A stretch of DNA of 64,000 nucleotides from assembly GCF_011046245.1 (NCBI RefSeq), contig NZ_CP049244.1, positions 806,001 through 870,000 on the forward strand, given 5' to 3'. The notes under the pieces were generated by a model. That model was not told where the DNA came from. It saw only the letters and a program-made list of their open reading frames with translations, and made no database searches. Source of the stretch: Allorhizobium pseudoryzae (GTDB taxonomy: Bacteria; Pseudomonadota; Alphaproteobacteria; Rhizobiales; Rhizobiaceae). Numbering within the stretch: position 1 is the stretch's first letter; the number at the start of each line of letters is the position of its first letter. A program made the translations under genes and the position numbers. Of this stretch, positions 1-64,000 are shown in pieces.

Positions 1-1313
1 TCGATCAGCAGGCTCAGCAACAGGGACAGAGTTTGCGGCTGGCCATCGGCCCCTTGCGTGCCATAGACCAGATGCGGACGGCCGTCCTTCAGCGCCATGC
101 CCGGATTGAGCGTGTAGAACGGCCGCTTGCCCGGTTGGTAACAGTTGGGACTTGCCGGATCGGTGCTGAAGGCAGCGCCGCGATTCTGCCAGAGAATGCC
201 GGTCTCTGGGCTGACGACGCCGCTTCCCCAGTCGAAATAGATGCTCTGCAGCACGCAGGCTGCGCGGCCTTGCGAATCCACGGCCGCAAGCAGGGCTGTA
301 TCGCCTGGTTGATACGGCTGTGGCCAGGCAAGCGCGCGAGACGGATCGATCGCCGCCGCCTTGCCTGCCAGCCGGTCGGGATCGAGAAGCCAGGCAGAGG
401 CGTTGTCCGCGAAAGCAGGATCGGCGATCAGGTGCCGGTCGAGAAAGGCCTGTTTCACCGCCTCGATCAGCGCGTGGTAGTATTCGGCGCTGTCGGGTGG
501 GATCTTGGCCGGGGAGAGGCCGTTCAGCACACCCATGATGCCGAGTGTCGTCACCCCTTGTGTCGGCGGCGGCGGGGCGAGCAACAACGTGTCGCCGTAG
601 GGGAGGCGGAGAGGCTCGGCGATCTGTGTCCGCGTGGCGGCGAGATCGGCGATGGTCAGGCTCGAACCGGCCTGCTGCAGATCGCCGATCATCCGGCGGG
701 CGAGGTCTCCCTCGTAGAACTCGCGTGCGCCGTTTCGCGCAATGGCGCGAAGCGTGGCGGCAAGCGCTGGCTGATGCTGGATCCCATCCCGCCGGAAGAG
801 ATCTCGAAAACCAGGCCAGGCCTCGCTTTCCGCGGCTCGGAAATCGAACCAGAAGGTCTGCGACGGGCTGACGGGAAAACCCTGCTCGGCAACCGTAATG
901 GCATCGGCGAGCAAAGGCGCCAGGGGCTCCGATCCGCCCCATGTCTTTGCGGAATAGGTGAGGAGGGTCTCCCAGCTATCGACAAGGCAGGCGGTGGTGA
1001 GGGTCGATCCGGCGCCGCGCACCGCAATGTCGGTCTCCGGCATCGCATTGCCGGCCGCCTGGCCGATGCCGAGAAAGGTCTTTGCATTGCCTGCGTCGTC
1101 CGAGACCATCCAGACGGCATCGCCGCCGAGGCCGCAGAAGTGCGGGTAAACCACGGCGAGGACCGAGCCCGCGGCAATGAGCGCCTCGATGGCATTGCCG
1201 CCGCGCTCCAGCACGCGCGCTCCCGCCTCGCTTGCCATCCAATGCGGCGACGTCACCATCGCTCGGGTGGAGCGGGCATTGGTGTTCGCCGTCTGTCTGC
1301 AAAAGTTCTGCAT
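1..1313 (-). CDS. Gamma-glutamyltransferase-like protein (C-terminus beyond window edge)
   Basis: Reading frame open from an ATG at 1313 to the window edge, about 437 residues seen. It matches the gamma-glutamyltransferase/cephalosporin acylase Ntn-hydrolase family: an N-terminal large-subunit part with G-L-G-G-D-A, then a processing region where Thr339 sits at the expected nucleophile position, followed by D-W-G-S-G and P-G-K-R-P. The two residues after Thr339 are Ala-Leu, where classical enzymes have Thr-His. No signal peptide is visible, so the product is probably cytoplasmic, unlike secreted Ggt. The start overlaps the stop of the FadR-type regulator (TGATG), so the two are translationally coupled. 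Likely role: hydrolysis of gamma-glutamyl or related amides brought in by the adjacent ABC importer (inference). Confidence 0.85.
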   Translation of the reverse strand, partial: MQNFCRQTANTNARSTRAMVTSPHWMASEAGARVLERGGNAIEALIAAGSVLAVVYPHFCGLGGDAVWMVSDDAGNAKTFLGIGQAAGNAMPETDIAVRGAGSTLTTACLVDSWETLLTYSAKTWGGSEPLAPLLADAITVAEQGFPVSPSQTFWFDFRAAESEAWPGFRDLFRRDGIQHQPALAATLRAIARNGAREFYEGDLARRMIGDLQQAGSSLTIADLAATRTQIAEPLRLPYGDTLLLAPPPPTQGVTTLGIMGVLNGLSPAKIPPDSAEYYHALIEAVKQAFLDRHLIADPAFADNASAWLLDPDRLAGKAAAIDPSRALAWPQPYQPGDTALLAAVDSQGRAACVLQSIYFDWGSGVVSPETGILWQNRGAAFSTDPASPNCYQPGKRPFYTLNPGMALKDGRPHLVYGTQGADGQPQTLSLLLSLLI

Positions 1314-2092
1314 CACTTATCTGCCCCGTCATTGTCAGCGGTAGGAGCGTGCACCCCTGGCGTCACCGTGACGGGCTGCCCAGGCGGCCAGGAGCCAAGT
1401 TCGGCAATGCCGCAACGGTAGGCGGCGCGTTCGATGTGATGCACCAGCGCGCTGCAGGCAGCCTCGATCCTGCCCGCTTCCAGAGCCAGGACCACCTGCA
1501 TGTGCTCGTGCGCCGTATCGGTCATCATTTCCACGATCACCATCGGCACCCACTGACTGCCCTGGATGGCCGCTTCCAGACGGTCATGCATTTCCTGTAG
1601 CAAGCGGTTGCCGCACTGATCGTAGATCATCGAATGGAAGATCGTGTCCTGTTCAGCCGCCTTGACGGAGTTGCGTTCACGTGCCGCATCCGCGAGCGCC
1701 TCGGCCGATTGGCGCAAGGCCGCCACATCGGGGGGTGAGAATCGTCGGGCGGCCATCGAGAGCGCGACCGGTTCCACGGCGCGGCGGTATTCGTAGATCT
1801 CTTTCAGCGAATAATCCGCATGAAAACGCCATCGGTCCTGCGGCGCAAAGGTCGCAGGCTCGGCAACGAAAGCGCCTCGTCCGACCTCGACCTGCAGGAG
1901 GCCCAGCGTCTCCAGCATGGAAACGGCTTCTCGCACGGATGTGCGCGAGGCGCTCAACGTGGCGGCAAGCGTCCGTTCGGAGGGGATCTTATCGCCCGGC
2001 TTCAGGCCATTCTCCACGATAACCTTCTGGATCGCTTCGGCGACGCGGACGGGAACGGAGGGCCTGATGTATCTTTCGGAAGCAACCTGCAT
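1313..2092 (-). CDS. FadR/FCD-type GntR transcriptional regulator
   Basis: 259 residues: an N-terminal GntR winged helix (about residues 10-75, with the P-S-E-R-T-L and S-R-T-S-V-R-E-A recognition stretch) and a C-terminal all-helical FCD domain with the metal-ligand type D-x3-H pair. I prefer the ATG at 2092, preceded by AGGTG at 9 nt, over an upstream GTG at 2104. It is divergent from the peptide-type ABC operon and in one transcript with the gamma-glutamyltransferase-like gene. The tandem GGTCNGACC palindromes at 2164-2181 are its likely operator, so it probably represses the importer and itself until an amide- or peptide-derived ligand binds. The ligand is unknown. Confidence 0.88.
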   Translation of the reverse strand: MQVASERYIRPSVPVRVAEAIQKVIVENGLKPGDKIPSERTLAATLSASRTSVREAVSMLETLGLLQVEVGRGAFVAEPATFAPQDRWRFHADYSLKEIYEYRRAVEPVALSMAARRFSPPDVAALRQSAEALADAARERNSVKAAEQDTIFHSMIYDQCGNRLLQEMHDRLEAAIQGSQWVPMVIVEMMTDTAHEHMQVVLALEAGRIEAACSALVHHIERAAYRCGIAELGSWPPGQPVTVTPGVHAPTADNDGADK

Positions 2093-2134
2093 GTATTGAA
2101 GCACCTATTCCCGCTAATTGCCTATTTTATAAAC

Positions 2135-2163
2135 TTGCTCATTTTAAAAGCAATCCGTAAACT
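2135..2163 (+). promoter_or_regulatory. Predicted sigma70 promoter of the peptide-type ABC operon
   Basis: TTGCTC at 2135-2140, a 17-nt spacer, and TAAACT at 2158-2163. It lies in the AT-rich part of the divergent intergenic region, and the -10 abuts the palindromic operator. Transcription would start about 2170, inside the operator. Confidence 0.5.
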
Positions 2164-2181
2164 GGTCGGACCGGTCAGACC
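2164..2181. promoter_or_regulatory. Tandem palindromic operator (two GGTCNGACC units)
   Basis: Two perfect 9-bp palindromes, GGTCGGACC (2164-2172) and GGTCAGACC (2173-2181), lie head to tail without a gap, directly downstream of the predicted -10. FadR-subfamily GntR proteins typically bind TGGTC-N-GACCA-like sites, so the adjacent FCD regulator is the obvious candidate. Binding here would block initiation. Confidence 0.65.
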
Positions 2182-2324
2182 TACGTTTCCATCTAGGCAG
2201 CAGGCCTGTCAATGAGGGGAGAAGCGGGATTTCCGGGAAGGATTTCGACAAGGCGTCAGCTGCAAGAACGCCTCGGGGAACTGCAACGCAATTGGCGTGC
2301 CGAACAAAAAGGGGAATTGCTGAA

Positions 2325-3938
2325 ATGTTGAAGAAAGCGCTCCGACAGGCAAGTTTTGCCGTCGCATTACCGTTCGCGCTCATGCTCGGCGCGTCGGGAC
2401 ACGCCTATGCAGGCGGAACGTTGCGGATCGGCATGACGGCTGCGGACATTCCACTCACCACCGGCCAGACCGATCAGGGCGGTGAAGGCCAGCGCATCAT
2501 GGGCTATACCGTCTATGACTCGCTGGTGGAGTGGGATCTCGCCAGTGCCGACAAGCCCTCCGGCCTGGTGCCGGGACTGGCGACGGAATGGAAGGTGGAT
2601 GAGGCCGACAAGACAAAATGGACGTTCAAGCTGCGCGAGGGCGTGACCTTCCATGACGGCGCGAAGTTCACGGCGGAGGACGTGGTCTGGAACCTCGACA
2701 AACTGCTGAAGACGGATGCGCCGCAATATGACCAGCGGCAGTCGGCGCAGGGCAAGTCGCGCATTCCGGCGGTTGCCTCCTACAAGGTCATCGACGACTA
2801 CACCGTGGAAATTATCACCAAGGCTCCGGATGCGACGCTGCCCTACCAGCTGTCGTGGATCCTCATGTCGTCGCGCGCGAACTGGGAAGCCAAGGGCAAG
2901 AGCTGGGATGAGGTGGCTAAAGCGCCCTCCGGCACCGGCCCGTGGAAGCTCACGGCCTTCGTTCCGCGCGAACGCGCCGAAATGGTGCCGAACGTGGACT
3001 ACTGGGACAAGGCCCGCGTGCCGAAGCTCGACAAGATGGTTCTGATCCCGCTGCCGGAGCCGAATGCGCGCTCCGCGGCTCTCATGTCCGGCCAGGTCGA
3101 CTGGATCGAGGCCCCGGCGCCGGACACCATTCCCGCCATCAAGGGCGCTGGTTACACGATCGTGTCCAATGCCTATCCGCACAACTGGACCTGGCATCTG
3201 TCGCGTCTGCCCGACAGCCCCTGGAACGATATCCGCGTGCGCAAGGCGGCCAACCTCGCGATCGACCGCGAGGGGATGAAAGAACTGCTGGGCGGCCTGA
3301 TGATCCCGGCCAAGGGTTTCTTCCCGCCGTCCAGCCAGTGGTTCGGCAAGCCGACCTTTGAGGTCAAGTACGATCTCGACGCGGCCAAGGCTCTGATGAA
3401 GGAAGCCGGTTACGGTCCGGACAAGCACATGAAGGTGAAAGCCCTGATCTCGCCGTCGGGTTCTGGCCAGATGCTGCCGCTGCCGATGAACGAATACATC
3501 CAGCAGAGCCTTGCCGAAATCTGGATCGACGTCGATTTCGTCGTCGTGGAGTGGAACCAGATGATCAATCTGTGGCGTGCCGGTGCAACCGATCCCGGTG
3601 TGCAGGGTGCCATGTCGATCAACTTCACCTACTTCATCCAGGATCCCTTCACCGGCCTCATTCGCCACCTTGCCAGCGAACTGAAGGCGCCGAACGGCAC
3701 CAACTGGGGCCATTACAGCGATCCGGAGATGGACAAGCTGTTTTCCGAGATCAAGAACACCTTCGATCCGGAAAAGCAGGACGAAGTCATGCGCCGCACC
3801 CACGAGAAGTTCGTCAACGATGCGCTTTTCCTGATGGTCACGCATGATGTTGCGCCGCGTGCCATGAGCACCAAGGTGAAGGGCTATGTCCAGGCGCAGA
3901 ACTGGTTCCAGAACTTCTCCAGCATCACCATGGAATGA
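2325..3938 (+). CDS. ABC transporter substrate-binding protein, peptide/nickel family (SBP family 5)
   Basis: 537 residues. It starts at ATG 2325 behind GGGGA (2311-2315), giving a clear Sec signal peptide (Lys-Lys, hydrophobic core, cleavage near A-Y-A-G). The body has family-5 features: G-L-A-T-E-W early, W-T-F-K-L-R-E-G-V-T-F-H-D-G, and a long C-terminal lobe. It is the periplasmic receptor of a Dpp/Opp-type importer whose two permeases and two ATPases follow directly. The amidase and GGT-like neighbours suggest peptides, gamma-glutamyl compounds or other amides as ligand (inference). Confidence 0.92.
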   Translation: MLKKALRQASFAVALPFALMLGASGHAYAGGTLRIGMTAADIPLTTGQTDQGGEGQRIMGYTVYDSLVEWDLASADKPSGLVPGLATEWKVDEADKTKWTFKLREGVTFHDGAKFTAEDVVWNLDKLLKTDAPQYDQRQSAQGKSRIPAVASYKVIDDYTVEIITKAPDATLPYQLSWILMSSRANWEAKGKSWDEVAKAPSGTGPWKLTAFVPRERAEMVPNVDYWDKARVPKLDKMVLIPLPEPNARSAALMSGQVDWIEAPAPDTIPAIKGAGYTIVSNAYPHNWTWHLSRLPDSPWNDIRVRKAANLAIDREGMKELLGGLMIPAKGFFPPSSQWFGKPTFEVKYDLDAAKALMKEAGYGPDKHMKVKALISPSGSGQMLPLPMNEYIQQSLAEIWIDVDFVVVEWNQMINLWRAGATDPGVQGAMSINFTYFIQDPFTGLIRHLASELKAPNGTNWGHYSDPEMDKLFSEIKNTFDPEKQDEVMRRTHEKFVNDALFLMVTHDVAPRAMSTKVKGYVQAQNWFQNFSSITME

Positions 3939-3947
3939 TGTTTCGGC

Positions 3948-3972
3948 GGGGCCGCTCCGTGCGGGCGGCCCC
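3948..3972 (+). other. Intercistronic stem-loop after the binding-protein gene
   Basis: GGGGCCGC (3948-3955) pairs perfectly with GCGGCCCC (3965-3972) across a 9-nt loop, 10 bases after the binding-protein stop. There is no T tract, so it is more likely a 3'-end stabiliser or partial attenuator that raises binding-protein mRNA over the downstream permease mRNA. Confidence 0.5.
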
Positions 3973-4070
3973 TCTCCGGCAGAAAGGCGCCGCGTTGCCT
4001 TTTTCTCCACCGGCCACCCACGACGGCTTTGCGCTGACGTGAATTGTCACCCGTTTCCATAGGCGCGCCG

Positions 4071-5015
4071 ATGCTGATCTATTTTCTCCGTCGTTTGCTG
4101 TATGTCTGTCCCGTTGCGCTCGGGGTCAGCATCATCTGTTTTCTGCTGGTGCACATCGCCCCTGGCGATCCGCTGACCGCCGTCATGGCGGTGGATGCCA
4201 CGGCACAGGAACAGGCGGCCATGCGGGCAGCCTATGGCCTCGACAAGCCGCTTCCCACACAATACGTCATCTGGCTCGGCAAGGCCGTTCAGGGCGATCT
4301 CGGCAAATCGATTGCAAGCGGCCGCCCGGTTGCCGACGAAGTGGTCAGGGCCGTGCAGAACTCCCTGCTCCTCGCCTTTGCCGCGAGTCTGCTTGCCTTT
4401 CCCATCGGCACGGCCCTCGGTTTCCTCGCCGGCTACTTTCGCGACAGCTGGATCGACCGCCTGGTGATGAGCGTCGCGATCGCCGGCGTCTCGCTTCCCA
4501 ATTACTGGCTCGGCATCGTGCTGGTCATCATCTTTTCCGTCACGCTCGGCTGGCTTCCGGCCATGGGCGCCGGCGCGGGCGACTGGGCCTGGGACCTCGA
4601 ACACCTGAGCCACCTGGTGCTGCCGGCAATCACGCTGGCTGTCGTACCGATCGGCATTGTTGCACGCACCATGCGCGCGCTGGTCGGCGAGATTTATTCG
4701 ATGGATTTCGTTCAGGCGCTCTATGCCAAGGGTCTAGAGCCGCTCGACGTGCTCCGCCATGTCATTCGCAATGTGGCACCCACGGGTCTCTCCGTCATGG
4801 GGATCCAGCTCGGTTACCTGCTGGGCGGCTCGATCCTCATCGAGACGGTCTTCAACTGGCCGGGCACCGGCTTTCTGCTGTCCAACGCAATCTTCCAGCG
4901 GGACCTGCCACTGCTGCAAGGCACTATTCTCGTTCTGGCGCTGTTCTTCGTCACCCTGAACCTCGCCGTCGATGTGGCGCAGGCCGCGATCGACCCGCGC
5001 ATCAAGAGGAGCTGA
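4071..5015 (+). CDS. ABC transporter permease, DppB/OppB type
   Basis: 314 residues, starting at the ATG of M-L-I-Y-F-L-R-R. It has six predicted membrane segments, the G-D-L-G-x-S periplasmic segment near residues 70-80, and the EAA-type cytoplasmic loop (A-R-T-M-R ... Y-A-K-G-L) that contacts the ATPases. A TTG at 4044 would also be in frame, but the ATG gives the standard family N-terminus. First permease of the peptide-type importer; the gene for the partner permease starts 3 bp after its stop. Confidence 0.92.
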   Translation: MLIYFLRRLLYVCPVALGVSIICFLLVHIAPGDPLTAVMAVDATAQEQAAMRAAYGLDKPLPTQYVIWLGKAVQGDLGKSIASGRPVADEVVRAVQNSLLLAFAASLLAFPIGTALGFLAGYFRDSWIDRLVMSVAIAGVSLPNYWLGIVLVIIFSVTLGWLPAMGAGAGDWAWDLEHLSHLVLPAITLAVVPIGIVARTMRALVGEIYSMDFVQALYAKGLEPLDVLRHVIRNVAPTGLSVMGIQLGYLLGGSILIETVFNWPGTGFLLSNAIFQRDLPLLQGTILVLALFFVTLNLAVDVAQAAIDPRIKRS

Positions 5016-5018
5016 CCC

Positions 5019-5906
5019 ATGGCGATGATTTCGATCCCGGCCGCGGTTGCGGCCCCTGCCGAACGGCGCCGGGGATACTGGAGCAGCGTCGTGCGACGCT
5101 TCCTGCGCGATCCCGTGGCGGTCGTGTGTGCGGTTGTCATCCTGTTGCTGATCCTGGCGGCGATCTTTGCGCCCTATCTCGATCTGGCCGACCCTTACAA
5201 GGGCAGCATGATCAAGCGGCTAAGGCCGATCGGCACGGAAGGTTTTCCGCTCGGCACCGACGAGCAGGGCCGCGACATGCTGGCCCGTCTGATCTATGGC
5301 GGGCGGCTGACGCTCTATGTCGGGCTGGTGCCGGTGGTGCTCGCCTTCTTCATCGGCACGGCGCTGGGTGTCACGGCAGGCTATGCCGGCGGCTTCGTCA
5401 ACACGCTGATCATGCGCGTCGTCGATATCTTCTTTGCCTTTCCCTCGGTGCTGCTGGCCATTGCGATTTCCGGTGCGCTCGGAGCCGGGATCGTCAACTC
5501 GCTCGTCTCGCTCACCATCGTCTTCATCCCGCCCATCACCCGCGTGGCCGAAAGCGTCACCTCCAGCGTGCGCGCGCTGGATTATGTGGACGCGGCGCGC
5601 GCCTCCGGGGCAGGGGCGTTCACCATCGTGCGCGTGCATGTCTTAGGCAATGTGCTGGGGCCTGTCTTTGTCTATGCCACGAGCCTCACCAGCGTCTGTA
5701 TGATTCTCGCCGCCGGCCTGTCCTTCCTCGGCATCGGCGTCAAGCCGCCCGAGCCCGAATGGGGGCTGATGCTCAACACGCTGCGCACGGCCATCTACGT
5801 CAACCCGGTGATCGCCGCCTTGCCGGGGATCATGATTTTCATCACCTCGCTCTGTTTGAACCTGCTGAGCGACGGCCTGAGGAGTGCCATGAATGTCAAG
5901 GATTGA
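5019..5906 (+). CDS. ABC transporter permease, DppC/OppC type
   Basis: 295 residues. It has the N-terminal extension and first helix typical of DppC, the periplasmic segment H/P-x-G-T-D-E-Q-G-R-D-M-L-x-R-L-I-Y-G that marks the family, then five more helices with an EAA loop around residues 185-200. A good ribosome site (GAGGAGC) sits within the end of the preceding permease gene. It pairs with that permease in the inner membrane, and its end overlaps the first ATPase gene by 14 bp. Confidence 0.92.
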   Translation: MAMISIPAAVAAPAERRRGYWSSVVRRFLRDPVAVVCAVVILLLILAAIFAPYLDLADPYKGSMIKRLRPIGTEGFPLGTDEQGRDMLARLIYGGRLTLYVGLVPVVLAFFIGTALGVTAGYAGGFVNTLIMRVVDIFFAFPSVLLAIAISGALGAGIVNSLVSLTIVFIPPITRVAESVTSSVRALDYVDAARASGAGAFTIVRVHVLGNVLGPVFVYATSLTSVCMILAAGLSFLGIGVKPPEPEWGLMLNTLRTAIYVNPVIAALPGIMIFITSLCLNLLSDGLRSAMNVKD

Positions 5907-6942
5907 CCCACACCATGACAATCGCGACCGTGGCGGCCCCGCACAGCCGCTCATCCTGGCGCAGGGCCTGAAAAAGCACTTCCCCATCCGCTCCGGTCTG
6001 CTGAACCGCAAGACTGCGACGGTTCATGCGGTCGATGGCGTTTCCTTCGAGGTGCGCAAGGGCGAGACGCTGGGGATCGTCGGAGAATCCGGCTGCGGCA
6101 AATCCACCACCGCGCGCTTGCTGATCGGGCTGATCGAACTGGATGACGGCACGATCGTCTTCGACGGGGACGCGCTGGGGTCCGACCTGTCGCTGAAGGA
6201 GATGCGCAAGTCGGTCCAGATGGTGTTTCAGGACAGCTACGCCTCGCTCAACCCACGGCTCACCATCGAGGAATCGGTCGCCTTCGGTCCAAAGGTCCAG
6301 GGCCTGTCGGACCCGGTGAAGCGGGCGCGGGATCTTCTGGCGCGCGTCGGGCTGGAGCCGGGACGATTTGCCCAGCGCTATCCGCACGAACTGTCGGGTG
6401 GGCAGCGCCAGCGCGTCAACATTGCCCGGGCGCTGGCCATGTCGCCGCGCCTCGTCATTCTGGACGAGGCGGTTTCGGCGCTCGACAAATCGGTCGAGGC
6501 ACAGGTGCTCAATCTTCTTGCCGACCTCAAGGAAGAGTTCGGCCTCACCTATGTCTTCATCTCGCACGATCTCAACGTCGTCCGCTTCGTCTCCGACCGG
6601 GTGATGGTGATGTATCTGGGCGAGGTGGTGGAGGTCGGCCCCGTTGAGGCGATCTATGCGCGCCAGGCGCATCCCTATACCGCCTCGTTGTTCTCCGCCA
6701 TGCCCTCTATGGATCCGGACAACCGAACGCTGGAGCCGCCGCTTGCGGGCGACCCGCCGAACCCGGTCAACCCACCCTCCGGCTGCCGTTTCCACACGCG
6801 TTGCCGGTTTGCCGAAGCCATCTGCTCGGAGAACAAGCCGCGCCTCGATGTCTTCAGCCCTGATCGCGACCATCTGGCAGCGTGCCACATGCGCGTTCCC
6901 CATTCCGGTCACAGCCTTGCGGATGCGGAGGTGATGGCATGA
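5893..6942 (+). CDS. Peptide ABC transporter ATP-binding protein, DppF/OppF type
   Basis: 349 residues. Walker [10 protein letters not shown] near residue 64, ABC signature L-S-G-G-Q-R-Q-R, Walker B with D-E-A-V-S-A-L-D (the Ala is common in DppF), and the C-terminal oligopeptide-transporter extension with two Cys (G-C-R-F-H-T-R-C) that often carries an Fe-S cluster or structural site. One of two non-identical ATPases of this importer. It starts inside the end of the DppC-type gene and overlaps the next ATPase gene by ATGA. Confidence 0.92.
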
Positions 6943-7919
6943 CACCGTCTCCACTTTTGAAGATCAAGGATCTGAACGTCCGTTTCCATGGCGAGCGCAC
7001 CGTGCATGCGATCAACGGGCTGAACCTCACACTGGGCCATGGCGAGATGCTGGGCCTGCTCGGCGAGTCCGGCTCCGGCAAGAGCGTCACCCTGAAGACG
7101 CTCCTCAGGCTTCTGCCGCCCAAGAGAACCAGGATCGACGGTTCCATCGAGGTGAACGGAACCGACATCATGACCCTGAGCGGCAAACAGTTGTCGCGCT
7201 ATCGCGGCGGGGATGTCTCCATGGTGTTCCAGGAGCCGGCGCTTGCACTTGATCCGGTCTACACCGTTGGTGACCAGATTGCCGAGACGGTCATGCGGCA
7301 CCGGGGGATCGGCCGGCGTGAGGCGATGGACGTTGCGCTGGATATGTTGATGAAGGTGCGCATCCCTTCGCCTGAGCGGCGGCTGAAGAATTACCCGCAC
7401 GAGATGTCGGGCGGCATGCGGCAGCGCGCCATGATCGCGCTCGCGCTTTCCTGCCGGCCGAAACTCCTCCTGGCGGATGAGCCGACGACGGCGCTCGATG
7501 CCACGGTCCAGATCCAGATCCTGCTCCTGCTGCGCGAACTCCAAAAGGAATTCGGCATGAGCATCATCTTCGTCACGCACGACATCGGCGTTGCAGTGGA
7601 GATCGCCGACCGGGTTGCTGTGATGTACGCAGGCAATATTGTCGAGGAGGGGTCGATCCACGACATTATCCGCGATCCCCGCCATCCCTATACGCGCGGG
7701 CTCCTGTCGGCCAATCTGCATGATGTGGCACGGGGCACGCGGCTCGAAGCCATTCCCGGGGCGCCGCCGGCGCTGGATGTCAAGCCGGCCTCCTGCCAGT
7801 TCGCACCGCGCTGTGCCCATGTCATGCCCGCCTGCACCAGCGCCTTGCCGCCCTTCGTTACACCCGGAGCGGGACGGCGTGTCGCCTGTCTCCTGGAACG
7901 CCAACAAGAACTGGCCTGA
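6939..7919 (+). CDS. Peptide ABC transporter ATP-binding protein, DppD/OppD type
   Basis: 326 residues from the ATG at 6939, which overlaps the previous stop as ATGA; a longer in-frame start at 6882 would lie inside the previous gene and is not needed. Walker [11 protein letters not shown], signature M-S-G-G-M-R-Q-R, Walker [12 protein letters not shown], and the C-terminal oligopeptide domain with Cys residues (S-C-Q-F-A-P-R-C). It completes a full SBP-permease-permease-ATPase-ATPase operon. Confidence 0.92.
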
Positions 7920-7928
7920 GGTTCTGGA

Positions 7929-9107
7929 ATGCTGCTTGACGATGATCCCGTGCGCGCCTTCATGCCGCATCCGCCGGTGGCGGTGAGCCATGCGGAGGAG
8001 GGGCCGCTGTCCGGACTGACGCTTGCCGTCAAGGACCTGTTCGATGTCGCCGGCTACCGGACGGGCTGCGGCTGTCCGATGAAGCTAGCCGCAAGCGACG
8101 TGCGCACAACCCATGCACAGGCCGTCGAGCGCCTCCTGTCAGCCGGCGCACGGTTTGTGGGCAAGACCCATACGGATGAGCTTGCCTGGTCGATGTTCGG
8201 GATGAACGCCCATTTCGGCACGCCGATCAACCCGGCGGCTCCCGATCGCATTCCCGGTGGCTCCTCGTCCGGATCAGCGGCTGCCGTGGCGGCGGGACTT
8301 GCCGATATCGCGCTCGGCACCGATACCGGCGGTTCGGTGCGGGCGCCGGCCAGCTTCTGCGGCATCTGGGGGCTTCGCCCGACCCATGGACGAATCTCAC
8401 TTGACGGCTGCATGGAGCTTTGCGCCAGCTTCGACACCTGCGGCTTCTTCGCCCGTGACGGTAGAACCTTGTTGCGGGTGGCTGAGGTTTTGATGGCGGA
8501 GGATCAGGCGCCACTTGCACAGCAGATCCGCTTGCTGAGACCTCTCGATATGATCGAGCGGTTGGGCACGGAACAGCAGGCCGTTTATGAACGGGCTTTT
8601 GCGGGCATTGCGACCCAATCCGCGTCGATCTATCCGGATACCGGGGCAGACACGCTGTACCAGACCTATCGGGTCCTGCAGGGACGGGACGCGCAGCGGT
8701 CCGTCGTGCCGTTCATCGCCGCAAGCGGCATGCCGTTGGCGACCGGCATTGACGGCCGTTACGAGCATGCACGGTCGCTGACGCAGGCCGATCAGGTGCC
8801 CGCAGAGGCGGTCCGGACCGCTTTCCGCGACAAGATTGAGGGGCTGCTGGCTGGAGATGGCGTGCTTCTGGCCCCCGTGGTTCCCGATGTGCCGTTCAAA
8901 CTCGATCTGCCGACCGAGGCCCAGGATGCCTACCGACACGAAGCGATGCGGCTTCTGTGCGTCGCGGGCCTTGCCGGCCTGCCGCAGGTGGTCATGCCCG
9001 CGGGCCGCGTCGATGGAGCTCCCTTCGGCGTGTCCCTGATCGGACCGCGCGGCTCCGACCTGTCTTTGATCGCGCTTGCGCGCCGGCTGACGGAGCCGAG
9101 GGGATGA
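7929..9107 (+). CDS. Amidase (amidase-signature family)
   Basis: 392 residues. It carries the Ser-cisSer-Lys triad of amidase-signature enzymes: Lys in L-A-V-K-D, the G-G-S-S-S-G-S-A-A-A-V block and G-T-D-T-G-G-S-V-R. It is shorter than the usual 450-500 residues, as in indoleacetamide-hydrolase-like and small aliphatic amidases. The start lies 9 bp after the importer's last ATPase, so it is the sixth gene of the operon and probably hydrolyses an amide brought in by the transporter. No signal peptide, so cytoplasmic. Substrate unknown. Confidence 0.88.
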   Translation: MLLDDDPVRAFMPHPPVAVSHAEEGPLSGLTLAVKDLFDVAGYRTGCGCPMKLAASDVRTTHAQAVERLLSAGARFVGKTHTDELAWSMFGMNAHFGTPINPAAPDRIPGGSSSGSAAAVAAGLADIALGTDTGGSVRAPASFCGIWGLRPTHGRISLDGCMELCASFDTCGFFARDGRTLLRVAEVLMAEDQAPLAQQIRLLRPLDMIERLGTEQQAVYERAFAGIATQSASIYPDTGADTLYQTYRVLQGRDAQRSVVPFIAASGMPLATGIDGRYEHARSLTQADQVPAEAVRTAFRDKIEGLLAGDGVLLAPVVPDVPFKLDLPTEAQDAYRHEAMRLLCVAGLAGLPQVVMPAGRVDGAPFGVSLIGPRGSDLSLIALARRLTEPRG

Positions 9108-9114
9108 GGTCTTC

Positions 9115-9780
9115 TCAGGCGCCTCTCGCAATGCGTCTCGCCATCAGTCGGGCCGCCGCCGGCACAGGCTCAATGATGACAAGGTCCTGTTTGCCGACAA
9201 GCTTCGAGGCCGCTTTCGCCAAGGGTCCGCCGCCAATGATGACCGCTTCGGCTCCGGCCGTCTTCGCCTCCAGCACCGCCTCTGCCAGGAGTTCGACAAG
9301 CCAGGCCGGATTGCGGACGGCTGCGAAGGGGTCGGCTTTGGTGAAGAAGCTGCCAAGGAAATTCGCGCTCATCCCGGAGGCGTCAACCGCGGAGCGAATG
9401 GCGCCTTCGAGCGCGGGGGTCGTCGTGGCAACTGCAAAACGCCGCCCCTCCGCCCCCGCTTCGATAAAGCTCGCCTCACCGATGCCGCAGACGGAAATGC
9501 CTTTGTCTCGGAGGATCGCTTTGGCCCGCACTTGGGCGAGCCCCGGATCACCGAAGGCGGCGATGATGATCCCTTGGATCGGGGCGCCAGCGTCCAACAG
9601 TTCGTCGAGCATTGCAACGACGGCATCCGCGCTCTGCGCGAGGGATGACGGCTCGACGATCATCGGCACGCCGAAGGGCGCTGTCCTGCCTGTCACGCGA
9701 AGACCTTCGGCCGAAGCCAGCTCGGCCATGGCTTTGGTCGTGTCGGGATTGGTATTCGGATTGAAGAGATAGATCGACAT
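9115..9780 (-). CDS. Asp/Glu/hydantoin racemase-fold protein lacking both catalytic cysteines
   Basis: 221 residues with the hydantoin/allantoin racemase layout: N-P-N-T-N-P-x-T-T at the N-terminus, F-G-D-P-G-L near residue 76, and an I-G-G-G-P-L loop near residue 183. In racemases a Cys precedes F-G-D-P-G and another lies in the G-C-A-G loop; here they are Ala75 and Gly184. Cofactor-independent racemisation by the two-cysteine mechanism is therefore unlikely. Related rhizobial proteins are often labelled hydantoin racemase or HupH. Convergent with the amidase (7 bp apart) and divergent from the RidA gene (50 bp). Confidence 0.75.
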   Translation of the reverse strand: MSIYLFNPNTNPDTTKAMAELASAEGLRVTGRTAPFGVPMIVEPSSLAQSADAVVAMLDELLDAGAPIQGIIIAAFGDPGLAQVRAKAILRDKGISVCGIGEASFIEAGAEGRRFAVATTTPALEGAIRSAVDASGMSANFLGSFFTKADPFAAVRNPAWLVELLAEAVLEAKTAGAEAVIIGGGPLAKAASKLVGKQDLVIIEPVPAAARLMARRIARGA

Positions 9781-9830
9781 GCGCTGCGCGCCCCGCGCGA
9801 TCTGATGGTAAAAACAGGAGTTTCGCTACC

Positions 9831-10304
9831 ATGACCCCATCAGCCATTCAAGTTGAAGAGAGGTTGGCAAGCCTCGGACTTGAGCTGCCGCAATCCTCCC
9901 CGTCGCGCGCCAATTTCCTTCCCTACAAGCGAAGCGGCAATCTGCTGTTTCTGGCGGGTCAGATCTGCGAATGGAATGGCAGGCCGCAGTATTTCGGGCC
10001 GGTGCCGGACGGGTTCGATCTGGAGGAGGCCAAGGCCGCGGCGCGGATGTGCGCGCTCAATCTGCTTTTCAACATCAAGGCAGCAACGGGCTCGCTGGAT
10101 AATGTCACGAGTATCCTCCGCCTCGGCGCCTTCGTGTCGGCACCGGCCGGGTTCGCCGATGGTCCGAAAATCGCCGATGGCGCGTCCGAACTGTTCATCG
10201 CCCTTTACGGCGAGGCGGGCCGGCATGCCCGCACCGCCGTCTGCGTCTCCAGCCTTCCCGCGAACGCGCTGGTGGAGGTGGATGCGATCGTTGAACTGGC
10301 GTAG
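9831..10304 (+). CDS. RidA/YjgF/YER057c-family protein
   Basis: 157 residues, a trimeric RidA-fold protein of the longer (about 150 aa) subgroup. It keeps the Arg in H-A-R-T-A-V and the V-E-V-D-A-I-V-E segment near the C-terminus that forms the intersubunit pocket. Canonical RidA hydrolyses reactive enamines/imines from PLP enzymes; longer subgroups are often tied to amine or amide catabolism. Its place beside the racemase-fold protein and amidase suggests clearing an imine intermediate (inference). Confidence 0.85.
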   Translation: MTPSAIQVEERLASLGLELPQSSPSRANFLPYKRSGNLLFLAGQICEWNGRPQYFGPVPDGFDLEEAKAAARMCALNLLFNIKAATGSLDNVTSILRLGAFVSAPAGFADGPKIADGASELFIALYGEAGRHARTAVCVSSLPANALVEVDAIVELA

Positions 10305-10331
10305 CGCCGACGTTCACGGTTGCCATCGCCG

Positions 10332-11297
10332 TTACCGGCGACGGGCCATGGCATAGGCGACTGTCGCACCGGCAGCGAGCGCTGCAAGAAATGTGACCGC
10401 CGCAGTCCTTTGCTGCGGAGAGCGAAGTCCTCCATCGATACCGCCGGGGTCGGTGGAAGGGGCAAACAGGTTGCCGTTGCTGATCGCCACGGGATCTGCC
10501 CGGCGGAAATAGCTGCGCATCACCATCGCCATCAGGCTTGCAGTTAGATTGGGCGCTGCCAGGTGGCTGAGGCGCAAAAGGTTGGTGACGGCACCAATCG
10601 TCACCGTGTCGCGCGGTCTCTCCGCCGTGGCAACGATGGCTTCAGCGACGCGTCGCGCATCATAAACGGGCGGCGGCGCGCTGACCTTGCGACCGGTAAA
10701 GTTGGCGCCATGCCTGAGACCGGGCGTATCCAGAAAGGCTGGATAGATGTCACAGATGTGAATGCGCGGCTGGTCGGAAAGCTCGGCCCGCAGGGCTTCC
10801 GTAAAACCTTTCAGGCCGAACTTGCTCGCGCTGTAGGCCGCGGCGAAGGGTGCCGCTGCGAAGCCGCCAAGGGAGATCATGTTGATGAATGTGCCGCGTT
10901 TCTGGCGCAGGAAAATCGGCAGGACGGCATGCGCGTCGTTCATGTGTCCGATCAGGTTGGTGCGCACCACCTGTTCATGCGCGCTCATAGGTGTTTCCGT
11001 GAAGCTGCCGACAGCACCGACGCCGACGTTGGAGACCCAGACATCGATGCCGCCGAGCGCAAAGGCCTGGGAGGCCACGTGCCGGACCGCGTCGATATCC
11101 GTCACGTCTGCGCTTGCGACATGAGCTTCGGCGCCCAGGTCGCGACAGGCGGCTGCCACGTGCTCCAAGGCGTCACGGTTGCGGGCTGAGAGGACGAGGC
11201 GGGCTTTGCGACGGGCAAAGGCATAGGCAGTCGCCTCGCCGACCCCGCTCGACGCGCCGGTGATGACCACCACGCGTCCGGTCAAATCCAGGGTCAT
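10332..11297 (-). CDS. Short-chain dehydrogenase/reductase with C-terminal hydrophobic helix
   Basis: 321 residues. NAD(P)-binding T-G-A-S-S-G-V-G, catalytic Y-S-A-S-K and the usual Ser about 13 residues before it. The N-N-A-G motif is replaced by N-V-G-V. Beyond the SDR core (about 250 residues) there is a basic linker and a final 20-residue Ala-rich hydrophobic segment ending in Arg-Arg-Arg, which looks like a membrane tail. ATG 11297 has AAGGA at 8 nt. The 27 bp to the convergent RidA gene contain no obvious terminator. Substrate unknown. Confidence 0.85.
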   Translation of the reverse strand: MTLDLTGRVVVITGASSGVGEATAYAFARRKARLVLSARNRDALEHVAAACRDLGAEAHVASADVTDIDAVRHVASQAFALGGIDVWVSNVGVGAVGSFTETPMSAHEQVVRTNLIGHMNDAHAVLPIFLRQKRGTFINMISLGGFAAAPFAAAYSASKFGLKGFTEALRAELSDQPRIHICDIYPAFLDTPGLRHGANFTGRKVSAPPPVYDARRVAEAIVATAERPRDTVTIGAVTNLLRLSHLAAPNLTASLMAMVMRSYFRRADPVAISNGNLFAPSTDPGGIDGGLRSPQQRTAAVTFLAALAAGATVAYAMARRR

Positions 11298-11322
11298 GTG
11301 GAATGTCCTTCGCTACGGGTGG

Positions 11323-11481
11323 TTATTCTTTCGGTGCGGTGTCCTTCTTCGAGGACGCATCATCCCTTGATGTGCGGTTGTCCTCGGCCAGTTTTTTGTC
11401 CTGGCGCTGAAGCTCCCGTTCGACGGTGCCCCGATCGCCTTCGGCCTGTTCCATCTCCGACATGTGGTTCTTCGGTTCCAT
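11323..11481 (-). CDS. Small hydrophilic charged protein, unknown function
   Basis: 52 residues from the ATG at 11481, preceded by GGGAG at 8 nt; an upstream in-frame ATG at 11505 lacks a good ribosome site. Rich in Glu, Asp, Lys, Arg and Gln, with no Cys and no hydrophobic stretch, so probably soluble and disordered or helical. It lies 25 bp upstream of the SDR gene on the same strand. No domain recognised. Confidence 0.55.
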   Translation of the reverse strand: MEPKNHMSEMEQAEGDRGTVERELQRQDKKLAEDNRTSRDDASSKKDTAPKE

Positions 11482-11550
11482 CGTCTTGCTCCCTGATGAT
11501 GTCAAACAGCGAACAGACTGTGGTTCCGATTGTTCCGAGACGGGTCTGCG

Positions 11551-12306
11551 TCAGGGCGCAGCCTGGTCCGCTTGGCCGGGGGCCAGCGATTTCTGGATAC
11601 GGCTGCGGCCGACATCGATCACGTGGCGCATCGCGGCAACCGCCTTGTCCGGGTCACGGGAGGCAATCGCATGGGCGATCCTGAGGTGATTGCCGGCGAT
11701 TTCCTCGATCATGTCGGGCGAGGATGCTGGAGACGAGAGCTGGAAGGCGATGGAGAGCGCCGCTTCGATCAGCGCGCTTGCCGAATGCATGAACGGATTG
11801 CCGGACATTCTGGCGATGGCGAGATGGAATTCCAGGTCCACCTTGGCGATGGTCTCCGGCGTGTGCGACGGGTCGTCGAATTTTGCAGCGATGGCATACA
11901 GAGAGACGATGTCGTCGGCTGTCGCCCTGCGGGCAGCGGCAGCGGCGGCGGCCGGTTCAAGGGCGGTGCGCATTTCCGCCAGATGCTCGATGAAGGTCAA
12001 ATCGATCCCGGTGTCGCAGCGCCATCCAAGGACATCCGGATCGAAGAAATTCCAGTTGGCACTCGGCAGCACGCGGGTGCCGACCTTGGCCTTCGGTTCG
12101 ATCAGCCGCTTGGCGGCAAGTGTCTTCATCGCCTCGCGCAGCACCGTGCGAGACACTGCGAATCGCTGCGACAATTCCGCATCGCCTGGCAGGATGGAGC
12201 CTTCCGGGATTGCTCCGGAGACAATGGCGTGGCCGAGTTCCGCCACCACATGGGCGTGGCTGCTGCCGCGCTTCTTCCCCGTTATCGCCGTTTCTAGAAG
12301 CCCCAC
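11551..12306 (-). CDS. FadR/FCD-type GntR regulator of the sugar cluster
   Basis: 251 residues from a GTG at 12306 preceded by GGAGA at about 7 nt; the frame is open to a TTG at 12390, but that start has no ribosome site and adds an atypical N-terminus. GntR winged helix (residues about 17-80, S-R-T-V-L-R-E-A-M-K) and an FCD domain with the D-x3-H metal pair. It is divergent from the araD1-chvE-mmsAB operon, so it is the likely repressor, responding to a sugar acid or keto-deoxy acid, as GntR regulators of rhizobial sugar-acid clusters do (inference). Confidence 0.85.
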   Translation of the reverse strand: MGLLETAITGKKRGSSHAHVVAELGHAIVSGAIPEGSILPGDAELSQRFAVSRTVLREAMKTLAAKRLIEPKAKVGTRVLPSANWNFFDPDVLGWRCDTGIDLTFIEHLAEMRTALEPAAAAAAARRATADDIVSLYAIAAKFDDPSHTPETIAKVDLEFHLAIARMSGNPFMHSASALIEAALSIAFQLSSPASSPDMIEEIAGNHLRIAHAIASRDPDKAVAAMRHVIDVGRSRIQKSLAPGQADQAAP

Positions 12307-12428
12307 CAGTCTTTCTCCCGCATTATCCTGTGCGCCATCCACGCCAATCCGCACCTGCGCCACTTGGAATTCCTCATCCCTTTCGCGCAAACTGCACAGA
12401 TCGCCTCTCCCGCGCTAGACATATAATA

Positions 12429-12436
12429 ATATTAAT
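12429..12436. promoter_or_regulatory. AT-rich operator candidate, regulator-proximal copy
   Basis: The word ATATTAAT occurs here (inside T-A-A-T-A-T-T-A, itself a palindrome at 12427-12434) and again at 12603-12610 near the araD1 promoter. In this G+C-rich genome two copies in one divergent region suggest a paired GntR site. The rest of the 375-bp region (12307-12681) has no gene. Confidence 0.35.
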
Positions 12437-12573
12437 CGCCCCTCAAAGCCCTTTTCAGAAATTGCGCATCTGGAAATACTATTCATTATTCAAACGATTG
12501 AATGCCCAAGGTTTAGGCACGCATTCCACGCTGTGGAACAAAACCGGCAGCATGCGAATATGAAATTGGCAGC

Positions 12574-12611
12574 TTGACAACGAGGCCCCAGGTTAAATAG
12601 TCATATTAATA
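12574..12611 (+). promoter_or_regulatory. Predicted promoter and operator of the araD1-mmsB operon
   Basis: A consensus TTGACA at 12574-12579 is followed by an AT-rich stretch (TAAATAGTC) at 12595-12603 that could hold a weak -10. The perfect palindrome TATTAATA at 12604-12611 overlaps the expected start of transcription. It shares ATATTAAT with the copy at 12429, consistent with repression by the divergent GntR protein. The exact -10 is uncertain. Confidence 0.45.
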
Positions 12612-12627
12612 AAGGTGCACAGCGCCT

Positions 12628-12678
12628 GGAGGAGTCTGCGGTGACGCCGCAGTGATGAGATTCAAGGGCAGGCTTTAG
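12628..12678 (+). other. araD1 leader: strong ribosome site, hairpin and 7-codon mini-ORF
   Basis: GGAGGAG (12628-12634) is followed by a perfect stem CTGCGG-TGACG-CCGCAG (12636-12652), then ATG at 12655 opening M-R-F-K-G-R-L-stop, which ends 3 nt before the araD1 ATG. The mini-ORF runs through the AAGGGCAGG (12664-12672) that would serve araD1. It could couple or attenuate araD1 translation, or be chance. Confidence 0.3.
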
Positions 12679-12681
12679 AAC

Positions 12682-13671
12682 ATGTTGAGACTTCTGCAGG
12701 TGGCCGTCGACGGGCAGGTGCGCGTTGTTGCGTGGGATGGCGAGAATGACGCCCATGTCGTTGAGGGTGTGTCATCGACCTACGATCTGGCGATGAAGGC
12801 GATCGCCGAGAAGAAGAGCTTCGCAGACTTCATCGAAACCCAGGCCAAGGGTCCGGTGGTCGATCTTAAGGCCGCGCAGAACGAAGGCCGTCTCGGTCTC
12901 CCGGTCGCGCATCCGGATCCGGCCCACTTCATCGTCGCCGGTACGGGGCTCACCCACCTTGGTTCGGCCGATGGTCGCGACAAGATGCACAAGGCCGCGC
13001 AGTCCACCGAAAAGCCGACCGATTCCATGCGCATGTTCCTCATGGGCGTCGAAGGCGGCAAGCCGAAGGCTGGCGAGGCCGGCGTGCAGCCGGAATGGTT
13101 CTACAAGGGCGACGGCTCGCAGCTGAAGGCCACCGGTGAAGATCTCGAGTCGCCGGCGTTTGCGCTGGACGGCGGCGAAGAGCCGGAGCTGGCCGCGATC
13201 TACATGATCGGCCCGGACAGCATGCCGTATCGCCTCGGTTTCTGTCTCGCCAACGAGTTCTCCGATCACGTGACGGAGAAGGGCAACTATCTCTGGCTGG
13301 CCCACTCGAAACTGCGCCAGGCATCGCTTGGGGCGGAACTTCTGGTCGGCGAACTGCCGCAGCATGTGGAAGGCACGTCGCTGATCCGGCGCGGCGATCA
13401 GGTGATCTTCGAGAAGCCCTTCCTCTCCGGCGAAGCGAACATGTCGCACACCATCGCCAATCTTGAACATCATAATTTCAAGTATGATCTCTTCCGCCGC
13501 CCGGGCGACCTGCATGTGCATTTCTTCGGCACGGCGACCTTGTCCTTCTCGGAAGGCATCAAGACCGAGGCCGGCGACCAGTTCGAAATCTCCGCAGCGC
13601 CCTTCAAGTTGACGCTCGTCAACCGCCTGGCCATCGCCGACGAGGCGCCGGTCACGATCCGCGCGCTGTAA
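12682..13671 (+). CDS. araD1: AraD1/GguC-family protein, L-arabinose pathway (FAH superfamily)
   Basis: 329 residues. The C-terminal two thirds are a fumarylacetoacetate-hydrolase-like fold with the E-P-E-L metal-binding start near residue 167 and a G-T-x-x-L-S-F region near the end. It matches the GguC (renamed AraD1) family of the Agrobacterium chvE locus, whose deletion impaired growth only on L-arabinose; it is thought to act on the 2-keto-3-deoxy-L-arabonate step (established for Agrobacterium, from memory). Here it is the first gene of the operon, not the last as in chvE-gguABC. The dehydrogenase gene starts 10 bp after its stop. Confidence 0.85.
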   Translation: MLRLLQVAVDGQVRVVAWDGENDAHVVEGVSSTYDLAMKAIAEKKSFADFIETQAKGPVVDLKAAQNEGRLGLPVAHPDPAHFIVAGTGLTHLGSADGRDKMHKAAQSTEKPTDSMRMFLMGVEGGKPKAGEAGVQPEWFYKGDGSQLKATGEDLESPAFALDGGEEPELAAIYMIGPDSMPYRLGFCLANEFSDHVTEKGNYLWLAHSKLRQASLGAELLVGELPQHVEGTSLIRRGDQVIFEKPFLSGEANMSHTIANLEHHNFKYDLFRRPGDLHVHFFGTATLSFSEGIKTEAGDQFEISAAPFKLTLVNRLAIADEAPVTIRAL

Positions 13672-13681
13672 GGAGACGTCG

Positions 13682-14608
13682 ATGTCCTCCATCCGTCTCG
13701 CCATCGTCGGTCTCGGCAAGATTGCCCGGGACCAGCATCTCCAGGCGATCGAAGCCACTGACGGCATCGATCTGGTGGCGGTCGCCAGCCGCAACGCCAA
13801 GCTGGACGGTGTTCACTGTTTTCCCGACATTGACGCGCTGCTCGCAGCCGACGTGGAGGTGGATGCGGTCTCGTTGTGCACGCCGCCGCAGGGTCGTTTC
13901 GAGCAGGCGCGTGCAGCCCTTCTCGCCGGCAAGCATGTGATGCTGGAAAAGCCGCCGGGCGCCACCATTGCCGAAGTCTTCGCGCTGGATCAGCTTGCAC
14001 GGCAGCAGGGTGTTTCGCTGTTTGCGACCTGGCATTCGCGAGAGGCGGCGGCCGTTGAGCCGGCCCGCCAGATGCTGGCCGACCGCACGGTCCGTTCGCT
14101 GCATGTGGAATGGAAGGAAGACGTGCGCCATTGGCATCCCGGCCAGGACTGGATCTGGGAGCCGGGCGGCCTCGGCGTGTTCGATCCGGGCATCAATGCC
14201 CTCTCCATCGTCACCCGCATCATGCCGGAAAGCTTCCATCTGGTGGCGTCGAACCTGTCCTTCCCGGCCAATCGGGCAGCCCCGATTGCCGCCGATCTGG
14301 AATTCATGACCGCCAGCGGCGTGAAGCTGACCGCTGCTTTCGACTGGCGCCAGACGGGTCCGCAGACCTGGGATATCCGGGTCGAGACCGACCGCGGCTC
14401 GATCGTGCTGACCCATGGCGGCAGCCGCCTGTTCGTGGATGGCGAGGCGCAGATCGTCGAGGAGGATCGCGAATACCGTAATCTTTACCGGCATTTCGTT
14501 TCCCTGGTCACGTCCGGCCAGTCGGATACGGATTTCTCGCCCCTGGTGCACGTCGCCGATGCCTTCATGCTCGGTCGCCGTCATGAGGTCGAGGCGTTCG
14601 AGGATTGA
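13682..14608 (+). CDS. Gfo/Idh/MocA-family sugar 1-dehydrogenase (L-arabinose/D-galactose type)
   Basis: 308 residues. N-terminal Rossmann fold (G-L-G-K-I-A-x-D-Q), catalytic E-K-P-P with Lys near residue 90, and the C-terminal alpha/beta domain with [13 protein letters not shown]. Length and features fit AraA of Azospirillum and its Agrobacterium counterpart, which oxidise L-arabinose or D-galactose to the lactone with NAD(P)+. A good ribosome site (AAGGAG) precedes ATG 13682. The lactone could open spontaneously or by a lactonase encoded elsewhere; none is in this operon. Confidence 0.82.
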
Positions 14609-14657
14609 CGCGAAAGCGGCTTCGCCGTTCACGCATAGCGCAGAAGAAGACAGGCTC

Positions 14658-16478
14658 ATGAGCAAAGACACACTGCCCACCACGACCACAGGACCGAACG
14701 GCAAGCTGCGTTCGCGCGCCTGGTTCGACAATCCGGCGAACGCCGACATGACCGCGCTCTACCTCGAGCGTTACATGAACTTCGGCCTCAGCCAGGCGGA
14801 ACTGCAGTCGGATCGCCCGATCATCGGCATTGCCCAGACGGGCTCCGACCTGTCGCCGTGCAACCGTCACCACCTCGAGCTGGCCAACCGCCTGCGCGAA
14901 GGCATTCGTGAAGCCGGCGGCATCGCCATCGAATTCCCGGTTCACCCGATCCAGGAAACCGGCAAGCGCCCGACGGCCGGCCTCGACCGCAACCTAGCCT
15001 ATCTTGGCCTCGTGGAAGTGCTTTACGGCTATCCGCTGGATGGCGTCATCCTGACCATCGGCTGCGACAAGACGACCCCGGCCTGTCTGATGGCCGCGGC
15101 CACGGTCAACATCCCGTCGATCGCCTTTTCGGTCGGTCCGATGCTGAACGGCTGGTTCCGCGGCGAGCGCACGGGCTCCGGCACCATCGTCTGGAAGGCG
15201 CGTGAACTTCTGGCAAAGGGCGAGATCGATTACGCCGGCTTCGTCAAGCTTGTGGCCTCCTCGGCTCCGTCCACCGGTTATTGCAACACCATGGGCACGG
15301 CCACCACGATGAATTCGCTGGCCGAAGCGCTCGGCATGCAGCTTCCGGGTTCGGCCGCTATTCCGGCGCCTTATCGTGACCGCCAGGAAATGGCCTATCT
15401 CACCGGTCTTCGCATCGTCGAGATGGTCAAGGAAGACCTGAAGCCGTCTGACATCATGACGAAGGACGCCTTCATCAACGCCATTCGGGTCAACTCGGCC
15501 ATCGGCGGCTCCACCAATGCACCGATCCACCTGAACGGCCTTGCCCGCCACCTCGGCGTCGAGCTGACGATTGATGACTGGCAGACCTACGGCGAAGAGA
15601 TCCCGCTGCTCGTCAACCTGCAGCCGGCCGGCGAATATCTCGGCGAAGACTATTATCACGCCGGTGGTGTTCCGGCTGTCGTCAACCAGCTGATGACCCA
15701 GGGCCTCATCAAGGAAGACGCGATGACGGTCAATGGCAAGACCATCGGCGAGAACTGCCGTGGCGCCGTGATCGAGGACGAAAAGGTTATCCGTCCCTAC
15801 GACCAGCCGCTCAAGGAGCGCGCCGGTTTCCGCGTGCTGCGCGGCAATCTCTTCTCGTCGGCGATCATGAAGACGAGCGTGATCTCCAAGGAGTTCCGCG
15901 ACCGTTACCTGTCCAACCCGAACGATCCGGAAGCCTTCGAAGGCAAGGCCGTCGTGTTCGATGGACCGGAAGATTATCACCACCGCATCGACGATCCGTC
16001 GCTCGGCATTGACGCGAACACCGTTCTCTTCATGCGTGGCGCAGGCCCGATCGGATATCCGGGTGCCGCGGAAGTCGTCAACATGCGCGCGCCGGACTAT
16101 CTGCTGAAGCAGGGCGTCACCTCGCTCCCGTGCATCGGCGACGGTCGCCAGTCCGGCACGTCCGGCAGCCCGTCGATCCTCAACGCCTCGCCGGAAGCGG
16201 CAGCGGGCGGTGGCCTTGCCATCCTCAAGACCGGTGACCGTGTTCGCATCGACGTCGGTAGCGGCAAGGCAGATATCCTCATTTCCGCCGAAGAGCTTGC
16301 CGCGCGCTACGCCGAGCTGGAAGCGAAGGGCGGTTACCAGTATCCGAAGCACCAGACGCCATGGCAGGAAATCCAGCGCGGCATCGTCGGGCAGATGGAG
16401 ACCGGTGCGGTTCTCGAACCGGCCGTGAAATACCAGCGGATCGCGCAGACGGAAGGTATTCCGCGCGATAACCACTGA
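14658..16478 (+). CDS. IlvD/Edd-family sugar-acid dehydratase (L-arabinonate dehydratase-like)
   Basis: 606 residues starting at ATG 14658, 49 bp after the dehydrogenase. Three Cys at family Fe-S positions are visible: [16 protein letters not shown] and Y-C-N-T-M-G-T. The [11 protein letters not shown] loop near the C-terminus holds the catalytic Ser. This pattern belongs to rhizobial pentonate dehydratases with a [2Fe-2S] cluster and Mg2+, making 2-keto-3-deoxy acids. With araD1 and the dehydrogenase it gives the oxidative, non-phosphorylative arabinose (or galactose/fucose) route. Confidence 0.88.
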
Positions 16479-16491
16479 CGGGAGCATCAGG

Positions 16492-16563
16492 GCGCGGAAC
16501 GTCTGTGCCGCGCTTTCGGAGGAACCCGAAACGACAATTGTGGGCGACGGTCTCGCCGCCCAC
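16492..16563 (+). other. Two hairpins in the chvE leader
   Basis: Stem 1: GCGCGG (16492-16497) with CCGCGC (16508-16513), followed by TTT. Stem 2: GTGGGCG-A-CG (16540-16549) with CG-C-CGCCCAC (16554-16563), one A/C mismatch, 4-nt loop. They fill the 142-bp gap before chvE and may be mRNA processing or 5'-stabilising structures separating the chvE message from the enzyme genes. Confidence 0.4.
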
Positions 16564-16620
16564 GGGGGATGAATTTTCGGTCGGGCTCGAAGGGAGCCTC
16601 GACAATCAGGAGGAGTATCC

Positions 16621-17685
16621 ATGAAACTTTTCAAGTATCTCACCACGGCTGCGATGTTTGCAGCAATGACGATTGCTGCCCCGGCCGGCGCTGCCGACAA
16701 GGGTCTCGTCGGCGTTGCCATGCCGACCAAGTCGTCTGCCCGCTGGATCGCGGACGGCGACAACATGGTCAAGGTGCTCAAGGAGCGCGGTTACGACGTT
16801 GACCTGCAGTACGCAGAAGACGACATCCCGAACCAGCTCTCGCAGATCGAAAACATGGTCACCAAGGGCGCCAAGGTGCTCGTGATCGCGTCGATCGACG
16901 GCACCACCCTGTCGGACGTTCTGCAGCAGGCTGCCGACCAGAAGATCAAGGTCATCGCCTATGACCGCCTGATCCGCGATACGCCGAATGTCGATTACTA
17001 CGCCACGTTCGACAACTTCCAGGTTGGCGTTCTGCAGGCAACGACCCTCGTGAAGGCTCTGAAGGCCGACACCGAAAAGGGCCCGTTCTACATCGAACTC
17101 TTCGGCGGTTCGCCGGACGACAACAATGCCTTCTTCTTCTACAACGGCGCGATGAGCGTTCTCCAGCCGCTCATCGACAAGGGCGTTCTGAAGGTTGGTT
17201 CCGGCCAGGTTGGCATGGACAAGGTTTCGACGCTGCGTTGGGACGGTGCAACCGCCCAGGCTCGTATGGACGCCATCCTGTCGGCTTTCTATGCCGACAA
17301 GAAGGTGAACGCTGTTCTGTCGCCCTATGATGGCATCTCGATCGGTATCCTGTCGTCGCTGAAGGGCGTCGGTTACGGTTCCGGCGGCGTTCCGATGCCG
17401 TACGTGTCCGGCCAGGACGCTGAAGTGCCGTCCGTCAAGTCGATCATCGCTGGTGAACAGTACTCCACCATCTTCAAGGACACCCGCGAACTCGCGAAGG
17501 TGACCGTGGACATGGTTGACGCCGTCATGAGCGGCAAGGAGCCGACCGTCAACGACACCAAGACCTACGACAACGGCAAGAAGGTCGTTCCGTCCTACCT
17601 CTTGAAGCCGGTTGCCGTCGACAAGACCAACTGGAAGGAAGTTCTGGTGGGTTCCGGTTACTACAAAGAAGACCAGCTGAAGTAA
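16621..17685 (+). CDS. chvE: ChvE-like periplasmic multiple-sugar-binding protein
   Basis: 354 residues. Sec signal peptide (cleavage near A-G-A-A-D), then the type I periplasmic-binding fold: [13 protein letters not shown] near the N-terminus, Y-D-R-L-I in the first lobe and [10 protein letters not shown] in the middle, all typical of ChvE/MglB-like sugar receptors. Strong Shine-Dalgarno AGGAGG before ATG 16621 and strong codon bias (GTT, GGT, AAG) imply high expression. ChvE binds arabinose, galactose, fucose, glucose and xylose and, in Agrobacterium, signals to VirA; only uptake is supported here. Confidence 0.9.
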
Positions 17686-17695
17686 TATCCTGATC

Positions 17696-17735
17696 GGACG
17701 TGGCGGCGCGTCACTGCGCCGCCACGTCCATTTTT
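17696..17735 (+). terminator. Attenuator-type terminator between chvE and mmsA
   Basis: A perfect 14-bp stem (17696-17709 with 17716-17729), 6-nt loop GTCACT, then A-TTTTT at 17731-17735. It ends 22 bp before the mmsA start. Partial termination here would give much more binding protein than transporter, the usual arrangement for periplasmic-binding systems. Confidence 0.8.
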
Positions 17736-17756
17736 GTCCCCATCGGAGATGATGGC

Positions 17757-19319
17757 ATGCTTGCTCCCGTGATTGCGGCTGAACGCCCGCCGATTCTGGA
17801 AATGCGCGGCATTTCCAAGTCATTTGGTGCTGTGAAAGCCCTGTCCGACGTCAGCTTCACCGTGCGCGAAGGCGAAATCCATGCGCTGGTGGGTGAGAAC
17901 GGCGCCGGAAAATCCACACTGATGAAGGTCCTGTCCGGCGTTTATCCGCACGGCAGTTACGAAGGCTCGATCCTGTTTGCGGGAGAAGAGCGGCAGTTTC
18001 GTGATATCAACGATACCGAAGCGCTCGGCATCATCATCATTCACCAGGAACTCGCGCTGATTCCGCTGATGTCCATTGCCGAGAACATTTTCCTCGCCAA
18101 TGCACCGTCGCGTTTCGGCGTGATCGACCGCTCCGTCGTGCACGAGCGCACCAAGGCATTGCTAGCGAAGGTTGGCCTGAGCGAGCAGCCGGATACGCTG
18201 ATCACCAATCTCGGCGTCGGCAAGCAGCAGCTCGTCGAAATCGCCAAGGCCCTGTCGAAGGACGTGCGGCTGCTGATCCTCGACGAGCCGACGGCCTCGC
18301 TCAACGAAAAGGACAGCGCAGCACTGCTGGAACTCCTGAAGGAATTCCGCAACCAGGGCATAACCTCGATCCTCATCAGCCACAAGCTGAACGAGATTTC
18401 CGAAGTGGCCGACCGCATCACCGTTCTGCGCGACGGCCGCTCTGTCGATACCATGGATTGCCATGCCGGCGTCGTGCCGGAAGACGAGATCATCCGCAAG
18501 ATGGTCGACCGCGACATGGAAAGCCGCTACCCGAAGCGCACGCCGAACATAGGCGAAATGATCTTCGAGGTGGACGACTGGTCCGTCTATCATCCGCAGC
18601 ATACGCATCGCCAGGTCGTGAAGAACCTGTCGCTGAAGGTCCGCGCCGGCGAGGTGGTCGGCATTTCGGGCCTCATGGGTGCCGGCCGCACCGAATTTGC
18701 CATGAGCGTGTTCGGGCGCTCCTGGGGCCGCAACATCACCGGTACGGTAAAGATGCACGGCAAGCCGGTCGATGTATCGACAGTCACCAAGGCGATCGAT
18801 GCGGGTCTTGCCTATGTGACGGAAGACCGCAAGCATCTCGGCTTGATCCTGTCGGAAGACATCCGCAAGAACATCTCGCTTGCGAACCTGCCGGGCGTCT
18901 CGCGCAGCAGCGTGATCGATGACATTTCGGAAATGAAGGTGGCGCAGGAATTCCGCGCGCGCATGCGCATCCGCAGCCACAACGTCTACCAGGAAACCGG
19001 CAAGCTTTCCGGCGGCAACCAGCAGAAGGTGGTGCTGTCGAAGTGGCTGTTCACCAATCCGGACCTCTTGATCCTCGATGAACCGACCCGCGGTATCGAT
19101 GTCGGCGCAAAATACGAAATCTATTCCATTATCAACGAACTCGCGGATGCCGGAAAGGCAGTCGTGGTGATCTCCTCGGAAATGCCGGAGCTGATCGGGA
19201 TCTGCGATCGCATCCTGGTCATGCATGAGGGCGAATTCGTCGGCGAAGTGGCCGGCGCGGAAGCCACCCAGGAGAACATCATGCGCGCCATCATGCGCCG
19301 CAAGGGGAGAGACGAATGA
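17757..19319 (+). CDS. mmsA: Multiple-monosaccharide ABC transporter ATPase (two NBDs)
   Basis: 520 residues. Two fused nucleotide-binding domains: Walker [10 protein letters not shown] in the first; the second has a degenerate Walker A (G-L-M-G-A-G-R-T-E) with an intact signature L-S-G-G-N-Q-Q-K-V and Walker B, as in MglA/RbsA/GguA. I chose ATG 17757, since the upstream open frame runs through the terminator hairpin. Corresponds to GguA/MmsA, shown in Agrobacterium to energise uptake of several sugars with ChvE. Stop overlaps mmsB (ATGA). Confidence 0.9.
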
Positions 19320-20506
19320 GCACGCCTGAAACCACAGCACCGGCACCGCAGAGCGCGGCCGGTTTCCTCAAGGACAACCTGCGCGAATACGGGATGCTGA
19401 TGTCGCTCGTCGTCATCGTCATCTTCTTCCAGTTCGCCACGGGCGGCATTCTCTTAAAGCCGCTCAACCTGACGAACATCATCCTGCAGAACAGCTACAT
19501 CGTCATCATGGCGCTCGGCATGCTGATGATCATCGTCACCGGTCACATCGACCTGTCGGTCGGCTCTGTGGCGGGTTTCATCGGCGCCGTCGCGGCCATG
19601 ATGATGGTGCAGTACAACTTCGACTTCGTCACGGCCGGCATCATCTGCCTGTTTCTCGGCGGCCTGATCGGTGCGGTGCAAGGCTATTTCGTCGCCTATT
19701 TCAAGATACCGTCCTTCATCGTGACGCTGGCCGGCATGCTGGTCTTCCGCGGGTTCATGATTGCAGTCCTCAGCGGCCGTTCGATCGGTCCGTTCGACGC
19801 GACGTTCCAGAAACTGTCCTCCGGCTTCATTCCGGAATTCCTGTCCTCTGAGGGCGGACTCTATCTGACCTCGTTGATCCTCGGCATTGCCGTGGCGGCT
19901 TTCCTCGTCTGGCAGAATGTCCGTGGCCGGGCGCGGCGCCTGTCGCACGGCGTCGAGACGGAGCCCTTCGGTTTCTTCGTCGGCAAGAACATCGTGCTCC
20001 TGGCCGCCGTCAGCTACATCGCCTATCTCATTGCCTCGCATCGCGGCCTGCCGAACGTGCTGATCATCATGGCGCTGCTGATTGCGGCCTATGGGTTCTT
20101 CACCAACCGCACGATCATCGGCCGGCAGATCTACGCCGTCGGCGGCAATGCCCGCGCGGCCGAACTCTCCGGCATCAAGACGCAGCGCCTGGTGTTCTGG
20201 ACCTTCGCCAACATGGGTGTGCTGGCAGCGCTTGGCGGTCTTGTGGTTGCGGCACGCCTCAACAGTGCCACCCCGAAGGCCGGCGCCGGTTTCGAACTTG
20301 ATGTCATTGCCGCCTGCTTCATCGGTGGTGCCTCCGCCTATGGTGGCGTCGGCAAGGTGACGGGTGCCGTCATCGGCGCGTTCCTGATGGGGGTCATGAA
20401 CAACGGCATGTCCATCCTCGGCATCGGCATCGACTATCAGCAGGTCATCAAGGGCCTGGTCCTGCTCGGCGCCGTTTGCGTGGACGTCTACAACCAGCGT
20501 CGTTGA
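19316..20506 (+). CDS. mmsB: Multiple-monosaccharide ABC transporter permease
   Basis: 396 residues, about ten membrane helices, longer than RbsC (about 320) because of an extra segment around residues 195-245, as in GguB/XylH-type permeases. The family segment G-H-I-D-L-S-V-G-S near residue 78 and the G-G-x-S-x-x-G-G-x-G-x-V motif near residue 335 are present. Last gene of the operon; the terminator at 20533-20568 follows. Confidence 0.9.
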
Positions 20507-20532
20507 GCATCCTCCCAAGCGTTCCGACCTGA

Positions 20533-20568
20533 AAAAGGCCGCCAGTCCCAACGGACTGGCGGCCTTTT
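20533..20568 (+). terminator. Strong intrinsic terminator of the araD1-mmsB operon
   Basis: Perfect 16-bp stem (20533-20548 with 20553-20568) around a CAAC loop, starting with AAAA and ending in TTTT, so it can act on both strands. It lies 27 bp after mmsB and 64 bp beyond the end of purU, which reads towards it. Confidence 0.93.
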
Positions 20569-20631
20569 GATGTTGTCTCGAAGCACCTTGGAAATGATCC
20601 GGCGCTTTCGGCGCCGAATCCGGTGAAAGCC

Positions 20632-21522
20632 TCAGCCCATCCGTTCGGAGGCGTAGGAACCGGGGCTCGGCGGGAAGACAATAGTGCGATTGCCGTTGAT
20701 GAAGGTGCGGTGGTGGATGTGCGCATGAATGGCACGTGCCAACACCTGAGCTTCGACGTCGCGGCCAAGCGACACATAGTCATCCGGCGACTGGGCGTGG
20801 GTCACGCGCACCGTGTCCTGTTCGATGATCGGGCCCTCGTCGAGATCCGCCGTCACGTAATGGGCGGTGGCGCCGATCAGCTTCACCCCGCGCTGGTAGG
20901 CCTGCTTGTAAGGGTTTGCACCCTTGAAGCTCGGCAGGAAGGAATGGTGGATGTTGATGATTTTGCCGGACATTCTCTGGCAGAGTTCATCGGAGAGAAC
21001 CTGCATGTAGCGGGCCAGCACAACAAGTTCGGTACCCGTCTGCTCGACGAGATCCAGAAGCTGCGCCTCGGCCTGCGGCTTGTTGTCCTTGGTCACCTTG
21101 ATGTGGTGGAACGGGATGTCGTGATTGACCACCACCTTCTGGTAATCAAAGTGATTGGAGACGACACCGACGATATCGATCGGCAACGCGCCGATCTTCC
21201 AACGATACAGCAGGTCATTCAGGCAGTGGCCGAAGCGCGAGACCATCAGCAGAACCTTCATCCGCTCGGCGGCATCAAAAATGTCGGCCTGCATGGAAAA
21301 CTTGGCGGCAATCGGCGCAAGCCCGTCGATCAACGTGGCGCGATCGACGCCCTCCTCGGAGATGAAGGAGATCCGCATGAAGAACTTCTGCGTGTCGAAA
21401 TCGTCGAACTGCGAGGAATCGACGATGTTGCATCCTTTCTCCGCCAGATAACCGGACAGGGCGGCCACGATGCCGCGGGCGGTCGGGCAGGTCACGGTCA
21501 GCACATAGCTTTTCATCGTCAT
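20632..21522 (-). CDS. purU: Formyltetrahydrofolate deformylase
   Basis: 296 residues. N-terminal ACT domain (about 1-85) and C-terminal formyltransferase-like catalytic domain with H-H-S-F-L-P-S-F-K-G and G-A-T-A-H-Y-V-T-A-D-L-D-E-G-P-I-I-E-Q, containing the catalytic Asn-His-Asp set. It converts 10-formyl-THF and water to THF and formate, balancing one-carbon units. GGAGA lies close upstream of two ATGs (21522 and 21516); either may be used. No serine-hydroxymethyltransferase or formate dehydrogenase gene is nearby. Confidence 0.93.
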   Translation of the reverse strand: MTMKSYVLTVTCPTARGIVAALSGYLAEKGCNIVDSSQFDDFDTQKFFMRISFISEEGVDRATLIDGLAPIAAKFSMQADIFDAAERMKVLLMVSRFGHCLNDLLYRWKIGALPIDIVGVVSNHFDYQKVVVNHDIPFHHIKVTKDNKPQAEAQLLDLVEQTGTELVVLARYMQVLSDELCQRMSGKIINIHHSFLPSFKGANPYKQAYQRGVKLIGATAHYVTADLDEGPIIEQDTVRVTHAQSPDDYVSLGRDVEAQVLARAIHAHIHHRTFINGNRTIVFPPSPGSYASERMG

Positions 21523-21809
21523 TCTTCTCCAAGGGGCGCGCGACCTAGCCCCGGACTGATGGTGGTTTTGCCGGCGGGATGCCGGTTGTGGGTTGTCACC
21601 GCAATAACCAAGATTGGCCAGAGTTCAAGTCTTCTGTCCGCACGGCGCGCTGCGTTCAGCTGGAGGAGGATGACGGTGCAAGCGCGGCTGGGCCGTTCCG
21701 CAAGCGTCGTTCAGCCGCTTATCACCGCCGTTTCCGGCCGGTGCCCTTGATTTCGGTCAAGGTGCAGCCATCAACGCGATCTAATCTCGGTTTCCGGGAG
21801 GACGTAGCC

Positions 21810-23348
21810 GTGAACCGCCAGGATAGATCCATGCTTGAAGACCGCATCAGACGCCCATCCCTCCTCGACAAGATCGTCACGCCGAAGGAGGCGGCCAGCC
21901 TGATTGCAGATGGCATGGTCATCGGAATGAGTGGCTTCACCCGCGCGGGTGACGCAAAGGCCGTGCCCGTTGCCATGGCCGAGCGTGCCAAGAGCGATCC
22001 CTTCAAGATCACCCTCCTCACCGGTGCCTCGCTCGGTCACGATATCGACCGGATGCTGACGGAAGCGCACGTGCTGGCCCGCCGAATGCCCTTCCAGACG
22101 GACGCGACGCTGCGCGCCGCCATCAACCGCGGCGAGGTGATGTTCGTCGACCAGCACCTGTCCGAGACCGTCGAGCACCTGCGCTCGAACCAACTCGGTC
22201 CCATCGACTATGCGATCATCGAGGCCGCTGCGATCCGGCCGGATGGTGGCATCATCCCCTCGACCTCGATCGGCAATTCGGCAAGCTTCGCCATCCTCGC
22301 CAAGAAGATCATCATCGAGATCAACCTCTCCCAGACCCTCGACCTCGAGGGGCTGCACGACATCTATATCCCGACCAAGCGCCCGACCCGCGAGGCGATC
22401 CCCGTCGTCGCCTGCGATACACGGGCCGGCGTGCCGTATATCCCGATCGATCCTGACAAGATTGCCGCGATCGTCATCACGCAGGAGCAGGACAGCTTTT
22501 CGACCGTCGAGCCAGCTGATGCGGATACCCGGGCCATTGCCGATCACCTGATCCGCTTCTTCGAGGAGGAGGTGCGCCTCGGACGGCTGGACCTCACCCT
22601 CAATCCTCTACAGGCCGGTATCGGCACGATCGCCAATTCGGTTCTGTCCGGACTTGCCAATGGTCCCTTCCATCACCTGCGGATGTATAGCGAGGTCCTG
22701 CAGGACAGCACGTTCGACCTGTTTGACGCGGGAAAGCTGAGCTTTGCCTCCGGATCCTCGATCACACTGTCCTCGGCCTGCGCGGCCCGCGTCTATGCCG
22801 ACTTCCGTCGCTACCGGGACAGGCTGGTCCTGAGGCCGCAGGAAATCAGCAACCATCCCGAGGTCATCCGCCGCCTGGGCGTCATCGGCATCAACACGGC
22901 GCTGGAGGTGGATATCTACGGCAACGTCAATTCCACGCATGTGAACGGCACGCACATGATGAACGGCATTGGCGGCTCGGGCGATTTTGCCCGCAATGCC
23001 TACCTGTCGATCTTCGTGACGAAATCGCTCGCCAAGGGGGGACGGATCTCCTCCGTCGTGCCGATGGTGCCGCATGTGGACCATACCGAGCACGACGTCG
23101 ATATCATCGTGACGGAAAACGGTCTTGCGGACCTGCGCGAACTTGCGCCCCGCGAGCGGGCAGAGCGCGTCATCCGCAATTGCGCGCATCCGACATATCG
23201 CGATGAACTTCTCGATTATTTCCAGCGCGCGGTCGCCCGTGGCGGACATACGCCGCATCTCCTGGAGGAGGCGTTGTCCTGGCATCAGCGTAGTCGCGAG
23301 ACCGGCTCCATGCTGAAGGCAAAGGAGGTTCGTGCCGCGGCGGAGTGA
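21810..23348 (+). CDS. Acetyl-CoA hydrolase/CoA-transferase family (succinyl-CoA:acetate CoA-transferase-like)
   Basis: 512 residues from a GTG at 21810, chosen because GGGAGGA (21796-21802) lies 7 nt upstream; the frame is open further 5', but that stretch lacks family similarity, and ATG 21831 is a later alternative. Class I CoA-transferase of the AarC/Cat1/ScpC group. Glu295 in Y-S-E-V-L-Q-D lies where AarC carries its covalent CoA-ester glutamate, and N-G-x-G-G-S-G-D-F is present. Likely recycles CoA between succinate, acetate or propionate. Propionate could come from the lyase pathways in this window (inference). Confidence 0.87.
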   Translation: MNRQDRSMLEDRIRRPSLLDKIVTPKEAASLIADGMVIGMSGFTRAGDAKAVPVAMAERAKSDPFKITLLTGASLGHDIDRMLTEAHVLARRMPFQTDATLRAAINRGEVMFVDQHLSETVEHLRSNQLGPIDYAIIEAAAIRPDGGIIPSTSIGNSASFAILAKKIIIEINLSQTLDLEGLHDIYIPTKRPTREAIPVVACDTRAGVPYIPIDPDKIAAIVITQEQDSFSTVEPADADTRAIADHLIRFFEEEVRLGRLDLTLNPLQAGIGTIANSVLSGLANGPFHHLRMYSEVLQDSTFDLFDAGKLSFASGSSITLSSACAARVYADFRRYRDRLVLRPQEISNHPEVIRRLGVIGINTALEVDIYGNVNSTHVNGTHMMNGIGGSGDFARNAYLSIFVTKSLAKGGRISSVVPMVPHVDHTEHDVDIIVTENGLADLRELAPRERAERVIRNCAHPTYRDELLDYFQRAVARGGHTPHLLEEALSWHQRSRETGSMLKAKEVRAAAE

Positions 23349-23414
23349 ATTGTACGGCATTAACGGTCTCACAGACTCCTGAACTCCTGATTTTGAAAGT
23401 CTTCGGCGGCTGGC

Positions 23415-23436
23415 GAAATATGAGAGCGAATATTTC
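23415..23436. repeat. Perfect inverted repeat GAAATAT/ATATTTC upstream of the GGDEF gene
   Basis: 7-bp arms at 23415-23421 and 23430-23436, 8-nt spacer. AT-rich island in the 260-bp gap between the CoA-transferase and diguanylate cyclase genes; no poly-T follows, so it is a better operator than terminator candidate. No gene seen in the gap. Confidence 0.35.
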
Positions 23437-23608
23437 TCACTTTATTAGCATTTTCTTCAGGTGCGTGCCGCCAAATGGTCGAACCGGTCCGCGGCTGGGC
23501 GTCATGCGCGTTCAACGGCTGGATCAGATGCTGGTGACGGGAGAGCGCACAAGGCTGCCTCTTTCCTGAGGCCGGCCAAACGGGCTAGTCGGGGGCGATG
23601 AGGCTAAC

Positions 23609-25357
23609 GTGAAACCGGCACTACAGGGCGTGCAGCGGCGTCATCGCGGCATCAATCCGAGCATCCTGGCGCTCGCTGCGCTTGCGGTCGTGTGCACCCT
23701 GTTATTGGCCGTTTCTGCCATCTCCAACAGCTTTTCTCGCGTGCAGGCGGCACGCGGGACTGCTCAATGGATCGAGAAATTCGCCATCGTGTTTGATGCG
23801 GCGACATGGATTTCCGCCGAACGCGGGCCGGCGAACAGCTATATGGCGGCATCCGCGCAACAGGCTGTATCGGCGCGGCAGGCGTGGCAGAGCGCCAAAG
23901 CCCAGACCGATGCCGCCCTGGCCGCCGTCGAGACCCTGGGTGTCCCGGCGCGCGCAATCGAGGATGTGCGCCACCAGTTGATGGCGGGGCGGGTTCTGGT
24001 GGAACTGAACGCCATGAAACCCCTGGAGCGACGGACCCCGGGAGAGGTCCAGCAGGCAATCGAGACGATGTTTAAGGCATGGGATCGGTATCGTTCCGGT
24101 GTCATGACCCGCTGGGGAGCGGCTGCCATCGAGCAGGAACGGTTACTTGCCGATGTGGTGATGAAGGGCGCTGCCTTCAGTGATCTCCGCGAATATGCGG
24201 GGCGGATCGGCTCCTACCTGATCGGGCCGATGACGGCGCGCGTGGCGATTCCGGAGAAGAACCTCCTGGCCATCACCAGTTTGCGCAATCAGATCGAACA
24301 GACCTGGCAACTCTTGGCACCAGCGCGTCTGGTGGAGCGCGTGGGATCGGAGTTTCACGACAAGGCGCTTGATGTACAGCGGATTTATCTGACGTCCGGC
24401 CTGCAGCTGATCGACGAAGAAATCGAGAATGGGCGCACGAAAGGGCAATTCAAACGGGACGCCGCGACCTTCACCCAGGAATACGTCCAGTTGATGCAGC
24501 CGCTGACCGATCTGCGCAACGGATACTTGGAGAGCCTGAAGCGGACGCATGAGAACCAGACTCGGTCCTCGACGATTGATCTTTTTGTCGATGGCGCTCT
24601 CGCCATCGTCCTGCTTGCGCTGGTGCCGCTGTTCCTGGCCATCATCCGCATCCGTATCTTGCGGCCGCTTCTGCGCGGGGTGGCGGATGTGATCGCGCTC
24701 GCCGAAGGTCGCAAGCCCGGGACACGCCCGAAGGATCATCCGATTGCGGAGATCGCGTCGCTGTTTGCGGCCATCCGCATCCTCGAGGGCCGGTTGACCG
24801 AGCGGGCCCGTCTGACGCGAGAATTCGAAAAGCTGTCGCAGACGGATAGTCTCACGGGGCTTCTGAACCGGCGTGGCTTCGAAAGGGAGGCGCATGCCCT
24901 GGCGGAGCACGGTCCCGCCGCGCTCATCATTGGTGATATCGATCACTTCAAGGAGGTCAACGACCGCCATGGTCATCCGGTGGGTGACCGTGTTCTGGCA
25001 GGTGTTGCATCCATACTACGCCAGACAACGGGTGCCTCCTGCCGGATCGGTCGTATCGGTGGCGAGGAGTTCGCCGTGCTGTGTCCTGGTGTGAACGTTG
25101 AAGAGGCAACACGTCTCGCCGAAGACATCCGCCGATCGGTGGCAAACCATTCCTTCCCGTTGACCGAAACGACGTCGCTGACCGTCAGCCTCAGTCTCGG
25201 TGTGGCGCCGAGCACCTATGCCGGCAGTTGGACGGAACAGGTGCGCCAGGCCGATGCCGCTCTGTATTGCGCAAAATCCGACGGACGGAACTGCGTCCGG
25301 GTCGTGGTTGCCGGCAACGCGCCGACATCGCCGCGCGACATTTCCACCGCTGCCTGA
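23609..25357 (+). CDS. Membrane-bound diguanylate cyclase (periplasmic sensor, HAMP-like, GGDEF)
   Basis: 582 residues, GTG start. One N-terminal helix (about 19-41), a helical periplasmic region of about 280 residues, a second helix (about 328-350), a HAMP-like linker and a GGDEF domain with G-G-E-E-F near residue 484 and I-G-D-I-D-H-F-K for Mg2+ and substrate. The signature is intact, so c-di-GMP synthesis is expected. The R-x-x-D inhibitory site normally five residues before the signature is absent, so product inhibition through that site is unlikely. The periplasmic region is not a named domain I can recognise. Confidence 0.88.
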   Translation: MKPALQGVQRRHRGINPSILALAALAVVCTLLLAVSAISNSFSRVQAARGTAQWIEKFAIVFDAATWISAERGPANSYMAASAQQAVSARQAWQSAKAQTDAALAAVETLGVPARAIEDVRHQLMAGRVLVELNAMKPLERRTPGEVQQAIETMFKAWDRYRSGVMTRWGAAAIEQERLLADVVMKGAAFSDLREYAGRIGSYLIGPMTARVAIPEKNLLAITSLRNQIEQTWQLLAPARLVERVGSEFHDKALDVQRIYLTSGLQLIDEEIENGRTKGQFKRDAATFTQEYVQLMQPLTDLRNGYLESLKRTHENQTRSSTIDLFVDGALAIVLLALVPLFLAIIRIRILRPLLRGVADVIALAEGRKPGTRPKDHPIAEIASLFAAIRILEGRLTERARLTREFEKLSQTDSLTGLLNRRGFEREAHALAEHGPAALIIGDIDHFKEVNDRHGHPVGDRVLAGVASILRQTTGASCRIGRIGGEEFAVLCPGVNVEEATRLAEDIRRSVANHSFPLTETTSLTVSLSLGVAPSTYAGSWTEQVRQADAALYCAKSDGRNCVRVVVAGNAPTSPRDISTAA

Positions 25358-25396
25358 TCTCGCCCGTTTCGGGCTGGACAGATGGATCGGATGTCA

Positions 25397-25417
25397 TTAT
25401 GTAACGTTATTACATAA
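25397..25417. promoter_or_regulatory. Palindrome TTATGTAA-N5-TTACATAA (metalloregulator-like site)
   Basis: Perfect 8-bp arms with a 5-bp spacer, 42 bp upstream of the -35 of the riboswitch promoter. AT-rich palindromes of this kind are typical of Fur/Zur-family sites. At this distance it would suit a distal or unrelated regulation rather than simple occlusion of the promoter. Confidence 0.4.
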
Positions 25418-25459
25418 CCAACGTCGTATCCGAGTGCGCCGCCCATGTTCCAGAAACTC

Positions 25460-25488
25460 TTGACCCAACGCTCACCAGACCGTTATCT
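25460..25488 (+). promoter_or_regulatory. Predicted sigma70 promoter of the cobalamin-riboswitch transcript
   Basis: TTGACC (25460-25465), exactly 17 nt, TTATCT (25483-25488). The predicted start near 25495 coincides with the first paired segment of the riboswitch, which supports both calls. Confidence 0.65.
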
Positions 25489-25494
25489 GGCGTG

Positions 25495-25697
25495 GATGGT
25501 TCCTCTTCTCCGGACGGAAACGAGGATTAATAGGGAACACGGTACGACGACCTTGCAATCGTTCAGTCCGTGGCTGCCCCCGCAACTGTAGGCGGATGCC
25601 ACTCGTCCTTGTGACGCTTCACCAGCGTCATGTCACTGCGCCATGCGGCGCGGGAAGGCAGGCGAAAGGCGACAACCGTGAGCCAGGAGACCTGCCA
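25495..25697 (+). promoter_or_regulatory. Cobalamin (AdoCbl) riboswitch
   Basis: Contains the conserved B12-element blocks in order: GGTTCCTC with the AGGGAACACGGT strand (about 25498-25543), the GGCTGCCCCCGCAACTGTA box (25572-25590), ATGCCACT (25596-25604), GGGAAGGC (25652-25659) and the closing A-G-CCAGGAGACCTGCC (about 25681-25696). Such elements repress cobalamin uptake or synthesis genes when adenosylcobalamin binds. The three downstream genes form a FecCD/BtuCD-type importer, a standard target. Confidence 0.95.
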
Positions 25698-25768
25698 TCA
25701 GCACATATGTCCAACGTCACGGGCGGGGATGCCCGGAACAGGAGCCACCAATGATGACGCTGCCGATG

Positions 25769-25797
25769 CGGCAACAGCACTTGCCGACCAGTTTTTT
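25769..25797 (+). terminator. Candidate riboswitch-controlled terminator
   Basis: CGGCAA-CAGCAC-TTGCCG (25769-25786) followed by ACCAG and TTTTTT (25792-25797), about 75 nt after the riboswitch and about 100 nt before the first gene. A short stem, so moderate strength; the overlapping TGCCG-ATG-CGGCA could be the competing structure. Confidence 0.45.
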
Positions 25798-25894
25798 CCC
25801 CGGACGCCAGGGCCCGCATTGCCGAACAGCGGACTGACCGCTCTTGGCGTTTCATCGACACGTGCCATCTCTGGCCAATCTGGGATCTACCATC

Positions 25895-26926
25895 ATGACG
25901 ACCACGACACGCCTGATGCGTGCCGCCGCCGGTGCTCTTGCGCTCGGGGCTAGCCTCTTTTCCGTCCCGGCCTTCGCCGCCGCGACGACCTATCCCGTGA
26001 CAATCAAGAATTGCGGTCGGGACCTCACCTTTGCCAGGGCGCCGCAGCGCGCGGTGTCTCTCGGACAGAGCACGACGGAGATCCTCTACCTGCTCGGCCT
26101 TGCGGACAGAACCGTCGGTACCGCCGTCTGGCTCGGCCCGGTTCTGAAGGGCTACGAGGAGGCCAATGCGAAGGTGCCTCGCCTTGCCGATAACGATCCG
26201 AGCTTCGAGAGCGTGATTTCCCGCAAGCCGGATATCGTGACTGTCCAGTTCCAGTGGCATGTCGGCCCGAAGGGGACGGTCGGAACGATCGAGCAGTTCG
26301 CCGATCTGAAGATCCCCGTCTACACGTCGCCCTCCGATTGCATCGGCAAGGACAATTCCTCCGGTGGCGACGGCGTTCGGGTCGATGCCTTCTCCATGGA
26401 CCTGATCTACCGGGAAATCCGCGATCTCGCGCAGATCTTCGATGTGCAGGACAAGGGTGAGACCGTCATTGCCGACCTGAAGGCGCGAGAGGAGGCCGCC
26501 CGCCAGAAGGTGGCCTCCGCCAATGGCAAGCTCTCGGCAGTATTCTGGTTTTCGAGCGCTAATCCCGCCGCAGACCCTTACGTCGCGGGCAGGAACGGCG
26601 CACCCGGCTACGTCATGAAGGCGCTTGGCATTCGCAACATCATCGAAAGCGACGAGGAGTGGCCGACCATCGGCTGGGAAACCATTGCCAAGGCCGACCC
26701 CGCCATCATCGTTGCCGCCCGCATGGAGCGCCGCCGCTATCCGGCCGACGATATTGCCGTCAAGCACCAGTTCCTCAAGACCGATCCGGTGACCAGTCTG
26801 ATGACGGCAGTGAAGGAGAACCGTGTCGTGGATCTTGATGCACAGACCATGAACCCGACGATCCGCACCATCGATGGCATCGAAGCACTGGCCGACGCCA
26901 TTGCCGAACTGAGCCTTCCCCGGTGA
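25895..26926 (+). CDS. BtuF-like periplasmic binding protein (cobalamin/siderophore family)
   Basis: 343 residues. Signal peptide (A-F-A-A near residue 29), then a class III binding fold: a V-S-L-G-Q-S-T-T-E-I-L-Y-L-L-G-L segment near residue 50, typical of BtuF/FhuD proteins, a long backbone helix and a C-terminal lobe. Longer than E. coli BtuF (about 266). ATG 25895 was chosen over an upstream in-frame start because it gives the signal peptide. Placed behind a cobalamin riboswitch, so the ligand is probably a corrinoid; cobinamide or a metal chelate cannot be excluded. Confidence 0.85.
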   Translation: MTTTTRLMRAAAGALALGASLFSVPAFAAATTYPVTIKNCGRDLTFARAPQRAVSLGQSTTEILYLLGLADRTVGTAVWLGPVLKGYEEANAKVPRLADNDPSFESVISRKPDIVTVQFQWHVGPKGTVGTIEQFADLKIPVYTSPSDCIGKDNSSGGDGVRVDAFSMDLIYREIRDLAQIFDVQDKGETVIADLKAREEAARQKVASANGKLSAVFWFSSANPAADPYVAGRNGAPGYVMKALGIRNIIESDEEWPTIGWETIAKADPAIIVAARMERRRYPADDIAVKHQFLKTDPVTSLMTAVKENRVVDLDAQTMNPTIRTIDGIEALADAIAELSLPR

Positions 26927-27948
26927 CCGCGACCGGGTTGCCGCTCAAGCTGGGGGCTGCCACGGCAGCCCTCCTTCTGTTGACGCTCTCCCTGTGGCTG
27001 GGGGCGGCGATCGGCGAAACCTCGATCCCGCTGGAGATCGTCGCGAAAACCTTTGCCAACCGGGTCTGGCAGGCCGGATATCCGATCGACCCGATCGATG
27101 AGGGGATCATCTGGAGTTACCGGTTGAGCCGTGTCGTGGTCGCGGCCTGCTGCGGTTCTGCGCTGGCTCTGTCGGGGGGCGTTCTGCAGTCGCTGTTGCG
27201 CAATCCGCTGGCAGATCCCTATGTGCTCGGCATTTCGGCGGGCGCCTCCACGGGCGCCGTAACGGTCGCGATCCTCGGTGTCGGAGGCGGGTTGATCGGG
27301 CTGCCGCTCGGCGCCTTTGCCGGCGCGCTGATTGCATTCCTGGCGGTGAGCCTGCTGGCGTTGCGGGCCGGGCGTGGCTCTGCCGCCATCATTCTTGCCG
27401 GCGTCGCCGGTTCCCAACTCTTCCACGCCCTGACCTCCTTCATCGTTACCAAGGCGGCCAATGCCGAACAGGCCCGCGGGATCATGTTCTGGCTGCTGGG
27501 CAACCTCTCCGGTGTCCGTTGGCCGGATGCCGGCCTGGCCTTTCCCATTGCGCTTATCGGACTGTTGGTCTGCCTGGCGCAGGCGCGTTCGCTGGATGCC
27601 TTCGCTTTCGGCAAGGAATCGGCCGCCTCGCTAGGTATCCCGGTACGACGGGTCTACGCGCTGCTGATTGCAGTGACGGCCATGATGACGGCGGTCATGG
27701 TGTCGCTCGTCGGTTCGATCGGGTTCGTCGGCCTTGTCATTCCGCACGCCACCCGCATGCTGGTCGGCGTCCGTCACGGCACCCTGCTTCCGGCAGCGGC
27801 CGTCATTGGTGCGATTTTCATGGTGCTCGCCGATATCCTGTCCCGCATCCTGATCGCCGGTCAGGTGCTGCCTATCGGCGTTGTCACTGCCCTGTTCGGC
27901 GCGCCCGCGTTCGCGCTGATCATGAGCCAAAGGAGGGCGAGCCTGTGA
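26923..27948 (+). CDS. BtuC/FecCD-type ABC permease
   Basis: 341 residues, about ten transmembrane helices. It shows G-x-x-L-Q-S-L-L-R-N-P-L-A-D-P-Y-V-L-G-I-S-x-G-A near residue 90 and the V-G-F-V-G-L-V-I-P-H-A-x-R coupling region near residue 270, hallmarks of the BtuC/FhuB family. GTG start overlaps the binding-protein stop (GTGA). Inner-membrane channel of the riboswitch-controlled importer. Confidence 0.9.
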   Translation: MTATGLPLKLGAATAALLLLTLSLWLGAAIGETSIPLEIVAKTFANRVWQAGYPIDPIDEGIIWSYRLSRVVVAACCGSALALSGGVLQSLLRNPLADPYVLGISAGASTGAVTVAILGVGGGLIGLPLGAFAGALIAFLAVSLLALRAGRGSAAIILAGVAGSQLFHALTSFIVTKAANAEQARGIMFWLLGNLSGVRWPDAGLAFPIALIGLLVCLAQARSLDAFAFGKESAASLGIPVRRVYALLIAVTAMMTAVMVSLVGSIGFVGLVIPHATRMLVGVRHGTLLPAAAVIGAIFMVLADILSRILIAGQVLPIGVVTALFGAPAFALIMSQRRASL

Positions 27949-28748
27949 GACTCGACGCAACAGATCTGTCCTGGTCTACCGGCGGGCACACGATTGTGGG
28001 TAGCGTGTCGCTGCGCGTGGAGGCCGGCGAGTTTTTCGGCATTGTCGGGCCGAACGGATCGGGCAAGAGCAGCCTGATTTCGATGCTGGCGGGCCTGCGC
28101 AGTCCGAAGACGGGCGCAGTGACGCTCGGTGACACACCCCTCGCGGCTCTGCCGCGCCGGCAACTGGCGCAGCGTCTGGCCCTTGTCGAGCAGCAGGCGG
28201 ACACGTCCGAGCGGATGACGGCACGCCAGGCGGTGGAGCTTGGCCGCACGCCTTATCTCGGCCTTGCATCGCCCTGGTCTGCAGAGGATGAGGCGGTCGT
28301 GGACCAGGCGCTTGATGCCGTCGGCATGGCGCACCTGGCCCATCGGGTCTGGCACACGCTTTCGGGCGGGGAACGCCAGAGGCTGCATATCGCCCGGGCG
28401 CTGGCCCAGCAGCCGCGGCTGCTCATTCTGGATGAACCGACGAACCATCTCGATATTGGCCATCAGATCGGCCTTCTCGATCTCGTGCGCCGGCTGGATC
28501 TGACGGTGATTGCCGCGCTGCACGATCTCAATCACGCGGCCATGTTCTGCGATCGGATTGCGGTGATGAAGAGCGGCTCCATCGTCGCGACCGGCCGACC
28601 GGACTCGGTGCTGACCGAGGATCTCATCCGCGACGTGTTCAACGTGCATGCGACCGTCGAACGGGCGGCGGATGGGTGCACGATCCGTTTCCGCCCAGAA
28701 GACCGGGGTGTGTCGGGCGAGCGCCCCACACCCCGTCTCGTGTCATGA
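27945..28748 (+). CDS. BtuD/FecE-type ABC ATPase
   Basis: 267 residues from a GTG at 27945 that overlaps the permease stop (GTGA) and has AGGAGG at 8 nt. Walker A G-P-N-G-S-G-K-S-S, signature L-S-G-G-E-R-Q-R, Walker B L-I-L-D-E-P-T-N-H-L-D, H-switch in A-L-H-D-L-N-H. Its last 6 bp overlap the convergent peroxiredoxin gene. A GGGGTGTG/CACACCCC inverted repeat at 28705-28734 in its 3' end might limit read-through both ways. Confidence 0.9.
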   Translation: MRLDATDLSWSTGGHTIVGSVSLRVEAGEFFGIVGPNGSGKSSLISMLAGLRSPKTGAVTLGDTPLAALPRRQLAQRLALVEQQADTSERMTARQAVELGRTPYLGLASPWSAEDEAVVDQALDAVGMAHLAHRVWHTLSGGERQRLHIARALAQQPRLLILDEPTNHLDIGHQIGLLDLVRRLDLTVIAALHDLNHAAMFCDRIAVMKSGSIVATGRPDSVLTEDLIRDVFNVHATVERAADGCTIRFRPEDRGVSGERPTPRLVS

Positions 28749-29402
28749 CTGCGGCTGCTTCGTCTTGCGCAGGTAAGGCAGCACCGTATCGAACGAACCG
28801 AAGCGGGCGATTGCGTCCTCGTTGGAGACGGCGGCGGTGATGATGACGTCCTCGCCCTGCTGCCAGTTGGCCGGCGTCGCGACCTGGTGGCGGGCCGTCA
28901 GCTGGATCGAATCGATTGCGCGCAGGATCTCGTTGAAGTTGCGGCCTGTCGTCATCGGGTAGGTGAGGATCAGCTTGATCTTCTTGTCCGGGCCGATGAC
29001 GTAGACCGAACGCACGGTGGCGTTGTCCGCCGGGGTGCGGCCTTCCGAACTGTCGCCGGCACCGGCGGGCAGCATGTCGTAGAGCTTTGCTACCTTCAGG
29101 TCCTTGTCGCCGATCAGCGGGTAATCCACATCAAAGCCGGTGGCGGTGCGGATATCCGCCTTCCACTTGGCATGGCTTTCCACCGGATCGACCGAGATGC
29201 CGATGATCTTGACGCCGCGCTTGCGGAACTCGCCCTCGAGGCCCGCCATTGCGCCCAGTTCTGTCGTGCAGACCGGTGTAAAGTTCTTCGGATGCGAGAA
29301 GAGAACCGCCCAGCCTTCGCCGATCCAGTCGTGGAAACTCAGGGAACCTGCCGTGGTTTCAGCGGTAAAATCCGGGGCTATGTCATTGATGCGCAGGGAC
29401 AC
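28743..29402 (-). CDS. 1-Cys peroxiredoxin (Prx6-type)
   Basis: 219 residues from a GTG at 29402 with AGGAGG at 9 nt; the frame extends upstream but without similarity. Peroxidatic Cys45 in F-T-P-V-C-T-T-E, preceded by H-P-K-N. The C-terminal extension (P-A-N-W-x-x-G-E-D-V-I-I) is typical of Prx6/bacterial 1-Cys enzymes. It reduces H2O2 and organic peroxides in the cytoplasm. It stands alone between two catabolic regions. Confidence 0.92.
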   Translation of the reverse strand: MSLRINDIAPDFTAETTAGSLSFHDWIGEGWAVLFSHPKNFTPVCTTELGAMAGLEGEFRKRGVKIIGISVDPVESHAKWKADIRTATGFDVDYPLIGDKDLKVAKLYDMLPAGAGDSSEGRTPADNATVRSVYVIGPDKKIKLILTYPMTTGRNFNEILRAIDSIQLTARHQVATPANWQQGEDVIITAAVSNEDAIARFGSFDTVLPYLRKTKQPQS

Positions 29403-29564
29403 GTATGTTTTCCTCCTGGGATGTTTGATGGCGCCCAGCATATGCCGGCGAGCCATCAATGCCAGACAGAGGTTTTCACAAAGGTCGCCGCGTCCGGAAA
29501 ATCTGTTCGCATGCCTTCTCATGACAGCGTTGCCCGCGTCGCCGCCATCACGCGTCTCTTAATA

Positions 29565-29582
29565 CCTGCGCCTGTGCGCAGG
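29565..29582 (-). terminator. Hairpin after the long HutC-Liv-Hyu operon
   Basis: CCTGCGC-CTGT-GCGCAGG perfect 7-bp stem, 38 bp beyond the isochorismatase-fold gene stop. On the minus strand it is followed by TATTAAG rather than a T run, so it is a weak intrinsic terminator or a 3'-end stabiliser. No gene is seen in the 218-bp gap 29403-29620. Confidence 0.4.
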
Positions 29583-29620
29583 CTAATTGGCTGTAGCAGG
29601 GACATTGAGCCGAACGGTCG

Positions 29621-30226
29621 TCAGACGATCTCCGTCGTCACCTCGGCAATGGTCGCCACGCGGCAGACGGGCTTCAATGCCGCGATGGCCGTTTCGTGCA
29701 CGTCCGGCGAAAAGGCAGCGCAGCCATCCGAGAGAACCGTCACGTCGAAATCGCGCACATGCGCATCGCGCACCGTGGAGGCGACGCCGCCATTGGTGAC
29801 GATGCCGCAGACGAGGAGCTTGCGGATATCGCATTTGCGCAGCACCCATTCCAGCCGCGTCATGTAGAAGGCGGAATAGGCGACCTTTTCGATGCTGATA
29901 TCGGCCGGGGCGAGCTTGTCCACGAGACGGTGACCCCACGAGCCCGGGGCGAAATCGCCCTTCGCCAGAAAGGGCCGCAGCGTCTTCAGATGCGGCGAGA
30001 TGAGCGGCTCGCCGCCCTTCAGGGGCACCAGCGTGAACTGGGTGGAGATGATCCAGCCGCCGGCCGTGCGGATCTGGTCGGCAAGCGGCACCAACCGGTC
30101 GGATAGCGCCGCAATATCGGAGGACGTCTGGCCCGCCCGGCCATAGGCCCCCTGCGGATCAAGAAAGTCGTTCTGCAGATCAACGATCAGGAGGCCCGTC
30201 TGGGCCGCGGATATGGGGTTGTGCAT
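29621..30226 (-). CDS. Isochorismatase-fold hydrolase with Gly at the catalytic Cys position
   Basis: 201 residues. Asp16 (I-V-D-L-Q-N-D) and Lys114 of the Asp-Lys-Cys triad are present, but the T-N-x-C-V motif reads T-N-G-G-V (Gly147). Amidases of this family need the Cys; true isochorismatases such as EntB and PhzD carry Gly there and hydrolyse a vinyl ether. So despite lying beside HyuAB, amide hydrolysis by the usual thioester route is not expected. Its ATG overlaps the HyuA stop (ATGA). Last gene of the operon. Confidence 0.82.
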   Translation of the reverse strand: MHNPISAAQTGLLIVDLQNDFLDPQGAYGRAGQTSSDIAALSDRLVPLADQIRTAGGWIISTQFTLVPLKGGEPLISPHLKTLRPFLAKGDFAPGSWGHRLVDKLAPADISIEKVAYSAFYMTRLEWVLRKCDIRKLLVCGIVTNGGVASTVRDAHVRDFDVTVLSDGCAAFSPDVHETAIAALKPVCRVATIAEVTTEIV

Positions 30227-32298
30227 CAGCGCCTCTCAATGATGACATTGCCGAGCTCATCGACCCGTGCCGCCAGGTCCGGATCGACCAGCACCGTGGC
30301 ATCCGGCTGTTCGAGGATCGCCGGCCCCTCGATCTCGGCTCCGACCGGCAGTTCCAAGCGGGCATAGATGGCGGTGTCGTGCCAGGCTCCATCGAACCAG
30401 ACAGGACGACTGCCGCGCGCGGCCTTTTCCAGCGAGCATCCGGCATCCGGCGCAAGCGCCTTCAGGCTGAAATGCGGGCGACGGCCGATCGCGGCGGTGC
30501 GCAGGTTGACGATCTTCGCCTTCAGCCCCGGCAGCAGGCGGCTGAAGGAGGCGCGGTAGGCAGCATCGAAGGCGTCCTGCACGATCTGGCGGGTCACACC
30601 CGTAGAGCCATTGGCAATCGTTACCGGCAGCGGCACGGAGACCGTGTGCGTCTGGCCGACATAATGCATGTCGAGCTCGAACAGGATATCGACCCGCTCC
30701 ATCTGAAGACCAGCCTCATGGACGATACGACCTGCGGCCTCGGCCTCCGCCACCATGCGGGCGTCAAGGACCGCCTCATCCAGCGCATCGACCGTCAGGT
30801 TCACCGTCTGCACCTGATCGTGGCGGATGTCCGCAATCACGCAGCCGAGGGCCGAGGTGACGCCCGGATACCGCGGCACGAGTGCAGCCTGAAGACCAAC
30901 GTCCTTGATGAGCGCACCGGCATGCAGCGCGCCGCCACCGCCAAAGGGTACAGCGACGAATTTTGCCGGGTCGTGTCCGCGTTCGATGGAGACGAGGCGG
31001 ATGGCGCCGGCCATGCGACCGTCCGCCACGCGGACAATCGCTTCCGCCGCTTCCATGACGCCAAGGCCGCACGGGCCTGCGACATGTTCGGCAATGGCGG
31101 CCTTGGCTGCTTCCACGTCGAGACGCGATAGTTTGCCGCCGATCGGACGCTCCGCATTGATGCGGCCGAGAACGATATTGGCGTCCGTCAAGGTCGGGCG
31201 GGTGTTGCCCTGGCCGTAGGCGACCGGGCCGGGGCGTGAACCGGCGCTTTCCGGACCGACCTGCAGCAACCCGCCGGCATCGACATGAGCAATCGATCCG
31301 CCGCCGGCGCCGATCGTGGTAATCTCGATCATCGGCGTTCGCACGACAAGACCGAAATCGATCGTCGTCTGGGCGGCGAGCGAGGTCTGCCCATCGACGA
31401 CCAGGGAAACGTCAAAGGAGGTGCCGCCAAGATCGCCGGTAATGATATTGGGATAGCCGGCCGCCTTGGAGATGGCAGCCGCCGCGATGACGCCGGCCGC
31501 GGGGCCGGACAGGGCGGTGCGCACCGGCAGCCGGCTGGCGGTTTCGGTCGACATGACCCCACCATTCGACTGGACGATATGGAACGGACCGGTAAAGGCC
31601 TCACCCTTCAGGGCATCCTGCAGTTTGCCGAGATAGCCGCCGACCACCGGCTGGAGATAGGCATTCAGCGCCGTGGTCGAGGTGCGCTCGAACTCGCGGA
31701 TTTCCGGCAGGATCTGCGCGGACGAGGCGAGGTTGCCATTCGGCCAGACGGAGCGCGCCGCTTCCAGCGCCGCCAATTCGTTCGCCGGATTGGCATAGGC
31801 ATTGATGAAGCAGATGGCGAGTGCTTCGGCCCCTGCCGCGAGTGCCTTCAAGGCGGCGGCGCGGACTTCCTCTGGATCAAGCGCTTCGCGCACCGTTCCG
31901 TCCGCCAGCACGCGCTCGTTCACCTCAAAACGCATGTCGCGTTCAATGACAGGGATAAAATCACCCCACAGGCCCCAGGTGTTCAATCGGTCGCGGCGGC
32001 GCATTTCCAGCACGTCGCGAAACCCTTTCGTGGTGATCAGCGCGGTGCGCGCGCCCTTGCGCTCCAGAAGCGCATTGGTGCCGACGGTGGTGCCGTGCAC
32101 GATCGAGCCGAGATCGGCAATGGCGCCGAAGGATTTCAATCCTTCGATAAAGCCGACGGCCTCATCGCCGCGATTGGAGGAGACCTTTGCGGTGCGGAAC
32201 TTTCCGGTCGCTTCTTCATAATAGAAGAGGTCGGTAAACGTGCCGCCGACATCGACGCCCACGACCGCGCCGTTCAGGCTCTTGATATGGCTGTTCAT
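30226..32298 (-). CDS. hyuA: Hydantoinase/oxoprolinase alpha subunit (HyuA-like)
   Basis: 690 residues. N-terminal actin-like ATP-binding region G-V-D-V-G-G-T-F-T-D, then G-D-L-G-G-T-S-F-D and I-G-A-G-G-G-S-I: the hydantoinase A/oxoprolinase architecture with a C-terminal HyuA_C domain. With HyuB such proteins use ATP to open cyclic amides (N-methylhydantoin, 5-oxoproline) or to carboxylate ketones (acetone and acetophenone carboxylases). The adjacent lyase and hydrolase make ring opening of a cyclic amide or imide the better guess, not proven. Overlaps HyuB by 4 bp. Confidence 0.88.
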   Translation of the reverse strand: MNSHIKSLNGAVVGVDVGGTFTDLFYYEEATGKFRTAKVSSNRGDEAVGFIEGLKSFGAIADLGSIVHGTTVGTNALLERKGARTALITTKGFRDVLEMRRRDRLNTWGLWGDFIPVIERDMRFEVNERVLADGTVREALDPEEVRAAALKALAAGAEALAICFINAYANPANELAALEAARSVWPNGNLASSAQILPEIREFERTSTTALNAYLQPVVGGYLGKLQDALKGEAFTGPFHIVQSNGGVMSTETASRLPVRTALSGPAAGVIAAAAISKAAGYPNIITGDLGGTSFDVSLVVDGQTSLAAQTTIDFGLVVRTPMIEITTIGAGGGSIAHVDAGGLLQVGPESAGSRPGPVAYGQGNTRPTLTDANIVLGRINAERPIGGKLSRLDVEAAKAAIAEHVAGPCGLGVMEAAEAIVRVADGRMAGAIRLVSIERGHDPAKFVAVPFGGGGALHAGALIKDVGLQAALVPRYPGVTSALGCVIADIRHDQVQTVNLTVDALDEAVLDARMVAEAEAAGRIVHEAGLQMERVDILFELDMHYVGQTHTVSVPLPVTIANGSTGVTRQIVQDAFDAAYRASFSRLLPGLKAKIVNLRTAAIGRRPHFSLKALAPDAGCSLEKAARGSRPVWFDGAWHDTAIYARLELPVGAEIEGPAILEQPDATVLVDPDLAARVDELGNVIIERR

Positions 32299-34031
32299 GC
32301 GGCTTTTCCTTCACGCAATCTGTCGGTCGCCTGCACATCGACCTGTCCGTCCTTGGTCACCTCGACGCCGTACAACGTGCGCGCGTTTTTCCGGCTGACG
32401 AAGCCGAGACGGACGTCCCGCGCGACTTTGTCCGGCGACCGGGTCCACGGGTTGCCGTAACCGCCGCCGCCGGGCGATTCGATACGTATCTTCTGGCCGG
32501 CGCGCACCCTGACATCCGTGACCTTGGAGGCGAGCGGCGGCGAGCGCTCGCCATCATCGCTCTCCCAGGTGAAGCGGTTGAGCCCGCCTTCCAGGCCGCC
32601 GGCGACACCCGGTGGTGCATAGACGCCGCGTTCGCCAAGCAGGAAAACATCCGCGTCGGTCAGCGTCTCGACTTCATATATGGAGCCGACGCCACCCCGA
32701 TGATGGCCGGCACCGGCAGAATCCGGCCTAAGGGCCCATTGGGTGAAGACGACGGGGTAGGAGGCTTCCAGGATTTCCGCCGGCGGAATGGTGGCCATAG
32801 AGATCGGGTTGTTGGCGTGGTTCAGACCGTCGCTTTCCGGGTTGCCGCCCAGCCCGCCGCCGAAGAAGGAGAACATCACATAGCGGGAGCCATCGCCACG
32901 ATAGCCCGCAATCGACAGCGCATTGATAGTGCCGAACGGAGCGGCCGTCGCGCGCGAGGGATCGGCCTGTGCCAAGGCGCCGAACACGACGCCGATGACG
33001 CGCAGGATCGTTTCGGTGTACCCGCCGACCGGCTTCGGCGGCTTGACGCCGAGCAGCGTCGTTTCCGGGATGATGAAGGAGATCGGCCGCAGGCATCCGG
33101 CATTGGCCGGCACCGCGGTGAAGACGTGCTTCAGCGCCACATAGCAGCAGGCGGCAGCCGTCGAATAGGCGATGTTGAGCGGCCCCGCACAGGGCGCCGA
33201 GGAGCGCGAAAAATCCAGCACCATCTCGTCGCCTTTGATGGTGAGGTCGAGTGCGATGGTAAGGCGCTCCGGCGTGATGCCGTCATTGTCGAGGTAGTCC
33301 TCGAAACTGTAGACTCCGTCCGGCAGCGCCCGGATCGCGTCGCGCATCATGGCATCGGCCCGATCCGAGAAGACATCGAAGGCCTGGGCGACCGTGCTGT
33401 CGCCATAAGCATCCAGCAGTTCCGCCAGCCGCCGTTCGCCGAGATCCAGCGCGTTCAGCTGACCGTTCAGATCGCCGTAGTTGGAGGTCGGCACACGGGA
33501 ATTGGCCGCCAGAATGTCGAGGAGGTCGCGATTCATCACGCCCTTCGACACCAGCTTGACCGGCGGAATGCGGACCCCTTCCTGAAAGCTCTCGGTGGCC
33601 TTGGCATTGAATCCGCCCGGCACGTTGCCGCCGATATCCAGCCAATGCCCAACGGAGGCGATCCAGCAATAGAGCTTACCGCCGCGAAAGACCGGGCGCA
33701 CCAGGCGGAAATCGTTGAGATGCGTGCCGCCGGCATAAGGATCGTTGAAGAGATAGGTATCGCCGGGGTTCAGATCCCCGTCCGTCGCTACCTTGTCGAT
33801 GACCGCCTTCACGGCAAACGCCATGGCGCCGACGAAGATCGGCAGACCGCGGGTGCCCTGCACCAACGTGGCGCCCGTCTCTGCGTGATAGAGGCCGTGG
33901 CAGGCATCGCGGGCCTCGGCAATGATCGGATTGAAGGCGGAACGATAAAGCGTCGCGTCCATCTCGTCGGCGATCTGCTCCAGACGACCGTTCAGAATGG
34001 CGAGCGTGACGGGATCAAGAGCGCTTTTCAT
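32295..34031 (-). CDS. hyuB: Hydantoinase/oxoprolinase beta subunit (HyuB-like)
   Basis: 578 residues. Starts with D-P-V-T-L-A-I-L-N-G-R-L-E-Q-I-A-D-E-M, the typical HyuB N-terminus, and contains the metal-binding-type N-D-P-Y-x-G-G-T-H-L-N-D near residue 95 and the Gly-rich S-P-G-G-G-G-Y-G-N-P near the C-terminus. It pairs with the HyuA-like subunit, with ATGA overlaps on both sides (HyuA and lyase genes), so stoichiometric co-translation is expected. Confidence 0.88.
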   Translation of the reverse strand: MKSALDPVTLAILNGRLEQIADEMDATLYRSAFNPIIAEARDACHGLYHAETGATLVQGTRGLPIFVGAMAFAVKAVIDKVATDGDLNPGDTYLFNDPYAGGTHLNDFRLVRPVFRGGKLYCWIASVGHWLDIGGNVPGGFNAKATESFQEGVRIPPVKLVSKGVMNRDLLDILAANSRVPTSNYGDLNGQLNALDLGERRLAELLDAYGDSTVAQAFDVFSDRADAMMRDAIRALPDGVYSFEDYLDNDGITPERLTIALDLTIKGDEMVLDFSRSSAPCAGPLNIAYSTAAACCYVALKHVFTAVPANAGCLRPISFIIPETTLLGVKPPKPVGGYTETILRVIGVVFGALAQADPSRATAAPFGTINALSIAGYRGDGSRYVMFSFFGGGLGGNPESDGLNHANNPISMATIPPAEILEASYPVVFTQWALRPDSAGAGHHRGGVGSIYEVETLTDADVFLLGERGVYAPPGVAGGLEGGLNRFTWESDDGERSPPLASKVTDVRVRAGQKIRIESPGGGGYGNPWTRSPDKVARDVRLGFVSRKNARTLYGVEVTKDGQVDVQATDRLREGKAA

Positions 34032-34945
34032 GCGGCGTCGTCCTTCGTGTTGCCCTTGGCGGATGGGGAGTGGTGGGCGGCGTCGAATTCCTCGTAACGA
34101 CGGCCGAGGTCGAGCATTTGCGGCGTGCCGATCAACTCGTTCAGCGCGCCGAAATCGAACATGCGATCGGCAAACGGCGTATTGGTGCCGTGCTGATGCA
34201 GGGATGCGTAATAGTCCTGCGCGGTCCGTGCCAGAGCCCGGACGATGCCGCCCGGGAAGATCACGATGCTGTAGCCCATCCGGCCAAGCTCCGCCGCGGA
34301 GAACATCGGCGTGTTGCCGCCTTCCACCATGTTGGCGAGCAGCGGTCGACGGCCACCCAAGGCTGTGCTGACGGCACCCAGTTGTTCGGCCGAGCGCGGC
34401 GCCTCGACGAACAGGATATCGGCGCCGGCTTCAGCATAAAGGGCAGCGCGATCGATCGCGGCTTCCAACCCCTCGATCGCGACGGCGTCGGTGCGGGCGA
34501 TGATCAGCGTCTCTTCGGACGCGCGTGCATCGACGGCTGCTTTCACCTTGCCGGCCATTTCCTGCGCTGAAACAATGCTCTTGTCCTGCAGGTGGCCGCA
34601 GCGCTTCGGCAGCGTCTGGTCTTCCAGCTGGATGGCGCTGGCACCCGCCCGCTCGAAGGTTTTCACGGTTCGCTGCACGTTGAGCGCATTGCCGTACCCG
34701 TTGTCGGCATCGACGATCAGCGGGGTTTCCACCCGCTGGCGGACCAGGCTGATGACATCGGCGACTTCCGTCATGGAGACAAGACCGATATCCGGCCGCC
34801 CGAGCCGGGTATAGGCGATGGCGGCGCCCGAGAGATACAGGGCGGAAAAGCCGGCATCCGTGGCGATCGAGGCGGTCAGCGCATCGAAGACGCCGGGCGC
34901 GACGACCGTCTTGCCGTCGGAGATATGGTGTTTGAGGCTGGTCAT
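34028..34945 (-). CDS. Isocitrate lyase/PEP mutase-superfamily lyase (2,3-dimethylmalate lyase/methylisocitrate lyase-like)
   Basis: 305 residues from ATG 34945. TIM-barrel with V-D-A-D-N-G-Y-G near residue 78, Q-L-E-D-Q and K-R-C-G-H with Cys116, the acid/base residue of C-C lyases in the superfamily (PrpB, isocitrate lyase, dimethylmalate lyase); phosphonate mutases lack it. So a 2-hydroxy-dicarboxylate is probably split into a 2-oxoacid or glyoxylate plus a carboxylate. The LeuCD-like hydratase upstream is what would make such a hydroxyacid. No prpC or prpD is here, so 2-methylcitrate metabolism is less likely. Confidence 0.82.
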   Translation of the reverse strand: MTSLKHHISDGKTVVAPGVFDALTASIATDAGFSALYLSGAAIAYTRLGRPDIGLVSMTEVADVISLVRQRVETPLIVDADNGYGNALNVQRTVKTFERAGASAIQLEDQTLPKRCGHLQDKSIVSAQEMAGKVKAAVDARASEETLIIARTDAVAIEGLEAAIDRAALYAEAGADILFVEAPRSAEQLGAVSTALGGRRPLLANMVEGGNTPMFSAAELGRMGYSIVIFPGGIVRALARTAQDYYASLHQHGTNTPFADRMFDFGALNELIGTPQMLDLGRRYEEFDAAHHSPSAKGNTKDDAA

Positions 34946-35118
34946 GTCTTGTCCTTCATCGCGGGAGCGACCCTTGAACGGGCGTGGTCCGGCGGATTGG
35001 CAGCGGCCGCGGGGGCCGCAACGGCAGGCGATGGGGGTATCCGGCGGCCGACGCTGCGGCCTGACGCGGCGGAGCGATCCCGATGGCGGAGCGGCGGATG
35101 GGGTGCGTGCATCATCAT
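34942..35118 (-). CDS. Possible small coupled ORF (58 aa) between LivF and the lyase
   Basis: Opens with three consecutive ATGs (35118, 35115, 35112) just after GAGGAGC, itself overlapping the LivF stop, and closes with TGA overlapping the lyase ATG (ATGA). The product is Pro/Ala/Arg/Ser-rich, strongly basic, with no recognised domain. The perfect ribosome site and stop-start overlap suggest it is translated; the low-complexity composition is also what a chance frame in 63-67% G+C sequence gives. The alternative is an untranslated 180-bp spacer. Confidence 0.4.
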   Translation of the reverse strand: MMMHAPHPPLRHRDRSAASGRSVGRRIPPSPAVAAPAAAANPPDHARSRVAPAMKDKT

Positions 35119-35126
35119 CTTGCTCC

Positions 35127-35825
35127 TCAAAGCCCAAGATAGGCGCGCTTGAGGTCCGGATCGGCCGCGATCTCGGCGGCAGAGCCGGACATGGTCACGA
35201 GCCCGTTCTCGATGATGTAGGCGCGGTGGGCGATCTCGAGCGACTGCACGACGTTCTGTTCGACCAGCATGATCGGCAGGCCGTCGGCGTTCAGCCGTTT
35301 CACGAGGTCGAACATTTCCTCGACCAGCAGCGGTGAAAGTCCGAGCGAGGGTTCGTCGAGGATCAGAAGCTTCGGTTCAGCCATCATGCCGCGGCCGATC
35401 GCCAGCATCTGCTGCTCGCCGCCGGAGAGCGTGCCGGCCATCTGCGTCATGCGCTGACGAAGCTTCGGGAACGTGTCGTAGACCCGCTCGATGTTGCGGC
35501 TGCGTCCGGCACGTCCGCGGCGATAGCTGCCAAGCTCGAGATTTTCCTCTACGCTCATGTTGGGGAAGATCTTGCGGCCTTCCGGCACATGGATGAGCCC
35601 GGCTTCGACGGCGGCGATCGGTGAGCCGCCAAGCGCCCTGCCGTCGAAGGTGATCGAGCCGGAGGCGAGGGGAAGCAGACCGGAGAGCGCCTTGTTGAGG
35701 GTCGTCTTGCCGACGCCGTTGGCTCCCAGCACCGCGACGATCTCACCGCTGGCGACGGAAAGGTCGATGCCGCGCAGCACTTCCACGCCACCATATCCGG
35801 TGCGAATGTCTTTCACCTCAAGCAT
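35127..35825 (-). CDS. Branched-chain-type ABC transporter ATPase, LivF-like
   Basis: 232 residues. Walker A G-A-N-G-V-G-K-T-T, signature L-S-G-G-E-Q-Q-M-L, Walker B L-L-I-L-D-E-P-S-L-G-L-S-P, the last typical of LivF. Its start overlaps the LivG-like stop by 8 bp. Second ATPase of the five-gene Liv-type (HAAT) importer in the HutC-controlled operon. Confidence 0.9.
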   Translation of the reverse strand: MLEVKDIRTGYGGVEVLRGIDLSVASGEIVAVLGANGVGKTTLNKALSGLLPLASGSITFDGRALGGSPIAAVEAGLIHVPEGRKIFPNMSVEENLELGSYRRGRAGRSRNIERVYDTFPKLRQRMTQMAGTLSGGEQQMLAIGRGMMAEPKLLILDEPSLGLSPLLVEEMFDLVKRLNADGLPIMLVEQNVVQSLEIAHRAYIIENGLVTMSGSAAEIAADPDLKRAYLGL

Positions 35826-36567
35826 GGGCGCCTCCGAGGTTGGCGATGCGCGCGGCGGCGCCCTTGCCGAGATAGGCCTCGATGACGGCCGGATCGTTGC
35901 AGACGGAGGCGGGCGTTCCTTCCGCGATCATCTGGCCCTGTGCCAGCACATAGACCTCTTCGCAGAGGTTCATGACGGCCTGCATCACATGCTCGATCAT
36001 GAAGATGGTCACCCCGTCGTCGCGGATCGCCCGGATCACCGGAATGATGTCGCGGATTTCCGACGGGTTGAGACCGGCCAGCACCTCATCGAGCAGCAGC
36101 AGCTTGGGTTCGGTCGCCAGGGCACGGGCAAGCTCCAGCCGCTTGCGCCCGGCAACCGTGAGGCTCGAGGCTTGCTGTTCCAACTCCCCGCCAAGTCCCA
36201 CGCGTTCCGCAACGGCCCGAGCCTTTGCGATGGCGTCCTCCGTTTTCGGGTGGCGCAGATAGCTGCCGACGGTGATGTTCTCCAGCACGTTCAGCCCCTG
36301 GAAGGGTTGGACGATCTGGAACGTGCGGGCAATGCCCATCTGCGCCCGCTGATGCGGCTTGAGACGGGTCATATCGCTGCCCTGCCAGAGGACCTGCCCA
36401 GCCGTTGGCTGCAGGAAACCGGCAATCACGGCAAAGAGGGTGGTCTTGCCCGCCCCGTTTGGGCCGATCAGCCCCGTAATCGATCCTTCCCGAACCGAGA
36501 GGGAGGCCTGGTGGACGGCAGTCAGACCGCCAAAGCGCATGGTGATGGTGTCGGTGCGCAAGATCAT
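35818..36567 (-). CDS. Branched-chain-type ABC transporter ATPase, LivG-like
   Basis: 249 residues from ATG 36567, which overlaps the LivM-like stop (ATGA); the frame stays open far upstream inside LivM but that part is antisense to no known domain and is not used. Walker A G-P-N-G-A-G-K-T-T, LivG-type R-T-F-Q-I-V near residue 85, and a divergent signature (L-T-V-A-G-R-K-R) in place of L-S-x-G-Q. Walker B L-L-L-D-E-V-L-A-G-L-N-P. First ATPase of the importer. Confidence 0.9.
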   Translation of the reverse strand: MILRTDTITMRFGGLTAVHQASLSVREGSITGLIGPNGAGKTTLFAVIAGFLQPTAGQVLWQGSDMTRLKPHQRAQMGIARTFQIVQPFQGLNVLENITVGSYLRHPKTEDAIAKARAVAERVGLGGELEQQASSLTVAGRKRLELARALATEPKLLLLDEVLAGLNPSEIRDIIPVIRAIRDDGVTIFMIEHVMQAVMNLCEEVYVLAQGQMIAEGTPASVCNDPAVIEAYLGKGAAARIANLGGAHA

Positions 36568-37532
36568 ATCGCGATCCTCCGGGCAAGCCGCGGCGCAAAG
36601 CGGCGCACGAGGCCGAGCACCCCGCCTGAGGCGAAGGCAACGACGCCAATCAGCACGACGGCAAACACCATCAGGTCGATGCCGGGGATGCGGCCGGCGA
36701 AACTCTTGGTCAGTTCGCCAAGCCCATGCAGCGTGAAGGTGCCGATCAACGGTCCGAGCACGAGTCCGCGTCCGCCGACCAGCGGTGCCAGCAGGGCTTC
36801 GACCGAAATCCAGACGCCGAAGCCGATATTGGCGTCGATATAGAGAAAGTTCTGAACGTAGAGCACACCGGCCGCCGCCGTCATCGCGCCCGACAGGCTG
36901 ATCGCCTTCAGCTTGACAGACAGGACATCGACGCCGAGCGCACGGGCGGCATCCTCGTTTTCGCGCACGGCGACCAGATGGGCGCCGAAACGCGAACCGG
37001 CAATGGCCCGGCTGATGACGAGGCCGACGAAGACGAAGGCGAGTGCCAGCCAGAGGAAGGAGGCGCGGCTTTCGAACTGCATGTTGGCAAAGCCGGGATC
37101 GAGCTTCAGCAGAAGGCCGGCGGCTCCGCCCGTCCATTCGGATGCATTGGCAAGAATCCGCATCAGTTCGGCGAAGGCAAGCGTGATCAGAGCGAAATAG
37201 GAACCACGTAGGCCGGCCCGGAAACTCAGGAAACCGAGAATGAAACCGGCAGCGGCACCGGCAAGCAGTGCCAGCAGGAAGGCGACCCAGGCATTGAGGC
37301 CGACATGGACCTGCAGGATCGATGCCGTGTAGCAGCCGACGCCGAAGAACAGCGCATGGCCGAAGGAGGTCTGCCCAGCGACGCCGCCGAGAATGTTCCA
37401 CCCCTGGGCCGCCAAGGTTATGATCAGCGACATCACCATGAAGTTGAAGAGAGTATTGGATGAGGAGATGAACGGCACGACCGCAAGCGCGGCCGTTACC
37501 ACAGCAATGGGAATATAACCGCTGAGCTTCAT
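36564..37532 (-). CDS. Branched-chain-type ABC permease, LivM-like
   Basis: 322 residues, about nine membrane helices. It contains the LivM segment L-G-G-V-A-G-Q-T-S-F-G-H-A near residue 48 and the cytoplasmic E-N-E-D-A-A-R-A-L-G-V coupling loop near residue 195. Overlaps LivG- and LivH-like genes by 4 bp each. Substrate set by the LivK-like receptor; HAAT importers carry amino acids, amides, urea and aromatic acids. Confidence 0.9.
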   Translation of the reverse strand: MKLSGYIPIAVVTAALAVVPFISSSNTLFNFMVMSLIITLAAQGWNILGGVAGQTSFGHALFFGVGCYTASILQVHVGLNAWVAFLLALLAGAAAGFILGFLSFRAGLRGSYFALITLAFAELMRILANASEWTGGAAGLLLKLDPGFANMQFESRASFLWLALAFVFVGLVISRAIAGSRFGAHLVAVRENEDAARALGVDVLSVKLKAISLSGAMTAAAGVLYVQNFLYIDANIGFGVWISVEALLAPLVGGRGLVLGPLIGTFTLHGLGELTKSFAGRIPGIDLMVFAVVLIGVVAFASGGVLGLVRRFAPRLARRIAI

Positions 37533-38401
37533 GCCTTTGCTCCGAACAGGCCGGTCGGCTTCAGGAGCAGGACCAGGATGAAGATGATGAAGATGCCGAT
37601 CTGGCCCAGGCTTTCCCCCAGGAGCAGTCCGCTCAGGCTTTCCACGAGACCAATGAGAAGACCGCCGATCATGGCGCCTGGGATCGAGCCCATGCCGCCG
37701 AGAACGACGATCGTAAAGGCAATGTTGACGAATGCGCCACCGACGCGCGGATTGACATAGAAGGTCGGCATCAGCAGACCGGCCGCAACGGCAAGGGCCG
37801 CGCAGCCGAGGCCGAAGGTCAGCGCGTAGACATGGCCGACATCGATCCCCATCAGACTGGCGCCGAGTTTCTCCTTGGCAACAGCGCGGATCGCCTTGCC
37901 GGCATCCGTGCGGCTCATGATGAACCAGAGGAGGGCGGTGACGACGAGCGAGCCGGCAAAACCGACGAGGCGAGGGGACGAAATCAGGAAGGGACCTGCT
38001 TCAACGACCGAGAAGGAGAAATCCGAGCTGATCGACCGCGTATCGGAGCCAAAACCGGCCAGCAGCGCATTTTCGATGAAGATCGAGAGCCCCAGCGTGA
38101 TCAGCAGGATATTGCCGTCATCGTCTTTGGCTGCCGGTCCGATGATCAGGCGCTGGACGCCATAACCGAGAGCGAAAAAGACCGGTGCAAGAAAAAGGAT
38201 CGACAGATAGGGGTCGATCCCGCCCAGCACGTTCAGGCCCCAGACGGCGAACATGGCGCTGGCGAGGATGGCTCCATGGGCAAAGTTGATGATGTGCAGC
38301 ACGCCGTAGACGAGCGTCAGCCCAAGCGCGATCAGCGCGTAGATCGCGCCGGTCAGCAGCCCGTTGATCATCGCCTCGATGAGAATGGTTGGGGAATACA
38401 T
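37529..38401 (-). CDS. Branched-chain-type ABC permease, LivH-like
   Basis: 290 residues, eight predicted helices. Typical LivH start (G-L-x-x-G-A-I-Y-A-L-I-A-L-G-L-T-L-V-Y-G) and I-N-F-A-H-G near residue 40; A-V-A-x-x-x-x-A-S-L-M-G-I-D coupling loop near residue 180. Lies 71 bp downstream of the receptor gene. Confidence 0.92.
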   Translation of the reverse strand: MYSPTILIEAMINGLLTGAIYALIALGLTLVYGVLHIINFAHGAILASAMFAVWGLNVLGGIDPYLSILFLAPVFFALGYGVQRLIIGPAAKDDDGNILLITLGLSIFIENALLAGFGSDTRSISSDFSFSVVEAGPFLISSPRLVGFAGSLVVTALLWFIMSRTDAGKAIRAVAKEKLGASLMGIDVGHVYALTFGLGCAALAVAAGLLMPTFYVNPRVGGAFVNIAFTIVVLGGMGSIPGAMIGGLLIGLVESLSGLLLGESLGQIGIFIIFILVLLLKPTGLFGAKA

Positions 38402-38472
38402 CGTCCAGTCCGCAAGGTTGCGTTACAGGAGGCAGATCCCGCCGGAACGGGACCTGCCACGGATCGGCAACC

Positions 38473-39696
38473 TCAGCCGTTGGCCGGGAACATCGGCTTT
38501 GCGTCGGCAAAGTCGCTCGGATAGACGACCTTGATCTGGCCCTTCTGAACCTGCGTCGAAACCGGTGCGGCACCCATGTTCTGGCCGTTGACGAATTTCG
38601 TCTCGCCATAGGGCATCAAATGGTCCTTGAAGGTCGAGGTGTTGAGCGCCTCGATGACCTTGCCGCGTTCGGCAGCTCCCGCCCGTTCCAAAGCATCCGC
38701 CAGCAGGCCAACGGAGGAGTAGTTCAGCGGGATGTTGTAGTTGTACGGCTTGCCGGCGGCTTCGACACGGGCCTGCACCGCCTGGGATTTCGCGTTGCGC
38801 GGATCGTACCAGTGATTGCAGTCCATCACGCCTTCGGCCGCTTCCGGGAATTCGGCGACGAAACGGCGGTTGGAGGCCGCACCGTTGAGGACGGCGTAGA
38901 CGGCCTTCGGGCGGACGCGCTGCTGCTGCATGGTGCGGGCCAGCAGAACGGTTTCGCCGTAATAGGTGCTCGGGATGATGAGGTCCGGATTGAGGCTGCG
39001 CAGACGCAGCGTCACGTTGGAGAGGTCGCGCGAAGGTGTCGGCACCGCGATCTGATCGAGGATCTCGAAACCGTATTTCGGCAGTTCGGTCGCCATCAGC
39101 TTGGCAAGGCCAGAGCCGAACAGGCCGTCTTCGTGCACCAGCGCCACGGTCTTTGCCGGCTTGCCGGCGGCCTCGTTGATGCGCACGAGGTTCTGGATCG
39201 CGGCGGCGGTGCAGATTGAAAAGCCGGGGGCAAAACGGAAGGTGTTCTTCAGACCGCGTCCGGTGATCTGGTCGGACACGCCGACATCCACCAGATAGGG
39301 CAGGTCGTAGCGCGAGGCAGCCTGCGAGGCGGCAAGGCAGATGGGGCTTGCAAAGCCGCCGACGATCCCGATGACGCCCTCTTCCTGCATGCGCTCGACT
39401 TCCTGCGTGCCGGCCTCCGGGTTGGAGCGGGCATCGCCGAACACCATCTGCAGCTTGGCGCCGCCCAGCGACTTGATGCCGCCGGCCTTGTTGATGTCTT
39501 CAATGGCAAGCTCCGCGCCCAAGCGGCCATACTCGCCGTCCTGGGCCAGCGCCCCGGTCACCGGCTGCAGAATGCCGACCTTGATCGGCGCGGGTTCGGC
39601 GGCGCGCAGCACCGCGGGTGCCGAGAGCGTGGCAAGGGCTGCGGCGCCGCCCTTGAGGATGGTTCTACGTTTCAGATGGGTCTCGACCAGTGTCAT
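38473..39696 (-). CDS. Branched-chain-type ABC substrate-binding protein, LivK-like, Tat-type signal
   Basis: 407 residues from ATG 39696. The leader has K-R-R-T-I-L-K-G-G before a hydrophobic Ala-rich stretch and A-x-A cleavage site, which looks like a twin-arginine signal. Mature part: I-K-V-G-I-L-Q-P-V-T-G type I periplasmic fold (receptor-ligand, ANF-like). Its first 32 bp overlap the regulator's 3' end. Ligand unknown; by context a cyclic amide/imide or an amidated dicarboxylate. Confidence 0.9.
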   Translation of the reverse strand: MTLVETHLKRRTILKGGAAALATLSAPAVLRAAEPAPIKVGILQPVTGALAQDGEYGRLGAELAIEDINKAGGIKSLGGAKLQMVFGDARSNPEAGTQEVERMQEEGVIGIVGGFASPICLAASQAASRYDLPYLVDVGVSDQITGRGLKNTFRFAPGFSICTAAAIQNLVRINEAAGKPAKTVALVHEDGLFGSGLAKLMATELPKYGFEILDQIAVPTPSRDLSNVTLRLRSLNPDLIIPSTYYGETVLLARTMQQQRVRPKAVYAVLNGAASNRRFVAEFPEAAEGVMDCNHWYDPRNAKSQAVQARVEAAGKPYNYNIPLNYSSVGLLADALERAGAAERGKVIEALNTSTFKDHLMPYGETKFVNGQNMGAAPVSTQVQKGQIKVVYPSDFADAKPMFPANG

Positions 39697-40549
39697 GTGT
39701 TGTTCTCCTCTTGAGGGGTGGCCGCTTCTCGCGGGCATTCTTCTTGTCGTTATTTTCATTGGCCTCGGTCAGGCCGCGGCTGTCGGCCGCCGTCCAGCGG
39801 CGCGCGCCGCGGTCGCCTGTGCGGGCAAGTTCCATGTGGAAGGAATAGCGGTCGGGACGGTAGAGCGCCTGCAGGTGCTCGATACCGCGTCCGGAGGCCT
39901 CGTAGACCACGCGGGTCATGGAGAGGAGCGCCGCACCGATCTCGACATCGAGGGCAGCCGCGACGTCCGGGCTCGCCAGCGTCGCCCCGATGATCTGCTG
40001 GGCCTTGTCGGCGACCAGACCGGAGCGCTCCAGAAGTTCGAGCAGCGGCGTCGAGGCCAGGTCAGCCTCGGAATAGGAAATGCCGATGCGCTCCGGAACA
40101 TGGGTCACGAGATAGGAAAACGGCTGCCCGTCGATCAGGCGCACGCGAATGGAGCGCTGCAGCCGCTCGCCAGGCTCGAGTTTCAACTCCTCGGCCAGAG
40201 CCGGCGTGGCGTTGACATACGAGAAGGCAATCAAACGCACGCCGGTTTTGCGGCCCATCTCCACCAGATGGGTCAGCGCATTGGCAAGATCGGCCACCAC
40301 CGGCATGCGCGCATGCCCGCCGCTGACGAAGGTACCGGAGCCGGGACGGCGTTCGATCATGCCGTCGCTTGCGAGCTTGTCCAGCGCCCGCCGGACCGTG
40401 ACCCGCGAAACCCGGTGCTCCTGCGCCAGTTGCGGCTCGCTCGGAAGCTTCGCCGAATCCGGCACCTCGCCGCTCAGGATCTGTTCCCGGAGCAGAAGAT
40501 AGAGCCGGTGGGCCTTCATGGGCTCTGCCGTCGCGGCGGTTCGTGTCAT
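39665..40549 (-). CDS. GntR regulator, HutC/UTRA subfamily
   Basis: 294 residues from ATG 40549. GntR winged helix (about 15-80: L-P-S-E-P-Q-L-A-x-x-x-x-V-S-R-V-T-V-R-R-A-L) followed by a UTRA ligand-binding domain to about residue 250, then a basic tail. First gene of the long operon, so probably autoregulated. Its likely site is the ACAGATTTCTGT palindrome in its own promoter, whose core recurs before the divergent flavoprotein gene, implying joint control of both arms. Confidence 0.88.
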   Translation of the reverse strand: MTRTAATAEPMKAHRLYLLLREQILSGEVPDSAKLPSEPQLAQEHRVSRVTVRRALDKLASDGMIERRPGSGTFVSGGHARMPVVADLANALTHLVEMGRKTGVRLIAFSYVNATPALAEELKLEPGERLQRSIRVRLIDGQPFSYLVTHVPERIGISYSEADLASTPLLELLERSGLVADKAQQIIGATLASPDVAAALDVEIGAALLSMTRVVYEASGRGIEHLQALYRPDRYSFHMELARTGDRGARRWTAADSRGLTEANENNDKKNAREKRPPLKRRTTHDTGRDPSET

Positions 40550-40582
40550 TGTCTGTCTTTCCTGGAAGACATTTAGTTGTTC

Positions 40583-40612
40583 TATAAAAGATACAGATTT
40601 CTGTCTTGTCAA
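40583..40612 (-). promoter_or_regulatory. Promoter with embedded operator for the HutC-Liv-Hyu operon
   Basis: On the minus strand TTGACA (40612-40607), an 18-nt spacer and TTTATA (40588-40583). The spacer carries the perfect palindrome ACAGA-AA-TCTGT (40593-40604). A bound dimer would sit between -35 and -10 and block polymerase. Located in the 85 bp between the LeuD-like and regulator genes. Confidence 0.65.
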
Positions 40613-40634
40613 TTGGTTTTCCGTGGGCGGAGCG

Positions 40635-41255
40635 TCACGGTCCGTGCACAGTGGGCACAAGCCAGGGGCGGGTAAGGGAGTCCTGCGCCTGAAAGGCCTC
40701 GATAGCTGACGAATGGCTCATGGTCAGGTCGATATCGTCCCAGCCGTTCAGCAGCTTCGTGCGCCAGACGCGATCGATGCGGAACGGGATGACGAGGTTT
40801 GCCGCCCAAATCTCGCAGGTTTCGAGATCGACGCGGGCGGTGCCATCGCCGCTTTCCAGGCCGGCCAGCAGCGCCTCGCCATCTTCCTCCGTTACCGTGG
40901 CCGGCAGCACGCCGTTGTTGACGGCATTGCTGGCGAAGATATCGCCGAAGGACGGGGCGATGACGCAGGCAAAACCATAATCGGCGAGCGCATAGACCGC
41001 CGCTTCCCGCGACGAGCCGCTGCCGAAATTGCGCCGCGTCACCAGGATTTTCGCACCCTGCCAGCGTGGCATGTTCAGAGGGCAATCCGGTCTCGGCTGA
41101 CCGCTTTCGTCAAAGCGCAGGTCGTGCAGCAGGTAGTCACCGTAACCATCGGCACGGGAGCGCTTCATGAAACGGGCCGGGATCAGCTGATCGGTGTCGA
41201 TGCCGGAAAGCGGCAGCGGACAGGCAATTGCATCGAGACTTTTGAAGGCGTCCAT
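40635..41255 (-). CDS. LeuD-like (de)hydratase small subunit
   Basis: 206 residues, full length for LeuD. Swivel domain with D-T-D-Q-L-I-P near residue 20 and N-F-G-S-G-S-S-R-E near residue 77, which binds the substrate carboxylates. Partner of the LeuC-like protein encoded immediately upstream (no gap). Genes named leuCD serve leucine synthesis, but their location in a catabolic cluster, next to a lyase of the isocitrate-lyase superfamily, favours a dimethylmaleate-, citraconate- or alkylmaleate-hydratase role (inference). Confidence 0.85.
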   Translation of the reverse strand: MDAFKSLDAIACPLPLSGIDTDQLIPARFMKRSRADGYGDYLLHDLRFDESGQPRPDCPLNMPRWQGAKILVTRRNFGSGSSREAAVYALADYGFACVIAPSFGDIFASNAVNNGVLPATVTEEDGEALLAGLESGDGTARVDLETCEIWAANLVIPFRIDRVWRTKLLNGWDDIDLTMSHSSAIEAFQAQDSLTRPWLVPTVHGP

Positions 41256-42701
41256 TCAGTGCTCTCCCGTCAGGCCTGTCTCGCGACCCGCCAGAAGCGG
41301 GCGCATGTCGGTCAGGTGTCCGGTCACGGCGGCGGCGGCGGCCATGGCCGGCGACATCAGGTGCGTACGGCTCCCCGGCCCCTGGCGCCCCCGGAAGTTC
41401 CGATTGGTGGTGGAGGCGCAGCGTTCGCCGGGCGGCACGAGATCGCCGTTCATGCCGACGCACATCGAACAGCCCGCATCGACCCATTCGAGCCCGGCCT
41501 CCGTGAAAATCCGGTCGAGACCTTCCTCTTCCGCCTGCCGCTTGACGACCGCCGAGCCCGGCGACACCAGTCCCGGTATGCGGGCGCGCCGCCCGGCAAG
41601 AACGGCGGCGGCGGCGCGCAGGTCCTCGATGCGGCTGTTGGTGCAGGAGCCGATGAAGACGCGATCCACGGCGATCTCCGTCAGCGGCTGGCCCGGTTGG
41701 ATGCCCATATAATCTAGGGCTTCGCGCACATGGGCGGCGCGGGCCGGATCGTTCATCCGGTCGGGGTCCGGTGCGCTGGCGGTGATCGGGGCAGCATCCT
41801 CGGGGCTGATGCCCCAGGTCACGATGGGTGCGATCTCGCCCGCATCAAGCACGATCTCCCGATCGAACGGGGCGTCTTCATCGCCCAAGAGCGCTGTCCA
41901 GCTTTCGACGGCTCGATCGAACATCTGGCCCGCCGGGGCGTAGGGCCGGTCCTTCAGATAGGCGAAGGTGGTCTCGTCCGGCGCAATCATGCCGCAGCGT
42001 CCGCCGGCTTCGATGGAGAGGTTGCAGAGCGTCAGCCGGCCTTCCATGGTGAGCGCACGAACGGCGCTGCCGGCATATTCGATTGCGTGGCCGGCGGCCC
42101 CATCGGCGCCGATGGTAGCGATCATCGATAGCGCCATGTCCTTGGCGAATACGCCTGGAGGAAGCTTGCCCTCCACACGAATGCGCATGCGTTTCGGCTT
42201 CTTCTGCCAGAGCGTCTGGGTCATCAGCACATGCGCCACTTCGGAGGCGCCGATACCGAAGGCGATGGCCCCAAAGGCGCCGTGCGTTGCGGTGTGGCTG
42301 TCGCCACAAACCATCGTCAGTCCCGGCAGCGTCAGGCCCTGTTCGGGGCCGAGCACATGGACGATCCCCTGGGCCGGATCGGAAAGGCCGAACAGCCGAA
42401 GACCATGCCGAGCGCTATTGTCGCGCAACTGGCGGATCATGTTCGCGATCGCCGGATCAATGGCCGTCAGGTCCCGTGTCCGGGTGGGAACGTAATGATC
42501 TTCGATGCCGAAGGTGAGATCCGGTCGGGCGACCTTGGCGTCGCGTGACCGGAGCTTGTCGAAGGCGTGAAACGAGCCTTCGTGCAAGAGATGCCGATCG
42601 ATGAAAAGAAGACATTGCCCGTCTTCCCGCGCTGTCACGACATGCTGATCGAACACCTTGTCGAACAGGGTCCTCGGACCCGCTTCGGCTCTGATACCCA
42701 T
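41256..42701 (-). CDS. LeuC-like (de)hydratase large subunit, [4Fe-4S]
   Basis: 481 residues from ATG 42701 (GAGGAAG upstream). Aconitase-superfamily: V-C-G-D-S-H-T-A-T-H-G near residue 140, and the three Fe-S Cys in I-G-S-C-T-N-S-R and C-S-M-C-V-G-M-N. N-terminal R-T-L-F-D-K-V-F-D-x-H is LeuC-like. Forms the heterodimer that adds or removes water on 2-alkylmalate/3-alkylmalate-type acids. Divergent from the flavoprotein gene (121-bp region). It may be a genuine second isopropylmalate isomerase; context argues against. Confidence 0.87.
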   Translation of the reverse strand: MGIRAEAGPRTLFDKVFDQHVVTAREDGQCLLFIDRHLLHEGSFHAFDKLRSRDAKVARPDLTFGIEDHYVPTRTRDLTAIDPAIANMIRQLRDNSARHGLRLFGLSDPAQGIVHVLGPEQGLTLPGLTMVCGDSHTATHGAFGAIAFGIGASEVAHVLMTQTLWQKKPKRMRIRVEGKLPPGVFAKDMALSMIATIGADGAAGHAIEYAGSAVRALTMEGRLTLCNLSIEAGGRCGMIAPDETTFAYLKDRPYAPAGQMFDRAVESWTALLGDEDAPFDREIVLDAGEIAPIVTWGISPEDAAPITASAPDPDRMNDPARAAHVREALDYMGIQPGQPLTEIAVDRVFIGSCTNSRIEDLRAAAAVLAGRRARIPGLVSPGSAVVKRQAEEEGLDRIFTEAGLEWVDAGCSMCVGMNGDLVPPGERCASTTNRNFRGRQGPGSRTHLMSPAMAAAAAVTGHLTDMRPLLAGRETGLTGEH

Positions 42702-42800
42702 TCCCGTCTTCCTCGCTCGGTGCCGGAATTTAGGCATGAGCGCGACTGGAAATCAAATGTTGTTTTAAAAATAATACAGCTTAATGTTTCTTCAAAGCGG

Positions 42801-42813
42801 CAGATAACTGTCT
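42801..42813 (+). promoter_or_regulatory. Second copy of the CAGATWWCTGTCT motif
   Basis: CAGATAACTGTCT here matches CAGATTTCTGTCT at 40594-40606 in 11 of 13 positions and in the same orientation. It lies 9 bp before the flavoprotein ATG and 99 bp upstream of the LeuC-like start, so one HutC-type dimer could control both divergent units. Confidence 0.55.
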
Positions 42814-42822
42814 GGTAGGGGA

Positions 42823-44232
42823 ATGGAGCCGATCGTGTCCCAATGTGTTCGTGTTGCAGAACAAGCCTTCGATTACCGGGTGCCGCTCGTTGTCATCGGG
42901 GCGGGGGCAGCGGGCCTTGTGGCAGCCCTGTCTGCCCATGAGGCGGGCGAGGAGGTGCTCGTTCTGGAGCGCGATCCCCTGCCGCGTGGCTCGACCGCCC
43001 TGTCGGCAGGTCTTGTTCCAGCCGCCGCCACACGCTGGCAAAGGGCCGCCAGCATCGTCGATACACCGGAACTCTTTGCGAGCGATATTCTCCGGAAGGC
43101 GCATGGGGAACCCGACGCGCAGATCGTCGATCACGTCACCCGCCTTGCCGGACCGGTGCTCGAATGGCTGGCAGACCGCCACGATCTCAAATTTTCGGTT
43201 ATCGAGGATTTCAGCTATCCAGGCCATTCGGCACGCCGCATGCACGGACTTGTCTCGCGCTCCGGTGAAGAACTGATCGATGCCCTGCGGGCGGCTGCCG
43301 AAGCCTGCGAGATTCCGGTGATTTGCGATGCGCATGTGACGACGCTCTTCGCCGATGAAACCGATCGTGTTCTCGGGCTGGCCTTTGCGCGGCCCGACGG
43401 AAGCGTGGAGGAGATCGGCTGCGATCGGCTGATTCTTGCCTGCAACGGCTATGGTGGCAATCGGGCGCTGGTAGCCGAGCACATTCCGTCGCTCGCGGAT
43501 GCCACCTATTTCGGCCATGCCGGCAATCAGGGGGACGCGTTGTCGTGGGGGCAGGCGCTCGGTGCCGCCACCCGTCATCTGAATGGCCACCAGGGGCATG
43601 GTTCGGTTGCCCATCCCGCCGGCATCCTGATTTCCTGGGCGACGATCACCGAAGGCGGCTTCCAGGTCAACAGTCAGGGCGAACGCTTTTCCAACGAGGC
43701 AAAGGGCTATTCCGAACAGGCTGCAGAAGTGCTCAAGCAGCCGGATGGCGTGGCCTGGACCGTCTTCGATGCGCGTATCGCGGCGATCACCCGGCAGTTC
43801 GAGGATTTCCGTCGTGCCGAAGCGATGGGGGCGGTGCTTTCTGCCGACAGCCTGCCGCAACTGGCCGTGCGCATGGGCCTGCCCGAAGAGGCGCTGCGGC
43901 GCACTGCCGAAGCGGTCGATGCCTGCAAACAGGCGGGTGCGGAGGATGGCTTCGGCCGCGATTTCGCCGGATCACAACCCTTGTCCGCGCCCTATTGCGC
44001 CGTCCGCGTCACCGGTGCTCTTTTCCACACCCAGGGTGGGCTGGTCATCGATACGCAGGCCCGTGTTCTGCGTCCCGATGGTACGCCCCTTCCCAATCTT
44101 TATGCGGCCGGCGGCGCGGCATGCGGTGTCTCCGGCAACGACGCCTCCGGCTACCTCTCCGGCAATGGTCTGCTGACGGCCGTGACCCTGGGACGGACGG
44201 CTGGGGCGACCGTTGCGGCAGGACGCGGTTAG
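42823..44232 (+). CDS. FAD-dependent fumarate-reductase/succinate-dehydrogenase-like flavoprotein
   Basis: 469 residues (or 465 from GTG 42835, which has GGAG at 6 nt). N-terminal V-I-G-A-G-A-A-G dinucleotide fold, N-S-Q-G-E-R-F-S-N-E near residue 285, and the C-terminal P-N-L-Y-A-A-G-G-A-A-C-G-V-S-G block typical of soluble FAD_binding_2 enzymes (fumarate reductases, ketosteroid 1-dehydrogenases, tricarballylate dehydrogenase). No heme motif or signal peptide. Likely interconverts a saturated and an alpha,beta-unsaturated carboxylate, feeding or draining the LeuCD-like hydratase. Confidence 0.82.
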   Translation: MEPIVSQCVRVAEQAFDYRVPLVVIGAGAAGLVAALSAHEAGEEVLVLERDPLPRGSTALSAGLVPAAATRWQRAASIVDTPELFASDILRKAHGEPDAQIVDHVTRLAGPVLEWLADRHDLKFSVIEDFSYPGHSARRMHGLVSRSGEELIDALRAAAEACEIPVICDAHVTTLFADETDRVLGLAFARPDGSVEEIGCDRLILACNGYGGNRALVAEHIPSLADATYFGHAGNQGDALSWGQALGAATRHLNGHQGHGSVAHPAGILISWATITEGGFQVNSQGERFSNEAKGYSEQAAEVLKQPDGVAWTVFDARIAAITRQFEDFRRAEAMGAVLSADSLPQLAVRMGLPEEALRRTAEAVDACKQAGAEDGFGRDFAGSQPLSAPYCAVRVTGALFHTQGGLVIDTQARVLRPDGTPLPNLYAAGGAACGVSGNDASGYLSGNGLLTAVTLGRTAGATVAAGRG

Positions 44233-44234
44233 AC

Positions 44235-44265
44235 GACGGCGCCGTCACCGCCGCACGATGTGCGG
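44235..44265 (+). other. Palindrome and hairpin after the flavoprotein gene
   Basis: GACGGCGCCGTC (44235-44246) is a perfect palindrome, and CCGCAC-GAT-GTGCGG (44251-44265) a perfect 6-bp hairpin. No T tract; probably a Rho-dependent end or mRNA stabiliser. The rest of the 346-bp gap to the LacI gene shows only the promoter/operator region near 44469-44522. Confidence 0.4.
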
Positions 44266-44468
44266 ATGTTGCAAGCCTCCAGTCGATCCATTGCCGTTGT
44301 CAATCGAAGTGCGGTGGGAAGGCATTATGTTCGTCGTGGCCTGCGTGCGTGCAGGTCCACCCGTTTGCGTCACGCCCTAAAGGTTGTGGACGGCCTTGGC
44401 GCTGCAGCCTTGCTATCTCCCTCTGCCCCCGCGTCACAAAAATCCTCAAGAGGCGCTCACAAGCGCGC

Positions 44469-44522
44469 TTGACAAGGCGGATCTAAAATGGATTCAGTAA
44501 AGCGCTTTACTAAAGCGGTTTA
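44469..44522 (+). promoter_or_regulatory. LacI-type tandem operators with upstream TTGACA
   Basis: TAAAGCGCTTTA (44498-44509, core of the perfect 16-bp palindrome 44496-44511) and TAAAGCGGTTTA (44511-44522, one mismatch) are spaced 13 bp centre to centre. A consensus -35 TTGACA lies at 44469-44474; with a 17-19 nt spacer the -10 would touch the first operator. The central CG palindrome is the LacI/PurR-family style, so autoregulation of the LacI gene and its operon is likely. Confidence 0.75.
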
Positions 44523-44578
44523 CAAGATTGCCTTGAGAGACTTTAAAGTCCGGTGGCAGGGGAACGGGAGCATGTTGA

Positions 44579-45604
44579 ATGGCGCCCATGCGCGCAACCA
44601 GCCTAAAGGACGTGGCCCAGGCGGCCGGCGTATCGGTTGCCACCGTGTCGCGCCTGTTGAACGGCTCGCTGGAATTGCCTGCCGAAACCAAGGCACGCAT
44701 CGATACGGCGATCCGCGAGCTCAACTACGTCCCCAATCCGCATGCGAGGCGCCTCAGCCGCGGTCGGTCCGACACGATCGGACTGGTGGTCCCGGATATC
44801 GCCAACCCGTTTTTCGGCGTGCTTGTGGCTGCGGTTGAAGAGGCGGCAGACCAGCAGGGTCTCGCGGTATCGCTGTTTGCGACGTTGAACCGTACCGGCC
44901 GCGAGCTGTCCTATCTGCGGCTGCTGGCCCGCAATCACGTCGATGGCCTCGTCTTCATCACCAACCATCCTGAAACCGACGAACTGGCCGAGCTGATCAA
45001 TGCGACCGGCAAGGTGGTTGTCGTGGACGAAGACGTGCAGGGCGCGCTCGTTCCGAAACTGTTCTGCGATAATGAGCAGGGAGGGCGCCTGGCCGGCGCG
45101 CATCTGGCCGACCATGGCCATCGGCGGGTTCTCTATGTCGGAGGCGCCGACGACATGCTGAGCGCACAGCGCCGCTATCAGGGCTGTCTGGCCGCCCTCT
45201 CCGCGCGCTTCGGCAGCGATGCCGCGCTTCACCGGTATTGCGGCGACTATACCGTTGAATTCGGTCGTCACGCCGCTCGGCAGTTCCTGGCGGAAGGCCG
45301 CCCCGCCAGCGCGATTTTCGCGAGTTCCGACGAAATCGCTATCGGCATGATGGAGGTTCTGCGGGCCGAGGGAATTCGCATTCCGGACGACGTGTCGATG
45401 ATCGGCTTCGACGATGTCGCGCCGCTGCATCTCTTCGCGCCGGCTCTGACAGCGATCCGCCAGCCGGTCCGGGCCATCGGTCAGCGCGCGCTGTCGCTGC
45501 TTCTGGAAACCAATTGGGACAAGCGATCTGCCTCCGCCACGGAGGAATTGCTGCCCGTCGAAATCGTCGTGCGGAACTCCGTTGCGCCGCCGTCGACCAC
45601 ATAA
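44579..45604 (+). CDS. LacI-family transcriptional regulator
   Basis: 341 residues, GGGAG 8 nt before ATG 44579. N-terminal helix-turn-helix and hinge (S-L-K-D-V-A-x-A-A-G-V-S-V-A-T-V-S-R) and a C-terminal sugar-binding-like domain (G-L-V-V-P-D-I-A-N-P-F-F). First gene ahead of a sugar ABC operon (receptor gene 35 bp downstream). Effector probably the imported sugar or a phosphorylated derivative. Confidence 0.92.
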   Translation: MAPMRATSLKDVAQAAGVSVATVSRLLNGSLELPAETKARIDTAIRELNYVPNPHARRLSRGRSDTIGLVVPDIANPFFGVLVAAVEEAADQQGLAVSLFATLNRTGRELSYLRLLARNHVDGLVFITNHPETDELAELINATGKVVVVDEDVQGALVPKLFCDNEQGGRLAGAHLADHGHRRVLYVGGADDMLSAQRRYQGCLAALSARFGSDAALHRYCGDYTVEFGRHAARQFLAEGRPASAIFASSDEIAIGMMEVLRAEGIRIPDDVSMIGFDDVAPLHLFAPALTAIRQPVRAIGQRALSLLLETNWDKRSASATEELLPVEIVVRNSVAPPSTT

Positions 45605-45639
45605 AAGCAACGCACAATAATCAACAGAGGACGAACACA

Positions 45640-46593
45640 ATGACATTCATGAAACGCAGATATGTTTCCGCAGCACTCGCGGCCACGGTGCTGGCGGGCG
45701 TGAGCCTCTCGGCAGGCCTGGCCTCGGCCGCGGAAAAGACGATTGCCCTGGTTCAGATCAACCAGCAGGCGCTCTTCTTCAACCAGATGAACGAAGGTGC
45801 TGAGAAGGCCGCCAAGGACGCCGGCGTCAAGCTGGTGATCTTCAACGCCAACAACGATCCGGCCGCACAGAACAGCGCCATCGAGACCTACATCCAGCAG
45901 AAGGTGGATGGAATTGCCGTGGTTGCCATCGACGTGAACGGCATCATGCCGGCCGTCAAGCAGGCGGCGGCTGCCAACATTCCGGTCGTCGCCATCGACG
46001 CCATCCTGCCGGATGGCCCGCAGAAGGCGCAGATCGGCGTGGACAACGCCAAGGCCGGCGCCGACATGGGCAAGTTCTTCCTCGATTACGTCAAGTCCGA
46101 CATGGGCGGCAAGGCGAAGATCGGCGTCGTCGGTGCGCTGAACTCCTTCATCCAGAACGTTCGCCAGAAGGGCTTTGAGGATACGCTGAAGGATCAGGCG
46201 GGCATTACCAAGGCCGGCGTCGTTGATGGCCAGAACGTGCAGGATACGGCGCTTTCGGCGGCCGAAAACCTCATCACCGGCAACCCGGATATGACCGCGA
46301 TCTACGCCACTGGCGAGCCGGCTCTGCTCGGCGCCGTCGCCGCTGTCGAAAGCCAGGGCAAGCAGAAGGCCATCAAGGTTTTCGGCTGGGATCTGACCAA
46401 GCAGGCGATCGCCGGTATCGATGCAGGCTATGTCGCCGGCGTCATCCAGCAGGATCCGGCCGCCATGGGGGCCGCCGCCGTGAAGGCCCTGAAGACGGTG
46501 TCCGACGGAGGCACCGTCGAGAAGACCATCGCCGTGCCGGTCACCATCGTGACCAAGGCCAATGTCGAGCCCTACCGCGCGGTCTTCAAATGA
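45640..46593 (+). CDS. Periplasmic sugar-binding protein, FrcB/RbsB-like
   Basis: 317 residues from ATG 45640 with AGAGGA upstream. Signal peptide (A-S-A-A near residue 30), then a type I periplasmic fold with N-A-N-N-D-P-A-A-Q near residue 70 and V-A-I-D-A near residue 123. Its single-NBD ATPase partner resembles FrcA, so the system is closest in plan to FrcBCA of Sinorhizobium, which carries fructose, ribose and mannose. Actual ligand unknown. Confidence 0.9.
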   Translation: MTFMKRRYVSAALAATVLAGVSLSAGLASAAEKTIALVQINQQALFFNQMNEGAEKAAKDAGVKLVIFNANNDPAAQNSAIETYIQQKVDGIAVVAIDVNGIMPAVKQAAAANIPVVAIDAILPDGPQKAQIGVDNAKAGADMGKFFLDYVKSDMGGKAKIGVVGALNSFIQNVRQKGFEDTLKDQAGITKAGVVDGQNVQDTALSAAENLITGNPDMTAIYATGEPALLGAVAAVESQGKQKAIKVFGWDLTKQAIAGIDAGYVAGVIQQDPAAMGAAAVKALKTVSDGGTVEKTIAVPVTIVTKANVEPYRAVFK

Positions 46594-47399
46594 TTGCCGA
46601 CGGACAGCACTCAGCCGCTGTCTCCGGCGCCGGGGGAGTGCCCATCCCCCGGCAACCCGGTTCGACGGCTCCGGCGCCGCGGATTTCCCTGCAGGGCATT
46701 CGCAAGACCTTCGGCTCGCACCAGGCACTTCGCGGTGTCGATCTCGATATCTACCCCGGCGAATGCCTCGGCCTTGTTGGGGATAATGCTGCCGGTAAGT
46801 CAACCCTCACCAAGGTGATTTCCGGCACCTATATCCCGGATGGCGGCACGATCACCATGGATGGCGAAGAGGTCCGCTTTTCCGGTCCGGCGGAGGCGCG
46901 CAACCGCAACATCGAAATGGTCTTCCAGGATCTGAGCCTGTGTGACCATATCGACGTGGTCGGCAATCTTTTCCTCGGTCGCGAAATCACCAAGGGGCCT
47001 TTCCTGGATCGTCCGACCATGCTGACGGAAGCCCGCAAGATGCTGGATGCGCTGGAAATTCGCATCCCGCGGCTGACGGCCAAGGTGGAGAAGCTTTCCG
47101 GCGGACAGAGGCAGGCCATCGCGATTGCGCGTGCCGCCTCCTTCAACCCGAAGGTTCTGATCATGGACGAGCCGACCTCGGCGCTCGCCGTGGCGGAGGT
47201 GGAAGCGGTGCTTTCGCTGATCAACCGGGTGAAGGCGAAAGGCGTTTCCGTCATCCTGATCACCCACCGTCTGCAGGACCTCTTCCGGGTCTGTGATCGC
47301 ATTGCCGTCCTGTACGAGGGCACGAAGGTGGCGGAGCGGCAGATCGGCGAGACCAGCCTGGAAGATCTCGTCAAACTCATCGTGGGAGATCGACATTGA
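46590..47399 (+). CDS. Sugar ABC ATPase with a single NBD, FrcA-like
   Basis: 269 residues, one nucleotide-binding domain instead of the two fused in RbsA/MglA. Walker A G-D-N-A-A-G-K-S-T, signature L-S-G-G-Q-R-Q-A, Walker B L-I-M-D-E-P-T-S-A-L. Start overlaps the receptor gene stop (ATGA). It must work as a homodimer. The first 30 residues are an unstructured-looking extension rich in Gly, Pro and Ala. Confidence 0.9.
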   Translation: MIADGQHSAAVSGAGGVPIPRQPGSTAPAPRISLQGIRKTFGSHQALRGVDLDIYPGECLGLVGDNAAGKSTLTKVISGTYIPDGGTITMDGEEVRFSGPAEARNRNIEMVFQDLSLCDHIDVVGNLFLGREITKGPFLDRPTMLTEARKMLDALEIRIPRLTAKVEKLSGGQRQAIAIARAASFNPKVLIMDEPTSALAVAEVEAVLSLINRVKAKGVSVILITHRLQDLFRVCDRIAVLYEGTKVAERQIGETSLEDLVKLIVGDRH

Positions 47400-48400
47400 C
47401 CGTCTACACTGAACGGGCCAAGGGATCGCCGGTGGCGGATTTCGTCGCCGAGAACGCGCAGGTTCTCTCGATCGCGGTTTTCTTTTTCGCCTGCATGGCC
47501 TTCTTCACCGTCACCACCGATACCTTCCTCACGGCGGGCAACCTGTTGAACGTCGTGCGGCAGGCAGCGCCGATCCTGATCGTGTCCGTGGCGATGACGT
47601 TTGTCATCATCACCGGCGGGATCGATCTCTCCGTCGGCTCGATGGTGGCCCTGATCAATGCGGTGGGTGCCATCCTGCTCGCGGCGGGCTATCCCTGGCC
47701 ACTGGTCCTGGTCGCCATGCTGATGCTGGGCGGGGTGCTGGGCCTCTTGCAGGGCTGGTTCATCGCCTATCAGGGCATTCCGGCCTTCATCGTGACGCTG
47801 GCCGGTCTTTCCATCCTGCGCGGCGTGGCGCTCTACATCACGCAAGGCTATTCGGTGCCGATCCCGGATGCGCCGGGCTTCTTCTACCTCGGTCGCGGGG
47901 ACCTGTTCGGCATGCCCGTTCCGGCCCTGATCGGGATTGTGGTCACCGTCATCGGTTATGTCGTGCTCTCCTCGACACGTTACGGTCGCCGGGTGGTTGC
48001 CGTCGGGTCAAACCTCGAGGCGGCGCGCCGGGTCGGCATGCCGGCCAAGTGGATCCTCGCCTCGGTCTATCTGGTGGCGGGCGTGGCGTCCGCCATCGCA
48101 GGCCTGCTGATTGCAGCGCGTCTGGGGTCGGGCTCCTCGAATGCGGCGGTCGGTTTCGAACTGCAGGTGGTGGCCGCCGTCGTGCTTGGCGGCACCTCGC
48201 TGATGGGCGGGCGCGGCACGATCCTCGGCACGGTGCTCGGCACCATGACGATTGCCGTCATCGGCAATGGCCTCATCCTTCTGCACATTTCGCCTTTCTT
48301 CACGCAGATCGTCACCGGAGCGATCATCCTTGCCGCCATCTGGCTGAACACCCGGATCTTTACCACCAACTTCCGCTTCGGCGGAAAGAAGAAGGGGTGA
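47396..48400 (+). CDS. Sugar ABC permease, FrcC/RbsC-like
   Basis: 334 residues if translation starts at the TTG at 47396, which overlaps the ATPase stop (TTGA); a GTG at 47432 is an alternative. Eight to ten helices, G-G-I-D-L-S-V-G-S near residue 80, and the C-terminal G-G-T-S-L-x-G-G-x-G motif near residue 265 of RbsC-type permeases. Completes the importer. Confidence 0.9.
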   Translation: MTVYTERAKGSPVADFVAENAQVLSIAVFFFACMAFFTVTTDTFLTAGNLLNVVRQAAPILIVSVAMTFVIITGGIDLSVGSMVALINAVGAILLAAGYPWPLVLVAMLMLGGVLGLLQGWFIAYQGIPAFIVTLAGLSILRGVALYITQGYSVPIPDAPGFFYLGRGDLFGMPVPALIGIVVTVIGYVVLSSTRYGRRVVAVGSNLEAARRVGMPAKWILASVYLVAGVASAIAGLLIAARLGSGSSNAAVGFELQVVAAVVLGGTSLMGGRGTILGTVLGTMTIAVIGNGLILLHISPFFTQIVTGAIILAAIWLNTRIFTTNFRFGGKKKG

Positions 48401-48404
48401 GGCC

Positions 48405-49472
48405 ATGGTCAGTGAACTGTCGGAAGGTCATGTGGGCTCCGGTCATGTCATGACCGTGTGCGGTCCGGTGCCGGTGGAGAGGCTCGGCGTCACGCTGATG
48501 CACGAGCATATCCTCAACGATTGCCGCTGCTGGTGGCATGCGCCGAAGACGCCGGAGCGGCAATATCTGGCCGAAGGCTTCGTCTGCATGGAAATCCTCG
48601 GCGAACTTCGCCAGGATCCCTTCGTCAACAAGCACAACATCACGCTGGATGACGAACCGCTGGCGATTGCCGAACTCAAGGATTTCGCCACTGCTGGCGG
48701 GCACACGGTGGTGGAGCCGACCTGTCAGGGCATCGGGCGCAATCCGCTGGCGCTGAAGAGGATCGCTGAAGCGACGGGCCTCAACATCGTGATGGGGGCG
48801 GGCTATTACCTGGCTTCCTCCCATCCGCAGAAGGTGGCGACACTCAGCATCGATCAGATCGCCGACGAGATTGTCGGCGAGGCGATCCATGGTGTCGATG
48901 GAACGGGCGTCAGGATCGGCCTGATCGGCGAAATCGGCGTCTCGGCGGAATTCACCGCGGAGGAAGAGAAATCGCTGCGCGGCGCGGCGCGGGCGCAGGT
49001 TCGCACCGGCCTGCCCCTGATGGTGCATCTGCCGGGTTGGTACCGGCCGGGTCACAGGGTTCTCGATGTTGTGGAAGAGGAAGGTGCTGATCTTCGCCAC
49101 ACCCTTCTCTGCCACATGAACCCCTCGCATGAGGATATCGACTATCAGGGCGAACTGGCAAGCCGCGGCGCCTTCATCGAATACGACATGATCGGCATGG
49201 ATTTCTTCTATGCCGACCAGCAGGTGCAATGCCCGAGCGACGAAGAGGCGGCCCGCGCCATCGTTACGCTGATTGAACGAGGGCATCTCGATCGTATCCT
49301 GCTCTCCCACGACGTCTTCCTGAAGATGATGCTGACGCGGTATGGCGGCAACGGTTATGCCTATATCCTCAAGCATTTCCTGCCCCGCCTGAAGCGGCAC
49401 GGGCTGGACGACGTTACCCTTGACACTCTCATGCGGGCCAACCCGCGCTCGGTTTTCGAAGCGCAGGCCTGA
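48405..49472 (+). CDS. Phosphotriesterase-family (amidohydrolase superfamily) hydrolase, probable lactonase
   Basis: 355 residues. TIM-barrel metal site: H-E-H-I-L near residue 33, G-E-I-G with Glu near residue 175 in place of the carbamylated Lys of bacterial phosphotriesterase, L-P-G-W and C-H-M-N-P-S-H for the two histidines, and L-L-S-H-D near residue 300 for the catalytic Asp. Members of this group (PTE-homology, sugar lactonases, phospho-sugar lactonases) open lactones rather than phosphotriesters. Located 4 bp after the sugar permease, so a sugar lactone is a reasonable guess. Confidence 0.82.
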   Translation: MVSELSEGHVGSGHVMTVCGPVPVERLGVTLMHEHILNDCRCWWHAPKTPERQYLAEGFVCMEILGELRQDPFVNKHNITLDDEPLAIAELKDFATAGGHTVVEPTCQGIGRNPLALKRIAEATGLNIVMGAGYYLASSHPQKVATLSIDQIADEIVGEAIHGVDGTGVRIGLIGEIGVSAEFTAEEEKSLRGAARAQVRTGLPLMVHLPGWYRPGHRVLDVVEEEGADLRHTLLCHMNPSHEDIDYQGELASRGAFIEYDMIGMDFFYADQQVQCPSDEEAARAIVTLIERGHLDRILLSHDVFLKMMLTRYGGNGYAYILKHFLPRLKRHGLDDVTLDTLMRANPRSVFEAQA

Positions 49473-49493
49473 TCAACGACGGAAATGAAAGTC

Positions 49494-50264
49494 ATGACGA
49501 AAAAGGTTCTTCTCGTTGGCGAAAGCTGGGTCAGCTCCGCCACCCATTACAAAGGTTTCGACCAGTTCGGCAGCGTGACCTTCCACCTCGGGGCAGAGCC
49601 GCTGGTGAAGGCGCTCGAAGGCAGCGACTACGACCTGACCTACATGACCGCCCATGATGCGGTAGAAAAATTCCCTTTCGATATGGCGGGTCTCGACCTT
49701 TACGACGTGATCATCCTCTCCGACATCGGCGCCAATTCGCTGCTGCTTCCGCCGGCCGTCTGGCTGCATTCGAAGACGGTGCCGAACCGGCTGAAGCTGA
49801 TCAAGGCCTGGGTGGAAAAGGGCGGTGGCCTGCTGATGGTTGGCGGCTACTTCTCCTTCCAGGGCATCGACGGCAAGGCCCGCTGGCGCCGCACGCCGGT
49901 GGAAGACACCCTGCCGGTCACCTGCCTTCCCTGGGATGACCGTGTCGAAATTCCGGAAGGGTCCAGCGCCCACATCGTGAAACCCGATCACCCGACGGTG
50001 GCAGGACTTTCCGGTGAATGGCCGCTGCTGCTCGGCGTCAACGAGGTGGAGGTGCGCGAGCGCGCCGATGTCGAGGTCGTCGCCCGTCTGCCGGAAGATC
50101 AGGGCAGTCACCCGCTGCTCGTCACCGGTTCGTTCGGCAAGGGCCGCACGGCCGCCTGGACGTCCGATATCGGCCCTCACTGGCTTTCGCCCGCCTTCTG
50201 CGAGTGGGAAGGGTATGGCAAGTTGTGGAAGAACATTCTCGGCTGGCTCGCAGAACCGCGCTGA
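49494..50264 (+). CDS. Glutamine-amidotransferase-fold (ThuA/DJ-1-like) protein, unknown function
   Basis: 256 residues from ATG 49494 (GGAA 9 nt upstream; ATG 49485 abuts it). N-terminal K-V-L-L-V-G-E-S-W, a Rossmann-like class I amidotransferase fold with Y-D-V-I-I-L-S-D-I-G-A-N and G-G-G-L-L-M-V-G-G-Y-x-S-F, but no nucleophilic Cys at the G-G-Y elbow. C-terminal H-P-L-L-V-T-G-S-F-G-K-G-R-T-A-A-W-T-S-D resembles large viral-capsid-type or ThuA-like families. Not a working amidotransferase by sequence; role in the sugar pathway unknown. Confidence 0.7.
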   Translation: MTKKVLLVGESWVSSATHYKGFDQFGSVTFHLGAEPLVKALEGSDYDLTYMTAHDAVEKFPFDMAGLDLYDVIILSDIGANSLLLPPAVWLHSKTVPNRLKLIKAWVEKGGGLLMVGGYFSFQGIDGKARWRRTPVEDTLPVTCLPWDDRVEIPEGSSAHIVKPDHPTVAGLSGEWPLLLGVNEVEVRERADVEVVARLPEDQGSHPLLVTGSFGKGRTAAWTSDIGPHWLSPAFCEWEGYGKLWKNILGWLAEPR

Positions 50265-50271
50265 TGTGACG

Positions 50272-51168
50272 TCAGGCGGAGAGGATCTCCTTCATCTCCT
50301 CTGCCGTCGGAAAAGCCAGGCGCGTTCCCCGGCGGCTGACGGTGATAGCGGAGGCCCGAGCGGCCTCTCGCAGCGCCTGTTCGTCGATGGCGCAACTGCG
50401 CCGCAGGGCAGAGGCAAGCGCGGTGCCCATGAAACAATCTCCGGCGCCGGTGGTATCCACGGCCGGGGCCGGCGTTGCGGGCACGTGGCAGGCCGTGTCC
50501 GCCGTGACCAGCATCGAGCCCTCTCCCCCAAGGGTGAGGACGACGGTGGAAACGCCTTGCTGCAGAAGAAACCGACCGGCTGCGTGATCCGTCCGGTTCG
50601 TCAGTGCAGCGGCTTCGCTCTGGTTGAGGAAGGCGATGTCTATCAGGGGCCAGAGCGTCGGAAACCACGGCTGAAGGGGGGAGGGATTGAAGGCGGTGCA
50701 CATGGAGATCTGCCGGGCCAGTTTAAGAGCCGTGAACGTCGCAGCTTCGGTGAGGTTGCCCTGCAGGGCGAGAAGATCTCCAGCCTTTGCCGCTCTGAGG
50801 CTGTGGGCGATATGGTCCGGTGTGAAGGCGGCGGCGGCTGCCTGCGTGGTGATGACCGAGTTTTCGCCATCCGGCGTGGTGAGGATGATGGAGAGGTCGC
50901 TCGCCACCCCCGCGACGCTGATCAGTTCTGCCGTCACCGGCTCCTCTGCCAGCGTCTCTCGAATGGTTGTCGCGCGGTCGTCCTCTCCGATGACGGCGGT
51001 GAAGGTCGTCGGCACGCCGCAACGGGCCATCACGATCGCCTGGTTGCAGCCCTTGCCGCCGAGATCGCGGGAAGCCTGGGTACCAAAGATCGAAACGCCT
51101 GGCTCCGGCAGGGCAGAAATGGAATAGGTTTCATCGAGTGCGACATTGCCGATGATAAAGGCACGCAT
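50272..51168 (-). CDS. PfkB/ribokinase-family sugar kinase
   Basis: 298 residues from ATG 51168 (an upstream TTG is not convincing). N-terminal G-N-V-A-L-D-E-T, G-G-K-G-C-N-Q-A near residue 40 and the C-terminal catalytic D-T-T-G-A-G-D-C-F with Asp as base. Phosphorylates a sugar or related alcohol with ATP. It lies on the minus strand inside an otherwise plus-strand operon: its end is 7 bp from the preceding gene and its start 26 bp from the next. Confidence 0.9.
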   Translation of the reverse strand: MRAFIIGNVALDETYSISALPEPGVSIFGTQASRDLGGKGCNQAIVMARCGVPTTFTAVIGEDDRATTIRETLAEEPVTAELISVAGVASDLSIILTTPDGENSVITTQAAAAAFTPDHIAHSLRAAKAGDLLALQGNLTEAATFTALKLARQISMCTAFNPSPLQPWFPTLWPLIDIAFLNQSEAAALTNRTDHAAGRFLLQQGVSTVVLTLGGEGSMLVTADTACHVPATPAPAVDTTGAGDCFMGTALASALRRSCAIDEQALREAARASAITVSRRGTRLAFPTAEEMKEILSA

Positions 51169-51194
51169 GCTAAACTTTCGGAAGGACAAGAACC

Positions 51195-52037
51195 GTGCAG
51201 ACCATATCCGACAATGCCGCCAATGCCATTCAGGAAATCTTCGGCCGACCGAAGGCGCTGATCGGCATGGTGCACTGCCCGGCTTTTCCGGGTGCCCCGC
51301 GCTATCGCGGCGCGGCGATGGAAACCATCTACGATGCCTGCATGCGGGATGCAGAAGCGCTCATCGAAGGCGGCATGCACGGCATCATCATCGAGAACCA
51401 CGGCGATATTCCCTTCTCGAAGCCGGAGGATATCGGACCGGAAACCACGGGCTTCATGAGCGTGGTGACCGATCGTATCGCCCGTGCCATCGGCGTGCCG
51501 CTCGGCATCAACGTGCTGGCAAATGCACCCATCCCGGCTTTTGCCATTGCGATGGCGGGCGGCGCGAAATTCATCCGCGTCAACCAGTGGGCGAACGCCT
51601 ATGTGGCCAATGAAGGTTTCATGGAAGGCCGCGCGGCGGAAGCCATGCGCTATCGCTCCCTCCTGCGCGCCGAGCACATCAAGGTTTTTGCCGACAGCCA
51701 CGTGAAGCATGGGGCCCATGCGATTACCGCCGACCGCACCATCGACGAACTGACCCGTGATCTCGCCTTCTTCGATGCCGATGGCGTGATTGCCACCGGA
51801 CAGCGCACCGGCAACAGCGCGACCCTGGAAGAGATCGAGGAGATCGGCAGGGCGACGCATCTGCCGCTTCTGGTGGGATCCGGTGTGAGCGAAGCCAATA
51901 TCATCGACATCCTGAAGCGCACCCAGGGCGTCATCGTCGCCTCGTCGCTGAAGCAGGGCGGCGTCTGGTGGAACCCCGTGGAACTGAGCCGAGTCCGTTC
52001 CTTCGTTAGCGCGGCGCAACCCGGTCTGGAAGGATAG
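51195..52037 (+). CDS. BtpA/SgcQ-family TIM-barrel protein
   Basis: 280 residues from a GTG with GAAGGA at 8 nt. I-G-M-V-H-C-P-A-F-P-G-A-P-R near residue 23 and G-x-x-G-I-I-I-E-N-H-G-D-I-P-F near residue 62 are family hallmarks; I-A-T-G-x-R-T-G and G-S-G-V near the C-terminus form a phosphate-binding-like site. BtpA was linked to photosystem I in cyanobacteria, while SgcQ-type members sit in sugar operons with unproven, probably aldolase- or isomerase-like roles. Here it accompanies the sugar kinase and lactonase. Confidence 0.83.
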   Translation: MQTISDNAANAIQEIFGRPKALIGMVHCPAFPGAPRYRGAAMETIYDACMRDAEALIEGGMHGIIIENHGDIPFSKPEDIGPETTGFMSVVTDRIARAIGVPLGINVLANAPIPAFAIAMAGGAKFIRVNQWANAYVANEGFMEGRAAEAMRYRSLLRAEHIKVFADSHVKHGAHAITADRTIDELTRDLAFFDADGVIATGQRTGNSATLEEIEEIGRATHLPLLVGSGVSEANIIDILKRTQGVIVASSLKQGGVWWNPVELSRVRSFVSAAQPGLEG

Positions 52038-52043
52038 GGCGGC

Positions 52044-53309
52044 ATGATGAACGGTGCCGCAATCAACGGCGAAAGGCTTCTTGCCAATCTACAACGGTTT
52101 GCCGACATTGGCGCAACCCCCAAGGGCGGCGTCAACCGGCAGGCGCTGACCGCGCTCGATCGGGAGGCGCGCAAGCTTTTGGCGGAGATGGCCCTGCGAC
52201 GCGGCTTTACGGTGTTCCAGGATCAGATCGCCAACCTCTTCATCCGCCGCGAAGGCCGCAATCCGGATCTGCCGCCGCTTCTGATCGGCAGCCATCTGGA
52301 CAGCCAGCCGTCCGGCGGCAAATTTGATGGCGCGCTCGGCACGCTTTCGGCCTTCGAAGTCCTGGAAACGCTGGAGGATCAAGGCATCGAAACGGAGCGT
52401 GCGGTGGAGGTCGTCGCCTTTACCAACGAAGAAGGCTGCCGGTTTGCGCCCGGCTGCATGGGATCGATGGCGTTTTCGGCGGGAGAGATACCGGCAATCT
52501 GGCAGGATCTTCGGGCCGTCGATGGTGCCCCGTTCGCTGGCGAGCTTGCCGCGACGCTCGCAGGTCTGCCCGAAGCGACCATGCGTCCGCTCGGATTTCC
52601 GCTGTACGGCTATCTGGAGGTGCATATCGAACAGGGGCGGCTTCTGGAAAGCGAGGACCTCCCGATCGGCCTCGTCACCGGCATCCAGGGCACGCGGTGG
52701 CTGGATGTCGAGATGACGGGCCAGACGGCCCATGCCGGAACGACCCTGCTCAAGTTTCGCCGAGATCCGATGCGAGCGGTAACGCAGGCGCTGGCGGATC
52801 TCTATCAGCGGATCATGCCCGGCGACGACCAGGCGCGCTTTACCGTCGGGCGGATGTCCCTGCAGCCGGGAGCGGTCAACGCCATCCCGGACAATGTGCG
52901 CCTGACCGTAGACATCCGCCATCCGGATACGTCCGCGCTCGACGCGATGGAGCAGGTGATCGCCGACATGTTCGCCCGGCACGCCACGGCTCTGGATTGC
53001 GAGGCCTCCGTGACCCGCATCTTCGACATGCCGCCCGCGGCGTTTCCACCGTCGATGGTCGAGAGACTGGCGGCCTGCGCGGACCATCTGCAACTCCCGT
53101 CGCGACGAATGCTGTCAGGCGCATTCCATGATGCGCTCTTCATGAACCGGATCGCGCCGTCTGCGATGATTTTCGTTCCCTGCCGGGAGGGTCTCAGCCA
53201 CAACGAACTGGAACATGTGGAACCGCATCATTCGGTCGCCGGCTGTGAACTTCTGGCCGCTGCGGTTCTGGATCTCGTCAGTGTCTCGCAAGACATGCCC
53301 GCGCATTGA
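52044..53309 (+). CDS. M20-family amidohydrolase (allantoate amidohydrolase/N-carbamoyl-L-amino acid hydrolase-like)
   Basis: 421 residues, AAGGA 9 nt before ATG 52044. Zinc ligands in G-S-H-L-D-S-Q-x-x-G-G-x-F-D-G near residue 77, T-N-E-E-G-x-R-F near residue 130, H-I-E-Q-G near residue 193 and H-H near residue 393. This set defines the AllC/HyuC/beta-ureidopropionase group, which cleaves carbamoyl or amidine C-N bonds. Start is 6 bp after the BtpA-like gene. Its presence in a sugar operon is unusual and may point to a ureido or N-carbamoyl glycoside (inference). Confidence 0.88.
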   Translation: MMNGAAINGERLLANLQRFADIGATPKGGVNRQALTALDREARKLLAEMALRRGFTVFQDQIANLFIRREGRNPDLPPLLIGSHLDSQPSGGKFDGALGTLSAFEVLETLEDQGIETERAVEVVAFTNEEGCRFAPGCMGSMAFSAGEIPAIWQDLRAVDGAPFAGELAATLAGLPEATMRPLGFPLYGYLEVHIEQGRLLESEDLPIGLVTGIQGTRWLDVEMTGQTAHAGTTLLKFRRDPMRAVTQALADLYQRIMPGDDQARFTVGRMSLQPGAVNAIPDNVRLTVDIRHPDTSALDAMEQVIADMFARHATALDCEASVTRIFDMPPAAFPPSMVERLAACADHLQLPSRRMLSGAFHDALFMNRIAPSAMIFVPCREGLSHNELEHVEPHHSVAGCELLAAAVLDLVSVSQDMPAH

Positions 53310-53494
53310 ACGAAGCCCGACAAAGGAGCGAAGTCACGACCGGAGACTCAATCAGCTTCGCGGTGCGCCCATTCCACGCGGTTACGCGCTTGTCGTGGTC
53401 CGAGGCCGACCGGGTTGAGCGGTGGCGGGATTGTTGTTCGACCTATGGCAGAGTGGAGAGAGGTGTGCCTTCAGACGACGATGGCCGGCGATCC
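53310..53494. other. Intergenic region between convergent operons
   Basis: 185 bp between the M20 amidohydrolase (plus) and the SDR (minus). No convincing coding frame, intrinsic terminator or repeat was seen. Confidence 0.5.
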
Positions 53495-54241
53495 TCAGGG
53501 CATGTATCCGCCGCCATTCACCCACAGGACTTGTCCTGTCATAAATCCACTTGCCGCAGAAAGCAGGAAATCGATAGGGCCGACAATGTCCTCGGGCAGC
53601 GCCAGCCGTTTCATCGGCGTCATGGCGCGATAGGCGTCCAGTGGAACGATGGATTCCCGATCCTCCGCGGAGCGACCCGTACCGCCGCGCAAAAAGGCGG
53701 TATCCACGAGACCGGGCGCAACGGCATTGAAGCGAACACGAGGTGCGTTTTCCACCGCAAATGTCTTGGTCAGCGCAATCAGCCCAGCCTTGGAGGCCGA
53801 GTAGGCGCCGTAGCCGGGGCGGACATGCGCGGCCAGACCCGATGCCACGTGCACGACCGCGCCACCCTCTGCCATGAGCGGCAGTACGGCCTTCGCGGCC
53901 AGGAATGCCCCGCGCAGATTGCCGCCGGTGATCTCGTCGAAATAGTCCGTTTCCGTCTCGCCGATGGGAGTGAGCGCGCTGTTGTAACCGGCAAGATTGA
54001 CGAAGCCGTCCATGCTTGGCCATTGATCCGCGAGTGCCGCGAACGCCGTCTTGGCTGACAGTTCGTCGCGCACATCAATGGCAAGTCCGCTCGTTGCCAG
54101 CGCATGCCGGTTCAACGATTCGGCAAGGTCAAGGATGATGACCTCGTCGCCCTTGGCCAGCAGATGGGCGACAAGCGCGCGGCCAATCCCGCCGGCACCT
54201 CCCAAAACCGCGATGCGGCGGCTTTTCGACGTATCGAGCAT
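53495..54241 (-). CDS. Short-chain dehydrogenase/reductase
   Basis: 248 residues. G-G-A-G-G-I-G-R replaces the usual T-G-x-x-x-G-I-G, N-L-A-G-Y stands for N-N-A-G, catalytic Y-S-A-S-K is intact, and the C-terminus V-N-G-G-G-Y-M is of the FabG-like classical group. Last gene of a four-gene operon; its ATG shares one base with the stop of the isochorismatase-fold gene (54241). Probably oxidises or reduces a hydroxy/oxo acid of that pathway. Confidence 0.87.
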   Translation of the reverse strand: MLDTSKSRRIAVLGGAGGIGRALVAHLLAKGDEVIILDLAESLNRHALATSGLAIDVRDELSAKTAFAALADQWPSMDGFVNLAGYNSALTPIGETETDYFDEITGGNLRGAFLAAKAVLPLMAEGGAVVHVASGLAAHVRPGYGAYSASKAGLIALTKTFAVENAPRVRFNAVAPGLVDTAFLRGGTGRSAEDRESIVPLDAYRAMTPMKRLALPEDIVGPIDFLLSAASGFMTGQVLWVNGGGYMP

Positions 54242-54882
54242 CAGGCAGCCTTCTCTGTGCCGAGCGAGCGGAAGAAGGCGGTAATATCCGCTTCCGACAC
54301 CACGTCGGCATACTTGGCATTCATGTCGAACAGGTTTGCCTCATGCGGTGCCGGATGCCGGTCGCCACAGGCATCTCGTACGACGGTGGTGATGAACCCG
54401 TGTGACATGGAATCGACGCAGGAGGCGCGCACGCAACCGCTTGTCGTGAGACCGGTCAGGACCACGTTATCGATGCCCATTGCCGTGAGTGTGGAGGCGA
54501 GCGATGTGCCGAAGAATGCGGAAGGGTACTGCTTGGAGACCACGATCTCGTCGTCCCGCGGCACGAGGCCCTTGGCAAATTCCGCCGTCTTCTGTCCCTT
54601 GACGAAGGACGCCAGGGGCTTTGCTTTTTCGAAGAAGCGGCCCCCGTTGAGGCCACCCCTCTGATAGGTGACTTCCGTGAGTATCACCGGGACGCCCATC
54701 TGGTGCGCCACCTCTCGGATCCGCAGAGCGGACTGAAGAGCGGCATCGACACCGGCATAAAGGACGCAGTCGGGATCGAAGTAGGCCTCCGCAAAATCGA
54801 TCAGCACCAAAGCCGGACGACGGCCGAAGCCTGCCCGGTTGGAATAGGCTGCCTTGTAGTTGTCATCGAGATCCTGACTCAT
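54241..54882 (-). CDS. Isochorismatase-fold amidohydrolase (N-carbamoylsarcosine/maleamate amidase-like)
   Basis: 213 residues. Complete Asp29-Lys117-Cys150 triad (V-L-I-D-F, V-S-K-Q-Y-P-S-A-F-F-G-T, T-T-S-G-C-V), with the S-A-F-F-G-T and T-S-G-C-V-R-A-S patterns of N-carbamoylsarcosine amidase and maleamate amidohydrolase. Should hydrolyse a small amide to acid and ammonia. It lies 11 bp from a lyase gene and one gene from a maleate-isomerase-like enzyme, which makes a maleamate-type substrate attractive, as in nicotinate degradation. Confidence 0.87.
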   Translation of the reverse strand: MSQDLDDNYKAAYSNRAGFGRRPALVLIDFAEAYFDPDCVLYAGVDAALQSALRIREVAHQMGVPVILTEVTYQRGGLNGGRFFEKAKPLASFVKGQKTAEFAKGLVPRDDEIVVSKQYPSAFFGTSLASTLTAMGIDNVVLTGLTTSGCVRASCVDSMSHGFITTVVRDACGDRHPAPHEANLFDMNAKYADVVSEADITAFFRSLGTEKAA

Positions 54883-54893
54883 GACGTGCCCTT

Positions 54894-55754
54894 TCAGATT
54901 TCCGCAAAGCGGCGTTCGAAATCCCAGACGTCCTCGAAACCCAGCAACTTGTTGAACTCTGCGAAGGAGTAAAGGTCGATATCCGGCGAGGTTTCACCCT
55001 TCGCCTTCAGATCCTTGAACGCCTTGTCCAAGGCCGCGCCAACGCTGAGGAAGCCGAGGGCAGGGTGGATCGCGATGGCATAACCCAGTTCCTTGAGGCG
55101 TGCTGCGGAGAGAAGGGGTGTGCGCCCGCCGTTGACCATGTTGGCAAAGAGCGGCGCCTTGATGCGCTCGGCCACCGTCTTCATTTCCTCCTCGCTTTCC
55201 GGCGATTCCACGAAGACGACGTCGGCTCCCGCTTCCCGATAGGCATCCGCGCGACGAATTGCTTCGTCGAGCCCGAGACCCGTGCGGGAATCGGTGCGGG
55301 CGATGATCAGGAAATCACGGCTGGAGCGGGCGTCGCTTGCCACCTTCACCTTGCGCACCATGTCTTCGAGCGGGATCACCCGGCGGTTTGGCGTATGGCC
55401 GCACTTCTTCGGAAACTCCTGGTCCTCGATCTGGATTGCCGTCACGCCGGCCTCCTCGTATCCGCGAACGGTGTGGCGCACGTTGAGCAAGCCGCCGTAA
55501 CCGGTATCGGCATCTGCGATCACGGGCGTCCTGGTCATCTTGACGATCTGGCTGATCCGCTCGACCATGTCGCGATAGGTTGCGAGGCCGGCATCCGGCA
55601 GACCGAGATAGGAGGCGACGGTGCCGTAGCCGGTCACGTAAAGCGCCTTGAAGTCCTGGCGGTCGGCAATCAGCGCAGAGATCAGGTCGAAGACGCCAGG
55701 TGCCAGAATGAAGTCCTTGGCCTCGAGGGCCTGCCGAAGACGGGGATCCGCCAT
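54894..55754 (-). CDS. Isocitrate lyase/PEP mutase-superfamily lyase, second copy
   Basis: 286 residues. V-I-A-D-A-D-T-G-Y-G near residue 78, I-Q-I-E-D-Q and K-K-C-G-H with Cys118, so a C-C lyase of the methylisocitrate/dimethylmalate/oxaloacetate-acting kind. Paralogue of the gene at 34028 and likewise next to an isochorismatase-fold hydrolase. Maleate isomerase would give fumarate, which needs no lyase; an alkylated maleate would. Confidence 0.84.
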   Translation of the reverse strand: MADPRLRQALEAKDFILAPGVFDLISALIADRQDFKALYVTGYGTVASYLGLPDAGLATYRDMVERISQIVKMTRTPVIADADTGYGGLLNVRHTVRGYEEAGVTAIQIEDQEFPKKCGHTPNRRVIPLEDMVRKVKVASDARSSRDFLIIARTDSRTGLGLDEAIRRADAYREAGADVVFVESPESEEEMKTVAERIKAPLFANMVNGGRTPLLSAARLKELGYAIAIHPALGFLSVGAALDKAFKDLKAKGETSPDIDLYSFAEFNKLLGFEDVWDFERRFAEI

Positions 55755-55792
55755 GATGTTTCCTTCCTGTCGGTCTTGTATTTGAGGTGAGG

Positions 55793-56539
55793 TTAGTGGG
55801 CTGCCAGCAGACGGCCGAAATTGGGAAAGCGGTCGTCTATGCCGCTTGCACGCAGCATCGCCCAGAAGGTGGCCTGGTTGGAGGTGACGACCGGCACGCC
55901 ATAACGCGCTTCAAGGCGCGCGATGAGCGGCAGCGTCGGAAAATCCGTGCAGGTGATGAGGATGGCATCGCTGCCGGGCACAAAACATTCGGCCACCAGC
56001 GTCTCAATCCGCTCAAGCGGGGTCTCGGCGATGCGCACATATTCGGAGGGCCCGCCGGCACCGATGCCCAATCCGATGAGCTTCGCCACCTGAAAGCCGT
56101 TCTCTTCGAGGAAGCCAGTCTCGTGGTGGTTCAGTTGGTCGTGGTAGGGCGTTACCACCGACAGACGCCTGCAACTGAGGGCATTCAAAGCCCCGATGAT
56201 CGCTGCGGATGTGGTCACGGCGGTGACGCCTGTGGTGTGGGTCAGGTGTTCAGGCAGGCTTTCCACCGGGTTGATCATGGACCCGGCGGTACAGGCATAG
56301 GCAATCGCATCCACGCGCGCCTGTTTGAGCATGCCGAAGACCGCTTCCAGATCTCGCATCAGATGGGCCTTGCCCTCGACACTGGTCGTGTCCGGATGCA
56401 GGGCCATGCGATGTGTATGAAAGGTCACGCCTTCCGGCATCATGCGTTGCCATTCAGCTTCGTTCACCGTGTTGGTGGGCGGAGTGATCAGCCCGAGTTT
56501 TGTCCGGTAGGAATAGACCGATTTATGACGCGATGGCAT
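55793..56539 (-). CDS. Maleate cis-trans isomerase/arylmalonate decarboxylase-family enzyme with both cysteines
   Basis: 248 residues from ATG 56539 (GGAGA upstream; a further ATG at 56563 falls in the predicted -10). Asp/Glu racemase superfamily: P-P-T-N-T-V-N-E near residue 20, A-Y-A-C-T-A-G-S with Cys83 and I-T-C-T-D-F with Cys197. Both Cys are kept as in maleate isomerase, whereas arylmalonate decarboxylase keeps only the second. First gene of the operon with the lyase, amidase and SDR. Confidence 0.83.
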   Translation of the reverse strand: MPSRHKSVYSYRTKLGLITPPTNTVNEAEWQRMMPEGVTFHTHRMALHPDTTSVEGKAHLMRDLEAVFGMLKQARVDAIAYACTAGSMINPVESLPEHLTHTTGVTAVTTSAAIIGALNALSCRRLSVVTPYHDQLNHHETGFLEENGFQVAKLIGLGIGAGGPSEYVRIAETPLERIETLVAECFVPGSDAILITCTDFPTLPLIARLEARYGVPVVTSNQATFWAMLRASGIDDRFPNFGRLLAAH

Positions 56540-56561
56540 CAGCTTCTCCAAATGTAGAGAC

Positions 56562-56591
56562 ATTATAGGTGATAAATCCGGTATATGTCGA
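56562..56591 (-). promoter_or_regulatory. Predicted promoter of the maleate-isomerase-like operon
   Basis: On the minus strand TCGACA (56591-56586), 18-nt spacer, perfect TATAAT (56567-56562), leaving a leader of about 16 nt before ATG 56539. GACAT (56559-56563) and ATGTC (56585-56589) flank it as an inverted pair and may be the operator of the divergent UTRA regulator. Confidence 0.65.
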
Positions 56592-56718
56592 TATCTTTGT
56601 GGGCAAAGAGCACGTTGTCTTCATCCGGTTAGGTGCTGATGGTGTTGCGCGCCGCAAAAATGATGTAGTGCAAATCCGATGAAGGTCGGACGCCACGCGC
56701 GTAAAACGAAAGTGCGGA

Positions 56719-57495
56719 ATGACGACGTACGAGGACAATACCCCCCTTGATAAGGCTGGCGACGGCTTGCCGCGATACGCGCAGATCCAGAAGATCCTGG
56801 AGGATCGGTTGATCGAAGGGGTCTATCCGATCGGCAGCCTGATGCCTCCTGAGCTTGAACTTGCGGTCGAGTTCAACAGCAGCCGAACGACAATTCGCGA
56901 AGCGTTGCGGTACCTGCGCGATCGCGGCTATGTCGAGCGGCGCCAGGGGATCGGCACCCGCGTGATCGCGGATACATCGCGTGCCACCTTCTACCAGTCG
57001 TTCGGCTCTCTCGAGGAACTGTTCCAGGTTGCCGTCGAGACCTACTACGTCGTGATGGACATCAAGACCGTGGTGCTCGACCAGGATGTGGCGGGCCTTG
57101 TCGGTGGCATGGCCGGGGAGGAGTGGATCCTGATCAACGGGGTGCGCTGGACCGAACCGGGCGGCAAACCGATCTGTTATATCCAGAGCTACGTGCCGAA
57201 GCGCTTCGAACACGTGGTGGCTGAGTTCCACGATCATCAGGGCCCATTTTTTGCCCTTCTGGAGCGTCACGCCGATGGGCCGATCGAAGAGGCGGTGCAG
57301 GAAATCCGCGCCCTGCCGATGCCGGCGGAGTTCATCCGGCAGTTGGGATTGAAGCCGGGCTCGTGGTCTCTGCAACTGCTGCGCCGTTACGTGACGCAGA
57401 CGGGCGTGTTGATCGCGTCCTTCAACTGGCATCCGGCCGACCAGATGGCGTACAGAATGCACATCTATCGCAGCAAGGAAGCCGGCTCCGAGTAA
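56719..57495 (+). CDS. GntR regulator, HutC/UTRA subfamily
   Basis: 258 residues. GntR winged helix (about 18-85, with F-N-S-S-R-T-T-I-R-E-A-L) and a UTRA domain to the end. Divergent from the maleate-isomerase-like operon (179-bp region) and convergent with the MBL-hydrolase operon. It may control either or both flanking minus-strand operons. Distinct from the FCD regulator at 60860, so the two operons probably respond to different ligands. Confidence 0.88.
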   Translation: MTTYEDNTPLDKAGDGLPRYAQIQKILEDRLIEGVYPIGSLMPPELELAVEFNSSRTTIREALRYLRDRGYVERRQGIGTRVIADTSRATFYQSFGSLEELFQVAVETYYVVMDIKTVVLDQDVAGLVGGMAGEEWILINGVRWTEPGGKPICYIQSYVPKRFEHVVAEFHDHQGPFFALLERHADGPIEEAVQEIRALPMPAEFIRQLGLKPGSWSLQLLRRYVTQTGVLIASFNWHPADQMAYRMHIYRSKEAGSE

Positions 57496-57593
57496 CGTGC
57501 GGAAACCGGATGCCTTGGCTGGAAGAATCGCGGGGCAGACGGGAGGTCGTCCCTGTTCGGGAGGCGTCGGGGTGGGCATCCTGACCGCTACTC

Positions 57594-58472
57594 TCATGGC
57601 ACGAACTCCGGACGGTAGATCCCATCCACATCCAGCAGGATCCGCATGGCCGAAAAGTGCCGCAGATGTGCGGGGATCAGCAGCGCACCGGTCTCCACCG
57701 CACGTGCGAGCAGACCACGACGCGTGGCGATCGCCGCCTGCGGATCGGTGCAGAACCGGGTCGCCCAGTCCGGGTGAAACACCTGCACGGGTGAGTGAAT
57801 AGCGTCGGCACAGAAGAAGGCCTGCTGTTGCTGGTGGCAGAGGCAAAGACCGAGTTGGCCGCCGGTATGGCCGGGAAGCGCGATGAGGTTGACGCCTTGG
57901 CACAGTTCATATCCGTCCTCGACGAGATCGACACAGCCCGCCTCGATGAGGGGCATGACACTGTCTGAAAACGAACCGTGATTGTGGCTGCCGGGTGCCT
58001 TCTCCTCCTCGGTGCGCCAGTGGTCGAATTCGCTCCGGCCGATCAGATATCGTGCCTTGCCGAAGGTCGGAACCCAGCGGCCATCGACCAACCTGGTGTT
58101 CCAGCCGATATGGTCCGCATGAAGATGCGTGCACATGACGATATCGATGTCGTCCGGCGAGAGGCCAACCGCAGCGAGCCTGTCGAGATAACCGGAGGCG
58201 ACACGGGCATTCCAGTCGGCGCGGAGCGGGCGCGGTTTGTGTTCGCCGATGCAGGTGTCGATCAGAATGGTGAGCGTGCCGATCTGGAGGAGATGGCTCT
58301 GGACGCCGAGCAGGATCCGGCCCGTGTCAAAGTCCACGTGATGGGGTGCGAGTTCGGCTTCATGCGGTCGCAAGGTCTCGATGCTGCGGCCCGGAAACAG
58401 CAGATCAATCGGAAGCGCGAAGGGATCGAGATCGCCTATGGCAGACATGCGGGCAGGGCCGAAACTGAGCAT
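57594..58472 (-). CDS. MBL-fold metallo-hydrolase (quorum-lactonase/4-pyridoxolactonase-like)
   Basis: 292 residues. T-H-L-H-A-D-H-I-G-W near residue 113 gives the zinc-binding H-x-H-x-D-H, with further His in L-P-G-H-T near residue 205 and I-P-A-H-L near the end. The group includes N-acylhomoserine lactonases, 4-pyridoxolactonase and methyl-parathion-hydrolase-like enzymes; a lactone substrate is most likely. Last gene of the seven-gene minus-strand operon, 11 bp after the SDR. No signal peptide. Confidence 0.83.
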   Translation of the reverse strand: MLSFGPARMSAIGDLDPFALPIDLLFPGRSIETLRPHEAELAPHHVDFDTGRILLGVQSHLLQIGTLTILIDTCIGEHKPRPLRADWNARVASGYLDRLAAVGLSPDDIDIVMCTHLHADHIGWNTRLVDGRWVPTFGKARYLIGRSEFDHWRTEEEKAPGSHNHGSFSDSVMPLIEAGCVDLVEDGYELCQGVNLIALPGHTGGQLGLCLCHQQQQAFFCADAIHSPVQVFHPDWATRFCTDPQAAIATRRGLLARAVETGALLIPAHLRHFSAMRILLDVDGIYRPEFVP

Positions 58473-58483
58473 CTGAGCCAGCC

Positions 58484-59326
58484 CTACATGATCGCCGGTT
58501 TATCGACCGACGGGCTGCGCGCGCGAGAGGCTGCCTCAAAGGCGGGAAGCGTCTCGTCCCACAGCCGGGCAACGAAGCGGGCGCCTGTGGTGCCGTTGGA
58601 GTCGTCGGCACACAGCCAGCCGATCATCCGCCGCATGATCGAGGCGGGCAGAAGATTGCCGTCCGCGCCCTTTTTGTCCGGGCTCGGCGGCAAAAGGTCC
58701 GTGTCGGCAGCGCCCCCGGGGAGGTAGACGTTTACGTCGACGCCGGTTCCTGCCAGATCCTGGGCCCAGACTCGCGATGCGGCTTCCAGACCGGCTTTGC
58801 TGGGGCCATAGGGTGAATAGCCACGGCGCACCATGGTCTGGTCGCTGGTGGAGATGTTGATCAGTTTGCCGAAGCCCTGTGCAACCATGTGCGGGACTGC
58901 GGCTCGCGCCATGTTGAAGGCGCCATTGAGGTTGATCTCGATGATGTCCCGCCAGGCCTCAGGGTCCGTCTCCCAAAAGCGCGTCGGTTGGATGTTGAAG
59001 GTTTCGGAGACGCGACGCATCCCCAGGCCGGCATTGTTAATCAACACATCGACCCGCCCGAAGGCTGCAATCGTCGATGCGACGGCCGCCTCGCATTGGG
59101 TATAATCCGTGACGTCGGCCACGAGGCCGATGGCGTTCCCACGCCCGCGGCGCCGTGCCTCGGCAACCGTTTCGTCAAGGGTCGAGCTCGCACGCGAGCC
59201 GATAACGGCTACCGAGGCACCCGCCGCCGCCAGAGCCAATGCCATTTCACGGCCGAGGCCGCGTGATCCGCCCGTGACAATGGCCGGGCGGCCGGTGAGG
59301 GAGGGGTAGGAGCCTGCCATGATCAT
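58484..59326 (-). CDS. Short-chain dehydrogenase/reductase
   Basis: 280 residues. T-G-G-S-R-G-L-G-R-E near residue 18, N-N-A-G near residue 95, catalytic Y-G-P-S-K, and a longer C-terminal part with P-P-S-P-D that is not of the FabG type. ATG overlaps the ALDH stop (ATGA). Together with the ALDH it could take an alcohol to an acid in two steps. Confidence 0.87.
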   Translation of the reverse strand: MIMAGSYPSLTGRPAIVTGGSRGLGREMALALAAAGASVAVIGSRASSTLDETVAEARRRGRGNAIGLVADVTDYTQCEAAVASTIAAFGRVDVLINNAGLGMRRVSETFNIQPTRFWETDPEAWRDIIEINLNGAFNMARAAVPHMVAQGFGKLINISTSDQTMVRRGYSPYGPSKAGLEAASRVWAQDLAGTGVDVNVYLPGGAADTDLLPPSPDKKGADGNLLPASIMRRMIGWLCADDSNGTTGARFVARLWDETLPAFEAASRARSPSVDKPAIM

Positions 59327-60834
59327 GCTCCTGCGCCCATGCGCGGAAGGGTGCGCGGCGCGCGCGCAATGATCGTGGTCTTCATCTCGGTGAACATCGC
59401 CTGCGATCCCTTGGCGCCCTCACGGCCAAGGCCGGACTGCTTATAGCCGCCGAACCCCGTGCGCAGGTCGCGTATGATCGGTGTGTTGACCAGGACCGTG
59501 CCGGTGCGCAGCGCAGAGGCCGCCCGCATCGAACGCTGCAGATCCTGTGTCCAGACATAGCCCACGAGACCGAAGTCGCTCTCGTTGGCCTTGGCAATCA
59601 CCTCATCCTCTTCGTCGAAAACCTGAATGGCGGCGAAGGGGCCAAAGATTTCTTCGCGGCAGATGGCGACCTCGTTCGACGGCGCCAGCATGGCTGTCGG
59701 TTCGAAATAGTAGCCGGTGGCAAGGCCACTGAACCGATGTCCTCCGCAAAGGAGAGTAGCGCCCTCGGAAAGACCGCTTTCAGCATACCGGGCCATCCGC
59801 TCGCGTTGTGCGGCATTGATCATCGGGCCGATTTCCGTTCCTTCCTGGATCGGATCGCCGATCTTCAGCGCCGGGACCCGGCGGGAGAAGGCTTCAATGA
59901 ACCGGTCCGCAATCTTGCGTTCGATGAAGATCCGGCTGCCGGCCAGGCACATCTGACCGTTGTTCATGAAGGAACTCATCAAAGCGGCATCCAGCGCCTG
60001 GTCGAAATCGGCATCGGCAAACACGATGTTGGCCGATTTGCCGCCAAGCTCCATGGCGGAGCCCTTGATGCCCTTGGCCAGGGAGGCGAGGATCGCAGAA
60101 CCGGTGACCGTGCCACCGGTGAAGGACACCATGTCGATGCCGGGATGGGAGACGAGTGCGGTGCCGGTGACCGGACCGCGGCCGTTAACCAGGTTCATCA
60201 CCCCTTCCGGCAGGATGCCCTCGATGATCTCGAACAGGCGCGTCACGGTGAGAGGCGTGAGTTCCGACGGCTTCACGACGCAAGCGTTTCCGAACGCCAG
60301 CGCGCCTGCAATTTTCATCGCGGTCAGGCCAAGAGGCATATTCCACGGGCCGATCAGCGCACATACGCCGATCGGTTCATAGGTCACGAGGCTCATCAGG
60401 CCCGGTTCCTGGGTGAAAACCTCGCCGCCGGCCTGATTGATGTATTCGGCGAAAAACCGGAAATTGTAGGCGGCACGGGGAATGTGGACATTGCGCGTCT
60501 GACTGAGCGGAATGCCCGTGTTGATCGTCTCCAGGAATGCGAGCTCCTCGGCATGTGCGAGAATGGCATCGTGGATGGCGAGCAGAGCCTTCTGCCGTTC
60601 GGCCACGGTCGCGCGTCCCCACGGCCCCCTGTCGAAGGCCGTGCGGGCGGCGATTACGGCACGATCGACTTCCTCGGCGGAAGACTCGTAAAGCGTTGCC
60701 ACCCGTTGTTCCGTGGCGGGGTCGATGACGGCAATCTCTTCGGTCGGGGAGGCGTCGGTAAAACGGCCGCCGACATATCCGCGGATAACAAGAGGGTGTC
60801 TGCTGATTTCGTTGCGTCGCGTCTGCACGGGCAT
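59323..60834 (-). CDS. NAD(P)+-dependent aldehyde dehydrogenase
   Basis: 503 residues, full ALDH length. G-P-W-N-M-P-L near residue 160 with the catalytic Asn, M-E-L-G-G-K-S near residue 262 with the general base Glu, and N-N-G-Q-M-C near residue 297 with the nucleophilic Cys. Resembles the betaine-aldehyde/hydroxymuconic-semialdehyde group. Situated between an FCD regulator and an SDR in an operon with an FAD monooxygenase, so a semialdehyde from ring cleavage or side-chain oxidation is a plausible substrate. Confidence 0.88.
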   Translation of the reverse strand: MPVQTRRNEISRHPLVIRGYVGGRFTDASPTEEIAVIDPATEQRVATLYESSAEEVDRAVIAARTAFDRGPWGRATVAERQKALLAIHDAILAHAEELAFLETINTGIPLSQTRNVHIPRAAYNFRFFAEYINQAGGEVFTQEPGLMSLVTYEPIGVCALIGPWNMPLGLTAMKIAGALAFGNACVVKPSELTPLTVTRLFEIIEGILPEGVMNLVNGRGPVTGTALVSHPGIDMVSFTGGTVTGSAILASLAKGIKGSAMELGGKSANIVFADADFDQALDAALMSSFMNNGQMCLAGSRIFIERKIADRFIEAFSRRVPALKIGDPIQEGTEIGPMINAAQRERMARYAESGLSEGATLLCGGHRFSGLATGYYFEPTAMLAPSNEVAICREEIFGPFAAIQVFDEEDEVIAKANESDFGLVGYVWTQDLQRSMRAASALRTGTVLVNTPIIRDLRTGFGGYKQSGLGREGAKGSQAMFTEMKTTIIARAPRTLPRMGAGA

Positions 60835-60859
60835 TTCCTCGAATTGTTTTTGCTAAGCG

Positions 60860-61582
60860 CTACTGCCGTTTGCCGCCGCGGCTTGCGTCCCTAAGCGTTG
60901 GCTTGGTCGAAAGGATGTGGCCGGACATGGCTGCTGCCGCCCACTCGCTGTTGCGGGCGCTCAAGGCGGCATGAATGTCGCGGTGCTGCCCATTGGAGCG
61001 GACGACATCGACACGCTGGTCCATGACGAATTGTTTGACCAGGATGAGCGGCAGGGCAGCCGCCGGTGCCGTCAGGCGTTTCAACTGCGCCGAGCGCGTT
61101 GCATCCACAATCACGGTGTGGAACTCGGTGTTGAGGGTGAGAAACCGCTCCGCCACGGCATTGCTGGTGTCGCTTTCGATCTCTGCCATGGCGTCGATCA
61201 GATGCTTGAGGCGGGAAAGTTCGGCCGGCGTGATCTTCTGCGCGGCAATCGACGCGGCATAAGCTTCGTGCTGCGCGCGAAGATCGAAGATGATCGACAC
61301 CTCTTCCGGTGAGAAGTGGGTCACGAAACGGTGGCGGTTGCTGACCGTCGCAAGTCCTTCGGTGGCAAGGCGCCGCAGCGCCTCGCGCACCGGTGTGCGG
61401 CTGGTGCCGGTCATGGCAGCCAGCATCTCTTCCGGCAGATGATCGCCGGGCTTCAGTTCACCGCGGAGGATGGCCTGGCGAATTCCCTGATAGGCTTTTT
61501 CGACCGGCCGTTGATGGTCCGTATCCCCCGCGTCTGCTCCACTTTGGCCCATGTCGAGATCATCGTGCCAGTCTTCGGTCAT
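60860..61582 (-). CDS. FadR/FCD-type GntR regulator
   Basis: 240 residues. GntR winged helix (about 28-92: T-S-R-T-P-V-R-E-A-L-R) and FCD domain with the metal-type N-x3-H/E-F-H pattern. It sits inside the operon between the deacetylase (4-bp overlap) and ALDH (25 bp), so it is autoregulated with the pathway rather than divergent from it. Confidence 0.88.
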   Translation of the reverse strand: MTEDWHDDLDMGQSGADAGDTDHQRPVEKAYQGIRQAILRGELKPGDHLPEEMLAAMTGTSRTPVREALRRLATEGLATVSNRHRFVTHFSPEEVSIIFDLRAQHEAYAASIAAQKITPAELSRLKHLIDAMAEIESDTSNAVAERFLTLNTEFHTVIVDATRSAQLKRLTAPAAALPLILVKQFVMDQRVDVVRSNGQHRDIHAALSARNSEWAAAAMSGHILSTKPTLRDASRGGKRQ

Positions 61583-62493
61583 CGCGTCTTTGCCTCGATG
61601 TGGTGGGCGTGATTGTCCATGTACCAGGTCGCGATCTCCTCGCGGGTCGTGAACCAGACATCGTCGAACTGCTTGGCGTAACGGATGAAATCCCGCAGGG
61701 CCCGGATGCGATACGGCTGGCCGATGACATGCGGGTGCAGGCCGATGTTCATGAACTTGCCCGTCGCGGCACTTTCCGCATACAGCCAGTCGAACTGTTC
61801 CTTGAACATTTCCAGGCCGCCCTCTGCGCCAAGGCCCTGGCGCAGGAAGCTGAAGTCGTTGACTTCGGACGTGTAGGAGACCGAGACCATCGGCTTGCCG
61901 CTGCGGGTTTCAACCATGTAAGGCTGGTCGTCGTTCAGCAGGTCGCAGATATAGATGAGACCCTCTTCGGCAAGGATGTCGATGGTGTTGAGCGTTGAGC
62001 GCAGGGAACTCGAGAGCCATCCCTTCGCCTTGAAGCCGCAGAACTCCTCGTACACCTTCAAGGTCGCGCGAATGACCTCGCGCTCCTTGTCTTCATCGAA
62101 CATGTTGTCGGTGAGGAGTTCGCTCTGCACGTAATTATGCGCAACGAGCTCCCAACTGCGGTCGAGCGCTGCCTGAACCACCTGAGGGCGCTCCAGCGCC
62201 ATCTTGGCATTCATGGTGCAACTGGACGGAACACCTTCGGCATCAAAGACGTCGAACATACGCCAGACGCCCACGCGCTGGCCGTATTCACGCCAAGTGT
62301 AGTTGGCATTGTCGTAGACATTGCCGGGCAGGTCGCCGCCAACAATGCTCGGTCCGCCCGGATAATAGGGTTTGGCCGTCTCGCGGACGGGATCCCAGTA
62401 CTCGAAGTTTGTCGTCAGGATGATGGCGAGGCGCTTGCCGTTCGGCCACCGGAGCGGCTTGCGTTCGCTGATCGGGATGAAGTCATACCGCAT
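61579..62493 (-). CDS. Polysaccharide-deacetylase-fold hydrolase, PuuE-like (cyclic-amide acting)
   Basis: 304 residues. NodB-homology barrel, but the first metal-binding Asp motif reads T-T-N-F-E-Y-W, like the N-Y-E-E of the PuuE allantoinase group, and the H-x3-H motif is altered (A-H-N-Y-V-Q-S-E). C-terminal G-L-H-P-H-V-I-G-Q-P-Y-R matches PuuE-like proteins. No signal peptide. So it is probably a cytoplasmic hydrolase of a cyclic ureide, imide or formamide rather than a cell-wall deacetylase. Overlaps the FCD regulator by 4 bp. Confidence 0.75.
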   Translation of the reverse strand: MRYDFIPISERKPLRWPNGKRLAIILTTNFEYWDPVRETAKPYYPGGPSIVGGDLPGNVYDNANYTWREYGQRVGVWRMFDVFDAEGVPSSCTMNAKMALERPQVVQAALDRSWELVAHNYVQSELLTDNMFDEDKEREVIRATLKVYEEFCGFKAKGWLSSSLRSTLNTIDILAEEGLIYICDLLNDDQPYMVETRSGKPMVSVSYTSEVNDFSFLRQGLGAEGGLEMFKEQFDWLYAESAATGKFMNIGLHPHVIGQPYRIRALRDFIRYAKQFDDVWFTTREEIATWYMDNHAHHIEAKTR

Positions 62494-62510
62494 GATGCTG
62501 CCTGCTCCGC

Positions 62511-63257
62511 TCAGTGCTCGGACAGGAGCGAGCCCCAGCCCTGCACCTTGTCCTCAATGCCGTTCTGGCGCAGCGCATACCAATAGGTTGCAGTGTTGAT
62601 GGCAATCACCGGTTTGTCCAGCCAGAATTCGGCAATGCCCGCGACACGGGCCATGGCGAGGTTGGTTCCGACCTGAACGATGGCTTCGACGCTCGAATCG
62701 TTCACCTCGTTGATGCTGTCGCGCAGTTCCTTCTCGCTCACATGCGCAATCAGCATCGGGCTCTGGCACTGCAGGCCCTTCAGGTGCACCACCTCATAAC
62801 CGCAGTCGGAGAAGAACTTGATCACCTGCTTGTCGCCCACCGGCATATAGGGTGTCACCACGCCGATCCGCTTGATGTCACCATACTTGGCCAAGGCCGC
62901 CTGGCAGGCATCCGATCCCATCGTGACTTTCACGCCGGCACGTTCCTCGACGCGTTTTTGCAATTGCACCGAGCCATCCAGGCCGTCCCAGAAGGTTTCG
63001 GCCGACATGCCCATCACCAGATGGTCCGGTCTGCAGGTCATCACGGAATCGATCGATTGCATGATGGCCGCGCGAATATTGTCGATGAGCTTTAGAAAGT
63101 CCTCGTCACTGTGGACCGGATCATCCGGGATCGTGATGCGCGAAAAATGATTGGTGACGCCGACCGGACTCATCCGATCGAATTCCGGCTGCACGGAGGT
63201 GTTGGTGGAGGGGGCGATGACGCCAAATTTCTTGCGGTAACCCAGGCTGTCTACCAT
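62511..63257 (-). CDS. Maleate isomerase/arylmalonate decarboxylase-family paralogue lacking both cysteines
   Basis: 248 residues, same length and layout as the gene at 55793 (P-S-T-N-T-S-V-Q-P-E-F near residue 16; A-T-Y-W-Y-A-L-R near the end). The first Cys position is Met84 (V-M-G-M-S-A-E) and the second Gly197 (Q-V-G-T-N-L). Other Cys (75, 118, 152, 164) do not align with the active site. It therefore cannot use the known thiol mechanism; it may be a decarboxylase/isomerase of new type or a binding protein. Lies 33 bp after the FAD monooxygenase. Confidence 0.78.
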   Translation of the reverse strand: MVDSLGYRKKFGVIAPSTNTSVQPEFDRMSPVGVTNHFSRITIPDDPVHSDEDFLKLIDNIRAAIMQSIDSVMTCRPDHLVMGMSAETFWDGLDGSVQLQKRVEERAGVKVTMGSDACQAALAKYGDIKRIGVVTPYMPVGDKQVIKFFSDCGYEVVHLKGLQCQSPMLIAHVSEKELRDSINEVNDSSVEAIVQVGTNLAMARVAGIAEFWLDKPVIAINTATYWYALRQNGIEDKVQGWGSLLSEH

Positions 63258-63290
63258 GATGAAATCCTTGCTGAATGTTGAGAACGGCGG

Positions 63291-64000
63291 TCAGGCGACG
63301 TCTTCCAGGTCGCGCAGCGACTGGATCATTGAGGACCGCATCAGATAGTTTTTGTGTTTGGCCGCATCATCGACGATACGGCGCAACTCGTCATGATAGG
63401 CGGCACGCGCGGCGGGATCGTTTTCCGCCATCATCTTGCGATTGCGCAGCGACTGCTCCTGAACCGTCTCGATGGCAACCTTCCGGCGCTGTCGGTTGTA
63501 ACGCTCGGTAATCTCGAGAGGCGCCTTGCCGTTCCACACATCGATCAGCTTGTCGCACAGATTGACCGCGTCGTGGATGCCGCCATTCATGCCCATGCCG
63601 CCCAGCGGATTGTTGAGGTGAGCGGCGTCGCCGGCGAGGAAAACACGGCCCGCGACATAGGTCGCAGCCACCCGCTGGTGGACGCGGTACGCGGTTGCAT
63701 GGACAATGTCGTAGGACCCGTCTTTTGGGCAGAGCGCCTGCAATCGGCGCTCCATTTCCGCCGGCGCCTTGATCTGCTCTTCCGTCTGGTTGGGGTCCGT
63801 CGGCAGCAGAACCCGCCAAAGGGACGGTGTGCGCAAAAGCACCGCCCACTCGCTAGGATCCGTGAGGTAGGCGATGGGCGCCAGATCCTCGATCGCTTCG
63901 TCGAACCGGAACGAGGTCGACATCGATAGGAAGATCTCCGGAATGGTCAGCCCGTCGAAAGCGATTCCCAGGGATTTGCGGATGGCGCTTCGTGCTCCGT
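63291..64000 (-). CDS. FAD-dependent aromatic monooxygenase, C-terminal part (5' end beyond window edge)
   Basis: About 236 residues visible and open to the edge. It begins with D-G-A-R-S-A-I-R-type sequence (the D-G motif of para-hydroxybenzoate-hydroxylase-family enzymes), then V-A-G-R-V-F-L-A-G-D-A-A-H near the middle, which binds the FAD ribityl chain, and P-L-G-G-M-G-M-N-G-G-I-H-D-A. The family hydroxylates phenols and hydroxypyridines; decarboxylating members act on nicotinate and pyridoxine derivatives. First visible gene of the operon running down to 57594. Confidence 0.87.
   Translation of the reverse strand, partial: GARSAIRKSLGIAFDGLTIPEIFLSMSTSFRFDEAIEDLAPIAYLTDPSEWAVLLRTPSLWRVLLPTDPNQTEEQIKAPAEMERRLQALCPKDGSYDIVHATAYRVHQRVAATYVAGRVFLAGDAAHLNNPLGGMGMNGGIHDAVNLCDKLIDVWNGKAPLEITERYNRQRRKVAIETVQEQSLRNRKMMAENDPAARAAYHDELRRIVDDAAKHKNYLMRSSMIQSLRDLEDVA

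Follow-up and report, generated by a model that had tools for sequence, protein, structure and literature searches.

Gene content and organization of the locus

The window analysed here, a stretch of 64,000 nt from Allorhizobium pseudoryzae (GCF_011046245.1, contig NZ_CP049244.1, positions 806,001 to 870,000 of the forward strand), contains a unit of 13 genes at window positions 29621-44232. Ten of these genes lie in the order hutC-livKHMGF-lyase-hyuB-hyuA-isochorismatase-fold gene and are preceded by leuC and leuD, which abut; all twelve are on the reverse strand, and a flavoprotein gene on the forward strand runs divergently from leuC. Each gene named in an initial annotation of this DNA was found, with its strand and its coordinates. 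The hutC gene (39665..40549) encodes a HutC-like GntR regulator with a UTRA ligand domain (PF00392 and PF07702), which scores 114.5 bits against the HutC model, below the cut-off of 220. The liv genes encode a LivK-like periplasmic binding protein (38473..39696, PF13458, 165 bits), two permeases (LivH-like, 37529..38401, and LivM-like, 36564..37532, both PF02653) and two ATPases (LivG-like, 35818..36567, PF00005 and PF12399, and LivF-like, 35127..35825, PF00005).

The ten genes from hutC to the isochorismatase-fold gene had been described as joined mostly by ATGA overlaps. The count of ten stands, and "mostly" is slightly generous: four of the nine junctions (livH/livM, livM/livG, lyase/hyuB and hyuB/hyuA) have a 4-base overlap of the ATGA type, and seven of the nine overlap in some way. 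The remaining overlaps are of 1 base (hyuA/isochorismatase-fold gene), 8 bases (livG/livF) and 32 bases (hutC/livK, with a livK start codon of our choosing), and gaps of 71 and 181 bases separate livK from livH and livF from the lyase gene, whose start codon we also chose.

Conservation across Alphaproteobacteria

The unit recurs across the Alphaproteobacteria, and because the same genes are found together in many other genomes their co-occurrence goes beyond chance. The check for conserved synteny that the initial annotation had suggested was run and found the linkage in many alphaproteobacterial loci. Using HyuA as bait we confirmed 533 loci, named the best 80 and counted partner genes within about 10 kb. 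Among these best 80 of 533, whose genera include Rhizobium, Microvirga, Methylobacterium, Azospirillum and Bradyrhizobium, the isochorismatase-fold hydrolase was present in 78 loci, the lyase in 76, HutC in 69, the flavoprotein in 66 and leuC in 49. Seventeen full-length loci lacked leuC and leuD; 12 of them were searched further, and all 12 had a LeuC (63-81%) lying 0.2-5.8 kb past the edge of the locus. A survey of 385 genomes of the class that made no use of HyuA (thresholds of E 1e-50 for the hydrolase and E 1e-100 for the lyase) found the hydrolase in 26 genomes, the lyase in 44 and both in 24, with 20 of the 27 places that encode the hydrolase no more than 10 kb from a lyase gene.

Some of the data run counter to a strict linkage. 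In the same survey 20 of the 44 lyase-bearing genomes lacked the hydrolase, and 7 of the 27 hydrolase places were not near a lyase. One locus (L063) has HutC and HyuAB (77%) with no lyase and no close hydrolase nearby, and another (L082) has the lyase, HyuAB and the hydrolase, with a flavoprotein gene that is not adjacent and with neither HutC nor leuCD seen. An MmgE/PrpD gene is added beside the lyase in 37 of the 80 loci; it is absent from the window and is not needed by the scheme proposed below. The MmgE/PrpD protein of L038, used as a query, had no match in the A. pseudoryzae genome, in a search that had no positive control, and an obligate MmgE/PrpD step is thus doubtful for this genome. 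We regard the unit as a genuine conserved catabolic cluster, for which a substrate and two of the steps are proposed below.

Operator-like sites

A 22-bp position matrix was trained on the regions upstream of hutC in other organisms and used to scan the window. The best score, 25.7 bits, fell on a palindrome on the forward strand in the divergent leuC/flavoprotein promoter (42761..42782), and two further sites, of 18.3 and 14.3 bits, lie upstream of hutC (40554..40599). The next-best score in the 64-kb window was 5.7 bits, so that the promoter motif reported previously is real. The core pattern of the operator occurs twice in the whole genome, both times in the cluster, at the palindrome and at the stronger of the two sites upstream of hutC.

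In relatives the picture is more varied. Fifteen family loci were scanned with a threshold of at least 11 bits (L013, L014, L016-L024, L027 and L030-L032); a site was found upstream of hutC in three of them (L016, L017 and L019) and elsewhere in two (L014 and L023), and ten had no site reaching the threshold. Five of the scanned loci are of type 2, in which HutC is about 40% identical, and four of these belong to the ten. Near the start of leuC, an operator-like site is present in 15 of 43 named loci. Together, the shared operator-like sites predicted in the window and the conserved linkage support the earlier proposal of one co-regulated pathway, and that the genes of the cluster serve a single pathway is, in our judgement, nearly certain.

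The LeuCD-like hydratase

The LeuC-like large subunit (41256..42701) and the LeuD-like small subunit (40635..41255) both pass the NCBIfam cut-offs for the leucine enzymes (670 bits for LeuC, cut-off 560; 176.4 bits for LeuD, cut-off 116.25), which would fit a second isopropylmalate isomerase that merely happens to lie next to an unrelated amide-degradation operon. This reading is extremely improbable. A housekeeping leuC is located on C1, as is a housekeeping leuD adjoining leuB, and a tree of 34 LeuC rows, in which 13 of the 31 inner forks are open, joins the C1 LeuC of this organism to that of E. coli (100/99) and places the window LeuC elsewhere; as a counter-point, these two housekeeping proteins fall within the cluster-type rows and not outside them. 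In alignments the catalytic loop of LeuD reads GSGSSREAAVYAL in the window, in place of the GCGSSREHAPWAL found in both E. coli LeuD and the housekeeping LeuD of this genome. In addition, operator-like sites of one type lie at both leuC and hutC, the linkage is conserved, and nine sister loci (L021-L029) have, ahead of the lyase, a LeuC that belongs to another family. We therefore reject leucine biosynthesis as the role of this pair, in agreement with the initial annotation; judged by sequence, the cluster LeuCD is not the housekeeping isopropylmalate isomerase.

The cysteine motifs for the iron-sulphur cluster are kept in LeuC (GSCTN in 49 of 49 sequences, C[ST]MC in 48 of 49, the sole miss being a row of 385 aa). 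The window LeuD scores 69.5 against the LeuD/DmdB family TIGR02087, below the cut-off of 108.95, and in this it differs from DmdB; the small subunit of L021, the one tested among L021-L029, passes the same cut-off with 172.6.

The PrpB-like lyase

The lyase (34028..34945) is a PrpB-like C-C lyase with a KRCGH motif that scores 297.6 bits against the prpB model, below the cut-off of 354.4. The catalytic set of PrpB (Y43, D58, D85, D87, E115, KRCGH, R158, E188 and N210) is kept in all 91 cluster lyases compared; the Ser45 position holds Ser in 85 and Thr in 6, and the Gly47 position holds Ala in 90. The position of PrpB Arg270, which we take to be the residue that binds the third carboxylate, is occupied by Phe in 91 of 91 (Phe265 in the window). 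This invariant replacement suggests an alkylmalate as the substrate, and the retained catalytic residues agree with the alkylmalate cleavage that had been proposed for this gene. It also disfavours a methylisocitrate-type substrate bearing a third carboxylate, given the presumed role of Arg270, and makes hematinic-acid-type substrates less likely too, except that a longer acid chain might be bound at another place. The petal death protein 1zlp has Phe at the aligned position as well, and the match to the dimethylmalate lyase 3fa3 ends before the residue. The cluster thus shares with the 2-methylcitrate cycle (PrpD, aconitase, PrpB) the lyase family, the KRCGH motif and, in the 37 loci noted above, an MmgE/PrpD gene, but differs from it in the Arg270 to Phe change, in the sub-threshold prpB score and in having no methylcitrate synthase among its identified genes. 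That LeuCD and the lyase hydrate and then cleave an alkyl dicarboxylate is a likely reading.

HyuAB and the proposed ring opening

HyuA (30226..32298; PF05378, PF01968 and PF19278) and HyuB (32295..34031; PF02538, 571 bits) resemble the ATP-binding and metal-binding subunits of ATP-dependent cyclic amidohydrolases of the hydantoinase/oxoprolinase type. Their motifs were compared with those in the available parts of two published reports (PMC8453981 and PMC5214803). The ATP motifs of HyuA as defined in the first of these (DxGGTxTD, a second DxGGT and GxxPGP) are present in 93, 93 and 92 of 93 sequences. In HyuB the motifs EAxDA (91 of 91), GGTHLxD (90 of 91) and GHWxD (91 of 91) correspond, by motif match and not by superposition, to the CapB ligands Asp41, His99, Asp102 and His124. 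The cluster has HyuA and HyuB and no gamma subunit among its identified gene families, the composition used as a criterion in the part of PMC5214803 consulted. This argues for the ATP-dependent ring opener proposed earlier, with no third, carboxylase-type subunit. A ketone-type carboxylase, suggested by the membership of acetone and acetophenone carboxylases in the same family, is very unlikely here, since no gamma subunit gene was seen among the genes identified and the best matches of HyuAB are the N-methylhydantoinase of solved structure and 5-oxoprolinase chains. With these two enzymes and the caprolactamase CapAB the cluster proteins share the ATP and metal motifs and the two-subunit form; unlike CapAB they fall far below the CapAB equivalog cut-offs (HyuA scores 496.5 bits against the alpha model, cut-off 1000) and stand in another pathway context.

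Sister loci bear on the ring that is opened. Three of them (L014, L030 and L031) lack HyuAB; in its place they carry a pair of PuuE-like genes together with an isochorismatase-fold gene of the Cys type. In L031 the PuuE-like proteins matched the allantoinase PuuE, and the portion of PMC9304392 consulted counts cyclic imidases among the relatives of PuuE. This replacement of HyuAB by PuuE-type ring hydrolases and a Cys-type amidase strengthens the ring-opening step and supports a cyclic imide or a ureide as the input. Another locus (L020) has TctC- and TctA-family genes, leuCD, hutC and the lyase and lacks Hyu and the flavoprotein, and its content would fit the direct entry of a dicarboxylate.

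Ring opening by HyuAB relatives extends to hydantoins and lactams, and a cyclic ureide (a substituted hydantoin or dihydropyrimidine) is a less probable input, which HyuAB would open to an N-carbamoyl acid for decarbamoylation, with the flavoprotein acting like an amino-acid oxidase. Characterised HyuAB homologues open hydantoins, as described in the part of PMC8453981 consulted, and the match of the L031 PuuE-like proteins to an allantoinase would agree with a ureide. So would the PF01177 protein that has homologues in 10 of the 80 loci and that, in L031, the one tested, is closest to hydantoin and allantoin racemases. Against this, the cluster hydrolase lacks the Cys of a carbamoylase, and an amino acid product would leave the conserved partners LeuCD and the PrpB-like lyase without a role.

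The isochorismatase-fold hydrolase and the flavoprotein

The last gene of the ten (29621..30226; PF00857, 142.7 bits) encodes an isochorismatase-fold hydrolase whose predicted model (pLDDT 84.5) is closest to BiuH, TrtA and RutB. In alignment to RutB, the Asp-Lys-Cys triad of the amidases is replaced by Asp-Lys-Gly (D16, K114 and G147) in 91 of 91 hydrolases, and TNGG was present in 120 of 120 homologues among the matches listed (8000 scored). The protein thus has the fold of the isochorismatase-like amidases NicF (maleamate amidohydrolase), RutB, BiuH and TrtA, but Gly in place of their catalytic Cys. Because this change is invariant, the hydrolase is probably no ordinary amidase, and the deamidation formerly assigned to it is left without a clear enzyme.

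Isochorismatase acts on its vinyl ether by acid catalysis. By analogy, the input might be a cyclic enamide or pyrrolinone-type lactam, opened by HyuAB, from which the Asp-Lys-Gly hydrolase would remove ammonia at the enamine stage. The invariant Asp-Lys-Gly and a flavoprotein without the dicarboxylate residues speak for this possibility, which we nevertheless consider unlikely. The part of PMC12553813 consulted also lends it support, reporting that EntB and YecD have Asp-Lys-Gly too and that several amides are hydrolysed by a Gly-to-Cys mutant of YecD and not by the wild type.

The flavoprotein (42823..44232) belongs to the sequence family of soluble fumarate reductase and urocanate reductase (254 bits against the flavocytochrome c family model, cut-off 285). 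Of six fumarate reductase residues compared, the equivalents of H365, R402 and H504 are kept (78 of 78 sequences each), and in contrast to soluble fumarate reductase those of R544, E378 and R381 are lost. In the parts of PMC6242907 and PMC7921117 consulted, R544 is assigned to carboxylate binding and E378 and R381 to the relay. Urocanate reductase, too, has no counterpart of Glu378, but R544, R381 and R402 each have one. The loss of the carboxylate Arg makes a plain dicarboxylate doubtful as the substrate, and these residues give no backing to the C=C redox step first proposed if its substrate is a simple dicarboxylate.

Proposed pathway

We consider it an even call that the cluster is a HutC-type-regulated catabolic set acting on a small cyclic imide, or imide-like ring, that bears an alkyl substituent; for a cyclic imide as the actual input the balance is likewise even. 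Starting from what is observed (the gene content, the conserved linkage, the common operator-like sites, a LeuCD distinct from the housekeeping pair and conserved active-site residues), we infer an order of steps, a substrate class and, for ammonia release and the flavoprotein, a chemistry. The Liv-type transporter would import the substrate, and HyuAB would open the ring at the expense of ATP. Ammonia would be released with the help of the Asp-Lys-Gly hydrolase, not by ordinary Cys-amidase chemistry. The flavoprotein, probably acting before or around ring opening, would desaturate or reduce the C=C bond beside an imide or amide carbonyl to give an alkylmaleate skeleton. LeuCD would then hydrate the alkylmaleate to an alkylmalate, and the PrpB-like lyase would cleave this by a retro-aldol reaction to a 2-oxoacid (glyoxylate or pyruvate) and a short fatty acid.

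More tentatively, and with a good deal less confidence, the cluster may be a widespread alphaproteobacterial pathway that mineralises alkyl-succinimides or alkyl-maleimides, such as the ring fragments derived from chlorophyll, bacteriochlorophyll or bilins, with pyruvate or glyoxylate and a short fatty acid as products. The Asp-Lys-Gly protein would then release ammonia by a new kind of hydrolysis, and the flavoprotein would be an imide- or amide-level dehydrogenase and not a dicarboxylate enzyme. A link to tetrapyrroles was looked for in the literature and among the gene neighbours; a TonB haem-receptor-like gene (L020) and SOUL genes (in some Bradyrhizobium loci) were seen, probably by coincidence. 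If the scheme is correct, this gene set would provide a means of recognising imide catabolism in genera associated with plants and soil, would explain the leucine, propionate or hydantoin names carried by the LeuCD, PrpB-like and HyuAB genes of such clusters, and would flag two enzymes whose active sites disagree with their family names. In that case it would also become testable which organisms consume the maleimides and succinimides from pigment breakdown.

Comparison with known systems

No description of this gene set was found in the open-licence PMC literature among the matches listed. In a branch of nicotinate fermentation, dimethylmaleate hydratase acts before 2,3-dimethylmalate lyase. 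The cluster resembles that branch in pairing a LeuCD-family hydratase with an ICL/PEPM-type lyase, and one locus (L021) has a small subunit of the LeuD/DmdB family; it differs in having no B12 mutase, methylitaconate isomerase or enamidase among its identified genes and in its entry by way of HyuAB. The nicotinate route of Aspergillus nidulans, as far as it is set out in the part of PMC9304392 consulted, uses the cyclic imidase HxnM and then the amidase HxnN, an imide opening followed by ammonia removal that is comparable to the PuuE-type sister loci; unlike the cluster, it has no LeuCD/lyase step, and HyuAB belongs to another family than HxnM.

Conservation of the cluster

The cluster occupies window positions 29621-44232, on a 1.27 Mb contig of this 5.4 Mb genome, and comprises 13 genes. 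Twelve lie on the minus strand (leuC, leuD, hutC, livK, livH, livM, livG, livF, the PrpB-like lyase gene, hyuB, hyuA and the isochorismatase-fold hydrolase gene), and the fumarate-reductase-family flavoprotein gene diverges from them on the plus strand. Flanking it are, on the left, a peroxiredoxin-like gene (28743-29522, read by eye from the translation) and, on the right, a separate plus-strand set (44579-50264) of LacI regulator, sugar-type ABC transporter, phosphotriesterase-family and glutamine-amidotransferase-like genes. By eye, the LivK-like binding protein (38473-39696) has an N-terminal twin-arginine-like signal, KRRTILKG. A further PrpB-like lyase paralogue, 43% identical, lies elsewhere in the window (54894-55754).

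The cluster genes are one unit. Using HyuA as bait, we took the best 80 of 533 relatives confirmed in genome_contigs, a sample biased to close relatives, and counted genes at fixed identity thresholds with 10 kb flanks. The hydrolase was found in 78 of these 80 loci, the lyase in 76, LivF in 72, LivK in 70, HutC in 69, the flavoprotein in 66, leuC in 49 and leuD in 39, the last of these counts being limited by the flank length. Neither leuC nor leuD was visible in 17 of the 60 full-length loci; in all 12 of these examined genome-wide, a LeuC (63-81% identity) is present 0.2-5.8 kb past the locus edge, on the same contig as deduced from adjoining coordinates. The flavoprotein was missing from nine full-length loci and lies 0.5-1.9 kb past the edge in six of eight examined genome-wide; in the other two, L082 and L085, it is not adjacent. 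Counter-examples within the 10 kb flanks are L063, which has HutC and HyuAB and no lyase, and L082, which has no HutC and no leuCD.

Linkage was also seen when HyuA was not the bait. We searched 385 genomes of the class with E limits of 1e-50 for the hydrolase and 1e-100 for the lyase: the former occurs in 26, the latter in 44 and both together in 24 (hypergeometric P 6e-24, relatedness ignored), and the lyase is within 10 kb of 20 of 27 hydrolase places; at these thresholds the hydrolase was not found in 20 of the 44 lyase-bearing genomes. In the family sample, read from the table, lyase orthologues of at least 57% identity occur in 18 of 151 genomes, including the present one, and HyuAB adjoins the lyase in 13 of 15 loci examined from the other 17, the exceptions being L014 and L020. 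The cluster proposed in the initial annotation is real and conserved.

A shared operator

The cluster is co-regulated. We trained an operator motif on 43 de-duplicated hutC-upstream regions (of 65) from other organisms, five near relatives of the window having been excluded beforehand, and obtained the palindrome TGTCTTAT-atata-ATACAGgTT. The window's strongest match to this matrix, 25.7 bits, is at the leuC/flavoprotein promoter; two more, of 18.3 and 14.3 bits, precede hutC, and no other site exceeds 5.7 bits. The core pattern occurs twice genome-wide, both times in this cluster, and a reversed control pattern not at all. The 80 named loci hold 93 sites of at least 13 bits, versus 2 in shuffled sequence; 91 of the 93 are beside hutC, as expected since the motif was trained there, and 15 of 43 leuC starts have a site nearby. 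Among 15 family loci scanned, only 3 carry a site ahead of hutC, and the operator is therefore not common to all relatives. In L014, a 22.8-bit operator-like site (4517-4538) falls within a hutC-like coding stretch, not upstream of hutC.

Predicted chemistry

The initial annotation had proposed import, ring opening, deamidation, C=C redox by the flavoprotein, hydration and cleavage of an alkylmalate. This logic was largely well read, except that the active sites lend no support to the deamidation step or to redox on a simple dicarboxylate. Our best reading of the substrate, an evenly balanced one, is an alkyl-substituted cyclic imide.

HyuA has both phosphate motifs and the adenosine motif, and HyuB the metal-ligand motifs, as defined in PMC8453981 and PMC5214803; no gamma subunit gene is among the identified cluster genes. 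Three sister loci (L014, L030 and L031) lack HyuAB and contain genes for LeuCD, Liv, lyase and flavoprotein, their lyases being 65% (L014) and 41-42% (L030, L031) identical to the window's. In place of HyuAB, L031 carries consecutively an isochorismatase-fold gene and two PuuE-like genes, homologues of all of which are present in L014 and L030; the isochorismatase-fold proteins of all three have the Cys-type motif TSGCV. Cyclic imidases are described among PuuE relatives (PMC9304392). Two unrelated ring openers would feed like downstream genes, which supports a cyclic imide or ureide as the input. A further family locus, L020 (899-10291), has TctC- and TctA-family transporter genes, leuCD, hutC and the lyase, with neither Hyu nor flavoprotein, and looks like the dicarboxylate-using core alone. 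The same stretch bears a TonB haem-receptor-like gene.

All 91 lyase sequences retain the PrpB catalytic residues, including KRCGH; Thr replaces Ser45 in 6, the other 85 keeping Ser, and Ala replaces Gly47 in 90 (pyruvate-binding set from PMC11982470). At the position of E. coli PrpB Arg270, all 91 have Phe, as does the petal death protein. In E. coli PrpB, Arg270 binds the distal carboxylate. Phe here fits a malate bearing a non-polar substituent.

The cluster LeuCD is not the housekeeping enzyme. Of the genome's three LeuC, one is on contig C1, where a LeuD lies beside LeuB. A 34-row tree joins the C1 LeuC to E. coli LeuC (100/99) and places the window LeuC elsewhere, among cluster LeuC rows where many forks are open; the housekeeping pair nests among cluster-type rows, not outside them. 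The LeuD loop reads GCGSSREHAPWAL in E. coli and the genome's own housekeeping LeuD versus GSGSSREAAVYAL in the window LeuD. Nine sister loci (L021-L029) have a different LeuC, 34-40% identical to the window's, in front of the lyase, and the small subunit of L021, the one scanned, belongs to the LeuD/DmdB family (172.6 bits, cut-off 108.95). Such a swap of hydratase families at one position would be difficult to account for if the hydratase were not a pathway member.

A second LeuC-LeuD-PrpB-like-lyase trio (LeuC 56%, lyase 41%) occurs in the same genome (L013:8381-11421; C4:896393-899391), followed by an iron-containing alcohol dehydrogenase gene, and suggests a hydrate-and-cleave cassette of LeuCD plus lyase that can be reused. 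In L032 (10612-18553), LeuCD and lyase adjoin a distant HyuAB (35% and 32%) and a 3-hydroxyacyl-CoA-dehydrogenase-family gene, a module related to the cluster but different.

Accessory genes in relatives

Among the same best 80 of 533 relatives, 37 have an MmgE/PrpD gene between livF and the lyase gene; in the window this space is too small for one, and a genome search, run without a positive control, found none. Hydantoin-racemase-like pairs occur in 10 of the 80 and an OYE-family reductase in 12. These racemases and reductases fit substrates with stereocentres and C=C bonds, such as alkylsuccinimides and alkylmaleimides; hydantoins match too. A tautomerase/SnoaL gene occurs in five of the 80 and recurs near hutC in eight family loci, L017, L018, L021 (where it is divergent), L022, L023, L027, L028 and L029; in both members scanned (L017 and L021) the tautomerase and SnoaL-like domains are joined.
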